In this document: positions 1 to 64,000 of the stretch, piece after piece
Position numbering within the stretch: position 1 is the first letter of the stretch
Layout of the letters: each line of letters begins with the position of its first letter
Source of the DNA: Leucosporidium creatinivorum
Taxonomy: Eukaryota; Basidiomycota; Microbotryomycetes; Leucosporidiales; Leucosporidiaceae
NCBI GenBank assembly: GCA_001600635.1
Contig: BCKL01000022.1
Location: 62,001-126,000 of the forward strand
Length of the DNA: 64,000 nt
Direction of reading: 5' to 3'
Notes under the pieces: generated by a model
Seen by the model: only the letters and a program-made list of their open reading frames with translations
Told to the model about the DNA's origin: nothing
The model's database searches: none
Made by a program: the position numbers and the translations under genes

Positions 1-110
1 AGGTGAGCGCAGAAGAGTAAGAGCAGTTCAAGCTGGAATCGAGCCAGGTCGCTCTGTAAAGGGGTCTCTCATCTTCGCTGTTGGCCCTTCAGGGTAGCAA
101 GCAGATTTGA
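1..110 (-). promoter_or_regulatory. Distal end of an F-box-family leader; gene lies left of the window
   Basis: On the minus strand this stretch carries the block GAGACCCCTTTACAGAGC (about 52-69) followed by a TCGATTCCAGCTTGAACTGC-like stretch and GCTCTTACTCTTCTGCGCTCACC. The same block in the same order lies upstream of F-box genes B (40946-40964, +), C (61841-61857, -) and D (59883-59900, -). By position and orientation it should belong to a minus-strand F-box copy whose coding part lies left of base 1. The match is seen in the sequence; the missing gene is inferred. Confidence 0.5.
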
Positions 111-696
111 TTGCTTCGAGCAGCAACCAAAGTCTTGTAACAAGTCGAAACGGTCCCTCCTTCAGCCCCTTCGCAGCTCGGTGCTAGGCGCTCGGAGGTC
201 GAAGGCTCGAAGCTGTACTGAGCTGAGGGTGAATGACTAGCAGATCACTCGGACCTCGAAGCATCAGGTCAAGTATTTCTGTAGCAACCTCCTCAACACC
301 TGCAGACGACTCGCTTGCTCAACAGGGCCGCTTAGGAGGCGGGTTCGAAGCTCTCAGCGCCGAGGTTCACCAAGAGAGCAAAAATGCCACGAGTATAGCA
401 CTACAGCTTCCCAAAGCTTATTTAGAGCTTAAGTGAACCCCTTAGCTTGCAACGAGCTCGGTTGGATGCGAGAGGAGGGTCATCAAGAGGTAAGCGGAGC
501 AGCGAGAGTCGACTCTCTCCCTCTTCCCTCTCGTCGGGATCTGCCGGCTCTTCAGCTTGACCTACAGAAGGCTCGGAGACGAGCCCTAGCATCAGCTGCA
601 CACTCTACCAACGTTCTGTACGCCTCACCAGCGCCCTAATCGCCTACTTCTCGCAACGATCAGGTAGCACGGACCCCTCATCAAGCCTCAGCCGCG
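111..696. other. Non-coding upstream region of the Zn2Cys6 gene
   Basis: No ORF here looks like protein. Just before the gene, a donor at about 490 (GTAAGCGGAG) and an acceptor at about 566 (GACCTACAG) could define a 5' UTR intron of the plus-strand gene starting at 697. The region between this and the F-box leader fragment shows nothing else that I recognise. Confidence 0.35.
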
Positions 697-1763
697 ATGG
701 AGAACGCCCCAGAGACCTACAGGCCGCTCAACAGGAGGACTACATCGTGTCAGACGTGTCACCGTCGCAGTAAGTCGCTTGCTGGCGTGAAGTGGGCGTC
801 TAGCACACAAAGAGCTGACCTCGCTCTCTCCTCTCTTCTCCTCGCCTCTTCGCCTGCACAGAAGTCGCCTGCGATCTCGGCGCGCCCTGCAGCGCTTGCA
901 AGAAGCACGCCCTTACCCTCAAGAAGGATCCCATGTCGATGGTCTGCATCTACCCCTGCAGTCCAAAGGAGCTCCAGAGCCGCCGAGCCAGCTACGACGA
1001 CCGTCTTCTCGCGCAAAGGACCGAGGACGAGGAGCTGGGAGTGCGTAGGAGGAGGACTAGGAGCGCCACTGCACTTGCGGGAGGATTGGAGGAGATCTCG
1101 CTGGAGGAGGAGCCCAAGGTCAAGCGAGGCAGCGGGGGATCTCCCTCCTCGTCGAAGCCCGCCGAGGTCAGGATTAAGCCCAAGCGTCGCCAGTCGAAGG
1201 AGCAAAAGGTCAAGATCCCTTTGGTCGAAGAGCCTGTAGAGGACCTCGAGATGAGCAGTAAGGAGTACATGACGAGTCCGACCGAGCAGGGTGAGTCGAC
1301 CTCGACTCCGCCGAGCAAGAGAGGGCGAAGCTGACCACCTCGCGCAGAGCCCAAGCACTTCATCCACTCGCCTATCCTCCCTCCCATCGGTCACAACTTC
1401 CCCATCTTCAACCACACTCCCATCTACACCACTCACACGCCCATGCCACCTGCCTTCGTGTACCCTGACCCCTTCGCCGAGCCCGCTTCCGTTCCCGCCT
1501 TCGCCGACCCGCTCCCTCCCGCCTTCATCACCATCTTCGGCTCCGGCACTTCCACTCAGTCTCCCGTCCGCTGCACTACGCCCGTCGACGCTCTCCTCGC
1601 CTGTCCGCCTCCTTCTAAAAGCGACGCCTCGGGCTTGAACGAGATGCTCAGCGCTGGCTTCCTCAGCGACTCGTCCCCTTCCTCCTCCACCACCAGCTTC
1701 ACCTCTCCTTACGAAGAGTACATCTCGATGGTGGATGATGGGTACTTTGCAATGTGGGAGTGA
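697..1763 (+). CDS. Zn(II)2Cys6 transcription factor
   Basis: Exons 697-769, 862-1290 and 1348-1763 give 305 aa. Splicing joins CQTCHRR to KVACDLGAPCSACKK, making a fungal binuclear zinc cluster with cysteines at about residues 18, 21, 28, 34, 37 and 53. The spacing is C-x2-C-x6-C-x5-C-x2-C-x15-C; the last gap is longer than the usual 6-8. A basic stretch (RRRRTRS, KPKRRQSKEQKVK) and a Pro/Ser-rich C-terminus follow, with no fungal-specific middle homology domain. Such proteins bind DNA as nuclear regulators; the target is unknown. The start is the first ATG in frame with the cluster. Both introns have CTGAC branch sites. The stretched last spacing leaves open a degenerate cluster. Confidence 0.8.
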
Positions 1764-2454
1764 GGTGAGGTGTTTGAACCGCTTGAGCTTGAGAGGGGAC
1801 GAAGGGCCGAGGTCGACTCTTATACTGCATCGTCTGTGCACCCCATGTGTAGGAGTATAACGAGGCGCATATAAGTGTGGAACGTCGTCCTCTGTCTTTG
1901 TAATGTTACACGCCTCGAGAGAAGGTCTCCTGGCTATCTTCGGCGATGGCTCCTTTCCCCTTTCTCACTTCTCGACGGAGATGGGGTGAGCAGCGAAATC
2001 TGCCTCTTGGTCTCCTTCGCTTTCCACTGAATAATCTCGCATCCGCTGGATCTGTGCTGTAGCCTTTGAAACCCCCACCTCGGTCGAAGGCCCCTTCCCT
2101 TTCTTCCTCTCCCTCCCGCGCCTGTCTCCTCGTCCACTCGTCCTTGACACCCTCGATTTCATCCTCACCTTCTGCCACCTCACTGCCACGCGGCCAAGCG
2201 TTCATCAACTCTGCACCTTCCCACACTCGACCTCTCGCTTCTAGCGCACCGGCGCCTTCTCGCTCAGGTCTTACTCGGCTCAGCTCACGCGTTTCCCGCC
2301 GTCGAAACCTGCACCTTCCCCCCTTCTGCGAGCAGCAGCTTGCTTTACACTCGTTCACACACCCTTGACCTCTTCGCCCCGACTCGCCCGTGCTCAGCTG
2401 CAGCTGTAACGCCTCGCCTTCGCACGAGCCCCTTCCCCTCGAATTAAACAAGGC
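1764..2454. other. Intergenic region without a supported gene
   Basis: This holds the 3' end of the zinc-cluster gene and the promoter of the next plus-strand gene. A 181-codon minus-strand frame (1906-2451) is Arg/Glu-rich filler with no recognisable domain, and I do not call it a gene. Confidence 0.4.
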
Positions 2455-5090
2455 ATGGCCCGCCCGACTTCAGCACATATCCTGGTGAGCTCCGAGAAGT
2501 AGTATGAAGAGAATCAGAAGCTCACTCTACCCTGCAACAGGCTGCACAACTCGAAGCAGCACAGGCCGGCCGACCACCCCAGACGCGTTCGCCCTCGAGC
2601 GGTCAGACCTCGCCGTCAACGCCGTGGCTCAGCGACTCGTACTCGACTACCACCACCTCACCAATGAGTTCTCCCGAGATTGGTCGTCGTGGGCCGCCCA
2701 AGTTCCAGTCGAGGCCGGCAACAGCGAGGAGTCGGGAGGACAGCGACGACGACCTCGACGACGAGCTGAATGACTTTGGCTTCGGTTCTACAAGAAAGAG
2801 CAAGCCGAAAGAGTCGTTGCTGGGTACGTTTTGACGCTGGGATGATGCGCGGCGATCTCGAAGCTGATCCCCCCTCTTCTCGGCGATTCAGACTTGCTCA
2901 ACTCCGAGCCGCCAGCGTGGATGATGGAGGAGCAACAGAACGTCCCACCAGCTCTGAGCCCTCGCAAGTCCAACATTCTGCAGAAGAAGATCCGCCTCGG
3001 CTCTGGTCGCTCCACCAACCCCCCTGCCGAGGACCCTACGGCTCGGTTCAGCACCCTCCGCTCGTTCAAGTCGAGCTCCTCGATCCTCGGCAGTCGCAAG
3101 AGCAAGTCCTCCGCCAAAGTCAACGAGCAGCTCGCCGAGGAAGACGACTGGGGGCGCTCAATCGGAGGCGGAACGAAGAAGCTCTCGGCGAAGGATGCCG
3201 CTCCCTCCCCTTCCTCGACCCGCGACCTCGCCGACTTCCTTCGCTCCAGCGCCCCTCCTCTCGACCGCTCCTCCTCTAGTCGGACTCGCTCCTCCACCAC
3301 CGGCTCCATTGACACGGCGACGACTGGCAGTGCTCGCATCATGAGAGCGGTTGTCTCCAACTTCGGCTCGAGCGGCAGCCGAGCCTCTCTCATCCGGAGC
3401 AACTCGGGCAGCTCGCAGAACTACCAGAGCATCAAAGAGGCGGTCTCTCCTGGCGCCAACTCCCAGTTCAGCGACGCTTCGCTTTGGAGGAGCAACGTCC
3501 TCTCGCAAGAGCGCCACGACCAGGAGGAGGCGCTGTACGAGTTGCCCTCGCTTCGACCTACCGGTTCGATCCGAGCGCACTCGAACCAAAGTGGACGCAA
3601 CCCCAGTCCCTCGTCGCCTAGTGGCCTCGCTCGTTGTGCTTCGCAAGAGTCGAGCCTCGCCTCGTTCCAGCTTCAACGCAAGGGCTCGGTGCTTTCCGCT
3701 CCTTCTTCGCCCGTTATGTCGCCCAAGTGAGTAGTGTCTGACTCCAGTGCCATGGCGAGCCTTGCTAACCTCTCACTGCTACAGCAGAGCAAAGCGTCTC
3801 TCGCGCAAGCCTCCCCCCCGCGCCGACGACGTCGACAGCTCGTCGCCCACCTCCTCTTCTACCCCAACGAAGCCGCTCATCTCCAAAGACACGCTTCGTC
3901 TTCTTCAGCAAGCCAACGAGGACGACACGGGTCGCTTTACCGTCAACGAGAGCCCCATCAAGGGTCGTTCGGCGCCCGCTCCTCTTAAGCCGAACGGCCA
4001 CCTCGACCGAGCAAGCACGATGACCTTCGGACACGGCATGCTCTCAAATGGTAGTAATGAAGGAAGCCGACCAAGGAGCGAGCTCATCCCGCCGGCGTCG
4101 CCTGGAGCCTCCTTTGCTTCCACCTCGACTTCCACCTCCGCCTCTCGCTCTCCTTCCGACACCGACTCGCCTCCCTCACCTCGGCGACCCCGCTCAGTAA
4201 GCGCCTCGCTCGACGACAGTCTCATCAACGCTGCGATGGCCTTCGCCAACCTCGGCAGCGCCGACCATCGCCTTCGCCACGACGATTCCTCGCCGCAAAG
4301 CAAGGGCGCTGCGCTGCGCCGATTCCCCTCGCCTCCACCGGATCATCCACTCCCCAGCCGACCCCTCTCCACCGTTCGACCGGTATCCGTATCCCTCCCC
4401 TCCTCATCTCGTCCTGTCTCAATGGTCATCTACCATCCCGCGACCTTCGGCGCCTCAGCTGCTCGGCTCTCCACCCTCTCCGACCCAGATACCATTCGTC
4501 GACCTCCCTCCGTCGACTCGGCCATCGATCCTCCCCTCTCTGGCGCCACTTCCAGCGAGGAGCGCTTCGACGGCAAGGACACCATCTTCGTCGCGCTGAG
4601 GCTGCTTCGGCGGTCGATGCGGGCGACGGCAGACTTGCCTATCGATACCGAGTCGTTGGCGGATGAGGATGATCTAGGAGGAATGGATAGGCGTAGGCTT
4701 GAGGCGCTGTTGCCTACGCTCAAGGGCCTGCAGAGTCAGATGAGGGAGGCGGCCAACTTGATTGAGGTGGTGGTTCGGTTGGCGGAGAAGGGACCGGCGT
4801 CGAGAGATCAAGAGGATGTCAAGGGGGACGAGCAAGCCGAGGCGTTTGTGGTCGAGAGGCTGCTTGGAGGTGAGGTGGAGGGAGAGGAAAATGAGGTCGA
4901 GGAAAGCGCCGAGTCGCTCGTTGCTAGCCGTCTCGTGGTCGCCGAGCAGGGGACGGAGGAGCCCCATGGCAACGAGGAAGAGGACGAGCTGTCGTCAAAG
5001 CGGAAAAGCATGGACGAGGAGAGTCTGTTCTCTCTTTTGGTGAACGAGATCGACGACCACTCGCAGGAGGCTCCCGACGCCTCAGCTTGA
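2455..5090 (+). CDS. Unrecognised, largely disordered Ser/Pro-rich protein
   Basis: Exons 2455-2484, 2541-2823, 2892-3726 and 3785-5090 give 817 aa. I do not recognise a family. An acidic patch (DSDDDLDDELNDFGFGSTRK, about residues 80-98) is followed by basic, Ser-rich sequence with many SP, RRPRS and RSNS sites that look like kinase or 14-3-3 targets. The C-terminal third is more ordered: helical sequence around LEALLPTLKGLQSQMREAANLIEVVVRLAEKG, then an acidic tail. The start is the ATG whose 10-codon first exon ends at a good GTGAGC donor; an ATG at 2504 lies inside that intron and in another frame. The last acceptor could be 3784 or 3787 (one residue difference). A signalling or cytoskeletal scaffold is possible but unproven. 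Confidence 0.65.
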
Positions 5091-5305
5091 TACTGTATGA
5101 GCTCTGCAGCCTCCCCTCGTTACTTCATGTGCATAGACACTCCATTCCCCATCCTCTCTTTATACACCCGCCGCAATCTATTCCCTCGTGTATGTTTCGC
5201 TCATATCAGGCTCGGCGCTCGCAAGGCGACGAAAGGCTCAACTGCACCATCAAACAACAAGGGTCGGGTTCTTGCAGAGGAGGGAGAGCTAGGACAGGCG
5301 ACCGA

Positions 5306-8300
5306 CTATGACTTGTTACTATCCTCCTCACTCTTCTTCGCCGCCTCCTCGCCCTCGGCGCCGGTCAACCCCCCAGCAAGCTTCGACAAGCTGCTCTTGA
5401 AGCCCAAACTAATCTTGATGCCTCCTCCTGCCGCTGCTGCTCCTGCTCCTCCACTCGCCGACCCCGCACCAACCGTCTTACTCTGCCCTCCACCAAAGCT
5501 GAACGCTCCCATCTTCGGTCCCGCCTTGCTCGCCTTCTTGCTCAAGAGCCCGAGCTCACCATCATCGTCATCCTGGTCCTTCCTCCTCTTCGGCGGGATG
5601 GGGAGGTCGCCCTCCGCTGCTGGGAGAGGGAGGGAGGGCATCTCCTCCTCCGTCATTTCGGTCTCAGAGGGGCGAACGAACCCCCCTTCTTCCTGCTTCT
5701 GCATCGAGTCGTCCTCGTCCGAGTCGTCTGCGCCGTAGTTGACCAATGGGCCCGAGGTAGAGCCAGAGCCGGAAGGCCAGGTCTTGCTGCGCGGTAGACT
5801 GCCTTCGTTGCTCGATGGCGTGGAGGAGGAGGAAGGGCCGAGAGGAAGTTCGGCTTGGGATTTGGTCTTCTCGAGACGAAGGCGCTTGCCTCTATCGGAG
5901 GAGGTGGTTGATGATGAGGAAGAAGGGACGTCGATGGCAGAGGAGGCTGAGGCAGTGGAAGGCGATGTCGATGCAGTGGGCTCGTCGTCGCTCGTAGCTT
6001 CTCGTTTGCGAGAGGTGCGAGGTGGTTCGGCCGAGGTGGTGCCAGGAAGACCGGGGAGGGAGGAAGGCGCGCGACCTTGTCCTGGTCCTGTCGGGAGCAG
6101 CGGTGCGGGAGGAGGCGGAGGCGGCGGACCGACGACATCCTCCTCATCTTCCTCGTCGTCCGAGCCATTGAAGTAGTTGTCCTCCTGCTCCACTTCCATG
6201 CGCGACCAGGTCGAGTTTTCGCGGATCATGGACCTGTAGCAGGTGCGGATCGTACCGTATCATCGTCAGCATCTCGCCCTCACTCGAGAGAAGATGGCCG
6301 AGTTCAAAAACTCACTTGGAAGTCGCTCCCCTCTCTCCCACACCCGCCTCGGTCGATCCCTCGCCCTTGGTCGCAGTAGTAGGAGCAGGTGGCGGCTCGT
6401 TGTTCTGCTCCCACTTGACGAGGAGGTTCTCGAACGTCTTGAGTGTGGTAGCGAGCTGGCGGACTCGATCGCCGTACCGTTCGACGAGGTGGTTAATGAC
6501 TTGTTTGGCGTTGCTCTATTCGAGAGCACATCGGGGAGATCAGCGAGGAGCTCGAGGGAAAGGAGAGAAGAGACGACGACTTACCGTCCGCACGTATTCG
6601 AAGAACTCCAACCCCGCCGAACCGAGCAGATTATCCCGCCCCCTCTCCTCCCAAACGACCTCGAGCACGGGGCGGAATAAATCATTCTTGATCAAGAAGC
6701 GATTATAAAAGTCATCGTTCTTGCTGATGGTTGCGCGGAAGAATCGAAGGGCGGCAAGGCGGAGGTGCTTGTGCGGGTTGGAGAAGAGTTTGGCGACGTG
6801 GGCGCCGATGACGGAGGAGAGGACAAAGTACTTTGAGCGGAACGAGTGGTGCGAGATGAAGAAGCAGAGGAGGTCGCAGAGGTGGGTGCAAAGGGCGACG
6901 GTTGGGATGGAGAGGAGGAGGGGTGGGTCTGAGCGAGGTTCGGTCGAGGGAGGGAGGGAGGGCAGCCAGAAGAAAGCGTCAGCTGATCGTCCTATGCCCC
7001 TTCTGCTTCTTGCACAAACGAGGAGGAGAGCAAAGGAAGCTGCGACGACTCACCACTCGGCTTCCGATCCGGCAGCTCGAGGATCGGCTCAAACAGCGCC
7101 TGCGTACAGTGGTCATAGAAGTACTGCAAGAACTTCTCTGCCTCGGGATCCTCCTGTCGCATCCTCGGTGGGGCCTGTTTGCGTCGCATCCACTCGTCAG
7201 CTCTGCGCGGCGCTCGCTCGCTCGCTCGGCGCTCGAAAGCGTCGAGACAACTCACCTCCAACGGTCCTCCATCCCCTCCCGCATCAACCAACACCCTCAA
7301 CGCCTCGCTCATCTGCGCCTTCAACCCGAGGTCCTCCTCCTCCTTGAACAACTGAATCAAAAACTCCATCAACGGCTTGCTCGCCTTCTTGCCCTTGGCC
7401 TTGGCCTTGCCCTCTCCCTCCTCCTTGCCCTTTGCCCCCTCCTTCTCCGCTTCCAGCAGCGCCCTCTCATTCATCCCCCTCAAGCTCCACCCCCTCACAC
7501 CATTAGGATCATGATCCACCAGACTCATCAGAATGGCCACCGCCGCTCCTCGCATTTGACTGTCCCGAGCGATAGAAGGGCGCGAGAGGGAAAGCTCGAT
7601 GACCCGGAGAAGACCCTTGTCGGCGAGGGAGCGGAAGAAGGTGGTCCGGAGATGCAGTTGGAGGGATTTGGCCATGGTGGTGAATTGGAGGAGGAAGAGG
7701 AGGGCCGAGTGGGAGCGCGGAACGGAGGGGGCGGAGGAGGAGGTGGAGGGAGGGGTGGGCTGCAGGGTCGAGGAAGAGGAGGAGGGGAGTTGTGGCCCGA
7801 TATTGTTGGTGGTGGTGGTGGGGGTCGGAGCCGAGGGGGGTTGAGGACCGATTATCGCCTCCTCCTCGTCGGCGCCCTCCTCCTCCTCCTCATCGAACAC
7901 CCCGAACAACTCCCTCAACAAGCCCTCATCCCCCGCCACCTCATTCACAATATCCACCTCATTGAAATAAATCGCAGAGTTCAACATGCTGAAGGTACTA
8001 TCCTCGAGAATCCGCGCCAGGACAACGTCTTTGAGGTAGTGCAGGCGGTGGGTTTGGTGAATCTTTGCGAGGAGGGAGGCGGAGCGGATCGGCACGACGA
8101 GGGTGAAGTGCGTGGGGTCGGAGAGGTGCGACCGGTACGAGGCTTTCAGAGTGGGGAATTCGGGGTCGTCTGGTGATTTGAGGGAGGGAGGGGGGGAGAG
8201 ATCAGCGAGAGGGAAAGAGAGAGAGAGAAGGAAAGGGGAGGCAGCGTTTACATTCGAGGATAGAAGCGACGCCGAGGATCACTTCGTCCCGGAGGATGAG

Positions 8301-9707
8301 GTCGAAGATGACGTTATCGTTGAGGAGCACTGCAGTTCGGCGATGGGATGGCGAGGGAGGGGGAGCGTTCAGAGGGTCGGCGCGGCGGTCAGCTCGGCGG
8401 CTAACTCGGAGACGAGACCCAAAGCTCGACACGACACTCACGAATCGTCTGCATAACCCTACAAAGCGCATGCAAGTCCTCGAGACTCTCCAAATCCTCG
8501 GCCTCCTCCTGGACCTTGATCAAGCGTTGAATCGTCTGATTCTTGATGATGGTGCTCGCCGTCCGTTCCCTTCCAACGGCCGTTCGAGCCATAGTCCGAA
8601 TGGCCGTTTCGAGGGAGGTGATGTTGCCTAGGGATGGAGTGGGCAGGGTGGAGGGCAGGGTGGTGAGATGGTAGTGGGGGAAGGGCTGCGGGGAGGAGAG
8701 CGAGGGCGAGGGGGAGGGGGAGAAGAGGGGGAGTTGATCCTCTGTTTAGTCGGTTTCGTCGTCGTGGTCAGGTCAGCGCCCGAAAAGGAGGAGGAGGAGA
8801 AAAAGCTAGAGCTAGACGACTCACGAGCCCACTTCCTCGCGGCCTTGATGAACTCCCAAATCTCTCCACACCCCGTGGCCGTAGCGAAGCTCAGGGCCAT
8901 CTCCCTCTCCAACTCCCTATCCGTCCAGACGATCAACGTCTCCTGCTGCCTCTGATATCCTCCCGCATCGACCACCCTCCCTCCCCCTCCTTCGCCATCC
9001 CCATCCAACTCGTCCTCTTCGTCAGAGAGGTAGCCAGCGGGGTAGGGCATCACTTTTGAGCGAAGGAGGATGTCCCCTGACCCTCCCCCTTGCCCTCCCC
9101 CTGCTGCTGCTGCTGCTGCTGCTGCTCCGCCGGTCTCCCCATCCGCCGGCGAGCTCGAGCTCGACCCCGAAGGCGAGGTAGCTCCTCCCTCCTTGCCCAC
9201 CTCCCTTCTCACAATAATCCAGGCGCCATCCTCCATTGCTCCTCCTTTCGGCGGTGTGTGCCCCCCTCCCCCTCCCTCCCCCTCCGTAGAAGGCGCCTCA
9301 ATGAAATGGACGGCGCAAGTGCCCGTGCCCAAGTCTATCCACGCGTCGTCTTGTAGTCTGTAGAGCTTGACTCTTCGACTTGAATGGGGTGAAGCGGAGG
9401 AGGAGGAGGGGGAGGAAGAGACGGGCGAGGAGGAGGAGGAGGAGGAGGAGCTGGAGGACTGGTGGTGTTTGGGAGGGGTTTCGGTGGCTGTAGCGCGTGA
9501 GGCTGCTGGTGAGTCGGAGGGAGAGGGAGCGGAGGAGCGAACGTGTGGTTGTGTTGGTGGTGGTGTGGAAGAGCGGGGGGAGGAGGAGCTGGAGCTGGAG
9601 GAGATGGGCTTAGCCGCTGAGGAGGGGGGAGTGGCTGCTCGTGCTGCTGCTGCTGTAGTCGATGTAGAGGATATCGGTGTAGTCTTGTCTGGTGAGCTGT
9701 TGGACAT
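5306..9707 (-). CDS. PSY2: PP4 phosphatase regulatory subunit 3 (SMEK/Psy2)
   Basis: Eight exons: 9707-8825, 8741-8442, 8329-8252, 8169-7256, 7174-7054, 6928-6585, 6515-6316 and 6233-5306, giving 1255 aa. A Ser-rich N-terminus precedes the PH/EVH1-like domain (VKLYRLQDDAWIDLGTGTC, later WTDRELEREMALSFATATGC). Next come the SMEK helical repeats, with DNVIFDLILRDEVILGVASI, the hallmark LEYDPEFPTLKASYRSHLS, and KYFVLSSVIGAHVAKLF. The tail is acidic and low complexity, with a basic KRRK patch. The family targets protein phosphatase 4 to nuclear substrates, including DNA-damage checkpoint proteins. The start is the only in-frame ATG upstream of the domain; an open frame running to 9902 begins with GTG and is taken as 5' UTR. 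It is longer than yeast Psy2 (about 860 aa) because of the disordered ends. Diverges from the GLC8 gene. Confidence 0.93.
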
Positions 9708-10037
9708 GCTTGTCGACGACGAGGAGCCCGAGCCGAGCCGAGCTGGCGGCGAAGAGGGGAGGGGAGCTGCTGTCGAGACAATGAGAGTAGGCGCCCGCCT
9801 TGTTTGGCGAGGGAGGTCAGGCGAGTTGGCCTCAGAGGGAAGAGAGTAGCCTAGGCGAGATTGCGGGTGTACTCTGGTGCAGAATCCGAGAGAGAGAGAC
9901 ACGAGAGAGAAGCCAGAACGAAGAAGGGGGCGCGTCCAAGTCTCGCCTTGCCATCGACGACTTAGAGAGAGCTAGAGCTGCTCGTCATCCACCTCTCTCT
10001 GCTTCCCGCTTCTCACTGCTCGTCTCTCATCTCGACA
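9708..10037. promoter_or_regulatory. Shared divergent promoter of PSY2 and GLC8
   Basis: These 330 bp separate the PSY2 start (minus) from the inhibitor-2 start (plus). Both flanking genes are phosphatase regulators, one for PP4 and one for PP1. I see no clear TATA box. GAGAGAGA-type repeats lie around 9888-9910. Confidence 0.45.
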
Positions 10038-11109
10038 ATGTCTGCACCTCAACCTATTGCAGGCTCTACTCCTACTCCAGCTATCTCAGACGACGAGTTG
10101 GACTACTCTCCCCCTCTCAAGCCTTTATCCCGCTCTGCCTCCCACTCGCAACCTAAAGGCATCCTCAAGAACAACTCTAGTAGAAGCCAATCCAACCCTC
10201 CTACTCGTCAACCAGGACAAGGTCTCGTCTGGGATGAAGCAAATCTCAGCTTGAATGAGGTGCAGAAGGACTCGACGATGAAGATTACAGAGCCAAAGGT
10301 GCGTTTGGGGCCGTCATCTCTCTCGCTCGCTCGCTCCGTGCTGACTCTGCTACAACACCAGACCCCTTACGTCCGCTACGATGCCGAAACCGACACCGTC
10401 ATGGACCTCGACAGTGCGTTACATCCCTGCTTGCTTCTGGGTCCTTCGTTCGTTCGTTCGCGCCCCACACAGCTGACCCTCCCTCCCTGCCTGGCTCCCT
10501 CCTCTGCTCCCCCTTTGCACCCACCCGCCGCAATAGAAATCCCCGGCTTCGAACTCGGTCTCGGCACCCCCTCCGTCGGCGACGATATTTCCATGTCCCC
10601 ACCCACCAGCAGCAGCACCTCCTTCTCGCTCGATGGGCCGCCTTCCTCAGCTGAAGCAGAAGGAGGAGGAGGAAGCAGGAGGGGCTCGGAGGCGAGTGAG
10701 AAGATGGTCAAAGTCGAGGCTCCCCACCATGCGAGTTCGAGTGGAGGAGAAGAGGGAGTGGAGGAGAGCGACGAGGAGGGGTGGGATGAGGAGAGTGAGT
10801 CTCGGTTTCTCGGTCTTGCTTTTCCCCTTTCTTTCCTTTCCCCCTTTCCACCTTCCGCCTTCCTTTTCTCTTCAGCTCTCGCTGACCCACACCACACCCA
10901 CCACCACACCACCAACAGCCCGCCAGCACCGCCGTCAATTTGCGCAAAAAAGGGGCGGGCACTACCGCAATGAAGCCGAGGCGATGAAGCGCGCTGCTGC
11001 TCTTCTTGCTGCTGAGGATGAGGCCGAGGGGGAGGAGGATTCCGAGGGAGGACGTGGAGCGGGAGAGGTACCGCCCGTGCCGATGGTGCCGAATGGGCTG
11101 AGGGGGTGA
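10038..11109 (+). CDS. GLC8: Protein phosphatase inhibitor 2 (Glc8/IPP-2)
   Basis: Exons 10038-10298, 10362-10413, 10537-10794 and 10919-11109 give 253 aa. The order of family motifs is intact: PKGILKN near residue 40 (PP1 binding), VWDEANLSLNEVQ, then MKITEPKTPYVRYD holding the TPY phosphosite region, KIPGFELG, and a C-terminal FAQKRGGHYRNEAEAMK that matches the KRKxHYNE element. It is expected to bind PP1 (Glc7) in cytoplasm and nucleus and tune its activity. The second exon is only 52 nt. The intervening acidic, Ser-rich sequence is typical of intrinsically disordered inhibitor 2. It diverges from the PP4 subunit gene, sharing a 330 bp promoter. Confidence 0.9.
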
Positions 11110-11505
11110 ACGCCGAGCAGGGGCAGGGAAGGGCGAGGGCGAGGAGATGTGGGTGTACATAGTGATGCGCTTGGCTTGAGGAGCGGATGGACGGTCTAGG
11201 TTTCTGGATGCTCGGCTGTAAAAAGATAGCGTGATGTGCTGTAGCGAGAACGAGAGGGAGAGCGAGAGAGAGTTCGCAAGGGTTCGGCGATGACGAGTTG
11301 AGCGTCGAAAGTGCGCTACATAGCGTTGGAGAGGCGAAAGGTGGCTTAAATATAGCCTACAGAAGAAGTCAGATCACTCGACGATTCGAATGAGCTACAC
11401 CCCTCCCCCTTCAACTCGAGCGTGACTTGGACCTCCCCTCCCATCGCGCTCGCTTGCTCAGCTTCCTTCTACATCCCTCTCCTCGTTTCTCTTCTGTACA
11501 GCGCG
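11110..11505. other. Intergenic region, GLC8 3' end to UBP2 promoter
   Basis: A 396 bp spacer between two plus-strand genes. I see no ORF or repeat worth calling. Confidence 0.4.
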
Positions 11506-14500
11506 ATGGCGGGTGAAGGTGAGCTCTCTTGCTATTGAGGTACAGCTATACAGCCCTACTAACCCTCTCCCTCTGCTCTACAATACAACGCAGACACTCC
11601 CCCTCCGCGTCCTCCCAAACCTTTAGGACTCTCTTACGCTGCCGCTTCTCGTGGCAACTCTGCTGCACCTGCTCCTGCTCCTCCTCCTCCTCCTCCACCA
11701 GCCCAAGGAGCTCCTCCCCTCCCTCCCAAACCAGCAGGAGCACAGCGCTCGTCCTCTCGTCCCGCTCCTTCCGCCCGTCCTCCAGTCAACCTCTTCGCCC
11801 CCGTGGAGTCCTCCAGCTTCTTCGCTCCCGCCCCCGCCCCAGCTCGCCCAACTGCACCTCGTCGCCTCTCCAGCTCGACCTCAACCTCGAGCAAGCAGCG
11901 TCAACCGGTCAAACCTCCCCCCTTCTCCTACGCCTCTGCTCATCTCTCCTCCTCCTCCCACTCGCATCCAGGAGCACAAGAATCCTCTTCCTCGGACGAT
12001 TTCCCTCTCGAGCAAGAGAGCGACGACGAGTTGATGATTAGTACGGGGGTCAGTCGCGCGCAGCCTGGTGCTGGTGCTGGGAGGGGAGCGACGACGAGTG
12101 GATTTAGGCCGGCGGGCAGTAGTAGTACGGGGGGAGAGGGGAGTAAAGTGCAGATTAGGAGGTCTAACAAGGGGGACGATCCTTCCGGGTTGGAGGAGTG
12201 GGATTCGCAGCTCGAGGCTCAGGCTCAACGACCGGCGATGGCTCCCTCGACGAGCAGCAGCAAGAGCTACAGAGGCTGGGAAACGACGGGTACCATCAAC
12301 CCCACGCTACTCGCCGCCTCGCCTCCCCCTACCTTCCCTTCCACCTCCACCACCACCGACGGGTGGGACGCCCCGACTCCCTCCAACTCGCCCCCTCCTC
12401 CCTCCCGAGCCAACGCCCTCGGGTTCAACGGATGGGGTAGTCTCTGGACGACCCCGAAAGTTGTGGCTACGGAGATGGGGGTCGAGGCGAGGGGGGGCGT
12501 TTGGGAGGATCAGGGGACGGCGTGGGATTTTGAGGTGCTCGAGACGCCGACGGAGGGGGGCAAGTATAAGGCGATGGGAGAGATTGTGGAGAGGAGGATG
12601 GGGAGGGGGCAGAATGCCAAGAAGGAGAGTGAGGGGGAGGGGCAGGGGGAGGAAGGGGGAGCCGAGAAGATGGAGGTGGATGGAATAGCCGAGGGAGAGG
12701 TGGAGGGAGAGGGAAAGGGAGGGGACAGTCTGATGCACGAGCTCAAACTCGAGCCCGAGCCCGAGAGCATCGAGGCCCAAGCCGAACGCATCGCCGCTGC
12801 CGCCGTCGCGTCCATCAAGACCGATTACTCGGCTTCGGCGACGGACCCCTCCTCCTCCTCCCGCCCAACGCACTACCGCACCATCACCCCGCGCGAACTC
12901 CAACTCGCCCGCCCGCACCCCTCCTTCTACTACTCGCACACCACCCACTCCTGGGCGCTCTTCACCTCCCTGCCCATCCCCTCGACCCTCTCGCACCCCT
13001 TCACCCTCCCTCCCGCACCCTCCGCTCGGTTCCTCCCCCCTCCAGGCCCCACCCCCGTCCGTACATGGCGTCAACTGCCGCTCCCCTCCGCCCTCATCCT
13101 CCCGCATATTGAACCTTGCATCCCCGAGCCCATCCCCCCGGCCTCAGAGCAGCATCTCTCCCAATCCTCCTCCTACCACGCCGATGAGGCTTCTTCCTCC
13201 GTCTTACCTGATGCAGTGACGGTATTGGAGGAGAATTTGACTACCTTACCTGGAGTCGAGCAGAAAAGAGTGGCTTACTCGGTGTTGGAGTTTTATCCCG
13301 CGGTCGTGCCGAGGGAGGTGTGGGAGGGGTTTGGGAACGAGAGGAGGAAGGATCCGATGGTGGGGGTTAGTGGGGAGGAGGCGTGGTATAAGAGTGTGGG
13401 CACGATTTGGACGTGAGTTTGTGTTTCTCTTGTCTCGTTTTTCGTCTGTCTCTCTCTCGGAGGAGGCGAGCGCCGGGCTGACCCCCAAGTCGACGACGCA
13501 CGCCGACAGATCCATCGACAATGTCCTGTTCAAGGGAGAGTACCGACCTATCAAGATCTCTGCGGTGCGCAAGACGTGCCCTTGGGACATCCTGACGTTC
13601 GTTGGTTTCCTCTCGCTCCCTCCCCTCCTCCTCGCTCGGCGCTCGCTGACCCTCCTCCCTCCTCTTCTCCCCTTCTCCCTGCTCTCCCCCTCGTCTACCA
13701 TACTTGCCGACCCCCAAAAACAGGCAGGACATCTTCCTCGGCTTCCTCGGCTTCACGCACGACGTCGCGGGCGACTCGCTCTCCCCTCCCGACGTTTCTG
13801 AGGAGACGGAGGAAGGCAGGAGGGGCAGGGAGAGGCTGTTGAGGTGTTGGTTGGAAATGGGCTTGTGGATGGAGTGCTTTAAGAAGAGGCATGGTGAGTG
13901 GAGAGAGGAGAAGGAGAAGGAGAGATCGGACAAGGCTGACGAAGGCTCTTCGGTATGCGCTACAGGCAATATCAAGGCCTCGAGCAAGCCTACGAGGATC
14001 ATCCTCAAGCCGGCTTACGACTCGATTCTCAACACCCTCGGCGGCGACAAGCGTAGGCTGCCCCTCCTTCCTCCTTCGACTTGGCACTCCGCTCACTCGC
14101 TTCTTTTTCTTCTGTACTACTGCATAGTCCCCCGCGTCCCCAGCGAGCAGGTCTGGACCACCACCTCGGCGCAGAACGTCGAGGCGCTGGAAACGCTCGG
14201 CAAGGCGTACCATCTCTTGGGAGTGACGCCCGATCTCGCCGATGGGGTCATTCGCAACGTCTACTTCCAGCAGTTGGAGAGGGATCTGACGCACGGTCCG
14301 GATTGTACGTCTTGTTTGCTCCTCGGGCGGGCGAAGCAGTGAGTCCAGATCAAAACTGACCTCGCCCTTCTCCGCGCGCGCGCGCAGTCCTCCAAGCCGT
14401 CGACGACATCAACCAGCATCGCAGCTCCGAAGTCCTCACCTTCCTCCTCGCCACCGAACGTTCCCGCGACCACTTCACCTCGGGCGACCTCTCGCGCGCC

Positions 14501-17500
14501 TACGCCGAACTCCGACTTGGCGGGTCTGCCACCTCGTGGCTCCTCCTCGAAGACGAGGCGCTTCAGGAAGCCTACAACGCGCGCGTGGAGCAAGTGACGC
14601 ATAAGGAGCGCAAGAAGGTGTTGCGCGAGGCCTTCCAGTTGATCGCGACGGCGAGGAGGAGCGAGTATCTCAAAGTCATTTTGCAGACGAGTGAGGATGG
14701 CGAGGGAGCGACCAAGCCGGCCATGACGGTCGAGAGGGCTAAGAGGTTGTTGGAGCTGAACCCCGAGGATCAGCCCGATGAGGGCTTCTTGGTCATGATG
14801 TTTGATATGGCCGTGGAGCAGACGCCGGCGCAGAAGGAGACGTTGAAGGAGGCGCTGGGGGTTTTGACCGAGGGGAACAAGAGGAGTGCCGAGATTGAGA
14901 AGAGGTTGGGCGTCGTGGCGGGGGTTGGGAAGACGGGTGAGTTGTGTGAGGTGGAGGAGGTAGCCGGGTCCGATAGCTGACCCGAGCGAGTTTGAACAGT
15001 CGACGGATGGCAAGTCGGTCCTGCGGTCGCTATCGACATTCCCGTCGGGCTCACCAACATCGCCAACACGTGCTACCTCAACTCGCTGCTTCAGGTAAGC
15101 CTTCTCTCATCGGCTCGATGGCGAGTGGGCGAAAGAGAGCTGACCCCGCCTCTCCTGCGCAGTACTTTTTCACCGTGCGCGAGCTTCGCGAGACGATCCT
15201 TCGCTTCTCCAAGGGCGAGGCTACCGAGGAAGGGACCCAGCTCAATCGCGTCGGAGGCCGCCTCATCACCAAGGCCGAGGTCGACCGCTCGAAGCGCTGT
15301 GAGTGCTCTCCCATATCCCTCTGCAGCTCGAACGGCTCCTGACCCTGTACTCGCACGCTCCACAGTCGTCGAGCTCCTCCAAGGCCTCTTCAACTCGCTC
15401 ATCCACGCCCCCGTCGCCGCCGTCACCCCCGAGACCGAGCTAGCCTACCTCGCTCTCGTGCCCTCCAAGGACGAAGCCGACCTCCAGACGCCCGCCGCTC
15501 CTGCTCCCCCTCCTCCCGCCGCAGCCGACGACGAGGACGACGACCTCATCATCGTCGACGTCCCCACCTCCAATGCCATCTCCAGCTCGCCCGTCATCGT
15601 CCCTTCGCCGCTCTCCCCCTCTGCCTCGGCCGATGGCCTCAAGTCGCCCACCGTCCTCGGTAAACGCCGCAACGACCAGATTGACCCTTCTCTCCAGCCG
15701 ACCGAGACGGAGCTCGACCTCAACAGCATGGTCATCGACTCGCAGCCTCCCAGCACCGAGCCTTCCCCCGCCGAGGACATCACGGTCGACGATTCGGCGG
15801 CGCCGCTTTCGCCTGCTAGCAACTCTTCGCGTAGGCTCTCGACTGCCGGCGAGGATGGGGATAGGACCGTCAAGCGTGGAAGATCGCTCGAGGCGAACGT
15901 CTCGTCGGCGGCGGCGAGTGGAGGGAGAGAGCTCGTTCCGATGGAGGGGGCCGATGGAGTTGTGGAGCTGAGGTCGGCGGATGAGGTGCACCTGCCGCAG
16001 GGACCGAGCAAGGAGAGCAAGCCCGCGCCGCCGCCTTTGCCGCCGAGACCTCCAACTTCCAAGGAGGCTGAGCTGGAGAAGCAGGTTTCGAGCTACATGG
16101 CGTTCGGTGAGTTGTTTCTTGCTTCGCTGGGGAGCATCCCTGACCCTGATGCGCTACACAGGCCGCCAGAACGATGTCACCGAGTGCATGGACAACGTCA
16201 TGTTCCAAATCGAGTGCGCTCTCAAGCCCAACACGAGCGACGCCGAGCAGTCTGCTGCCGCTGGTCTCCTCAAGCGGTGAGCGATCGTCTCTTCTCCTAC
16301 GATGAGACGCGACAGCTGACTCTTGACCCCCAACAGCACCTTCTACGGCAAGACGCGCCAGCAACTCGAGTTCTCCGACTCGTCCATCGCCGAGCCCATC
16401 CGCACCAAGGAGGAACCCTTCTTCTCCCTCCTCGTCGACGTGGCAGAGGAAGGTCGCAACGTCTACGACGGCCTCGACGCCGTGTTCGATGACTCGCCCG
16501 TCGAGATCGAGGGCAAGCCCGCCCGCCGCCGCGTTTCGCTCGTCGAGATGCCCGAGTTGCTCCAGATCCAGCTGCAGAGGGTGCAGTACGACAGGGAGAA
16601 GCAGAAGATCTTCAAGTCGAATCAGCACATGGCGTTTGGGCCCGAGATTTCGATGGATCGGTACTTGCAGGTGGAGGAGGGCGATGCGGAGGGGTGGGCG
16701 AGGAGGGAGAGGACCTCGAGGTGTAGGGAGGAGTTGGAGAGGTGCAGGTCGAAGCTGATGCAGCTCAAGAGCAAGGTGTGTCTGTACCTCTTCGCTCTCA
16801 AGCGCTATCCTCTTACTGACCTCGCTCCTTCTCCTCTCCTCCGCCCGCTTGTTGCCGCCTCGCGCTCTCGCAGACGATCGACATCTCCAAACTCCTCGAA
16901 GATACCTACGATCACCTCTCGTACCAGGACGACCTTGGCGATGTCCTCTCTTCTGAGCTTGTCGAGAACTCGCTCGCCGAGCGCAACGACGTCTCAGCGG
17001 AGGTCGATCATCTCGTCAACCGCATCAAGGAGCTTCGTGACGAGATTGAGCTCATCTGGGCGAATCAGCAAAAGGCGACCTACGAGCTCGTCTCTGTCTT
17101 CATCCATCGCGGTGAGTTTTCGGCGTCGCTCACTTCTCGCCGAGGCGAGTCCGAGAACTGATCCTCGACTTTGTCATACAGGCACGGCTCTCAGCGGTCA
17201 CTACTTCATCTATCAGAGGGACAGCAAGAACCCCAAGCGCTGGATGAAGTGTAAGTGCGGTTGGCGGAGCGCCAGGCGAGACGGTGTAGGCTGAGCTGAC
17301 CTCGCCTTCGCATCGCAGACAACGACTCCCTTATTACCGAGATCGACCCCGCCGAGCATGTCTTCGCCGAGACTAGTGAGCTCTGCCTACTTGCCCTCCT
17401 CGTCGAGTTGGCTGGCTGACACTTCTTCCTCGCCCTCGCAGCCGGCGACACCAACGCCTACTTCCTCGTGTACTGCAGAAAGGACAAACTGTACGCTCCG

Positions 17501-17584
17501 CGCTTTCCTACCGATTGCTCCTTCAGAGCTGACCCTCTCATCACAAACAGGGACGCCATCGACTCCATGGCGCGCCAGCTCTGA
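11506..17584 (+). CDS. UBP2: Ubiquitin carboxyl-terminal hydrolase, Ubp2-like
   Basis: Seventeen exons: 11506-11518, 11594-13412, 13510-13596, 13724-13893, 13966-14052, 14128-14304, 14388-14936, 15000-15094, 15163-15298, 15366-16106, 16162-16276, 16337-16775, 16874-17111, 17182-17250, 17319-17375, 17442-17490 and 17551-17584 (1624 aa). The first 500 residues are disordered. A conserved Ubp2-type region follows (VLFKGEYRPIKISAVRKTCPWD). The USP Cys box is GLTNIANTCYLNSLLQ, with the nucleophile in NTCY, and the His box is GTALSGHYFIYQRD, followed by YNDSLITEID and AYFLVYCRK. The USP fold is split by an acidic, Ser/Pro-rich insertion encoded in 15366-16106. Yeast Ubp2 trims K63-linked chains and opposes Rsp5. 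The intron at 13597 uses an unusual GTTCGT donor. All catalytic motifs are present. Confidence 0.92.
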
Positions 17585-17839
17585 GCCCCTTCGCCGATAC
17601 CCTCTCCTCGCCTCGCGACAGATGTACATACCCTTTGTTCGCGTCTTCATCGTTAGGAGCTCCTCCTTGCAGCTCTCCGTTTAGTCTTTGCAAGCATGCT
17701 ACCTCAGCTTTTTCGTACCCAAACCTCGGCGATGAGGAGTTGCGAGAAGGCTTGAACAGGACCTGGTCTGTCTTCTCGAGTCAAGCCATCGCCGTAGACG
17801 CTGCTTCAAGTGCCCTTGTCCTCCAGAACGCAGAGAGAG

Positions 17840-18312
17840 GACGCGCGACCCCTTGTCCTGGAGGAGAGGTTCGAATCGCCTCGACTTGCTCTTGCTCCCT
17901 ACGCTCACCTCGTCTTCTCGCTTCGACTCGCTCCCGCCGGACGGAAGCAAGACAAAAGCTACTTGGACGACCCTTGACTACTCGCCTTCATCTGCTCCCC
18001 GCTCTCCTACAGCTCACGCACGGACAGCTGGACTCGCCGCTCTCGCTCGAAGCTATTGCGACTCGTTCTGGCTGGATAGGTGAGCACTGCCTGGGCTCGA
18101 GGATAGAGCTTCAGCTGACACTCACTGCTACTAGAGCTCCCGCCCTCGGCCTTGAAGCTACTACCTGCTCGCCAGCACAACAGACGCTCGGTGCTCGTCC
18201 GTCTCGCTCGCCCACGCATAGAAGCTGCTCTCGCTGCTTTTGAACGACTGAGGTGAGTCGGGCGATTAATGGTAGCTGAACTATTGAAGCTGATCGTTCT
18301 ACTGCTTTACAG
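17840..18312 (+). promoter_or_regulatory. Promoter and spliced 5' leader of F-box gene A
   Basis: This parallels the leaders of copies B and C. It has GACAAAAGCTACTTGGACGA (from 17951), then ACTACTCGCC, a leader intron at about 18080-18134 (GTGAGC to CTACTAG), a leader exon containing CACAACAGACGCTCGGTGCT, and a second intron at about 18253-18312 (GTGAGTCGGG to TTTACAG). There is no ATG in the spliced leader. The upstream GAGACCCCTTT block is present only in a weak form near 17845. The structure is seen in the sequence; function as promoter and 5' UTR is inferred. Confidence 0.6.
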
Positions 18313-18408
18313 CTCTCGCCTCCCTTGTCACCTCTCCGACTCCCCCTCAGTCCTCCCCTTTCTCCACCGCCGCCACCCTCCATCTTCCACCGTCCACGCT
18401 CACCCACC

Positions 18409-19656
18409 GTGCCGGTACCATCGCTTCCCAATGAGGTTTTCTGCCTCGTGATTGCCGAGCTTCCGCCCCAGTGCCGCCGCACGCTGGCCGCCATCGCCCT
18501 CACCTGTCGCCGCCTCCTTCCCCTCGCCCGAGCTCCCCTCTACTGCAGCCTCGACATCAAGCCGAGGCTACTCGAGGACAAAGACAACCAGGCAAGCTCT
18601 ATGGTCTACGCGGCAAGCCCGTGCGCCGATGTCACCGAGGACGAAGCCACCCTTTGCTTCCTGTGGCATTTCGACATCCCTTCGCACAAGCTGGTGGAGA
18701 GCTTCATGGTCAATCGCAAGCTCGGCATATACGTCCAGTCTCTGTCACTCGGCATGGAGGATATCGACGATATCAAGAGTGGGATCAGACTACTCGAAAC
18801 GATGGTCGCGCCGTGCCGAGGTCTCCGGCATCTCGAATTGACAGGCGTCGGATGGACGACTGAGGAGAGCTGGGCTTTCGACGCGGTACTCGCTCGCTTG
18901 GCCCCCAATTTGACCGAACTCGGCCTTCCAGGAGCTGGCTGGGACACGCGCCGACTCGCCAGCTCGCTCCGAGCCTTCCCCAAACTCGACACTCTTCGCA
19001 TCAAGACTCTCGACAAGACGGCCCATCACGGAGAGTACTCGAGATCTCGTGGCTCAAACCTCAAAGCTCCTCGTTTTCCCCTCACTACCCTCGAATGGGA
19101 TGGCCTCGGCGTCGGCAAGGAGGCGTTTCGATTCGTTACGAGGCGGTCGGCCTCATCCCTCCGCTCACTCAGCCTTGTGCTCTTCCGGGTTGCGTTCGAC
19201 CTTTCCCACTTCCAGGCTCTCACCAAGCTCCGCATCAAGGACGAGATGGGCGACTACTGGGACGAGCAGAACTCTATCGGCTTCCCTCAAGCCGTTGCCG
19301 ACACTCTCCGCCCATGCCGCTTACTCCAAGATGTAGCAGTGGCTCAGTCCTTCCCATTGTCCTCCCCCGACGCGTGGCAAGCCGCTCGACTTTTCGACTC
19401 TCTCCCCACTTCCCTCACCTCTCTTGACATCCATCGCATCGACGTTTCGCCCTCGTATCTCGTCGGCTTCCTCAGCGACCCCTCGCTCGCACCGAGTCTG
19501 GTCACTCTGACGATGCAGACCGAGGGAGAACAAGCGGAACATAGCTCCTCGTCGGACACGGATCGCTTGGAGCGGGAGCTCAAGAGGCTCTGCGCCGAGA
19601 GGGGGATCGACCTTCATCGGCGTGAATGGAAAGTGGGCCTGAACAAGTCGGTTTGA
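18409..19656 (+). CDS. F-box/LRR-like protein, copy A; ATG start lost
   Basis: An open frame of 415 residues. The F-box is PSLPNEVFCLVIAELPPQCR with LALTCRRLLPLA-like sequence, and leucine-rich repeat-like segments follow. It is close to copy C: compare SIGFPQAVADTLRPCRLLQD here with SIGFPRAVVDAFRPCSSLKD there. F-box proteins recruit substrates to SCF ubiquitin ligases through Skp1. At the site where copies B and C have ATG, this copy has GTG (18409-18411) in CACCGTGCCGGTACCA. No other in-frame ATG lies in the spliced leader. The first in-frame ATG is 18601, after the F-box. So it is a start-loss pseudogene, it starts at a non-AUG codon, or it makes an F-box-less protein. The rest of the frame is undamaged. 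Confidence 0.6.
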   Translation: MPVPSLPNEVFCLVIAELPPQCRRTLAAIALTCRRLLPLARAPLYCSLDIKPRLLEDKDNQASSMVYAASPCADVTEDEATLCFLWHFDIPSHKLVESFMVNRKLGIYVQSLSLGMEDIDDIKSGIRLLETMVAPCRGLRHLELTGVGWTTEESWAFDAVLARLAPNLTELGLPGAGWDTRRLASSLRAFPKLDTLRIKTLDKTAHHGEYSRSRGSNLKAPRFPLTTLEWDGLGVGKEAFRFVTRRSASSLRSLSLVLFRVAFDLSHFQALTKLRIKDEMGDYWDEQNSIGFPQAVADTLRPCRLLQDVAVAQSFPLSSPDAWQAARLFDSLPTSLTSLDIHRIDVSPSYLVGFLSDPSLAPSLVTLTMQTEGEQAEHSSSSDTDRLERELKRLCAERGIDLHRREWKVGLNKSV

Positions 19657-19977
19657 GTAGTCTGTAGAGATGGTTGTGAATGCTTAGACATGTATATGGG
19701 ACCAAAAAAGAGGGCAGAGCGGTCTCGCAAAGGCTGGAGCGCTGGCGAGTCGAAAAAGTGAAGCGGCCCGACTGCTCCCTGAGACACGCTCGCTGTCACC
19801 TTCGCTTCTGAGCAAGTCTATTGCCTACCAGAGATAGCAAAGCTCTAAGGTCGAGCCGTGTGCGTCTAATCTCGAGAGCTCGGCGGCTCAGCGATGCCAC
19901 TTCGCGCTCTCGAAGGGGCGTTCGGCGCTTGTAAGCATCTACAATACAACAGAGGAGCGCAACTAGCTTGTATATAG
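19657..19977. other. Region between two convergent genes
   Basis: The F-box A and GPCR stop codons face each other across about 320 bp. I see no ORF, RNA gene or repeat here. Confidence 0.4.
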
Positions 19978-21700
19978 CTACACGGGTAGTGATAGCACCT
20001 CCTTCTTGTCTTCTTCGCGCCCTAAGAACGTCCCCGCCGATGAGCTTGACACCTGCCTCTTCGCCGAGCCCCGCTCCTCCTCGTCCATCCCGTATGAGGG
20101 CGTTACCGACCAGCTCGGTCGGGAGCTAGTAGCTTGAGCGCCTTCCCCCACACCAAAATTTGAGAGGTTGGGCGTGCACGTCGGCCGAGAATCCCAGGCC
20201 GCGAGGGATGGGCCCGGCTCTCCTCCACCGAAGGAGATGATGGCTCGTGAGAAGGCGTACAGGGCACAGTTGAAGGCGCCTGTGGAGGCGACGATGGCCC
20301 CGCTGGCAAGTAAAACCTGCGGCGACCAATGAGCCCCCGAGTATGCCGCCAGGCGAGAGACGGCAATCGGTGTGCTATGGGAACAAACGAGGTTAGTAGG
20401 CAGGCGAGTCTAGTAAAGTTGTACTCACACTGTGGTCACGTAGATAGCGGGATACGCGAGCATGACCGGGACGATCCGATCGGTAGGTATGTCGCCGCCA
20501 TCTCCTCCTGCCGCTCGACGGCGTTTCACGATCGTGTAGGAAATGATGGAGTAGAGCACGAGGCTCAAAGCTGCCGCCGTGAAGACCCTGGCGGAAGTGA
20601 AGATGGTCAGCGAGGGTCCAGCGGACGATGGAGGCCGAGGCGAGCAGGATCGCCGAGCTTGGACTGAGAGGTCGGCAAGAGGACTGATTGCAGACCTCCG
20701 AGAGCTGGACCTCGGATTCTTAACAGTGAGCTTACCAAAGGTGCCGTAGAAAGAGCCTGTAGATCTCGTACTCTTTGGAAATCCAGCACCAGCCGCCGGC
20801 GCTTGCATCTGCAAGAGAGGCCAAAGAAAGGTGCAGAGGTGTAGGCAAGAGGGAGCCAGGTCAGCGCAGAGTAAGAGTTAGCAGACCACGGGGTCAGGGA
20901 GTAGAGGGAGGGAGACTCGGCGCTCACAAAATGGTCCACCGTGTCGAGCAATCCAGAAGGGCCCGATGGCTGCCATCAGAAACATGACCAGCCACTGGAG
21001 GGTAATGACCGCTACGACGACCTTCATCTTCATTTTGTACGAGTAGACGATCTGGCCGAACATGGCCAGAGTGATCCAGCTGGTGCCGAGCGCACCGGCC
21101 ATAGCTCCGAGCTGGAGCAGCACTGCTTCCGTCGTGCAGGAGGGGGTCGGAGGCGAAGGCATACCGCCCTTGTCGATCCACTGCAGCAAGAGGCTGATTA
21201 GATTTGCCCCAAAGTCGAGACGTGATCGCCTGGCCAGCGCCGAAATCGAACGCCGAGGCAAAAAAACTCAACGGTCCACACGAAAATGAAGCTGAGGCTT
21301 TCCAGGGAGTCTGAGAGAGTGCAAAGTGTTAGTCGACTTGCCTCGCTCAGCGTACCAAGCAGACTCACTGCCAGCAAGGAGATTGAAGAAGAGCAGTCCG
21401 GAGGGACTTGCGAGGAAGCGTAGAGCGCGCCTGTCCTCTTCGAAGGCGACCTTGTCGAAGGCCGAGCGTCTTCTATGCCGTACGACGAGAATCAAACAGT
21501 AGGACACCAACGTCAAGATGCAGGCAAGCGAGATCTAACAGAACCAGCGAGACATAATCAGCGCCTCGCTCTTCTCGACCGAGATGCGACGCCCTGCACC
21601 CTACTTAGCCCAGAGAATCGACCCGGCTTACCATTGAAATCACTCCATTTGCAATCATTCCACTCCTCTTGTCCCCCAGCGGGATCCACTGCTGCTCCAT
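19978..21700 (-). CDS. Seven-transmembrane receptor, Git3/cAMP-receptor-like
   Basis: Exons 21700-21632, 21534-21369, 21310-21282, 21180-20928, 20808-20736, 20587-20429 and 20374-19978 give 381 aa. Splicing yields seven hydrophobic segments: TM1 MISLACILTLVSYCLILVV, TM2 ending LESLSFIFWIDKGGM, TM3 after PSCTTEAVLLQLGAMAG, TM4 VAVITLQWLVMFLMAAIGPFW, a loop with GGWCWIS, TM5 VFTAAALSLVLYSIISYTIV, TM6 VPVMLAYPAIYVTT and TM7 ASTGAFNCALYAFSRAII. The conserved TM3 Cys and the loop GxWCWIS suit the Dicty_CAR/Git3 class of fungal GPCRs, which sense nutrients or small ligands at the plasma membrane through a G-alpha protein. The tail is Ser-rich and basic/acidic. The short exon 3 uses a GTGTGG donor that I chose because it restores the TM2 frame. 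The ligand is unknown. Confidence 0.82.
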
Positions 21701-22658
21701 TGTTGATCTCGTCCTGCGCCTTGCGAATTCGGGCCTCGCGAGCCTCTGGTTTGCGGAGTCGTCCTCCTACAGGCGACTGGAGGGGAAGCGGCGGGCGGGT
21801 ACGCCCCAGTGCGCAAGGCGGTAAGAAGCTGAAGATACTGAGGCGAGAGAAGCGTAGGCCACGAGTGGTAGGGAGCAAAGAGAGAGAGAGAGTTGCAGCG
21901 AGGCGAAGGGGCCCGAGAGTCTGGACTGTTAGAGCTCCGAATATCGTCTCGGCTCGATTCTGTAAGAAACCCACGTTAATTGCGCGGTGATCATGAGACA
22001 GCGGGAGACGAGCTTAAACACAGCAGCCGTCCCGAAAGGGCCGTAGCGATTCGCTGGCGAAACCGAGGTTCGGCGATGGTTTCGGATCCTGCCTGGCTCG
22101 ATTGCGCAGGCCCTTCGGCTCGAGGTGCTGCAGCATTTGTCTGGTAGAGAAGACAGCTGCATTCCTAAGACGCCCATCGCTCTGTAGTCTGGATATGGGG
22201 CGGAAGCGGAGCCGAACAGGATCGTCGAGCTGCTGGACGAGGTCGACCGCCGAGCAAGTGCTGTTGTAGCCATCGAGAGAAAGAGAGCGACCGATCGTAG
22301 AAAGTGAACACATAGTCGACTTCCTTTAAGTAGCGCACTCTCGCAAGGTCGGTCTCTGCAGGAAGCGAAAGCCCCAAAGTCGACCCTGCTCGGCGAAGGC
22401 TTTGGCGGTTCTTGCAGCTCTTCTGCTGTCTTTTTCGAGGCATAGAGCACTGGCTAGCTCTGTTATGCTCTGATTTAGCTCATCAGCGCGCCAAACATTA
22501 CCATGAACAGCGAGAGGAGTCGAGGGCGCAGCGGAGGAGGTCAAAGCGGGCGGAAGAGCGATGAGCGGAGCGATTCGACTCTTTGCCTCTTGCCACGTCG
22601 TCGACTGCGAACCGCCTCACCTCATCTCGTACAGTATCTCAGCACTACACGCCTCAAC
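21701..22658. other. Divergent upstream region with a doubtful ORF
   Basis: It lies between the GPCR (minus) and the zinc-finger gene (plus). A 173-codon minus-strand frame (21929-22450) contains a hydrophobic piece, GTAAVFKLVSRCLMITAQL. A neighbouring frame (21558-21974) reads TIFGALTVQTLGPLRLAATL and then RLRKPEAREARIRKAQDEIN. These could be upstream exons of a longer GPCR transcript or 5' UTR noise. I could not build a consistent spliced model. Confidence 0.3.
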
Positions 22659-23804
22659 ATGGACTCGCCTACTCCCGCTCCCGCTCCTGCTTCCGCCTGG
22701 TCCTGCACTTTCTGCCGTCAAGAGCAGCAGAGCGATCTGGCCTCCCTCAACTGCCCTAGCAACAGCAAACACAGTATTTTATGCTGCATGGGAGTAAGTC
22801 GAAGCTTCGCTACCGCCCTCGCACTCCGCTATAACAGCGCCGACTGACGCTCGCTCCACCCCCCCAGTGCGCGAACGCTAGGAAGGACTTCTCCTGCCCC
22901 TTCTGCGCGACTACCGCTCAATCCAACAGCACCGAGCATCCAGCACCTGCTCCCACTGCTACTGCTGCTCCGTCAAGTGCTACTACGACTCTTGAGGAGA
23001 AGCAGAACACCGGAGCGCCATCGCCGAGGTGAGTTCTGAGTCGTTTCAGGCATGAGTGATGCTGACTCTCTTCATGATAGCTGCCCCAACACTCCCTGCG
23101 AGTTTCAGGGCGATGTTGAGTACCACTCCTCGGTCGTGCGCCATTGCTTCGTCCGTAAACGAGCAGCGCCGAGCTGACACTTCGCTCCTCAGTGCCACTC
23201 CCGCACCGTCACCTGCCCCAAAGATGGATGCGAGGCCCTCTTCCAAGTCAATAGTGCCGTCCGCCACTTCGAAAGGGACTGCGAAGCGATGCTCGTCCCG
23301 TGCCCAAGAGGAGGACCGCAATGCTCGAAGCATCATCGCCGAGACGACCCAGCTCATTCGGCCGTCTGCACCTACCACAAGTGAGTCGTCGACCGTCGGG
23401 GAGTCTACCCCGGTGTGTTCCCAGCTGACTCGAGGCTTCTCCGCCTTTGCTCATCGTGCGGGTGCTCCGGATCCGGCTGCAACACTCGCTCGACTCTCGC
23501 CCTGCTTCGCCAATACCACGAGCCGACGTGCCGCCTTCTCTGTCAAGCACTTCAAGAAGCTCGTCAAGCCAACGTCCACAACCAACAGCGTCTCCAATCC
23601 GCCGAGAATCGCATTCACACCAGCTCGGCAACGGTCCTGAAGCTTTACGCCGAGATCAAGCAGCTCAAGGAGGACAAAGAGGTGCTGAGCGAGCGGCTCG
23701 GAGAGTGGTGGAAGATGGGTATGGATGCTCTCCAAAAGCATGGGAGCCAGCAGGCGTCGCTGAGTGGTCAGATGGAGCAGGATTGGATCGCCGAGCAGAG
23801 GTAG
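22659..23804 (+). CDS. TRAF-type zinc-finger protein with coiled coil
   Basis: Exons 22659-22793, 22868-23028, 23081-23150, 23193-23380 and 23435-23804 give 307 aa. An N-terminal Cys-rich segment (WSCTFCRQEQ, then LCCMGCANARKDFSCPFC) is a degenerate RING-like metal site. It is followed by two TRAF-like fingers (SCPNTPCEFQGDVEYHSSV and CHSRTVTCPKDGCEALF) with PCPRGGPQCSKHHRRDD. The C-terminus is helical and charged (LKLYAEIKQLKEDKEVLSE), a likely coiled coil. Such proteins are often E3 ligases or adaptors; no substrate is suggested. The donor GTCCGT (23151) and acceptor CGAG (23434) are weak but keep the frame. A second in-frame ATG at 22503 would add 52 residues. Confidence 0.7.
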
Positions 23805-24131
23805 ACGGCGTCGTTGGGGTGTAGAGGACATGCTTGAGGCTGCTTGCTAGTTCGTGTTACATTTTTGTGCATTTTCATTCTCCGTCGTGACTTGTAGCAG
23901 CCGAGTCAGATTGAAGATTGAGCGAGGGCGCTTCGTCGAAAGCTGCGCCGAGACTTCGCGTGGTGTTCGGCGTTGCTCCTTATTTATTGGTGCTGCGTTT
24001 CTTGAAGTCGTATATCGTCGTACAGATTCGGGGCCGAAAATCGCGGAAGGGCCCCTCTCAAAACCCCACGCTCCGAGGGGACGTCGCGCCGTTTCGTTTC
24101 TTCCCTTTCCCTCTCCCCGCTCGCCTCGACG
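23805..24131. other. Intergenic spacer before the Kre9-like gene
   Basis: 327 bp between two plus-strand genes, presumably terminator and promoter. Nothing specific is recognised. Confidence 0.35.
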
Positions 24132-25688
24132 ATGGTTGCTCTCGGCCTGCTTCTCCTGGCAGCAGCAACTTCGGTATGGTGCATCGCCATCACCGTACCC
24201 TCGACCGTTGTCTCCGGGCAAGACCTCGACTTCTCGTGGAGCAAGGGGCAGTCGCCTTTCGTGCTCAAAATCCTCATCAACAACAAGGTTATTGCTCAGC
24301 ATAACGACTGGACCTCGATGTCTAACACATGGCGAGCTACTCCAGATACAGCCCCTGTCGGTTAGTCCTGTGCAGAAACACGCCCGAGCGCTGAGCCGGA
24401 CACGAGCGAGCGCCGAGAGCTGACCTTGAGCCTGGCGGCAACAGGAACTATCGTCAAGATCCGAGTCATCGACAGCGAGAACAATATGGTCATCTCGTGC
24501 GTCCTGTTATCGGCCGAGGTAGCCCAGCCTTGACAGCAGCTTGGACCGAACCCAGCGCCGAAGCCAAATTGCTGACCTTGTCGCCTCCAGCACGGGCACA
24601 GAAGTGGTCAAGTCCCTCGCAAACACCAACAACGGTCCCGACAGAACCCCGCACATCGCTGCTCCTCCTCATACGACCACTCCCGCCATGCACAAGACCA
24701 ACTCGCCCTACGACGGCGGCATGACCTTCGATTCAGTGGACCAGGGGTTGGCGGCGCCTACCAACGATGCGATGGGAGTTGAGCCGTCTCCGATAGGAGG
24801 AAAAGGCAACACCACCTCTTTGAGCGGATCCAATCCAAGCGGCTCCAACTCGACTTTCGGCGGTGGCGCAAGCGGGATGAGCTCGAACGACACCTCGTCG
24901 GGCGCAGATGACACCCTCTTCAACTCGTGAGCTTCAGGTTGAGCTCTCAGGACAATCCCGAGCGGGAACTGACTCTGTGACCTCGCACTGCTCCTGCTCT
25001 CGTCCTCTCGCTCGGCTTTCGTTCGGCGCAGCACCTCGGCCGTCCCTATTGCCAGTGCAGCAACTTCTCTTGCTGTGACAGGTGGAGCAACAGCCGGAGC
25101 TACATCGGCTGTGAACCTCACTGCCACCGCAGGATCGACTGCGACGGATTCCGCCGCTTCCAGCACATCGACGAGGTGAGCCTTCGCCGAGTCTCCTCTT
25201 GTGCTTCTATTTGTGCCTTGCGGGGTTTCGTTGCATTGAGCTTCCGCTCACACAAATCTCAAACTTCGATTAAACAGCACTGACAGCTCTGGAGACACCC
25301 CAATATCCACTTACCTCATCATCGGCGGTGTCGTTTTGCTTCTGGTCTGTGCCGGCGGAGGCGTCTGGTGGTATCTGTGCGATTCTGAGCGCTCTTCACG
25401 TCGAAGATTAGCACGACTGATTCTTCTCCGACTCCTCGCAGCAACAGCAAGAAGGAGAAGGACGCTCAGAAAGGCGAGAAGGGCGCGCACGGCGGGGATC
25501 AATCAGACGAGGAGGCGCTTGTAGGAGGTGGTCACGGCCACGAGGACTCGGAGACGGATCAGAGTGGAGATGAGGGGGGTGGAAACCCGAAGAAGGGAGG
25601 ATCGGGAGGCAGGAGGGGAGGACGAAGCGAGTCGGAGACCGAGCCGAGCGAGTCGGAGGATGATGGGAAGTCGAGTAGGAGGGAGTAG
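24132..25688 (+). CDS. Kre9/Knh1-like secreted or membrane surface protein
   Basis: Exons 24132-24360, 24445-24496, 24591-24926, 25032-25175, 25278-25370 and 25442-25688 give 366 aa. A signal peptide (MVALGLLLLAAATSVWCIA) leads into an Ig-like domain of the Ser-Thr-rich GPI-anchored family: ITVPSTVVSGQDLDFSWSKG, then TIVKIRVIDSENNMVIS. A long Ser/Thr/Gly/Asn-rich stalk follows, likely O-glycosylated. One transmembrane helix, YLIIGGVVLLLVCAGGGVWW, leads to a hydrophilic cytoplasmic tail rich in Glu, Ser and Gly. Family members act in cell-wall glucan assembly; the membrane anchor and tail here suggest a wall sensor, as in Wsc/Mid2 proteins, which is inference. The intron at 25371 splits the codon just after the TM segment. 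Confidence 0.72.
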
Positions 25689-26044
25689 GTAGACAGGGGG
25701 AAGTAGCCGGTGGGGCTAAGAGCTACTCACAAACACACCGGGCATCCCATCGGGCTCCCCTGCGAACGGTATCGACCTCCTCGGCGAAAGCTCGGCGCTC
25801 GTGAAGCGATCTCGAGATTGGTCTGCCATCGTGTATGGTCGCCCCTACACCCCGCTAAGACCCTGACCTCATCTGTAGCACAGTACAAGCCGGCTGATGA
25901 CGAAATGGCCTCTCTGAAACGACCGCTTGCCTCTTTGCCTCCTCGTTGTCACCTCGCTACTCATCGACCTTCCCGCGCTTGTCCAGACTTCTCACCGGCC
26001 GAGATCTCACCTCAGTAGAGCCAACGGGCTTCACAGCAAGAGCG
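25689..26044. other. Intergenic spacer upstream of the ABC transporter
   Basis: 356 bp. The frame of the transporter stays open upstream to 25946, but no in-frame ATG precedes 26045. No motif recognised. Confidence 0.35.
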
Positions 26045-28924
26045 ATGGCCGCCCCCAAAGGCCGCATCGCGTCTCTTCTCGCCGCCCGACCAGCAACAGC
26101 TCCTCGGCCAGCCTTCACTCCCGCCCGCTTCCTCTCCACCGCACCATGCAGCCCTTCCCTCCTCCTTCGCTCCCAAGCCCTCGGCCAACGACCAGCAGCA
26201 AGAGCACGCTTGCTACACTCGGATAGCTTCGCGCGGTCTTCGCCCATCGCCAGCACTAGCTCGCTCCCGAGAGCCTACTTGGCAGCACGGCTACGCTCAA
26301 GAAGTGCCTCGACAGATGCCAAGAAGGAGGTGGAGCCAGTGCAGAAGAAGAGCGAGGTCGTAGTCGACAAGGAGGAGGGCGACAAGGCGAGCAGCAAGCT
26401 CAAGCTGGGCGAGGTTCGGCGGTTAATGGTACTAGCAAAGCCCGAGCAGAAGACGATTGCTCTGGCCATTGGTCTCGTGAGTAATTGCTTCTGTATCGTT
26501 GCCGACGCGCTCGCTCACGAGCTTGTTGTGCTGCCGCCAGCTCTTTGTCTCGTCTTCGGTCTCGCTCTCTATTCCCTTCACCATTGGACGCATCATCGAC
26601 CTGTTCTCGGGCACTGGTGGTGGTCTCCCAATCTCGGTACCCACCGCTGCCGCTATCCTCGCTGTCTTCTTTGCGATCGGCGCGGCTGCGAGTGAGTCGA
26701 GCTCGCTTTAGGCCTCCATCGTGTGGTAGCTGACTTGCGCCTCACAGACATGGGACGTACTATTCTCATGCGTATCAGTGGCCAGCGTATCGTCGCCAGG
26801 CTTCGTGAGGCTGCCTACACCAACGTACTCCGCCAGGTGAGCTCGCCTTTCGCCTCTCGGCCTTGTATCTCCGCTGACCCTTTGTACCCCAGGACATCGG
26901 ATGGCAAGATCTGCAGGGAGCTTCCAAGCCGTCAGCGCTCTCCGACGTTCGCCCTGCTCCTTCATCGACCCCCGCCGCCGCTACTTCGAACTCGACTGCC
27001 GTCGTCCCCGTCAAGGACACTGGCATTCGCTCTACTGGGGACATTATCTCTCGCCTCGGTTCGGACGCCGGCATTGTTGGAGAGTCGCTCACTCGCGAGC
27101 TCAGTGAGGGTCTTAGGTGAGTGGCAGAGTGGAGCGATTGTTCGGCGCCGAGGCTGACGTCTTCCCTCCTGCAGAGCACTTGTAACTGCCACCGTCGGAA
27201 TTGGAGCCATGCTTTACATCTCGGCCAAACTCACCGCTGTCATGCTGCTCATCGGTGAGTCCCGACGGACGCATACCGAGTCCTGAGCTGAAACCAGCTC
27301 TCGCAGTCCCTCCCATCTCCATCGCCGCCGTCTTCTACGGTCGCTTCCTCAAGACCCTCTCGCGCAAGACGCAGAAGGCTGTCGGAGAGATGGTCGCTGT
27401 ATCGGAGGAGCGTCTCGGTGCCATCCGCACCGTGCAGGCTTTCAACGCTGTCGAGCCGACCGAGACCAAGCGCTTCAAGGAGAAGGTCGATCAGATCTAC
27501 GCTCTGTCCAAGACTGAGGCTTGGGCTTCTGGTGAGTGCACCATAACGCTGCTCCGACCACGATGCTGATGCTATCTCACGCAGGCCTCTTCTACGGTGG
27601 TGCCGGCTTCGCTGGCAACCTCAGCCTGATCGCCCTGCTCACCTACGGAGGCTCGCTCGTCGCTCAGGGTGCCATCACCGTTGGAGATCTCACGTCGCTC
27701 ATGGTGTATACCTTCTAGTGAGTCGAGTGCTCGCTTTACTGTCAGACCGCCGCTGACCCTCCCTTTCCCCACAGCATCGGATCCTCCCTCATCGGCCTCA
27801 CCAGCTTCTTCGGCACCATCATGAAGGGTCTCGGAGCCTCGTCGCGCATCTTCGAGCTCCTCGACGCCAAGCCCATCTCCGTCGAGCTCGGCAAGGGTTT
27901 CGTCCTCCCCGTCACGACTCCTCCTCGCCGTCTCGTCTTCGACGACGTCCACTTTGCCTACCCCAGCCGACCTGGAGCTGAGATCCTTCGCGGCGTCAAC
28001 CTCTCCATCGAGCCTGGTGAGTGTCAGCTCCTCCCGCTGTCGGCCGTATCGCTGACCCTCTCGCTCCACAGGAACCATCACCTCGGTCGCTGGAGGCTCG
28101 GGATCCGGCAAGTCGACCCTCGCCAACCTTTTGGTTCGCTACTACGACCCCTCTTCTGGACGTGTGCTCTACGGAGACGAGAACATCCGCAACTACACCC
28201 CCGAGTCGTGGCGCCAGCGCATCGCCATCGTCCCTCAGGATCCCGCTCTCTTTTCCAACACCATCGCCGAGAACAGTGAGTCGAGGCAGAGACGACGGCG
28301 ACGATTTCTAGACTGACTTTGCTTGCCCGCCACAGTCGCCTACGGACGGCCAACAGCTACCCGCGCCGAGATCGAGGAGGCCGCTCGGCTTGCTAACTGC
28401 GGCTTCATCGACACCCTCCCTCGCGGCTTTGACACTCAAGTCGGCGCTCGCGGTGCTCAGCTGTCGGGTGAGTAGTGCTCATACCCGTTCAGCTCTTCCG
28501 AGACTGACTCATGTCTTGCAGGTGGACAACGGCAACGATTAGCCATCGCTCGCGCTCTTCTTCAAAAGCCCAAGATCTTGGTCTGCGACGAGTGAGTCCT
28601 GTTGGCGTGTCAGCTTGAGGCCTTATGCTCACCTCAACCTCAACTCTGCGCAGAGCCACCTCGGCACTCGACGCAGCCAGCGAGAGCCTCGTGAACAAGG
28701 CCATCTCCAACATCTCGGCGACCCACTCGCTCACGACCATCCTCATCGCTCACCGTCTTTCGACTCTGCGGACAGCCGACACGGTCGTGCTGATGGATCA
28801 GGGTGTCGTTGCGGAGCAGGGTACCTTCGATGAGCTCTCTCGCGAGGGGTCGAGGTTCAACGCTCTGGTCCGAAGCCAGATGCTGGTCGGAGCGGCGCCA
28901 GCAGCGCCCGAGCGGATAGATTAG
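26045..28924 (+). CDS. MDL1: Mitochondrial ABC half-transporter (MDL/ABCB10 type)
   Basis: Twelve exons: 26045-26476, 26541-26691, 26748-26836, 26893-27116, 27175-27254, 27307-27531, 27585-27717, 27775-28016, 28072-28275, 28336-28467, 28522-28591 and 28654-28924 (750 aa). An Arg/Ser/Ala-rich N-terminus of about 110 residues looks like a mitochondrial presequence. An ABC transmembrane domain with six predicted helices follows. The nucleotide-binding domain has Walker A ([12 protein letters not shown]), Q-loop (IVPQDPALF), signature ([16 protein letters not shown]), Walker B (KILVCDEATSALD) and H-loop (LIAHRLSTL), all intact. Half-transporters dimerise in the inner membrane; yeast Mdl1 exports peptides. 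An insertion of Ser/Thr/Ala residues after GWQDLQG lengthens an early loop. MDL1 versus MDL2 orthology is not resolved. Confidence 0.9.
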
Positions 28925-29090
28925 TAAGAAAGCAGGAATACACAGTGCACGCAATATACCCCTCTCTTAACTATAAACCTTCACGAGCAAGCTGAGCCGA
29001 CAGACTTGATCTAAGAGAACCAGCTCTCGCGTCCTTTGCCCTCTGCTCCAACCACTCGCGCTCGTTAAACTTGTCACCTCCGCCTCTCGC

Positions 29091-31265
29091 ATGGGACGAA
29101 CGGGTACACCGAAAAAGACTGCCGCCACTCGCACCCTCTCTGCCCGACAATCGCCTGCACCTTCCCTCTCCTTCACAAACTCGACGGATCCCACTCCCTC
29201 GACTTCTCGCGCTCCCTCCGCCTCTGCCGAGCCCGCTCGCCCTGCTACTAGCCACAAGAAGGCCAAACCAGCTAGTGCCATCCCTCCGCACCTCATGGCC
29301 GGTCAGAAACGGTCCATCGAGGAGTCGCCAGAGCCTAAATCGTCCAAGAGCAACAAGAAGCCTCGCAGCGACAAGCCAAAGTGGACCAAGGCGGAAAAGA
29401 AGGCTAGGAAGGCCGCTCTAGCAGCAGGGGAGACGGGCATCTCGATCAAGGGCACTGCTTCCAAGTCCACCTCGGAGGATGACGCCGAGAGCAAGGAGGA
29501 GGGCGAGATTCAAGGCGACTTCAACGACCTCTTCTTCATGGATTCGACGCCGTCGGTGATCCCAGCAGAGGAGGCATTCGTGGAAGCTGCTCAAGAGTCG
29601 CCCGTCAAGGCCGGTGCGGTGGCAGGAGAGACCAAGATGGAGGAGAAGGCGCGCCTGCTCGCAGAAGAGGAGGAGGATATGAGGGCCTTTGCCAACGAGG
29701 TCGCCATGACGGACAGTGAGGAGGAGGACTCGGACGAGGATGGGGATGAGGATAGCGAGGATGATGGACCAAGGCCGTTGCCTTACGCTGAGGATATGCT
29801 CTACGAGGATGAGGAAGCGCTGCAGGAGGCGATTCGGGGCAAGATTGTGGACGATAGCGCTGCCAAGGTGGGTTGATGAAGCTAGGAGGAGCGTAAAGAG
29901 GAGGGCTAACAACTTGAGCAGGTCACCGGCCGCTACTACAAGGAGGCGGACCTCACCAAGAGCTGTGCTCTCTGCGGAGGTGAGCTCGGCGCTTCGTCTT
30001 TCCTGCTCTGAGCTGGTCAGCTGACTACTCTTCTCTCACAGAACAAGGACACAGCTCTCGCGACTGCCAGCACTCGCAATGCTTCATTTGCGGTCTCGTC
30101 GACAGCGACCACGAGGCTCGCAACTGCCCCGTCGCCCTCGTCTGCTCGGCTTGTGGCTCTCGAGGCCACTTTGCTAGGGTGAGCGGTCTTGACGCACCAC
30201 CGAACGACCGATACTCATACCTTCCTTCCGGCAGGACTGCACAAACGCTGCGCCGATGCGAGGATCTCATTACGGCGCTCGCTGCACGCATTGCTCGAGC
30301 AACAACCATCTCACTGTGGTGAGTTGCCTTCGATCTCGCTCCTCCTTCTGTTCTGACCTGTTACTCCTCCTCGCAGAACTGCCCGACGCTTTGGCGCATC
30401 TACGACACGACTGGAGCGAAGCCAGCGAAGCGCAAAATTGTCTTCGCCTGCGCTAACGATGGAACGACCCGCGATCACTTCATCGACGACTGGTAAGCTC
30501 TCCCCTTTGCACGAGTTTTGCGTGAGCTCGAGCTGATCCCACTTCCCTCGCAGCCTTCTCCCTCGCGGCCACCCCCTCCGCTTTGCCGACTCTTCCGCCT
30601 TCAACCGCGCCGCACTCGGCGACGCCGCCAAGGGACTGCCCGGCCCATCGACTTCTCGCAGTGGAGGAGGAGCGACTGGGGCTGCGTCAGCTGCCCGAAG
30701 ACGAGGCGCCGAACGTCGACCCGAGCCCGAGGAGCCAGCCGACGATGATTGGTTCGCTTCGAGGGGTCGCAATGGCGGCGGATCGACCAGCGGAAGCGGT
30801 CGCAATACGCCTCGCGGTGGCGGCAACGGCGGAGGGAACGGCAAGAGCAAGGGAGGCGACTTTGGAGGCCATCGGTTCCGCCCTGAGCGACAGGCCGACA
30901 ATGGTCGACGAACGCACATCCACTTCAACGAGTCGAGTCATGATCGTTTCGGTGGATCGCCTGCGCCACGCCGAGATGAAGGAGGCAGAGGAGGCTACCG
31001 CGACATGGATCGAGACGACCGAGGGCGCTACGAGGATCGAGATAGCTGGAGGTCGATGTACGGAGATGATGACCGAGGGAGCCGAGGAGGGGGAGGAGGC
31101 GGCAATGGGGGTGGACGGAGAGGTGGCGGGGGAGGGAACGGAGGCGGAGGTGGATCAGGAAGGAGCAGCGGCCGAGGAACCCCTTCGCTGGCTTCGCGGA
31201 TAGAAGGTGGAGGGGGAGGCGGAGGTAACCGCCCTTCGCCGCGGTACCAGGGTGGCTACTATTGA
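29091..31265 (+). CDS. AIR1: Zinc-knuckle RNA-binding protein, Air1/Air2 (TRAMP complex)
   Basis: Exons 29091-29867, 29922-29979, 30042-30178, 30235-30318, 30377-30492 and 30554-31265 give 627 aa. The N-terminal 255 residues are disordered and acidic with a KR-rich stretch. Four CCHC knuckles follow: CALCGEQGHSSRDC, CFICGLVDSDHEARNC (a longer spacing), CSACGSRGHFARDC and CTHCSSNNHLTVNC. Introns fall inside or at the edge of three of the four. The C-terminus is Gly/Arg/Asp-rich with RGG-like repeats. Air proteins bridge RNA and the Trf4-Mtr4 poly(A) polymerase-helicase in nuclear RNA surveillance. Yeast Air1 has five knuckles and about 360 residues, so this protein is longer and may have four. 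The acidic and RGG extensions are extra. Confidence 0.85.
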
Positions 31266-31517
31266 TTCGGTGCAAGCATTGGAGCTATCACCCGGTCTAT
31301 GGAAGTGAGAAGGCGCGAGCGAGTCGAGAAGTTCGGCGCTCGAGTGAAATCGGTCGACCAGTCGCATCAGTACAGCTGTATCACGATCGCTTCAGATGAT
31401 TCCAGTGTCACTTAACGCGTCCGCGAGTCTGACAAAGTGTGAAGACTGCAGGTGAAGAAGCGAATCGGCCGCCGCTTGCTGCTCTCTCTCCTCCGAAATC
31501 GTTGAGATCTGATCAAC

Positions 31518-32790
31518 ATGGCGCAGGATCTCGTGCTCGATCCAGGTAAGCTCTTGGCATCTCTAGACCGTACTCAACTGACGCTCTTCACCTAACAGCC
31601 ATCAGGGACTGGGTGGGCCTCGTTGCTGCCAGCGCGCTCCCCTCAAGCTGACCTCTCTTGCTCGCAGGTGCTGGGCCCTCTTACCGTCATCATGCTGCTC
31701 AGTGGTCTGATCCGACACTATGTGACTATCCTGCTCAATTCACCGCCCAAGCCTCAGCCGCTGAAGGCCGTTCGAGAGCAGTGAGTCTCGTCGCTCTCCT
31801 CATCGTGTATCCTCCCGCTCACCTCCCCCCTCACAATCAGACGAGCACTCGCCCGCGGATCTATCCTTCGCACCAATAGCTCCTACCTCCCTCCCTCGGC
31901 CTTTGTCGCGCTCAAGACCCATCTCTCCTCCGCCTACACCTCCGGCTTCTACCTCAAGGCGCCTCCTCCCGCCGAAGGAGAGTCAGCACCTCCTCCACCG
32001 AACCCTTTGACTGATCCGGGAGCTATGGACGGCATGATGGACATGGTCAAGAAGCAAGCCGTCGGGTTCTTGCCTCAGGTGCGTCGTTGCTGCCTGGCTG
32101 AGGGCTGTTTGAAACTGTAGGGGAGCGAAGGAGACAATACGGAGGTGTTGACGGCGCTATAGAAATGCTGGGTGTCTTCTAGGCTCCCTACCGACTACGA
32201 CTGGGCAGCTCTCTCGCCTACTCCAGAACCGCCGAGCTGACCTCCTTCCCTCCCTTCGCAGACGATCCTCATGTACTACATCGGCTTCTTCTTCAACGGA
32301 TTTGTCCTCAGTACGTCCTCTGTACTTACGTACCTTCTAGCAGCCTCTTACCTCGGCTCTACCCTCGCAGCCCGACTCCCCTTCCCCCTCACCCTCCGCT
32401 TCAAATCCATGCTGCAACGCGGCATCGAGACCCAAGACATGGACGTCAGCTGGGTCTCCTCCGTCTCGTGGTACTTCCTCTGTCTCTTCGGACTCAGCTC
32501 GGTGTACAGGCTCCTGCTCGGCGAGGATAACGGTTCGTCTCCTGCCGCTCTTCACTTGTGGCGAAGCTGACCTCCTCTCACCCACTACAGCCGCCGACGG
32601 AGGGCAAAACATGGCCGCCATGAACCAGATGGGAGGAGCAGCGATGATGGGAGGCATGCCCGGTCAGCCGGCGCAGGACTTTGTCAAGCTCTTCGCGACG
32701 GAGCGGGAGAATCTCGATATCGTCGAGTACTCGTGGGTGTGCGAGGGAGTAGAAGAGCGGTTGTTGAAGAAGTACGGCAAGGGTCTGTAA
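31518..32790 (+). CDS. EMC3: ER membrane protein complex subunit 3
   Basis: Seven exons: 31518-31545, 31599-31612, 31668-31780, 31841-32078, 32262-32310, 32371-32532 and 32591-32790 (267 aa, close to the usual 260). The protein starts [20 protein letters not shown], with TM1 [19 protein letters not shown]. The conserved [17 protein letters not shown] follows, then the Met-rich loop [18 protein letters not shown] and TM2 [22 protein letters not shown]3 is [20 protein letters not shown], and the C-terminus contains [16 protein letters not shown]3 is the YidC/Oxa1-related core of the EMC insertase that places tail-anchored and multipass proteins into the ER. Exon 2 is a 14 nt micro-exon. The donor at 32533 is GTTCGT. 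Convergent with MTD1. Confidence 0.93.
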
Positions 32791-33004
32791 CGTGATCGAG
32801 CTTCCTACACGACATCCTTGCCCGAAGCGAGACGGCCGACAACGAGAGCGCTTTGCGAGAATCGAAAGATGCTACGGCCAAGCGAGTTCGATACAAAACG
32901 CAAATTCATCATTCCCAAACCAAGCTACAAGATCTATCTACTCAAATGCCGTCAGCCCCGCCAACAGCGTCCTGTGAGAGCGCTCGGTCGTCCTCGACAC
33001 TCGG

Positions 33005-34343
33005 TTATGGCTGGCCGGCGAGGCGGTCCTGATATTCCCGTAGGCGCAACAAATTGCGTTGGAGCAAGACTATAGTAGCGCGGCCGATGCCAGGGCAGTA
33101 GATGGAAGCCTGAGAGAGGAGAGTCAGCTCGGCGCCGAAAGGAAGAGAGCCGACTGGCGCACCTTGTCCTTGACGGTGGGCTCAAAGTTCTTGCTCTCCG
33201 AAAAGTTGATGGCAACGACGCCCTCCTTGAGGTGCTCAGTCTTGATCTGGTAGGCCTTGCTGGGGACCTGCAGAAGCGAAAGAGTCAGCTAGTGCCTCCA
33301 CGGCGAGAAGACGACGGGAGCTCACTCCAGAGACGACAACGTCCGAGATGGCCAGGCACTCCTCGAGAGTGAGCTTGGTCGACTGGACGATGTGGTGAGG
33401 GTGGAAGGACGAGCGAGTGGATCCCTCGGGGGCAGCCTTGCGCTTGGTGAACTCTTGAATGCCGTCGAGGTCGACCGAGAAGACACGGGCACCGTCGTTG
33501 GCAAGGAGAGCGGCGAGAGGGCGACCGACAACCTCAGAGCTAGAGTGTAAGAAGTCAGCGAGGGCTCAGCTGAGCGGTATGACTACAGACGAACCGGTTG
33601 ATGACGGTGATGGTTCGGCCGTAGGCTCGTGAGCCGTAAGGGAGGAGGACGTTGTAGACCTGGCAGTGCTCGAGGGTCTTAACGATGGCGAGAGGAGTGC
33701 AGGGTAGAATGGCCTTGACGAGGGCACCATCCTGGTCCGAGATGGAGGCAGCTCCGGCGACGGGCGCCGAGGAGGTGACCTGGGCGGCTTGGGCGAGCTT
33801 GCGAGGGTCGATGAAGCGGGTGTTATGGTAGAGCGAGAAGAGCCTGTTACGATCGAGAAGCTCCTAGTCAGCTTGGCGGTTCTAATAGACCTCATCGCTT
33901 GCGAAAGCGAAGTAGAAGAGCTCCGCAACGTACCAGGTGAAGTTAAGGCCCTCGACATCCTTGAGAGGGCTGACGGCCTGCTGAAGGTATCCATCCTGAC
34001 GAGGTCCAAAGATGGGGTAGTAGACCATGATGCCGTGGACGCCAGCGTCGGCGTTGGCCTCGAGAATGGCTTCCTCAACCTCTCCCTGCTCGGCGGTGCC
34101 ATCCTCTCCCTCCCTCTTTCCAATCTCCCTCAGCTCGTATTCGATCCCAACCGCCTCGCAAGCCTTGGCGGTCCATTGAGCGTAGGCCCTCGAAGGAGCG
34201 TTTCCTGTCGCGAGCAGGCCGACGAGCTTGGGCTTGGGCGAAGCGACCGAGGTGGTAGCGATGATGCTGGCGCGGAAGGGCTTGGCGACGGTCTCTCCAG
34301 TGACGGTAGCGCAGACTGGTGCTTCGGCAGGGGCGGCAGACAT
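33005..34343 (-). CDS. MTD1: NAD-dependent methylenetetrahydrofolate dehydrogenase
   Basis: Exons 34343-33934, 33843-33595, 33539-33326, 33267-33163 and 33109-33005 give 360 aa. The family pattern is clear: KLVGLLATGNAPSRAYAQWT near the N-terminus, GIMVYYPIFGPRQDGYLQQ, KAILPCTPLAIVKTLE (folate site), TITVINRSEVVGRPLAALL (dinucleotide site), LAISDVVVSGVPSKAYQI and the terminal SIYCPGIGRATIVLLQRNLL. Yeast Mtd1 (320 aa) oxidises 5,10-methylene-THF to methenyl-THF in the cytosol, supplying one-carbon units for purine synthesis. No targeting peptide is visible. Intron 2 uses a GTTCGT donor. The last codons (EYQDRLAGQP) extend past the usual end. Confidence 0.93.
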
Positions 34344-34618
34344 GGTGTTGGAGCTGTAGGCAAGAGCGAACCGAGATCAGCTCGGGTTCTTTCGCACAAG
34401 ATTGGGCGAGTTGTAGGCGGTTCACGCGATCGTGCTACAGCGCAGCATGTTGTGTAGACCTATTCCGACCCCTGGCCGCTGGTGTACAACATGACGACTC
34501 ACTTTCGTTGTGTTTTGAGAGAGTCAAAAAGTGCGAAGCTCCGCGTCTTGCACAACATCTCAGCTATACTGCTGTTCGCTGCAAGCTAGTCTAAGCCCAT
34601 ATTGATATCCCGTTACAT

Positions 34619-36884
34619 CTAAACCGTTTTCTCCGACTCTAATCGCTCTATCTTATCTTTCCTCGGCTCGGCGACCCCTTTCTTGAGCTGCCAACCACCT
34701 TCCCAGCCGATCCAACGCTTGACCGGAAGATGTGGTCCTCGTAGGAAGAGAATGAAGACTGCGAGAGAGGATCCGTGTCAGCTCAGAGACGGAAAGTAGC
34801 TCAATCAATGCTCGACATACGCATGAAGCCGAGCAGAGCCAGGGAGAAGGCTCCAGAGGCTCTGTAGCCATGTGCCAGGTAGATGCGGGTGCCCGCCGCC
34901 TGTAGTGAGCTAGTCAGCAAAGCGCTTTGGATAGTCGCAGATACCGAAGCAGCTCACCGTCCCGATTAATTGCCTGCGAAAGCCATCGCCGAGGTCAGCC
35001 TTGCTGTTCTGATGAGGATTGGGAGACTGTCGAGACATAGGCTCCGCACACGCCCCACTCTCCCCTTAAAAGATGAAGAGCGAGGCTCGCGCGGAGTCTG
35101 TATGAAGGAAGGAAATGCGACGAGAACTCACCCGACAAAGATCCCAAACACGAGGACGGCCGAAAGCCTCGCCCTTGCCTCGTTGCTGATGCTAAAGACT
35201 CGAGTACTATTGCTGACCTGCTGCAGCTGTTGGCCAATATCGAGCAGAAGGATGACGACAACGACAGCGCCGATAGAAAGACCTCCAGCCGCGGTGTAGA
35301 TGACCTGCGAAGCGAGAGACTGAGTTAGCCGAAGCTCCGTGATGATGAGGTCCATTCACCAAAGGGCTCAATGGCTCAGCGAGGCTTTCCAAAGCTCACC
35401 TGCGCTGTAGTCAAGACCCCAATGCCGAACAGTACGCCGACCCATGGAACCAGCCCATCTACGAGCTTTCCTACAACCGGTGCGGTACAGACTCCAACGA
35501 CGCCAACAAGACCAAACAGGCCAATGACCGCCGAGCTGTAGCCATACACGTCGCCGAGGAGAAAAGTTGATGAGATCCAGAAGCTTGCGAAAATGGCCGA
35601 GGAACAGCAGGCGATCGTGTAGCTTTGTATGAGGAGCGGCTCGGTAACGGCGAACTTGGCCATGGTGTAGAGAATGTTGAAGTAGCCGAGCTTCTTGTTC
35701 TTAGCTGGGTAGTCGGGCACGGTAAGGTAGAGCATTGAGAAAATGAGCACCTAAGGTTGGCCCAAGGGTCAGCTTCATAGTACCACTCTTGCGGCATCCA
35801 GACTCACCTGTAGTCCGAAGCTCATGAAGTAGACGTCCCGTACACGCCCAGCCTCGGTGATGACTCCAGCGAGCACTCGAGCGAGGAGGATGCCGAGAAG
35901 AAGCCCGGCGAGGACGATGCTGAGGGCAGATCCACGCTTCTCCGGTCGAGCCAGGTCACCAGCAAGGGGTAGAAGCACTTGAGGTGTGACCGAGGAGGCG
36001 CCAAGGAAGAACTGCATGATGGAAATTGGTGAGTGGAGGTCTGGAGAGCCGAGCTCGGCGATGCCTCTCACGGAAAGGGCCTGGAAGGAGCGAATAGAGG
36101 GTACGAGGGCGAGGATGCTGTGAGTGCAAGAGCATGGAAAGTCAGTGGAATGATCACTGCAGCCGCAGGTGAGGCCGAGCATACAGAGTGAGGATGCCGG
36201 CGACGAAGATGAGAAGGAGGAGCATCGGTCTCCGCCGGACGAGGTCGCCACAGGGGCAGATGAAGAGAAGACCGAGAGCGTATGATGCTTGGAGTAGCGT
36301 GGGAATGTTGACGACCACATCGTCTGAGGATAGAGAGAGAGGTCAGCTATCGGCTCGGCGCAAGGTCAAGGGCGCTCGTGCTGCTTTCAACTCACACGAT
36401 ACGTCAAACTCTTGAGATATGGCAATCAAGATCGGTTGTACATAGTACAGGTTTGCCACTGCAGGAAAGTAACGCGTCAGCCGTTGAGGCTGGTCACCGG
36501 CGAGCGCCGAAGCTCACCACTGAAGGTGGCGGCAAAGCCAAAGATGGCGTTGAGCAGCAGGGTGAACTCTGGTGGGTTGCTTGGGTCCCACTGTAGTCGC
36601 TTGGGTATCGGCAAGAACCCAAAGTCGCGAGTGCCGCCCGGCAAAGCCAGCTCCGAGTCCACGGCCGAGTTCTCTGCCAGCGGCTCTGGTGGTGGCAGGA
36701 CTGTAGCGGAAGATGCAGCAGTCTGTGCTGGAGGTGTGGGGGGTCGTGAAGATGGTGGGAACGTCGCTGCTGTAGGCGATGTCGAGGCGGATGCTGCCTC
36801 AGCGGGCGATAATGGCGAGCTTGCGGCTCTAGCATCTGTAGCTGCGGCGAGGAAGGGCGCACCAGCAGTAGCAGGATGCAACAT
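34619..36884 (-). CDS. Major facilitator superfamily transporter
   Basis: Ten exons: 36884-36518, 36458-36396, 36323-36185, 36117-36072, 36011-35808, 35750-35400, 35304-35132, 34973-34958, 34899-34821 and 34758-34619 (525 aa). A disordered Ala/Ser/Pro N-terminus of about 105 residues precedes twelve probable helices. The first pair is LLNAIFGFAATFS / VANLYYVQPILIAIS, and the inter-helix motif CPCGDLVRRRPML matches the GxLaDrxGRr loop. SSVTPQVLLPLAGDLARPEKR and GFMxIFLRGPHLP-type ends follow. The YYVQPIL and VTPQVLLP motifs recall the DHA1 drug/sugar-efflux branch related to bacterial ynfM-like porters. The substrate cannot be read from sequence. Exon 8 is only 16 nt; another intron (36071-36012) is recognised because removing it restores SFQALSFFLGASSV. 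Confidence 0.85.
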
Positions 36885-37483
36885 GTCTGTCCCTCCTGCT
36901 CGAAGACCGCCTAAAGCCGGAGACGAAGAGCGAGCGGCAGACGAAGGAGGGGTGAGGGAGCAAGTTGCATTTCGTCTACGATCTTGCGAGCTGTAGGGCG
37001 TGTAGCTTCCGGTCTGAGCAAGTCAGAAGCTAGATGAGGCTGACAAGACTCACTTTGATGGGGCTGAGCTGCCAGGGAGCGACCTCGGCGAAGGATCGAC
37101 TTCTTACCCCTCTCCTCGCATTTCTCGCTCTTCTTGTATCCCTGCAGCTCGATACTCGCCCTTCGCAAGGGTTTATCCTGTTGCTAGTCCCAATATAAAG
37201 CCATCTGAGCAACTACAGCAGGCGACGCAAGGCGCAGAGGAGGGAATTGCCATCGCCGAGCACTGCCGAGCGACGAGCGATTGAACAGGGTGTAAAGCCC
37301 AAATCGACAGGCTGGAGGAAGAGTACTTGACGATCTGCATCTCTTATGTGCTCCACAGTGCTCAAATAACCCTTGCTCGGCTCTGCTTGGCTGCGACCGC
37401 TTTTGCGAACCCCTTCGCAGCGACCTCGAACTCGCCTCTCTTCCTCTTCCAGTATCTCACCTCGTCTTCGCGTACACCTCGGC
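36885..37483. promoter_or_regulatory. Divergent promoter between MFS transporter and TPX2-like gene
   Basis: About 600 bp separate the two ATGs. A possible TATA element, AATATAAAG, lies at about 37190-37198 on the plus strand. Possible leader introns (GTAGGGC at 36994 on either strand) are not resolved. No ORF of interest. Confidence 0.35.
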
Positions 37484-40400
37484 ATGGCGCCCTTCATCAG
37501 CCTACTTCCAGTGCGGAAGGACAAACGACTGGCAGCTGCACCTATTCAACTTCAAGCACCGCGCCCGGCGTCCCCTCCCCCCATCGAGTTCGACCGCTTC
37601 TTCCCTCCTTCCCCAGCAACACCACCGCCTTCAAAGCAAGCAGCTACTTCCCAACAAGATGCCGACATGTCTATTCTCGACTTTAGCGACCTGCTCGGCA
37701 ACAGCGGGGTCAACGCGCTTGACATGTTGAACGACGAGAGCTTTGGCTTCCTGGGACCAGACGAGACGCTGGCGACGGTGGTGGGAGCTCAGTCGGAGGA
37801 GGAGAATGATTCAGAGGGGATTCAGGAGCCGACTGAAGCTGTAGAGGAGCAGAAGGAGCTCGAGCCCGTGGAGGTCCCTGTTGTTGTCGAGCCGCCGCCA
37901 GGTAAGCAGAGCTTGCGCCGTTCTCGAGATGCATGCAGCCGACTCTTAAACACTCTTGAACAGCACCACTGCCGGCCAAGAAACCTACAGCCAAGCCGAG
38001 AAGCTCGCTCGCTCCCCTTCGCGCGGTCGCCGTCCAGGTTCCCCTGCCGCCTTCCTCGCCTCCAGCTCCTACACCCGCACCTCCAGCTCCAGCACTTCAG
38101 CAGAAAGCTGCACCTGTACCGAAGCGACCCCGTGCATCTCTTCCTCGCCCCTCCCACATCCTGCCGAAAGGACATCCTTCCCACCCTCGTCAGTCGATCG
38201 CCTTCGCTCCGCCGCCACCACTCGTCGAGGTCCAGGAAGAGACCATCGAGGACATCGCCCCTCCACCTAAGGCAGCCGAGGCCAAACGCTCCTCGCTGAA
38301 GAAGTCGAGCAGTGGAAGCGAGCACCAGACCGCCGAGGTTGCCCCCCGCTCTCGCCCTTCGACCCTCGCCGTTCCCTCGCCCGCCGCTCCTCTCCAGCAC
38401 ACCTCCGAACTACCCGCTCCGCCCACTACCTCCATGTCGGCGCCATCCCCCGCCCCCACCGCTGACCCCGAGCATGAACCCTTCCCTTCGCCCGGCCTCG
38501 CTTTCGACGGCGACAGCTCGCTTCCCACCATTGGCGTCCCGCTCGACCTCATGGGAGTCACCAGCACTCCAGCTAGGCTGGGACTGGGCTCCAGGCCGAG
38601 CATCGCCATGGCGGAGGAGGAGCCCGAACCGGTCGTCGAGTCGCCCGAGCAGGAGCAGCCCGAGCCTACCGTCAAGGAGACCTCGAAGCCTCGACGAGCT
38701 ACCATGGCGGTCACATTTGCACTTCCCGATCTTGAGGAGTCTCGGGAGGTGGTTCAATCGGTCGACGTCGAGGAGCCCGCCGTCGAGGCAACCGAGCAGC
38801 CGTCCATTTCCACCGAGCCCACAGCTACCACTCTGGCTCCGGCTCTCGCTCCCGAGCTCAAGCGACGAGCCTCGAGAGCTTTCGAGACGGGTAGCGCTCC
38901 AGACGGACCTCGTCCCTCCCTCGCTTCCTCCACCTCTCGCCGAGCCTCCCGCGCGTTCGCTTCGGCCCCGCCCAATATCTCCTCGACGCCCGGTACATCG
39001 CTAAACTCGTCACATGACCCCAGCTCTACCTCCCAGCGCCTCAGTACATCGCTACCTCAACCTGCACCTCCCCAAGAGCCTCCACGTACCGTCATTCGCC
39101 TCACCGCCTCCGCTTCATCCTCCGCCAAATCCTCACGACCTTGCCCATCTACCGCCAGTCGCCCTCCCCCTCCTACGAAAACGATCTCCGCGACGGTCTC
39201 GGCTCCACCGCAACTTCAGGCCTCTGTACCGGCGTCCTCCGTCCCGGCCCCGACTACCAAGGCGCCGAGCACCTCGACGGGCCTCACCCTCCCCCGCGAT
39301 TTCGACTTCCTCAACCGAGGAGCCGAGCGCGAGGCGGAGAGGAAGAAACGTACGGAGCAGCGTGAGAAGGAGCGCCAAATCAAGGAGCAGGAGGAGGCGG
39401 ATAAGAAGAACAGGAAGCCGACGAGCGCCTGGGCGGCGAGCTCAACGAAGGAGGCACCGAAGGGAAAGGAGAAACCTGCTGAGGACGAGCAGGCAGCCAA
39501 GGTGAGATCAAATTTCTAGGAATCCCTCTCGTCTGGAGCGCTGATCCTGACTGCTCTCTCAGCGCGCCAAGCTCTCCGCTTCCCTCCCCCCCGGCTGGCC
39601 GACCAGCGAGCGCCGAGCGTCCACCCTTAACAACTCAGCTCCCGCGCCGCGCCAACCTCGTTCTCGCCCTTCTCACGTCTCCTCCTCCGCTCGTCGACGC
39701 TCCATGGCTCCCTCCGCCGAACCCTCCGCCGACCTTTCCTCCTCGTCGACCGCGCTCACCAAAGAGGCGCTCGAGGCGAGTGCTCAAGTCGAGGGCGCCA
39801 AGGTCGACCTCAAGCGCCGAGTATCGACCTACCTCGAAGGAGTGCTCCCTGGCGTGCTCGAGGAGGATGAGGACTATGCCGAGGAGGAGAGGATGGTCGA
39901 GGAAGCCAGCGCTTCGGCTTCCCGGGCGGTCGTCACCACCGACGCTCTTCCCACCATCAACGAAGTCTTCGCCGAGGTGCCAGGCGTCTCGGCACCATCG
40001 GGAGCTCCCATCTCCGCACCAGTTGTCAAAAAGAGCGCGGCGGCCCCGGTTCAAGCTCCGTCGGCTGCTCGTCGACCTCTAGCCCCGAGCGATGCGCACA
40101 ACAAGGTGAGTTCTCTTCCGCCCTCACTACTCCTGCGTCAAGATCTGATCTTCTTCCCTCTTATAGCGCAACACCGCTTCCGCCACCATCGCCGCCGCTC
40201 TTCCTCCCGCCGTCAAGCCTGCGACCAAAGTCCAGCCCTTCACCTTCGGCTCGACCACCCACCACTCCCGTCGTCCCATCGCACCCATCGGAGCCGCCTC
40301 TCCCATCTTCACCGAAAGCCTCTCGGCTTGGAAGAGTCGTGAGGCCGCCGCCGCGACTCTCGGCGCGCCGCCCAAGATGTCTTCGCTCGGCGGTGGAGCC

Positions 40401-40853
40401 AAGAGGATCGCTTCCCGTCCTCTCGCCGCATCCAAATCGAAGTCAATCGCTATCCTCGCCGACTCGCGACCCGCTGCAGAGGTCAAGAGGCGCAAGGTCG
40501 CTCCAGCCTCCGCCCCTCGAGCGGAGAAAGCCTCCTCGCTCAAGGCTTCGACGACTACGGAGTCGAAGGAGACGATGTGGGCTCGTACGGAGCAGCGACG
40601 CGTGGAGCGAGAGGCGTGGGAGAAGAAGCAGAGGGAGAGGGAGGATGAGGTGCGCCGTTTGAAGGAGCAGCAGAGGAAGAGGGAGGCTGTGAGTCGGCAT
40701 GCTCGTGCTAGGCTCCAGTGCGGTTATTGACCTCTTCTCGCCCTACAGGAGCAAGAGAGGCTCAAGCTCAAGGCTTTGAGGGATGCGTTGGTCATCCACC
40801 CTCATCCCATCCCGGCCTCGACCTACGAGCGCCGAGTTGCGAAGAGGGCTTGA
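37484..40853 (+). CDS. TPX2-like spindle assembly protein
   Basis: Exons 37484-37901, 37964-39501, 39563-40105, 40167-40688 and 40749-40853 give 1041 aa. Most of it is disordered Pro/Ser/Glu sequence. Several TPX2-style pieces stand out: KVQPFTFGSTTHHSRR (a pFxF motif), LTLPRDFDFLNRGAEREAER followed by a long charged helix (RKKRTEQREKERQIKEQEEA), and WARTEQRRVEREAWEKKQRE. The C-terminal LRDALVIHPHPIPASTYE resembles the TPX2 end (LRxxxVHKAxPIxxY). TPX2 proteins bind microtubules, activate Aurora kinase and nucleate spindles; clear TPX2 is often hard to find in fungi. The start is the ATG after a leader, in frame with MAPFISLLPVRKDK. Alternative: another helical microtubule or chromosome-passenger protein. 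Confidence 0.62.
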
Positions 40854-40939
40854 AGGAGGGGTATCATTCGACTTTCTTACATCTTAGTCCATTGCTTTAC
40901 ATGTTGATTTTCATTCGCTCGTCTCTGAAGTTGAGCAGC

Positions 40940-41407
40940 GAGCATGAGACCCCTTTACAGAGCGAGTGACGACGCTTCAGCTCCAAGTACTTTTGCCCTC
41001 CTGCGCTCACCTTGTCCGCATCGCTTCGACTCGTTCTCGTCGGCTGGAAGCAGGATAAAAGCTACTTGGACGACACTCGACTACTCGCCTACATCTCCCT
41101 CGCTCCTACAGTTCAAGCACGGACAGTCGGACACGCTCGAAGCTCTCGCGACTCGTTCTCGCTAGGCAGGTGAGCTCGACCTGGGCTTGAAGGGTGGAGC
41201 TGTAGCTGACATTAACTGCTCCCACAGCTCGCCCTCTCGTCCTCGAAGCTGCGACCTACTCGCCAGCACAACAGACGCTCGGTGCTCGTCCGTGTCGCTC
41301 GCCCACGCTTAGGAAGCTGCTCTTGCGCTGCTGCTGGACGACTGAGGTGAGTCGGGCAGTTCTCGAATAGCTACTGGAGTCAAGCTGATACTTTTGTTAC
41401 CCTATAG
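40940..41407 (+). promoter_or_regulatory. Promoter and spliced 5' leader of F-box gene B
   Basis: It contains GAGACCCCTTTACAGAGCG (40946-40964), a TATA-like AGGATAAAAG (41051-41060) followed by CTACTTGGACGACACTCGAC, leader intron 1 at 41170-41227, a leader exon with CACAACAGACGCTCGGTGCT, and leader intron 2 at 41347-41407. Each element has its counterpart at the same relative position in copies A and C. The spliced leader has no ATG before 41482. Confidence 0.65.
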
Positions 41408-41481
41408 CTCTGCCCTTCGACCGAATCATCCCGCCGAGCGCCTCCACCCTCGCACTCCTACCGCCTCTTCGACTCCTCGCC

Positions 41482-43820
41482 ATGCCCATCCCCTCCCTTC
41501 CCAATGAGACCCTGGGAGCTATTTCCTCTCTCATCCGACTCGAGGACGGCCAGACGCTACCCAGCCTAGCCCTCGTCTGTCGCCGCTTCCTGCCCTTCGC
41601 CCGAGCTCGGCTTTACTCCCATCTCGAGATCCGTTCGCAAGGACTCGACGAGGACGAGTTCGAGCGCAGTGACCCAGAGCCGCCCGACCTGTCTTTGGGC
41701 GAGGACCACGAGCACGAAGAGGACGAGAACGAGGAACAGTGGACGACGCGCTCCAATCTCGTTGAAGCCGTTCACGACGCGAGGCGGGAGATGTAGCTGA
41801 ATTGGGCGGCCTGCCGTACATTTCGATGAGCTGATAAAAACTACAAGTTGATAAAACTATACGGAGGGCCAGTGAAACCTGCCCCTGCAGGGAAACTGTC
41901 CGCCCCGTGGTCAACGAGAGTAGCCGAGACGAGAAGGGGAGCGAGACTGAGAAGGGGAGATGAGACCGAGCCAAGGGAGAGAGAGCCGAGAGGCGAAGGA
42001 AGTGTGAGATAAAGAGAGAAAAGAAGGGAAGGAGGGTGGGAAGTCAAAAACCGGCTCGATCTGAGAGATGGCGAGCGATTAGAGACGGTACAACAGGCCT
42101 AGGAGAATGAGCTGCGCGCACCTGAGAGATGGCGAGCGAATACGAGTCCTTGATCAGGCTCGTGAGAGTCGACGGGCGACGATCTGCGACGAGGGAAAGG
42201 AAGTCGTGTGAGCTGGGCTCGGCTCGACTGAGAGGCTAGGAGCGCGCTGAAAGCTCACCTTTGCACTGTTGTGAAGGCGCGAAACAGGCAGAAAGAAAGT
42301 GCAGCGACCGAAACCAACGAGCGAGAGCTGTGGCGAAGGAGAGGGCGTCTAAGGTCAGCTCGAGCTCGCTCGGAGGCGGGCAAGAGGAGACGTACCTTGT
42401 CAAGGCAACTAGACTAGCTGCAGGATCCGACGATGTCGACGAGAGGAGACGACGATGCGGACGGAGCTCAAAAGCTGTCGAGGGACGAGTTCGACTTGAG
42501 CTCCTCAACCTTGGCTCTCGGAGAACAAAGAACTCACTCGACACAAAGGCGCCGGCCTTGCGAGGGAACTTGTCTGAGAGGGAAGGTGGCGATCATGGCC
42601 GAGAGGCTGACTGATGTGATCGACTTGATGAGGTACAGGCTGCAAAGGCAATGGCGCTGTCTTAGCTCGGAAGCCGGATGCGAGACGGGCTCGGCGATGG
42701 GAGAAGAAAGGGAAAAACCCGCCGGACTCGGAAGTCTCGCGGCGCGGGGGGAGAGAGGATGTAGGAGAGTAAAGCTCACTGAGTGCGATTGAACTCCTGC
42801 GCCAATTCCCTCGTGCCTCCTCCAAAGGCGAAGCCGATCTTTCACCACCACTTTGAACCCGCTTCGCGCAAGCTGTTGAAGACCTTCGCTATCAAGCCTG
42901 AGCTCGGAAGCTATGTACGCTCGATTGCGCTGGACTTCTGGTGCCTCCAGGACGCTCGAGATGGAGAGAGGGTGCTCGCGACGATGGTAGCGCCGAGCTT
43001 CGGTCTTCGGCGCCTCGAGATCAAACGCTTGGGATGGAACCTCAAGGAGGGCGAGACTTTCAACGCGTTACTTGCGCATCTAGCTCCGGATATCACCGAG
43101 CTCGAACTCCCCGGCGCCGAGTGGACGACCGACCAACTTTCCAGCGCGCTCCAAGGATTCCCGAAACTCCAGACTCTGCATCTCACGGAAGCAGACGAGG
43201 ACGCTGAGCTTGAAGATTATAACGATTCACCGACTCCAGAATTCCCTCCACCTGTGTTCCAGCTCAAGACCCTCCTCTGGGACGCCTTCTACTTTCGGGA
43301 CGGGGCATTCGAAGTCGTCGCCGGCTCGTCGGCCTCCACCCTCAATCACTTCCGCATGCCCATGCCGCTTTCCGACTTGAGGCCGAAGCTCTCAGACTTC
43401 GCCCACCTCTCCGAGCTTCATGTTCATGCCAGGACGTCAGCTTGGCTCGGCAACGACCTGGACGTGGCGCAAGGCCTGGCCGCTGCTGTCAAAGCATGTC
43501 ACTCACTCAAGACTTTCATCGTGGCTGAGGTTGGACAATATGTTCAACCCTGCACCCCGACGTCTTGGGAGGCCGCAGGCTTGCTCGAGTCTCTCCCTTC
43601 GACCCTCACCTCGCTCGACATCGACGAAGTCGACGTTTCCCTTCCTTACCTTCTCACCTTCCTCCGCAATCCATCCTTAGCCCCGGACCTTTCCACGCTA
43701 TGGTACACAGTCGATCAGCTCGGAAGCGACGCCGACGGTGTTACAGCTTCGGCCATTCGCGCGGAGGAGGTGGAGACAAAGAAGGCGTGCGCCGAGAGGG
43801 GTATCGAGTGGGTTGGCTAG
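41482..43820 (+). pseudogene. F-box/LRR-like gene, copy B, split by about 1 kb
   Basis: The 5' part (41482-41796, 104 codons, ending in TAG) starts MPIPSLPNETLGAISSLIRL, with ALVCRRFLPFARARLYSHLE and an acidic stretch. This is the normal F-box end, with the same PSLPNE core as A and C. Homology resumes near 42828 (KPIFHHHFEPASRKLL, then SYVRSIALDFW) and runs open to 43820 through LATMVAPSFGLRRLEI, ITELELPGAEWTTDQL and LPSTLTSLDIDEVDVSL. In copies A and C these two parts are contiguous. The intervening segment (listed separately) has no good donor and acceptor pair for an intron, and the two parts are also one base out of phase if joined at the shared GAAGCCG. So this copy is most likely dead, although the 5' half could give a short F-box peptide. 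Confidence 0.65.
41771..42829. other. Insertion-like segment inside F-box gene B
   Basis: About 1.06 kb absent from the paralogues. GAAGCCG occurs at both edges (41764-41770 and 42830-42836) and may be a 7 bp target-site duplication, though a chance match in GC-rich DNA is possible. I see no terminal inverted repeats or transposase. On the minus strand there are several donor/acceptor pairs with CTGAC-like branches. Short open pieces can be joined across them: ELAQEFNRT, LYLIKSITSVSLSAMIATF, SLHFLSACFAPSQQCK then DRRPSTLTSLIKDSYSLAIS. This suggests a captured fragment of a spliced gene. The direct repeat CTGAGAGATGGCGAGCGA occurs twice (about 42061 and 42122). Confidence 0.4.
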
Positions 43821-43979
43821 TCTGAGCACTGTAAGAAAGGTCGCGCAATCGGATACTTTACTGTACTACGAACCCCGACCTGTGTCAAGACGACTCAGCT
43901 CGACCGTAGAGCTCGACCGTAGAGCTCGACCGACTGCGGATCTCTCGGCCAAGCGAAGAGACCGGTGAAGGCGAGTACA
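43821..43979. repeat. Short tandem GAGCTCGACCGTA repeat
   Basis: Between the F-box B stop and the pseudouridine synthase stop, a 13-base unit (GAGCTCGACCGTA and variants, about 43898-43935) is repeated about three times head to tail. It lies in the shared 3' region of two convergent genes; no function is evident. Confidence 0.5.
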
Positions 43980-46311
43980 TTACGCCAGGATACTCGTCAA
44001 AGGTACATCGTAGGTCTCCTCGGCCCAATACGGCAACGCTGGGCTGCTCCAATCCCAATCGGTCGTCTTGTCTGCGAAGCGAGAGAGGGTCAGCTGAGCG
44101 CTCGAAAGGAACGAGAAGGAGAACCTACACCTCATCGCATGCAGCCAGATGAAGAGCTGCTCCGGCCTCGGATCAGGAATGAGCGGCGTAAAGCACGTCT
44201 TGCAGAAATTGCCCTCCTCGTCTCCCTCGGCGGCAATCTCCTCGGCCCTCTCCTCCTCCTCTCCCGCCGCGACCTTTTCAGCAGCACTGAGCAATCCGCT
44301 CCCATCTCCAGTCTTCTTCGCCGCCGCGATGCCGAGCAGATCCCTCTGTCGTGCCCAGCCATCAGCCTCATCCTTGACGACTCGGAGAGCAGCGATGGCG
44401 ACTTTGGCTCCTTCGGTGAGGGTCGGGTCGTGCGCCTTGCGATCGGCGGCGACGGCGTCGAGATCGACCTGACCGGGCGTAGCGTTCCGTAATCGTCCCT
44501 GCTTGTTGTAGATGCTGCTCGGCTCGTTCGACTGCGCACTCTGCTCCTCCTCCGCTGTCGGCGCCGACTCGCCCTCCGGTACCGGCGTCGTCAGATCGGC
44601 TCCCACTCCTGCCTCCTTTCTCTGCTTCATCAACTGGTCGCCCATGTCCTGTCGCCGTTGACGCTCCTCAGAAGATCCACCGCGCTCGGCGCCGAAGACT
44701 CCTCCCTTGCCACCAGTTTCGCCCCAGGCTGCGGTGTTCTGGTAGATGGGGTCGTTGGCGATGGAGTGGCCGAGGAATTGGAGGTGGACGCGGATCTGGT
44801 GGGAGCGGCCGGTAATGGGTTTGCCTGTGTGGGATCGAGCAGGGGTCAGCGAGAGCGAGCCAAATTTTAGGAGACGCGAAAACGTGCAGTGAACGACGGA
44901 GGTGTTGCTCGCTTCGTGATAGCTCATGCGAGTGAAGACGGTTTTGGAAGGCTGTAGGGAGAGAGAGTCGGTCAGCTCGAAGGCCTCCGCCGAAAGCGAG
45001 GAGGAGAGCTTACTCGGCCCTCAGGATGAACGACATTGACGCCGATTTGACGGTCGATAGTAAGTAATGGCTCTTCGCAGGTGATCTCGCCACTGTCAAA
45101 CAGTAGAGCAAGTCAGCTAGAGCGCAACTGAGGAGGGAAAGCAGCGGCCGACTCACTCGGGGAAGCGACCAACGCAACGAGCCACGTATTCCTTGTCGAC
45201 GCCGGTGTCACGCAGTCCGCCAAACCAAGCTCCAAGCTTCTTTGATGCCTCCACGGTCAGGGCACAGACCATCACGCCGGAGGTGAGACGGTCGAGTCGA
45301 TTTGAGGCTGCGAGGTTAGGCCGATGTGAGCGGGAGGCGAGCGAGGGAGGGCAGTAAGAAGGCTCACTGTGTACTAGTGGGATGTCGTAATCGTATTTGA
45401 GGATAGAAAGGAGGGTGTTGAAGTTGTAGCGGCCGGTGGAGTGCACCTGTAGAGCGACCGAGGTCAGCGCAGAGCGGCGACTAACTCCACACTCTACTCA
45501 CAGGCATTGACCCAGGCTTCTCGACGACAAGCGTCTCTCCATCGTTACCAGGTAACCGACCATCGTAGATTATGCGAATAGGTCCAGCAACTACTGGCGG
45601 CTCGTGACTGCGAGGCGACGAGGTCAGCGAAGTCTGAACGTGGGAACAAGGCTACAACGCACCGATGCAGGACGTTGGAGAGGAGGTCACCGTTGCGAAG
45701 GATACGGTCCGGTGTGCTGGTCTCGTTGTTGACCACGATGGCACCTGAAGAGGGAGAAGGGTCAGTTTCGGCTCGGCGCTGGCGAACGAGGAGAAGGAGG
45801 GACTCACCTGTTGCAATGGCCCATTCCTGCGAGTCGGAAAAGAAATAGGATCAGTCTACGGCACTCTCAAGACAGCTGTACCGTCTCTCCGCGTCTCTGC
45901 TCACGTAGTATTCGATGCTCCGGTCCCTAACCCAATCGCCTGAGTGTCAGCGCAAGGTTCATCGTCAGCCCAAGAGGCTCTAGAAAACCAAAAGAGCAAA
46001 CCTGAATTCACTGTAGCTGTTCGAAGTCAAGAGATTGGCGTCAGCTCTCGCTTCGCCAGGAGGAGAAGGGTCGAGCGAAAGAGCTGAACGTACACATCAA
46101 TCAAGGTGCGACCTTGCCAGCGCTCTTTTGCGTAGGATTGGAAGGCGAACATGTAGGGCTTGACTTTGCGTAGGCCATTCTCCTCGTAGAAGTCCGGTTT
46201 GGGCGGTGGCAGAGCGAAAGGACCAGAAGCGGCGGGGATCTTGTTGGTGTTGTTGCCCTTGACGCCCCGGAACTTATCAATCTTGTGTGGTCGCTGATTC
46301 AACTCGGCCAT
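43980..46311 (-). CDS. PUS9: RluA-family tRNA pseudouridine synthase (Pus9/Rib2-like)
   Basis: Twelve exons: 46311-46094, 46016-46002, 45926-45905, 45826-45808, 45744-45663, 45607-45502, 45446-45368, 45307-45157, 45092-45014, 44951-44888, 44824-44129 and 44071-43980 (540 aa). Motifs in order: [53 protein letters not shown], the catalytic loop [11 protein letters not shown] (Asp nucleophile), [14 protein letters not shown] and [20 protein letters not shown]. The Pus9/Rib2 enzymes make pseudouridine 32 in tRNAs; the Rib2 deaminase domain is absent, so Pus9 is the better match. An acidic insertion of about 150 residues precedes the C-terminal [18 protein letters not shown]. Exons 2-4 are 15, 22 and 19 nt. 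One intron (44887-44825) starts with GC. Shares a 117 bp promoter with CYC2. Confidence 0.88.
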
Positions 46312-46428
46312 GGCGGAAACGAGGAGGAACGAGCGAGCTGCAGGAAGCGAAGAGCGATGCGACGCAGAATCCACTTCTTGTCCTCTTGCCAATTCGAACG
46401 CTTCATCGCCCTGTTCAGCTACAGCAAG
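46312..46428. promoter_or_regulatory. Compact bidirectional promoter of PUS9 and CYC2
   Basis: Only 117 bp lie between the ATG of the minus-strand pseudouridine synthase and the ATG of plus-strand CYC2, so both 5' UTRs and the promoter must be contained in or overlap this stretch. No TATA box is visible. Confidence 0.5.
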
Positions 46429-47686
46429 ATGATTGTACCGACATGTCGACTCTGTGCTCGCTCGGCTACCCTACAACCTCTCGCCTCTCGCTCGTCCCCC
46501 TTTCTCGCCCGGCGCGTCCTCTTCGCTTCTCCTCGGCCAGCACCTCAGTCTCGGCTACTACAAACCAGCAACTCAGCAAGACCAACCTCCTCTACACCGA
46601 AATCCAAACCCAGTCCCCTCCGAGCAGGCGCCAGCATCGTTCTCTTCCTCGTCGGCGCCGGCGCTCTCCTTCTCCGCCCCGAGCCTGAGCGCCTCTCACA
46701 CCACAAGTTCACTCCCGTCAAGATCATCTCGGTCACCGAGTTGACTCCAGAGACCTCTCTGTTCAGGCTCGCGCTGCCTCGGAGCCTGCTGGACCCTAAG
46801 AACCCGCCGTACGAAGCGATTCAGAGTCTCTTCGTCATGCAGCCCGATCTGCAGATTCAGAGGGCTTATACGGTGAGCTGAGAACCACAGATCGCTCTAG
46901 AGGCACTACTGATCCCCTGCAACTTGTCACAGCCCCTCAGTGCCGCCTGCTTCGACCCCAAAGGACCGGCCGAGGTCGACTTGGTCGTCAAGCGCTACCC
47001 CGACGGAGAGGCATCTCGCTACATCCACCGTCTAGGACGCGGAGATGAGATCAAGATTCGAGGTCCCGTCATCACGTGGTACTACGGCCAGAAGCAGTTC
47101 GATGAGGTGGTCTTTGTGAGCTCTCCTTCGCTCCTTCTCCTGTCGCCGAGTCGCTAAACCTTCGCGTTCTTACAGATCGTCGGCGGCACAGGCATCTCCC
47201 CTGCCTTGCAGTACATCGAATCCATCCTCTCCCACACAGCAAACCCCTCTGCCCCTCGCCCCTCCGTCAAAGTCGTCTACGCCTCTCCTTCCCCCTCTCG
47301 CATCCTCTTGAAACCCGAGCTCGACGCTCTGGTGGCTCGGCATCCCGAGAAGCTGTCGGTGCAGTACTTGGTAGATAACCTGGACGCTGGACAGAAGAAG
47401 GCGAGCGTAGGGGAGACCTCGGTGGGAAGGATGAGAGCGAAGGAGCTGAGGAAGTGGATCGGAGAGGGAGGGTCGAAGGAGAAGAAGAGGGCGGTGATTG
47501 TGTGTGGTCCGGAGCCGTGAGTTTCAATGCCTCTTTTGATCGCTACGAGAAGAAGCTGACCCCTCGACCTCGCGCAGAATGGTCAACGCCGTTGCTGGAC
47601 CTCGAGCTCGCGATCTCTCGCAAGGCCCAGTGGGGGGCATGCTGGGACAGCTAGGATACTCGCAGGACGAGGTCGTCAAGCTGTAG
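46429..47686 (+). CDS. CYC2: Mitochondrial FAD/NAD(P)H oxidoreductase, Cyc2-like
   Basis: Exons 46429-46872, 46933-47115, 47176-47516 and 47578-47686 give 358 aa. The N-terminus is an Arg/Ser-rich mitochondrial presequence, followed by one TM helix (SIVLFLVGAGALLL, about residues 73-86). The ferredoxin-reductase fold shows RAYTPLS (FAD, RxYS/T), RYIHRLGRGDEIKIRGPVIT, FIVGGTGISPALQYI (NAD-binding) and VCGPEPMVNAVAGPR. Yeast Cyc2 is an inner-membrane flavoprotein facing the intermembrane space that helps attach haem to cytochromes c. A general cytochrome-b5-reductase-like role is the alternative. The stop lies 35 bp from the PEX2 stop. Confidence 0.82.
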
Positions 47687-47721
47687 ATAGGTCGACCATA
47701 GAACTTGTTGCATTACTATAC

Positions 47722-49546
47722 TCATGCCCTCCACCGATCGTGCGCCGAGCCTATCGAGCCCGTCTCGTCGTCCTCACCATCCTCACTTCCGTCGCCCTCT
47801 CCATCCTCACTACCACTCTCCTCCGCTTCTATCTCATCATCAACAGGCGCCACAAGTACCACCTCATCCTTCTCCTCAACCTTCTCCTCAACCTCCCTCT
47901 TCACCCCCCTCACCTCCCCACCACACCTCAAGCACCCCCAACTCTCCTCTCCCTCCTCCTGCGCACCCGCCAACCTCCCAACCACACAATAATAGCAATA
48001 CCTGCACTCCCACCCGCAATCCGTCGTGTAGGGTAGCTTGACGCTCGTGTCTTGATCGCCCGCTGCTGCTGCTGAGGCGGCGAGGGAGGAAGAGAGGGTA
48101 GGGTCGGCGGAGGTCATTGGGTCTGTTGGGAGGGAGGTGGGTGGCGCGGTACTGAGGGAGTAACAGATCGGACAGGTCGAGTCGGGGAGGAAGTGCAGTG
48201 GTCCTTTCGGCCGTTCGGCGGGTTTGGTCGAGTCCTTCTCCCCGGCGCTTCCGGTAGAAGGTGCTACGAGTTGTTGCCGCGGGGTGAGACCGAGAGTGCG
48301 TGCGAGTGGTGCGGGAAGGGCGGCGAGGATTAAGGAGAGTGATTTGGATTTGGCGGATTTGGTGGAGAGGAGACGGGAGAGGCGCAGGCGCAGGCGGTGG
48401 ACGTTGATGAGGGGCATGAGGAAGAGGAGAAATTCCTGAGAGCCGAGATCAAAGAGTTAGAGTTATGCTGAGGTCGCTCAAAGCGTCGAGCTCGAGAAAG
48501 CTCAAGCCGAGCAGAGATCAAGCTCACCGTGAAGGCTTCCCAGACGAGCTGGCGGTTGAGGAACTCGAAGCTGACGTTCGGCGTAATCGATCTTTGTGCA
48601 TAGATGAGTCGCATGCCGAGTACTCGATCCACTAGTGTCCGATACCTGTTCAAGCCGAAGCAAAAGCGACGAGTCAGTCAGTCAGATTTCGGCGACCCCA
48701 CAATTCAAGCCGAGCGCCTACGACTCACCGCCCATCGTAGAGGAACACCAAGAAGTTGACCAGCGCAGCAATAGCCCCCAACTTCTCCCCCAAGCTCACT
48801 AACTCCCATCCGACCCGCTTCCACTCCCTCCCCCACAGGCCATCATCCTCCTCCCTCCGCCTCTTGACGAACCGCCGTCGGAGATCGAGCAGAGAGAACC
48901 ATGACCGAGGTAGGTCCTCGTCGGACCAGGAGGAGGAGAGCATGCGATCTCGGATGCGGGAGTAGAGGTAGGAGGGGAGGACAAGGAGGGTCATGTAGGC
49001 TGCTTTTTGAATCGGCAGGAGCGAGGAATCGATGGCGGTGGATTGTACTGTCATATCGGAGATAGGTCAGTGCGCCTCTCGAGCTACAGAGAGCGAGCGA
49101 GACGACTCACGACCTCCCGCCTGGTGCTTCCACTCGTTCCTGTACTTAAGGTTCTGCAGCCCAGCACCATACGTAGCTCCACGATCATAGAGCGACATCT
49201 TGAGCACCGCAATCCTCAACATGGCCATCAGCTCTGGCTCCCAGCTCCTCCGTCCAGGCGCCTATCGAGTCGCCGGTCAGCTCTCTGCAGCTCATCAATT
49301 ATGGCTCGAGGCAGAGCACCGACTCACTCGGATCCCCTCCATCGCTTTCCATACCGGCGCGCCTAAGATGCCCTCCAATTCATGATCCAGCAAGTCGGCG
49401 TCGAGCTGAGCTACCCGCGAGACGCTGAGCTGGGGCGAGGGGAACTTGGCTAACGAGGAGCGGATGGCAGGGAGTTCTGTAGCTAGTGATGCTGGTGGTG
49501 GGTGCCAGAACCGCTCGAGGTTGGGTGCGGGTGTCGATGTGGCCAT
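47722..49546 (-). CDS. PEX2: Peroxisomal RING-finger E3 ligase subunit Pex2
   Basis: Exons 49546-49328, 49261-49111, 49047-48729, 48645-48528 and 48435-47722 give 506 aa. The Pex2/Pex12 N-terminal region has QLSVSRVAQLDADLLDHEL near the start, ELMAMLRIAVLKMSLYDRGA and helical segments (KLGAIAALVNFLVFLYDGRY, LVDRVLGMRLIYAQRSI, LVWEAFTEFLLFLMPLINV). The RING is CPICYSLSTAPP through CGWECRYCYYCVVGRL to CLRCGG, with a long loop between the metal pairs. The C-terminus is acidic, an addition to the family. Pex2 with Pex10 and Pex12 forms the retrotranslocation channel and ligase that ubiquitinates the receptor Pex5. The exon 2 donor could be GTGAGT (chosen) or GTCGTG three bases earlier. Confidence 0.9.
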
Positions 49547-49850
49547 TCGAAGGGATAAGTGATGGCAAGAGCGTGAGCTTCGACTCGGCAAGTGCAAGTC
49601 GGTTTGGCCCGGAGAGCGGAAGGCGGAAGTTCATCTCTCGTCTCTCGATCTCGCTCGAGAGCAGCGGTTTAAGTAAGTGGTAACCATCATTGATATTAGA
49701 GTATCAAAGATGAAGGGCCCTATGGTGGCACACTTGGAGCGTGGCCAATTTCCAGGCGAGAGAGTTCGGTCGTTAACGTATGCGAAGGGGGAAGCTAAAC
49801 AAAAGGGGGAAGAGATGAAGGGGAGTAACCAAGAAGGAGAGGGAGAGGAT
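49547..49850. other. Spacer between PEX2 start and YRB1 stop
   Basis: 304 bp holding the PEX2 promoter and the YRB1 3' UTR on the same strand. Nothing further seen. Confidence 0.4.
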
Positions 49851-51088
49851 TTAAGCATCCTTGGTGGCCTCGGCGGTCTTCTCGTGAGCGACGGCGGGCG
49901 TAGGGGTCTGATTCGGCGAAGGGAGATCAGCCTCGCTCTCTCGCGTAGGGTAAGCACAACTCACCTCAGCGGTAGGCTCCTTGACCTCCTCGCCCTGGAC
50001 CTCAGTGACCTTCTCGGGTGGTGGGGCCTTTCCCTCATCAACGTAGGTGGGGGGGTTGCTCTCCTCGGCAGCAGCAGGGGCGGCGGTCGAGGGCTCAGCC
50101 TCCTTGGGAGCGCCGGTGGCCGACTCGGTTGAAGCGGCGGGAGCGACCGACTGGTCCTCATCGACGGGCTCGGGTGCCGCGGTCGACGAGTGGCCGAGGA
50201 GGGGCTTGTTGGTCTCTTGCGCCGAGGTGAAAGCCGTCTTGAAGAGTCCGGCGTCTGCGAGTGGATCTTGGAGTTAGCGAGGCGAGCGGGGGTGAAAGAT
50301 AGTGGGAGACGTACTGTCAGAGTTGGCGAAACGGATGGCGAGGGTCTCGGCGGTGGGAGCGCCCTCGGAGACATCAGCAGCGACGTTGTAGACCCAGGAG
50401 CGATCCGAACCGACGTTAGGCGAGAGGGCCATCTCGGGGGTGACTGTTTGGACATCAAAGAATCATCAGCATCAACTTTGACTCTTCTGTAGCTCTGCAG
50501 CTCGGTGAAGCAAGACTGACTGTAGTGGTTGGCGCAGACCTTGAGCGTCTTGTCGCGCCTCATGACGAGACGGACCTTCTTGCTCTCCTTGTGCTGCAAG
50601 AGGCGAACATCTCCAGTTCCACGCTCCTTCCACTCGGACGACTCGGCGATGAAGCGGAACAGCTTGGCGCGCCTGTTAAAACGGGAGAGCGAAGCGCAAA
50701 GGAAAGGATCAGCGAATGTTCCATGAAGAGTTGCGCGGTGGGCTTTGTTGGGAGGGTAGAGCGCTGAGGTGTGATGCGCTGCAATGGTAGGTATGCACCA
50801 CGCCGCTTGTACTCCTTCCGACGCTCTACAGCACGTCGAACGGGCAGCAGAACTTCTACACGTCCTGGCCCGCCTAGCGCTCGCCCCGAAGGCCTACAAC
50901 TATCGGGGATACCTCCCAGCGCTTCCCTAAGCCTGTAGGACATCAACCCACATCCTGAACTGGACCTCCTCATCGTCCTCTCCCGTCTTGACATCAACTT
51001 GCTGCTCGAGCTTGATGACGGGCTCGAAGACGGCGGCAGACTCCTCCTCCTGGGCGACCTGGGGCTCGGTTGATTGCTCGGCAGACAT
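49851..51088 (-). CDS. YRB1: Ran-binding protein 1 (Yrb1)
   Basis: Exons 51088-50952, 50672-50521, 50443-50315, 50254-49965 and 49907-49851 give 254 aa. A short acidic N-terminus leads into a full Ran[98 protein letters not shown] and [20 protein letters not shown]. The Ala/Glu/Pro-rich C-terminal half is disordered. Ran-binding protein 1 works with RanGAP to turn over Ran-GTP leaving the nucleus. The first intron is 279 nt, roughly four times the local norm; it splits the FRM codon of the domain and could hold a regulatory element or intronic RNA. Confidence 0.93.
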
Positions 51089-51344
51089 TTTCGATAGGTG
51101 TGGTTGAAGTGGTGAGAAGTGGGAGAAGTGAGAGAGAGGTGGGGCGGAGGCGAAGGCGCATTTTGGGACTTTGAGACTTCGGAGGCTCGAGCGGGGAGGG
51201 CTCGGTCGAAAAAGGTGCAGAACGGTCGTTGTCGTTCTCTAGTAGCTCTCGCTCAGACACTGAAGTACAACAATTCACTCTGTATCCTCAAGTCCTAACA
51301 CTACCACGTAAAGCCCGCTCTCAAGCTTTAATCTCGGCGAGCGC

Positions 51345-53000
51345 TCAACGCCTCTTCCTCCCCGCCGAGCTCTTCTGCCTCGCCTGACAATCACTACAGT
51401 ACCACGAATCGTTGGGCACGTTCTTGAGTCCGACGCAGGTGAGGTGGAACCATTCGATGCGGCAGTTGGGGGCGTCGCAGCCGATCATCTGGAGGGGTTT
51501 CGGTGAGCGCGAGCGAGGGAGAGGTAGAAGGGAAGGAGAGGTTAGCATGCGCTCGGAAGGAGGAGGAGAGAAAGAGGATAGCTCACCTCGCCGAAAGAAG
51601 GCCTCTTGCAGAAGCAATACGGCGTCATATCCTCTCCCTCTCCGCCCTCCTCGCCCGTATCCGCACTCTCCTCCTCGTCATGTCTCTTCCTCTTCTGCCC
51701 ACCACCATTCCCTCCACTCCCCGCCCCTCCATGATGTCCGTGCCCACTCTGCATCGCCTGAATATGCTGCTGACTCGCCATCTGTTGCGCTGCCAACACC
51801 TGCGCCTGGGCCGCGAGCCGGATCTGCTGCTGCTGGAGATGTTGGTGTTGGGCCATTTGCTGTTGTTGCAGCTGAGCGGCTTGGGCTGGTGTGGCGCCTC
51901 CTCCTCCTCCCATACCAGGATGCCCGCCTCCGTGCCCAGGCGTCCCCGGCGCCGAGTTGGGATAGGTCGTAACGTTCTGCAGTCGTGATGGACGGGCTAC
52001 GCGGTTGCCTGAGCCGCCGCCGGGAGTAGGAGCGAGAGGTGTGCCGTTACCAGAGGCGGAGGGGGAGTAAGGGTAGCCGGGCGATTGGGGGTGTGGTGAG
52101 TGGCCGTTGCTGTTGGCGGGGAGGAGCGGGACTTGGCCGGCGATGGGAGGGGAAGATTGTGGTTGGGCCATCTTGCGTTCTATTGAGTCGTTGGAGAGGA
52201 GGAGAAGAGGGGGGGGGGAGAAGGAGAGAACCAGGGAGCGAGATGGTCAGCACCGAGCTCGAGCCGAGCGTCGAAAGCCTCGATACTCACTGTCGATAGG
52301 AGTGCCGTAGCCGTATCCGCCGGCTCCAGCGGCAGCATAAGCGCTCGGTGCGTAAGGATTGTGGTACTGCGGTACAGGCGCAGCGGGGTTGTAGCCTTGA
52401 GCAGCAGCGCCGGCGGCAGCGTATTGCGAGGGGGTGGGCTGAGCTTGCGCTGGAGGAGTGAAAGACGGGAGGGTGGGGAGTGGTGGTACGTTGGGCGTGA
52501 GAAGCTCGAGTTGGGTTTGGAGGCGGTTGAGGTGGCGGGAGAGCTGTGAGAAGCGAGGAGAGAAGGTCAGCTCTCGGCGAGCGATCAAGCGAGATGAGAA
52601 GCCCCCGACGTACCAGGTTGACCCCTCGTTCACTCAAAGCTACCTTCTCCTTTGCCGAAACCTCTGCACGATCCAGATCCGACCTGTAGGAGAGCCAGCG
52701 CGTAAGCAAACAACGCGACGAGAGCGGCCCTGCTTCCAGCTCGGGTCGAACGCACCTGATTTTGGTAATCAAGGACGGCTCCTTGCTATTGGGTACCAAC
52801 AGACCCTGCCCTCCCTGCGCTGCTGGCCTAGCATGCCTCTGAATCGACTGGTCACGAGCAATGGCGCGGTTCTTGATGTCGTTCGTCTTGCCCTCCTTGT
52901 GGCCGATCTCTTGAAGGATGTGGTGCACTTCGGAAGGGAGGTTGTCCAAGCTGCCTACTACCTCTGCTAGCAGTACAGCGGCGTCTTCTGTCGTGGCCAT
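51345..53000 (-). CDS. ING-family PHD-finger chromatin protein
   Basis: Exons 53000-52756, 52683-52614, 52543-52291, 52179-51587 and 51488-51345 give 434 aa. The N-terminal ING helices (LAEVVGSLDNLPSEVHHILQ, NDIKNRAIARDQSIQRH, LSRHLNRLQTQLELLTP) precede a long Gln/Pro/Gly/Ala-rich middle and a basic RKRHDEEE patch. The C-terminal PHD is complete: CFCKRPSFGEMIGCDAPNC, then CRIEWFHLTCVGL and WYCSDC. ING PHDs read H3K4me3 and belong to NuA4, NuA3 or Rpd3 complexes. Yeast has Yng1, Yng2 and Pho23; I cannot tell which this matches. One intron sits at GE/MIG in the PHD. Confidence 0.92.
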
Positions 53001-53524
53001 TCGGGAGGGAGCGCGAGAGCGAGCTGATGAGAGCGAAGGGGTGAGAAGGAGAGGGCGATAGCCTGCTGTAGGTTCTGTAGGTGCTACTGCTATTCTCGGA
53101 AGCTGTAGTCGAGTGGCGCTGAGAAGTTCGAAGCCGAGGCGAGGCAGGCGAAGCGAGAGAGCTGAGAGAGAGAGAGAGCTGACTTGAGCTTGAAGTGGTG
53201 GCGATTCGGGTACAGGGCCGAGTGGGAACTGTAGGCGAGTCGATCGAGTGGGTTTGTTACTAGTGATAGGTCGGGGGCTGAGCCGCTGCTGCTCGCTCGG
53301 CGTTTGGACTGGGTCAGTTTCTCAGCTCGCGCCCAAAGTCTGCTTTCCTCCTCCTCGCTCGCTCTCGACTCCTCGCTCGCCGCTTCTACTTCAGCTCCAG
53401 CAACTACAAAGAGGTACATAACAGCTCTCAATCTAGCTCTTGGACCTGCGAGTTAACCCTTACACTGTTACAGCTCGGACGAGTAGCGCCCTTTCGCTCG
53501 TCGCAAAAGCGCACTTCGCCCACC
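53001..53524. promoter_or_regulatory. Divergent promoter between ING gene and RPA135
   Basis: 524 bp between two ATGs on opposite strands, containing simple AGAGAG runs (about 53158-53178). No protein-coding frame is supported. Confidence 0.35.
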
Positions 53525-56500
53525 ATGCCCGGCCTCGCTCCCCCTCAGCAGCAGCACGAGCAGGCAGTAGCCGGTCCTTCCAAGACTCCCGTCTCTTCCA
53601 CCTTCCGCACTTTGGACCGCGAGAACGCCTTCCGCAACCCGTCCAACTCGGAGACCAAATATCCCGCTCCGCAAGCTCTCGTCGCCCCTCACATCGACTC
53701 GTTTGATGCTCTCTTCGAGGGAGCTCCCATCGGTCCTAATGGCCAGGTAGAGCAGAGCTTGGGTCTCCTCGATATGGCCATCGCAGACCTCCAACCCAAG
53801 GTGGTCTTCGACGGTCAGGGAGCAGAGGGTTCCCTCGGAAACAGGCTCGAGAGTGAGTACTGACCTCGGGGGCAAGCCAGAAACATAGCTGACACATTCG
53901 CACACAGTCAAGATCGACAACCTACTCGTTGCTCGGCCCATGGCTCCCGAGAAGGGAGTCGGTTCGCGCGAGCGCAAGATCTACCCCTCCGAGGTGAGTT
54001 GTAGCTTTGTCGGCTTGTAGGTAGGACCATTCGCTGACCCTCTCTGCACCACAGTCACGAGAACGGCTAGCGACCTACGCCTCCAAGATGACCGCCAAGC
54101 TCTCATGGTCCGTCAACGGGGGTCCCATCACCTCCGAGACGAGGGAGCTCGGCAACCTTCCCATGATGGTCAAGGTGAGCTCGGGCGAGCGACTTCTAAC
54201 GATGGAGCATCTCTGACCTCTCTCCTTCTCACAGTCGACTCGCTGCAACCTCAAGGGCCTTCCCCCATCCGGCCTCGTCGAGCACCACGAGGAAGCCGAG
54301 GAGATGGGCGGCTACTTCATCATCAACGGCAACGAGCGTCTCATCCGTTTCCTCATCGTTCCCCGTCGCAACCACGTCACCTCCATCATCCGTCCCTCCT
54401 TCGGCAACCGTGGCGCCTCCTACACCCCCTTTGGAGTCGCCATCCGCTCGGTCCGCCCCGATCAAACCTCCCAGACCAACACCCTTCACTACCTCTCCTC
54501 CGGTGGATCGACCCTTCGCTTCAGTTGGCGCAAGGCCGAGTACATGGTTCCCGTCGTCATGGTCCTCAAGGCCCTCGTCGGCGCGACCGACAAGGAGATC
54601 TTCATGGGCATCATGCAGAACGATTTCGAGAACACCTTCCTTACCGACCGAGTTGAGCTCCTCCTCCGTGGATTCAAGAGCGGGTACGGCCTCAAGACGC
54701 AGCACGAATGCCTCGAGTTCCTTGGAGACAAGTTCCGAGTCGTTTTGCAGTGCCCCGAGGATTGGAGCAACGAGCGCGTGGGGCAGTTCCTCATCGACCG
54801 CATCGTCCTCGCCCACCTCAAGGACCCCAAGGATAAGCTCAGGCTCCTCTAGTGAGTAGCGAGGCCGCCCTGACTCGCAAAACTCAAGCGCTGACCTTTC
54901 GCTCCCCATCGCAGCTTCATGATCCGCAAGCTGTACGCCCTCGTCGGAGGAGACTGCTGCGCCGACAATCCCGATTCGCCTCAGCACCAGGAGATCCTCA
55001 TGCCCGGCTTCCTCTACGGCATCATCATCAAGGAGAAGCTCGACGAGCTCGTCGGCGGCATTCGCGCCCAGATCGCCCAGGACGTTCGGCGCAAGGTCCC
55101 CTCGTGCGACTTCCACGACAACCGCTACATCACCAAGACGATCCAGCGCGTCAACGCCGATATTGGAAGCAAGCTCAACTACTTCCTCGCCACGGGCAAC
55201 CTCATCTCGCCTTCGGGGCTCGACCTCCAACAGGCAGCGGGATACACCATCGTCGCCGAGAAGCTCAACTTTACTCGCTACATCTCCCACTTCCGTTCCG
55301 TCCATCGTGGAGCCTTCTTCGCCGAGCTCAAGACCACCACCGTCCGCAAGCTTCTTCCCGAGGCTTGGGGATTCCTCTGCCCCGTCCACACCCCCGATGG
55401 ATCCCCTTGCGGTCTGCTCAACCACTTTGCCCACAAATGCCGACTCATTCACCAGCACCTCAACGTCGACCACCTCCCCGCCCTCCTCTCCTCCCTCGGC
55501 ATGACCCAGCCTCTCGACCCCTCCATCGATGGTCGCGAGAACGTCGTCGTCCAGCTCGACGGTCGCATTATCGGATGGGCATCCCCCGCCCTCGCCATCA
55601 AGATGGCCAACGCCCTCCGCGTCTGGAAGACCGAGGGCGAGCACGACGTTCCCCTCGACCTCGAGATTGGACTCGTCCCCATCTCCAAGGGCGGTCAATA
55701 CCCCGGTCTCTACCTCTTCTCCTCGCGCGCTCGCATGATGCGCGACGTCAAGTACCTCTCCAACGGCAAGACGGATTCGGTCGGCCCCTTCGAGCAAGTC
55801 TACCTTGACATCGCCTGCATGCCCGACGAGGTCGAGAAGGGCGTCACCTCGCACATCGAATTCTCGCCGACCAACGTCCTCTCCCTTCTCGCCAACCTCA
55901 CCCCCTTCTCCGACTACAACCAATCCCCTCGCAACATGTACCAGTGCCAGATGTCCAAGCAGACGATGGGAACGCCCTCCACCGCCCTCTCGCGCCGAAC
56001 CGACAACAAGCTCTACCGTCTCCAGTCGGGTCAGACGCCCATCGTTCGGCCCAACCTCCACAACACGTACGGCATGGATGGATATCCCAACGGTACCAAC
56101 GCCATCGTCGCCGTCATCTCCTACACGGGATACGATATGGAGGACGCCATGATTCTCAACAAGTCGGCCCACGAGCGAGGCTTCGGCCATGGCTCGATCT
56201 ACAAGTCGCAGATTGTCGATTTGAAGAATGTGCGAGGCGATAAGGGGAGTGGAGGAGCGCCCGAGGTGCATTTCGGACTCGGACCGGATGTGAGGGAGGG
56301 AGATGCCAAGCGGGATACGCTCGACGATGATGGACTGCCGTTCCTCGGTACGAAGCTCAAGAGCGGGGATGCGATTTGCGCGTATATCGATAGGATCGCG
56401 GGCAAGACGAGGGTGGAGAAGTACAAGGGAGACGAGGTCGCTTATGTCGAGGAGGTCCGGTTGATCGGTGAGTTGGGCTTCGGCGTTGGTCTCTCCTCGC

Positions 56501-57657
56501 GCTCGGCTCGCTGACTTCTCTTGCCTCTCTGCAGGTTCCGACGCCAACGCCGCCGAAGCTCAAAAGCTGCACATCAAGCTCCGAGTCCCCCGTTCCCCCG
56601 TCATCGGCGACAAGTTCTCCTCCCGTCACGGACAGAAGGGAGTCTGCTCGCAAAAGTACCCCGCCGTCGACATGCCCTTCACCGAATCAGGCATGCAACC
56701 CGACGTCATCATCAACCCTCACGCCTTCCCCTCTCGTATGACCATCGGCATGTTCGTCGAGTCCATCGCCGCCAAAGCGGGAGCGCTCCACGGTCTCGCG
56801 CAAGATGGAACGCCCTTCAACTTTTCCGAGGACGACACGCCCGCGGATTACTTTGGAGAGCAGCTGCGGTTGGCGGGGTACAACTACCACGGCAACGAGC
56901 CCATGTACTCGGGCATCACGGGCGAGGAGTTCAAGGCCGATATCTACATCGGAGTCGTTTACTACCAGAGGCTGAGGCATATGGTCGGCGACAAGTGGCA
57001 GGTCAGGACGACGGGTCCGTTGGACCAGGTTACGCGTCAACCCGTCAAGGTGAGTCCCTCTCGAGTTCGAGTCTGAGCCGAGCCGAGTGCTGACTTCGCT
57101 TTCGCCGCTCTCTTTCTTCTTCTCCTCGCCTCTTTTCCCTCTTTTCACCCCTCTCTCCCCCTTCTCTCCCTCGTTGTCCTACACCACCACAGGGTCGCAA
57201 GCGCGGAGGAGGAATTCGATTCGGAGAGATGGAGCGCGACGCTCTTCTCGCCCACGGCACCTCCTTCCTCCTCCAAGATCGTCTCATGAACTGCTCCGAC
57301 TACTCCACCGCCTGGGTCTGCCGATCCTGCGGCTCCATGGTCTCGCTCGGCTACGACTCGATCTCGCTCGGTCGGGAAATCGGCCTCACCGCCAATGGAG
57401 GAGGCGTCGTCTTGGAGGCGGAGAGGGAGACGGGACCGGGAGGAGAGTACTGCAGGATTTGTAGGGAGAAGGGAGAGGAGGAGATGAAGGCGAGGAGGAA
57501 GGCTGCCAAGGGAGGAGAGATGGTCTTTGAGCGGTTCGGCGGAGATGAGGTCGTTGGAGGTGCGGATATGGAGGTCGTCGCGGTGCCGTTTGTGTTTAGG
57601 TTGCTGCTGAGTGAGCTCGCAGCTATGGGTATCGCTGTGCAGGTCGGCGTTGATTAG
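53525..57657 (+). CDS. RPA135: RNA polymerase I second-largest subunit
   Basis: Exons 53525-53852, 53908-53993, 54055-54174, 54235-54851, 54915-56467, 56535-57049 and 57193-57657 give 1227 aa (yeast Rpa135 is 1203). The RNA-polymerase beta-type domains follow in order: lobe and protrusion ([20 protein letters not shown]), fork ([20 protein letters not shown]), external regions, hybrid-binding domain ([20 protein letters not shown], then [19 protein letters not shown] and [19 protein letters not shown]) and the C-terminal clamp with zinc-binding CRSCGSMV and CRIC. It makes ribosomal RNA with Rpa190 in the nucleolus. The largest single exon is 1553 nt. A 772-codon antisense frame here is a codon-bias shadow. 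Confidence 0.96.
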
Positions 57658-57914
57658 GAGCTCGTCGAGGCTCAGCAGCAATTAGATCGTCGTTATACCA
57701 GCAGAGGGCCTTGGTTTCCAGCGAGCGAGCGAGTAACGAGTCCCGCAGAGGCTTCACGCGAGAGTGCAAGAAAGCCTCGGCGATGGTGGAGAAGGAGGCC
57801 GAGCGTTCGCCGAGGCCAGCCGAGCCGAAGCTCTCGTATCGGCCCGGAGGCGATTCGGTGGACATCGTATCTCTTTACAGCGGACAGTCAAACGTACTAG
57901 CACAGCTCACGACG

Positions 57915-59285
57915 TCAAAGAATCGTCGTCATCACTATTCCTGCTCCCCTCCATATCCTCCTCCTCGAGTTCTCCCACTCTCCCTCGCTCGACTCGGTCT
58001 CTTCCTCCTCACTCGACTCCTCCTCCTCCTCCTCCGTATCACTATCGCTAATGAGTCCGTCCCACTCTCCTCCATCCCACGCCATCACCGCTTCTGGTCC
58101 AGCGAGGTGCTCGCGACGCGAGCCGATGTTCTCGAGCTCGTACGGCGACAGTCGGTAGTGGATGCCGAGCAAGTGGCACCTTTTCGCGACGGCGGGGTGC
58201 GAGTGGAGAGATTCGTCGCTGTGGAGAATGTGGAGGTCGAGGCTGGCGATGGCGGGTGGACGAAATGCTGAGTCGAGAAAGTCGATTACGGTGTCCATTT
58301 CGAAGAGCGCTCCTACGACCTTGAGGGAGGTGCTGGAGGAGGGTACAGCCTTGAGAAGATGTATGCCGCCGACATATCTCCAGACCGAGCCTACGGACAC
58401 GATGCGGTATTCTGCGAAGGGACTGAGAGCCATGCTGAATCGGCGAACCGAGCAGGGGATGTTGGCCTGCTGTAGAGTGAGGATGGCGTCTGTTTCGGGC
58501 GTTCCGAAGCCGTAGTCGAGGTCGAAGTCCTTGAACAGGTGCAGCGATTCGAGTGTGGTGAGTTGGCTGAGGTTGTAGGGGTGTCTGCGAGCCTGGGAAA
58601 TTTCGAGTTCGAGGCTACGAAGAAACGAATGGCAAAGGGAGGTGAAATCCTTGAGGGCGCCTTGAGGGGGGGATCTGCCGAGTTTGAAATGTTGGAAATG
58701 ATGACGAGTAGCAGCCTGCCTAAGACGAGCGCGTCCCTCCTCGTAATCGACGAGGTTGCGCGAAGCTTCAAGCTCCAGCTGCACGCCCTCGAATCCTAGG
58801 GATCGGAGTGGGGGACAGGCATCGAGGTAGGAAGCAAAGTCGTGCAGCTCCTCTATAGAACCCACAGCCTGATAGACGTCGAGGTGTCGTAATTTTGACG
58901 ACGCCGAGGATCCGAGCGCTGCCAGCGCCTGCCGAACCGAGCTCCCCCGGCAGACGACGACGCTGAGCACATTCGGACACATCGCAAGAAGCGCTTCGGC
59001 TTTTTAGAGAGGGGATTCGGCTGTTCCCCACCACCAGCTCTGCGTCTCGACGAGTTCGAGTTCGACTTCCTCAACTGCGAAAGCGAAGGCGGGACGACTA
59101 GTGAGGGTGTTGAGCGCTTTGTCGCTGCTGTCGTATGGTCCGACCTTGAGCTTTCTGAAGAGGTGCGGGTGTGCTACGCTGGCCCATACGCGCGAGACGA
59201 GGCGCAGACGGCGAATGTCGGCCAAGTCCTCGACGAGCTCGGCGATGATGGCGAGGATCTCGTTGGGAAGGGTAGGGAGGGGCAT
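57915..59285 (-). pseudogene. F-box/LRR-like gene, copy D, with one in-frame stop
   Basis: One frame of 457 codons starts at ATG (59285-59283): MPLPTLPNEILAIIAELVED, then RLVSRVWASVAHPHLFRKLK, a bona fide F-box. A TAA codon lies at 59006-59004, after AESPL, and the frame continues without shift as KAEALLAMCPNVLSVVV through leucine-rich segments (LRHLDVYQAVGSIEELHDF, LPLRSLGF-type repeats) to an acidic end. It is more divergent than A, B and C. A hidden intron could remove the stop, but the nearby GT and AG leave only about 40 nt, shorter than any other intron here. So it is likely a recent nonsense pseudogene, or the stop is read through. Confidence 0.68.
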
Positions 59286-60114
59286 GACGATGGGAGGAAG
59301 GTGTGTGGTGCAGTAATAGCTTCTGGGAGGGAGAGGGAGACGGCGAGGGCGGTCGAAGCGGCTCGAACTTGGGCGGTGGGTGACAAGGTGAAGCGAGCGA
59401 GAGCCGGGCGAGCAGCTGTAGGGCATTCGAGAGCCAGGCTCGAGATCAGCATACAGCTCAACTCCTTCTCTCTCAGCCTCCCGCGTCTACTCACCAGCTA
59501 ATCTTGCGAGCAGCGCACAGACCTTGTTGACGAGCAGCGAGCTTGGGTCCTCTCGAGAGATGAAGCGGTCGAGCGAGCTCTGTGGGCGAGAAGAGAGGTC
59601 AGCGATGGGGGCAGGGTAGTAAGGCAGCATCTGACCTCACCGTGAGCCAGTCGAAGCGGCGCCTCAGAGCGTCCTGACAGCGAGCGATGAAGAGGCGGGA
59701 AGCGAGAGATGGAGAAGCTGTAGCGAGTCGAGCTGAGCGAGAGCTGGTGTAGTGAAGCTTCGAGTTGTTCTATAAACTAGGTTTGAGTTTCCTGTAGCAG
59801 CTACGAGGCGAGGCGAGTCGAAGCGATGAGACGAGGTGAGCTTAGGAGAGCAAGAGCAGTGGGCTGAATCGACCCTCGTCTGGCTCTGCCAAGGGGTCTC
59901 ATGAGCTCGCTATGCAACCTCGAGCTCAATTTCGCAGGATCCATAACGTTAGCGAAGGACACCCTCCTATCAGACAGATCCTCGCTCGCTCGCCAGCCTC
60001 GGTCGAGCCTTCGCCGATGTTGCTTCGCTGGCACCGAGAGCAACCGGGAAGCTATAGTGTAGACGTTTAGAACCGTGAACAGCTCCCTCTCATCAAGCGC
60101 TCCGCTCACTCATC
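59286..60114 (-). promoter_or_regulatory. Promoter and probable spliced leader of F-box gene D
   Basis: The GAGACCCCTTGGCAGAGCC block at about 59883-59900 (minus strand) is followed by GCTCTTGCTCTCCTAAGCTCACCTCG and TCGCTTCGACTCGCC, as in the other leaders. A leader intron with GTGAGGTCAG and GCCCACAG lies near 59590-59640. Unlike A-C, the CACAACAGACGCTCGG exon is not obvious here. The stretch 59900-60114 holds the downstream end of F-box C and nothing else. Confidence 0.5.
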
Positions 60115-61320
60115 TCACCACGTCAGCGGAAGCCTCTCAACCTCAATCCCCCTTTCGGCGCAGACCTCGTCGAGCTCCTCCGAGTGTACTCCACCCGCCG
60201 CGATCACCAGACGGGCGAGATATGGCGCACGTGAGGGGTTGCGAAGGAAGGTGAGAAGGTATGACGGCGGAACATCGATATCGTGAAGGTCGAGGGAGGC
60301 GAGGGAAGAAGGGAGAGAGTCGAGGAGTTGAGCGGCTTCCCATGCGTCGGGGTTGGAGCGCGGATAGACTTGCGCTAGTGCTAGATCCTTGAGCGAGCTG
60401 CATGGGCGGAAGGCGTCCACGACGGCTCGAGGAAAGCCGATGGAGTTGCGCTCGGACCAGAACTCGGACATCTCATCCTTGATGCTGAGTTTGGTGAGGG
60501 AGCGAAAGGGGGAGAGGTCGAGGACGTTCACATAGATGCCGAGGCTGAGGGAGCGAAGGGATAGGGATGATGACTCGGTGACGAGCTGGAACTCCTGCTT
60601 GCCAACGCCGGGACCGTCCCAGGTGAGAGTGCCGAGTTGGAAGCGAGGGGTTTGGAGCTCTGAGCCAGGTGAAACTGGTGCTCCCACGCGATCCGTTCCG
60701 TTGAGCTTTGCGAGGCGAAGGCTGTTGAGCTTGGGGAACCCTCGGAGCGAGCTGGCAAGGCGGTCTTTAGTCCATTCGGCACCGGGGAGGAGGAGGTCGG
60801 TTATATTGGGGGCCAGAAGAGCAAGGACCGTGTCGAAAGGCCAGCTCTCTTCGTTCGTCCACTCGACGCCCTGGACTTGAAGCCGCCGAAGAGCTCGGCA
60901 CGGCGCAGCCATCGCTTCGAGCAGCTCAACACCCCCACGGGCAGAGAGCCCCCTCAGGTCCAGCGAGAGAGATTTGACGTACATCCCGAGACCGGGATTG
61001 GCAACGACAGAGCGCACGAGGCTGCGCGAGGCGAGTGCGAAATGGCAGAAACGAGGGCGAGTCGCCGGTTCCCCAGCGAGCTGATGCATTTGTCGAGTGG
61101 AGCTGCTCGGCTGAAGCTCATCCTCCTCCTCCTCCTCCTCCTCCTCCTCGTCGTCGTCCTGTACCCACCGGACTTCGAGATGGTGGTACAGGTGAGCTCG
61201 GGCGAGGGGGAGGAAGCGTCGGCAGACGAGGGCGCAGCTCATTGCGGTTCCATGGTCCAGTCCACCGTTCGACTCGAAGATAAGACTGATGGTTTCGTTG
61301 GGAAGGGAGGGAATGGGCAT
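60115..61320 (-). CDS. F-box/LRR-like protein, copy C (intact)
   Basis: A single exon of 401 aa from the ATG at 61320-61318. The F-box (MPIPSLPNETISLIFESNGG, ALVCRRFLPLARAHLYHHLE) is followed by an acidic run of Asp and Glu encoded by a CTC/GTC triplet repeat (about 61118-61160). Next come repeats with AAPCRALRRLQVQGVEWTNE, ITDLLLPGAEWTKDRLASSL, FDLSPF-like and SIGFPRAVVDAFRPC segments, and LPSSLASLDLHDIDVPPSYL. It should bind Skp1 and recruit substrates to an SCF ligase; the target is unknown. It is the undamaged reference for the family. A possible upstream TTG start in the same frame has no leader support. Confidence 0.85.
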   Translation of the reverse strand: MPIPSLPNETISLIFESNGGLDHGTAMSCALVCRRFLPLARAHLYHHLEVRWVQDDDEEEEEEEEEDELQPSSSTRQMHQLAGEPATRPRFCHFALASRSLVRSVVANPGLGMYVKSLSLDLRGLSARGGVELLEAMAAPCRALRRLQVQGVEWTNEESWPFDTVLALLAPNITDLLLPGAEWTKDRLASSLRGFPKLNSLRLAKLNGTDRVGAPVSPGSELQTPRFQLGTLTWDGPGVGKQEFQLVTESSSLSLRSLSLGIYVNVLDLSPFRSLTKLSIKDEMSEFWSERNSIGFPRAVVDAFRPCSSLKDLALAQVYPRSNPDAWEAAQLLDSLPSSLASLDLHDIDVPPSYLLTFLRNPSRAPYLARLVIAAGGVHSEELDEVCAERGIEVERLPLTW

Positions 61321-61900
61321 GGCGAGGAGTGGCGGAGGCGGTTGGGTGGGGAGGAGAAGGAGCTCGGAGGGCAATCGAACGGAAGAGCTGTGGAGCAGCA
61401 GAGGTATCAGCTTCGGTCCACTAGCTCGCTAGTAGTCGCCCAGCTCACCTCAGTTGTCCAGTAGCAGTGCGAGAGCAGCTGCCTCAGCCTAAGCGAGCGA
61501 GACGGACGAGGACCGAGCGTCTGTTGTGTTGGCGAGTAGGTGGTAGCTTTGAGGGCGAGAGGGAGAGCTGTGGGAGCAGCAGATTTCAGCTACAGCTTCA
61601 CCCTTCAAGTCCAGGTCGAGCTCACCTTCCGAGCGAGAATCAGTCACGAAAGCTTCGAGCGGTGAGTCCAGCCGTGCGTGCGTGAGCTGTAGGAGAGCGA
61701 GCGAGGTGTAGGCGAGTAGTCAAGTGTTGTCCCAGTCGTCTTTTGTCCTGCTTCTAGCCAGCGAGAACGAGTCGAAGCGCTGAGACGAGATGACCGTAGG
61801 AGAGCAAGAGCAGTTCGAGCTGGAATCGAGCCTCGTCTGGCTCTGCAAAGGGGTCTCTCAGGTTCGCTCTTCGACCTCGAAGCAGGGAGATGTAGAGTAG
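61321..61900 (-). promoter_or_regulatory. Promoter and spliced 5' leader of F-box gene C
   Basis: On the minus strand: GAGACCCCTTTGCAGAGCC (61841-61857), GCTCTTGCTCTCCTACGGTCA, TATA-like GGACAAAAGACG (about 61737-61748), ACTACTCGCC, leader intron 1 (61625-61568), a leader exon with CACAACAGACGCTCGGTCCT, and leader intron 2 (61448-61388). No ATG precedes 61320 in the spliced leader. Confidence 0.65.
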
Positions 61901-62180
61901 CATAGAGAACAGTAATCTGAGTGTAGGAAACTCACGGCGGCCAGCTCTTCGCAGCTCGGCGCTCAATCGCAGACCTCAGCCCACTCCGCCGACGGAGAGG
62001 CTCAGGAGTAACTCGGGATGGTAAATGACAAGCAAGACTAGAAATCGAAAAAACGCGGAAGAGTAAACGGGGGTAGTACACTATCATCCTCCGTATCTCC
62101 AACAGCTAACAGCCAGCTAAGCAAGATCTCGGTGCTCGTTCTCTCCTTCGTCCACCCTCCTAGCTCTCCATTCCCCCTCC
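61901..62180. other. Spacer between F-box C leader and the next minus-strand gene
   Basis: No ORF or repeat that I can support. Confidence 0.4.
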
Positions 62181-63321
62181 TCATTCCCCCTCAACACTCA
62201 TCCTCAGCCTCTTCCTCTCCATCCCTTCCTCCTCTTCCATCTCCTCCGAGCTCCCCCTCTTTACCCCTCCGCCCCCTCGGCGGGGGCTCGAAAAGGCAGC
62301 CACAAACCCCGGCAACAAGCTACTCGCTCTACTCTGCCCATCCATCTCGAACGATGAGGTTCCGGTGTCGCCGAAGAAGGATTGAGAGGTTGAGTGGAGA
62401 GAGGGGGAGAGGATGGGAAAGGAGGATTCGGCGAAGGGGAGGGAGGGGAAGAGAGGTGGGGGCGTTGAAGGTGGCGATCGGGCGGTAGTGGCGGTGGCGT
62501 TGGGAGGAAGCGATATCGGCGGAGGAAGAGGAGCGGTAGTAGCTCTTGAGCGAGGGGAGGCCGACGGCGCCGAGAGGGCCGAACCGTTCGGCGCGGGAGG
62601 GGCGAGTGAATTGGCGGAACGGGAGCGACGAGGGAGGGTGGACGGTGGAGGAGGGGCGTTCTCGTTGGTTGGTGGTGGGGAGTCGGGGGCGGGGGAGAGC
62701 ATCTCGGTGTCCTCCTCGCCGACATTGGAGCTGAGAGACGCGTCGATGGTGGAGGGGAACGACGCGTCGAGGGAGGGGGAATCTTCGTAGAAGGTCCAGG
62801 CTGTTGGGGAGCAGGATTCAGCAGTGCGTTCAGTACATCGATATAGGAGCACACAACTCACTAGGCAGCTCATCTTTGTCGTTGAGAGGCGGACGGACGA
62901 TGGGAGGCGCTGGGCTCGCTCTAAGGCTGGAGCTGGGGCCGTTAGACTTTGAAGCAGACTGCAAGAACAAGTCTAGCAACCTCCTAGGAGGAGTGGCGTC
63001 CAATGCCGCCTCTTCATCGTCGTCGTCTGGTCCCAATTGGCGTTGGTCATGGTCGAGCATCTGCCTGGCGGGAGACGGGCGTGGCGAGGGTTGCAGGGAG
63101 AGGATGGGAGCTTCGTAGAGGGTGGTGAGGGGTCCATTGGCTGTATTGGATCGTTGAGGGGTGGTAGAGCGTGAACCAGTCGAAGAGCGCAAAGGGGAAG
63201 CCATTGGACGGTGGAGCGACTTGCGAGGAGAGCGACAAGGGAGCGAGTCCAAGGGGAGGAAGGGAGTCAAGGATAGAGTCGATAGAGGTACACGGCCAGT
63301 ACTATTTGTTGAAGCGGGCAT
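62181..63321 (-). CDS. Unrecognised Ser/Pro-rich protein
   Basis: Exons 63321-62862 and 62800-62181 give 359 aa. I do not recognise a family. Visible parts: an N-terminal Arg/Ser/Thr-Pro-rich stretch with many potential Cdk sites (RSPRKS, STTPQRS), a hydrophilic segment QMLDHDQRQLGPDDDDEEA, an island WTFYEDSPSLDASFPST next to the splice site, further Ser/Pro sequence, and a basic KRKRLRMS end that could be nuclear localisation. The start is the first ATG in frame. A cell-cycle or transcriptional regulator is plausible but unproven. Confidence 0.6.
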
Positions 63322-63717
63322 AACCCTGTTGAGCGAGCTGTAGTAATAAGATGTAGTAGCAAATCAAGAGACGCGTCGACTACTTCGACTTCCAAGTCGT
63401 CTCCGCTCTCTGCCTTTGTCCTCTTCGCACGGTTCGCTACTCGTTCATCTCGATCAACTCAAAGAGTACTCCCTGCTCAGCGCGTGCTGTACCTCGTCAG
63501 CCCTCCAGCCCTCCCAGCGCCACCTCAGGCAGACGCGCTCGTTCCCTCCCAAACAACTCGAATCTCGCTTCAACAAGAGCGATCACAGCTTCTTCTGCTT
63601 GCTAGCAAGGTGCACTTACACTCACAGCTCACACTGAATCAATGGCTGACCTCCCCTGCCCCCCCACAGCTCTCCCAGCTTGTTCAGTCAGGCGCGCGCT
63701 CGGCCCCTTCCTTCGTC
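63322..63717. other. Divergent upstream region of the last F-box gene
   Basis: 396 bp. A possible 5' UTR intron of the plus-strand gene (GTGCACTTAC at about 63610 to CCCCACAG at 63669) is visible. The leader shared by F-box copies A-D is not recognised here, so this copy belongs to a different subgroup. Confidence 0.4.
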
Positions 63718-64000
63718 ATGGCAAAGTGAGCCCGACTCGACATGCTAAGCTCGCTGTAGCTGACTAGAACCCTCCCCACCACAGCGTAATCACCATCGAG
63801 TCGTCGCCCTCGCCTCCCGGCTCCCCTTATCGCAAAGCACGAGATTCCTCGCCCCTCATCGTCCAGCGCGCCGAACCTCGTCGTCCTCGCGGCCCCGCTC
63901 TTCGTCGAGCCGCTCCTTCCCTCCCCGACGAGATCATGGAACTCATCTTCGACCTGTCCGCTCCCTGGTCCACCGACTCGCTCAAGAAGGCCTGCCTCAT
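63718..64000 (+). CDS. F-box protein, 5' part (runs off the window)
   Basis: Exon 1 63718-63725, intron 63726-63784, exon 2 from 63785 to the edge. The protein begins MANVITIESSPSPPGSP, with a basic disordered region and then PSLPDEIMELIFDLSAPW, an F-box start (LPxEIxxxIF). The end and any repeats are outside the window. Confidence 0.65.

Follow-up and report, generated by a model that had tools for sequence, protein, structure and literature searches.

The 64,000-nucleotide stretch of DNA analysed here (the window) contains four visible F-box genes, referred to as A, B, C and D, and the promoter end of a fifth copy, E, whose gene runs past the left window edge. Full leaders are found in A, B and C, and these three define the leader comparisons below. 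Leader exon 2 was placed by pattern search and alignment and the other leader segments, including the TATA-like site, by segment alignment. The distal promoter block was placed by mismatch search, alignment and profile in B and C, and by segment alignment and profile in A. Leader splicing is predicted from sequence features such as GT-AG ends.

E, 1-68, minus strand: distal promoter block
E, 136-284, minus strand: upstream flank, a degenerate copy of the final exon, with its 3' splice site, of the TPX2-domain gene beside B
A, 17737-17841, plus strand: upstream flank, possibly colinear with the region upstream of B (mixed evidence)
A, 17845-17951, plus strand: distal promoter block with a weak GAGACC core
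A, 17952-17975, plus strand: segment with the TATA-like ACAAAAG
A, 17976-18079, plus strand: leader exon 1, conserved
A, 18080-18134, plus strand: putative leader intron 1 (GT-AG)
A, 18135-18252, plus strand: leader exon 2 with CACAACAGACGCTCGG, conserved
A, 18253-18312, plus strand: leader intron 2
A, 18313-18408, plus strand: leader exon 3, poorly conserved
A, 18409-19656, plus strand: F-box/LRR-like frame, 415 open codons, GTG at the start position
TPX2-domain gene, 40749-40853, plus strand: last exon; this gene lies before B, and its exon is the probable origin of the tag in C and E
B, 40946-41054, plus strand: distal promoter block
B, 41055-41078, plus strand: segment with the TATA-like ATAAAAG
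B, 41079-41169, plus strand: leader exon 1
B, 41170-41227, plus strand: leader intron 1
B, 41228-41346, plus strand: leader exon 2
B, 41347-41407, plus strand: leader intron 2
B, 41408-41481, plus strand: leader exon 3
B, 41482-41796, plus strand: F-box frame, 104 codons and a stop ending at 41796
B, 41797-42839, plus strand: about 1 kb between the F-box and the LRR-like part, with no counterpart in A or C (edges approximate)
B, 42840-43820, plus strand: LRR-like part, open and fast-changing (from frames and coding comparison)
D, 57915-59285, minus strand: distant F-box gene (from a frame scan)
D, 59286-59812, minus strand: diverged leader
D, 59813-59900, minus strand: distal promoter block, with a sharp edge
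C, 60115-61320, minus strand: F-box/LRR-like protein of 401 residues, the sole intact copy seen
C, 61321-61387, minus strand: leader exon 3
C, 61388-61448, minus strand: leader intron 2
C, 61449-61567, minus strand: leader exon 2
C, 61568-61625, minus strand: leader intron 1
C, 61626-61721, minus strand: leader exon 1
C, 61722-61746, minus strand: segment with the TATA-like ACAAAAG
C, 61747-61857, minus strand: distal promoter block
C, 61858-61964, minus strand: upstream flank, about 20 bases resembling the TPX2 coding end and the sequence behind its stop

Self-BLASTN joins A (17822-19538) to C, B to C in two pieces (40827-41658 and 42848-43675), the distal block of D to C (83% over 120), and the left window edge to C (1-185), B (1-250) and D (1-68). 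Together with the segment alignments and the pattern search, these matches bear out the initial annotation, which gave A, B and C a common promoter block, TATA-like site and two-intron leader. A search for CACAACAGACGCTCGGT tolerating up to three mismatches gives three occurrences in the window, an exact one in each of A, B and C, against a chance mean of 0.24 (1 of 100 shuffles reaches three). At the same tolerance the distal block is found in B, C, D and E (chance mean 0.12; four matches reached by 0 of 100 shuffles) and is missed in A, whose block had been described as weak. Its retention in D and at the left edge, also proposed from the first reading, is seen by self-BLASTN, mismatch search and profile alike. 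The block profile recovers all five copies, as expected of a profile built from them, and nothing further at E < 0.1 in the 64-kb window. The leader profile scores 350-370 bits for A, B and C, its own building sequences; the strongest hit that it gives elsewhere, at 53992-54054, is weak (E 0.032, 7.5 bits). The two profiles thus give no convincing case, within the window, of the same leader before an unrelated gene. The 3' flanks of six pairs show no clear homology, with 27-267 of 300 shuffles aligning equally well (lowest for B-C). Exact leader patterns are absent from viral_contigs and genome_contigs, and protein pattern scans of the viral and prokaryote collections return 40 and 22 matches with no relatives among them; as these collections are described as viral and prokaryote sequence, their negatives mean little.

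The F-box-like domain PF12937 has a curated cutoff of 24.3 bits, which is reached by two of the four visible genes, by C, narrowly (24.7 bits), and by D (31.9 bits); A and B score 17.6 and 21.3 bits. The Pfam LRR model gives C 17.7 bits against a cutoff of 27, no Pfam LRR family reaches its cutoff in this protein, and a PDB sequence search returns a single match at E 0.95. An AlphaFold model of C is of moderate quality (mean pLDDT 68.7, pTM 0.70). Among the Foldseek matches listed for this model, the best are F-box/LRR and other LRR chains, and COI1, TIR1, D3, Dia2 and Skp2 are included. The model suggests a likeness to FBXL receptors such as Skp2, Dia2 and COI1/TIR1, with an N-terminal F-box-like domain followed by alternating strands and helices. 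C differs from these receptors in lacking an LRR above the Pfam cutoff, in its low identity to the matches (11-19% among the best 50 listed) and in its acidic linker.

Of the four visible genes, A, B and D look damaged, and C alone looks intact. At the position of the ATG start in B and C, copy A carries GTG, and its first in-frame ATG is codon 65, downstream of the F-box. In B, the LRR-like part is severed from the F-box by the ~1-kb segment. Considered as a transposon, this segment shows direct repeats of just 7 bases close to its two edges and lacks a convincing terminal inverted repeat. Copy D reads 93 codons, a TAA at 59006-59004 and then 362 open codons. If the TAA were intronic, nine GT-AG spans would keep the frame, and none of these opens with GTGAGY, the donor found in the leader introns of A, B and C. 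The D protein is a distant relative whose likeness to the other copies is limited to the F-box, and its single-sequence structure model is poor (pLDDT 42.3). Its leader is weakly similar to those of A, B and C, a similarity matched by 0 of 300 shuffles and 0 of 314 real stretches, and two putative GT-AG introns can be placed by eye at about 59640-59580 and 59494-59416.

The initial annotation held that the leader is better conserved than the protein. This is true of exons 1 and 2 and, more weakly, of the distal block, and not of exon 3 (in AB and AC) or intron 2. For the pairs AB, AC and BC, exons 1 and 2 together differ at 27/207, 39/212 and 34/210 sites (13-18%), against 51/105, 56/134 and 52/110 fourfold-degenerate sites (42-49%; Fisher p 4e-11, 4e-6 and 6e-9), so that leader identity here exceeds coding identity. 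The corresponding ratios of Jukes-Cantor distance, exons to fourfold sites, are 0.18, 0.35 and 0.24, or 0.18 (0.11-0.30), 0.27 (0.16-0.44) and 0.22 (0.13-0.37) under a more lenient alignment. The block and TATA segment also differ from fourfold sites (p 0.0017, 0.0061 and 4e-5). Leader intron 2 differs at 32-38% of sites, which is indistinguishable from the fourfold level (p 0.15-0.26), and exons 1 and 2 are slower than this intron (p 1e-4, 0.033 and 6e-4, uncorrected for several tests). Intron 1 is not distinguishable from the two exons (p 0.06-0.31). Kimura two-parameter distances, in the same pair order, are 0.42/0.34/0.27 for the distal block, 0.17/0.22/0.22 for exon 1, 0.26/0.42/0.11 for intron 1, 0.12/0.21/0.16 for exon 2, 0.52/0.43/0.59 for intron 2 and 0.57/0.70/0.27 for exon 3. 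By-eye identities overstate these similarities, as shuffled segments still reach 70-82% identity under lenient gap costs; the gap-free B-C comparison is unaffected, at 102/119 in exon 2, 52/58 (90%) in intron 1 and 38/61 in intron 2.

Because exons 1 and 2 are slow and intron 2 lies near the fourfold level, the leader exons look constrained rather than passively carried along. RNA structure does not explain this constraint: folding is poorer in the B and C leaders than in their shuffles (z 1.9 and 2.3, with 195 and 198 of 200 shuffles folding equally well or better; A was not folded), and the leader has no Rfam match at gathering score. The lack of ATG is not significant in any single leader, the chance of finding none being 0.12-0.15 each.

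Amino-acid identity is 39% for AB, 51% for AC and 44% for BC. The description of B as differing from the others at about half of its residues is therefore adequate for the B pairs, with the correction that it applies to A-C as well. Synonymous sites are strongly diverged (dS 1.09, 0.94 and 1.09), indicating that the copies are old. Overall dN/dS is 0.43-0.55, and no pair exceeds 1. The suggestion that the substrate-binding part changes fast fits B, which has 194 sites unique to it against 107 A-only and 94 C-only sites (n = 867). In A-C it is reversed, the LRR-like part being the slower coding part, with pN in 60-codon windows of 0.20-0.32 from codon 100 on versus 0.41-0.51 in the first windows. 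A faster F-box change in A following loss of its start is unsupported (A vs C, p 0.66). The three-way site patterns (p 2.7e-8), considered as a sign of mosaic exchange, are rejected as evidence for it: with three sequences only, such patterns measure branch lengths, and they show B to be fast in the LRR part. A codon-position test on unique changes is uninformative (third-position share 0.23-0.54, none significant).

The flanks offer a clue to where the family spread from. The gene upstream of B matches the TPX2 domain PF06886 at 25.7 bits (cutoff 25) when a piece is joined across one predicted intron; its three unspliced pieces give no domain match. A degraded piece of this gene's last exon lies upstream of the E block, identical at 107 of 132 aligned bases (gaps excluded), with a z of 14.8; 0 of 500 shuffles and 0 of 805 other stretches of the window score as high, and the piece has stops in all three frames. 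The trace upstream of C is short. It is matched by 0 of 500 shuffles for C-E and 3 of 500 for C-B, and by none of 805 other stretches, narrowly (20 versus 19 for the next best). Evidence for the remaining copies is mixed. The A flank aligns globally to the region upstream of B better than all 500 shuffles, and its local alignment is not significant (32 of 500 shuffles and 9 of 805 other stretches as good); the D flank is matched globally by 5 of 500 shuffles, against B and C alike, and is not significant locally (80 of 805 stretches as good). The tag, strong in E only, points to B as the likely location from which the units would have spread. A worn neighbour exon of this kind serves as a direct record of a gene family's place of origin.

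The preferred explanation, to which we assign a probability of roughly 0.6, is that an F-box/LRR-like gene beside the TPX2-domain gene was duplicated at the DNA level to further sites of this region, and that its old copies now live by birth and death while selection holds the leader exons. Each copied unit would have included the promoter and both leader introns, and at least one of them would also have taken along part of the neighbour's last exon. Duplication with promoter and leader attached, as initially proposed, is supported by A, B and C, which all keep the promoter and the pair of leader introns, and by the neighbour exon in E; retention of promoter and predicted introns is the mark of a DNA-mediated duplicate, and a retrogene origin is rejected on this ground. 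No support was found for the accompanying idea of movement as a mobile element. Transcripts would start near GACTACTCGCC and have both leader introns removed, and the proteins would serve an SCF ubiquitin ligase as its substrate receptors. The parts that stay alike are the distal promoter block and the first two leader exons. These exons evolve at between about one fifth and one third of the fourfold rate, and selection most likely holds them because the time and manner of transcription, splicing or translation depend on them. An F-box/LRR-like family undergoing birth and death, its regulatory leader under constraint, is the most likely reading.

A less probable account needs no function: gene conversion or ectopic recombination would homogenise the 5' ends, in tracts running from the block to exon 2 and ending before intron 2. 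Such tracts fit intron 1, whose B-C identity is high and which no pair separates significantly from the exons, and the D block resembles an exchanged or duplicated patch, matching its neighbour C at 77/88 bases (88%) and then dropping sharply to 24/53 despite the distant D protein. However, conversion would need the same right-hand edge in all three pairs, and in A-C intron 1 is just 38/55 identical, against 78/96 in exon 1 and 95/116 in exon 2. That sharp end and the fivefold presence of the block would also suit a dispersed repeat or mobile element lying by chance before F-box genes. This seems very improbable given the near absence of profile matches elsewhere in the 64 kb, divergence that varies by segment with an old intron 2 (as in old gene duplicates and unlike a young insertion), and homology that continues into coding sequence and, in E, into the neighbour's exon. 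Exons 1 and 2 rank with the most slowly changing parts of the unit, which would suit an independent non-coding RNA gene or a hidden coding exon within or formed by them. This is equally hard to credit: the exon lengths in A, B and C (104/91/96 and 118/119/119) do not differ by multiples of three, and the folding and Rfam results speak against an RNA gene.

A more speculative reading, which we consider unlikely, is that the block, exon 1, intron 1 and exon 2 form a single constrained cassette serving as a shared regulatory address. The scattered F-box family would then stay co-expressed even as its members are duplicated, damaged and turned over, and the switch would be a stronger target of selection than any individual protein. 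Expression from this one switch may yield intact products (C) alongside those with the F-box only (B, D) or the LRR part only (A). With a leader that is slow in damaged and intact copies, the idea that regulation rather than protein sustains such families becomes testable.

Greater likeness of untranslated parts than of proteins among paralogues has a parallel in the snake-venom phospholipase A2 genes, in which Nakashima and co-workers reportedly found in 1995 that the non-coding parts are better conserved than the coding parts. Coding change in those genes is reported to be accelerated by positive selection, unlike the present copies, in which overall dN/dS stays below 1 and fourfold sites change faster than the leader exons. 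Judged by titles and opening lines of abstracts, none of the literature matches listed describes a fungal F-box family with a conserved leader; F-box counts exist for Microbotryum and its relatives (PMC4469406). Beyond the tag and the leader, this case is ordinary F-box birth and death. The rapidly duplicating F-box families of Caenorhabditis similarly show duplication with some loss, and dN/dS is below 1 in all but one of the paralogue pairs mentioned in the parts of that paper considered here (PMC8665587). The words "utr" and "promoter" do not occur in its main text, which in that respect is without a leader comparison. In the Caenorhabditis families, as described there, the N-terminal F-box is constrained and C-terminal peaks exceed 1.5, whereas in A-C the pattern is reversed.

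The leader conserved across these F-box copies is real and lies well above chance. The window looks eukaryotic (57-65% GC per 2 kb, GT-AG leader introns) and may come from a basidiomycete yeast. Self-comparison links five copies of the F-box unit in the 64 kb sampled:

17.7-19.6 kb, + strand: copy A
40.8-43.8 kb, + strand: copy B
62.0-60.2 kb, - strand: copy C
59.9-57.9 kb, - strand: copy D, behind C
left window edge, - strand: copy E, cut off by that edge

A profile of the 5' untranslated leader built from A, B and C scores these three at 350-370 bits, and its top match elsewhere in the window (53992-54054) reaches 7.5 bits at E 0.032. A, B and C each carry CACAACAGACGCTCGGT without a mismatch, and allowing up to three mismatches adds no other site in the window. 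The distal promoter block occurs in B, C, D and E at no more than one mismatch; a profile of the block, made from the five copies, recovers 5/5 and finds no other match below E 0.1 in the 64-kb window. In A, B and C, the two leader introns read from the sequence are GT-AG and 55-61 bases long.

Divergence between copies A, B and C by segment (AB; AC; BC)
Exons 1+2, differences at aligned sites: 27/207 (13%); 39/212 (18%); 34/210 (16%)
Fourfold sites differing, from codons for the same amino acid: 49%; 42%; 47%
Exons 1+2/fourfold, ratio of JC distances: 0.18; 0.35; 0.24
Same ratio, more lenient alignment: 0.18; 0.27; 0.22
Block plus TATA-like segment, differences: 28%; 25%; 22%
Intron 1, differences: 22%; 31%; 10%
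Intron 2, differences: 37%; 32%; 38%
Exon 3, differences (variable): 39%; 44%; 22%
Amino-acid identity: 39%; 51%; 44%
dN/dS (rough, because dS is about 1): 0.55; 0.43; 0.47

The initial annotation held that the leader is better conserved than the protein. This stands for exons 1 and 2 (13-18% against 42-49% at fourfold sites) and more weakly for the block, to which the claim is now narrowed; constraint appears to sit in exons 1-2 and, to a lesser degree, in the promoter block. In all three pairs, intron 1 is indistinguishable in rate from exons 1+2, and intron 2 is not significantly below fourfold sites. Gap placement is not the source of the effect, since a gap-free BC comparison gives 102/119 identical bases in exon 2 vs 38/61 in intron 2. 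Identities judged by eye call for caution, as a lenient aligner returns 70-82% identity even against shuffled segments.

The main rival is gene conversion, which would itself produce the leader likeness. Copy D bears on sequence exchange: its block matches C at 77/88 bases, then identity drops to 24/53, and the simplest account is a promoter patch exchanged or locally duplicated between the adjoining C and D. The D leader keeps a weak similarity to the others that is above random (0/314 real stretches as good), and its protein is alike in the F-box only (36% over 50 residues; top match outside it, E 0.096). The preferred reading is mostly one of known processes, namely ancient duplication at the DNA level, gene birth and death, plus a constrained leader for which we infer a regulatory role. 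The informative extras are the contrast in rate between segments and a tag from a neighbouring exon.

This tag stems from a TPX2-domain gene directly upstream of B (PF06886, 25.7 bits vs a cutoff of 25 once one predicted intron is removed from the piece searched; three unspliced pieces give no domain match). Upstream of its block, E carries a duplicate of the last exon and 3' splice site of this gene, with 107/132 aligned bases identical (gaps left out) and stops in all three frames. The match beats 500/500 shuffles and 805/805 other 300-base window stretches, those at the copies being excluded. C retains a trace of about 20 bases of coding end plus post-stop sequence, equalled by 0/500 shuffles for C-E and 3/500 for C-B; none of the 805 window stretches is as good, but the margin is 20 vs 19 for the runner-up. 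The upstream flanks of A (global, 0/500 shuffles as good; local, 32/500 shuffles and 9/805 stretches) and D (local, 80/805 stretches; global, 5/500 vs B and 5/500 vs C) are mixed. Because of the E tag and C trace, E, and probably C, derive from a segment that took in the final part of the TPX2 gene, with the B locus as likely source. Copying was at the DNA level, since introns and promoter are kept.

Only some copies score as F-box-like: C narrowly and D clearly exceed the cutoff, A and B fall under it, and no LRR model passes its own. In its AlphaFold model (pLDDT 68.7), C is an array in which strands and helices alternate; the best 50 of the model's 62 PDB matches at E 0.001 or better have query TM-scores of 0.27-0.47, and those listed include DQC ligase, COI1, TIR1, D3, Dia2 and Skp2 chains as well as ribonuclease inhibitor and other LRR proteins. 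An F-box/LRR identity is therefore likely, though not proven.

The C gene is intact. In A, GTG replaces the start ATG of B and C; the ATG that follows lies out of frame, and none occurs in frame until codon 65, past the F-box. In D, a TAA at 59004-59006 ends the F-box frame after 93 codons and 362 open codons follow, a split similar to that of B, whose F-box-only frame has 104 codons. That A, B and D still have long open frames may reflect recent damage, short products in use, or lesions that are in some cases reading errors. The roughly 1 kb between the F-box and LRR-like parts of B (41797-42839) lacks a counterpart in A or C, and a search there for clear terminal repeats saw none.

In 60-codon AC windows, the LRR-like part is slower (pN 0.20-0.32 from codon 100 on) and the F-box plus linker faster (0.41-0.51). 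B breaks this pattern: changes unique to one copy number 194 in B, 107 in A and 94 in C at 867 LRR sites, and 15, 33 and 25 at 177 F-box sites (B vs C, p 4e-4; A vs B, p 2e-5; A vs C, p 0.66); boundaries were set post hoc, and four other choices give 2e-5 to 1.5e-4 for A vs B. The LRR-like part of B is cut off from the F-box by a stop codon and some 1 kb of intervening sequence, so lost constraint is the simplest reading of its fast change. Two AB windows have pN above pS (from codon 20, 0.52 vs 0.40; from codon 40, 0.55 vs 0.50); they hold few sites, and positive selection is not claimed.

A ubiquitin carboxyl-terminal hydrolase gene lies upstream of A at 14999-17045 (PF00443, 25.7 bits in 16320-17045 against a cutoff of 23.9, and 18.2 bits, under it, in 14999-16489); its position beside an F-box gene is probably coincidence. 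The window also holds minus-strand genes with PP4R3 EVH1-like and ING N-terminal domains (8631-9971 and 52290-53321) and, at 54898-57654 on the plus strand, an Rpa2-like gene for the second-largest subunit of RNA polymerase I (PF00562, PF04565, PF06883, PF04560).
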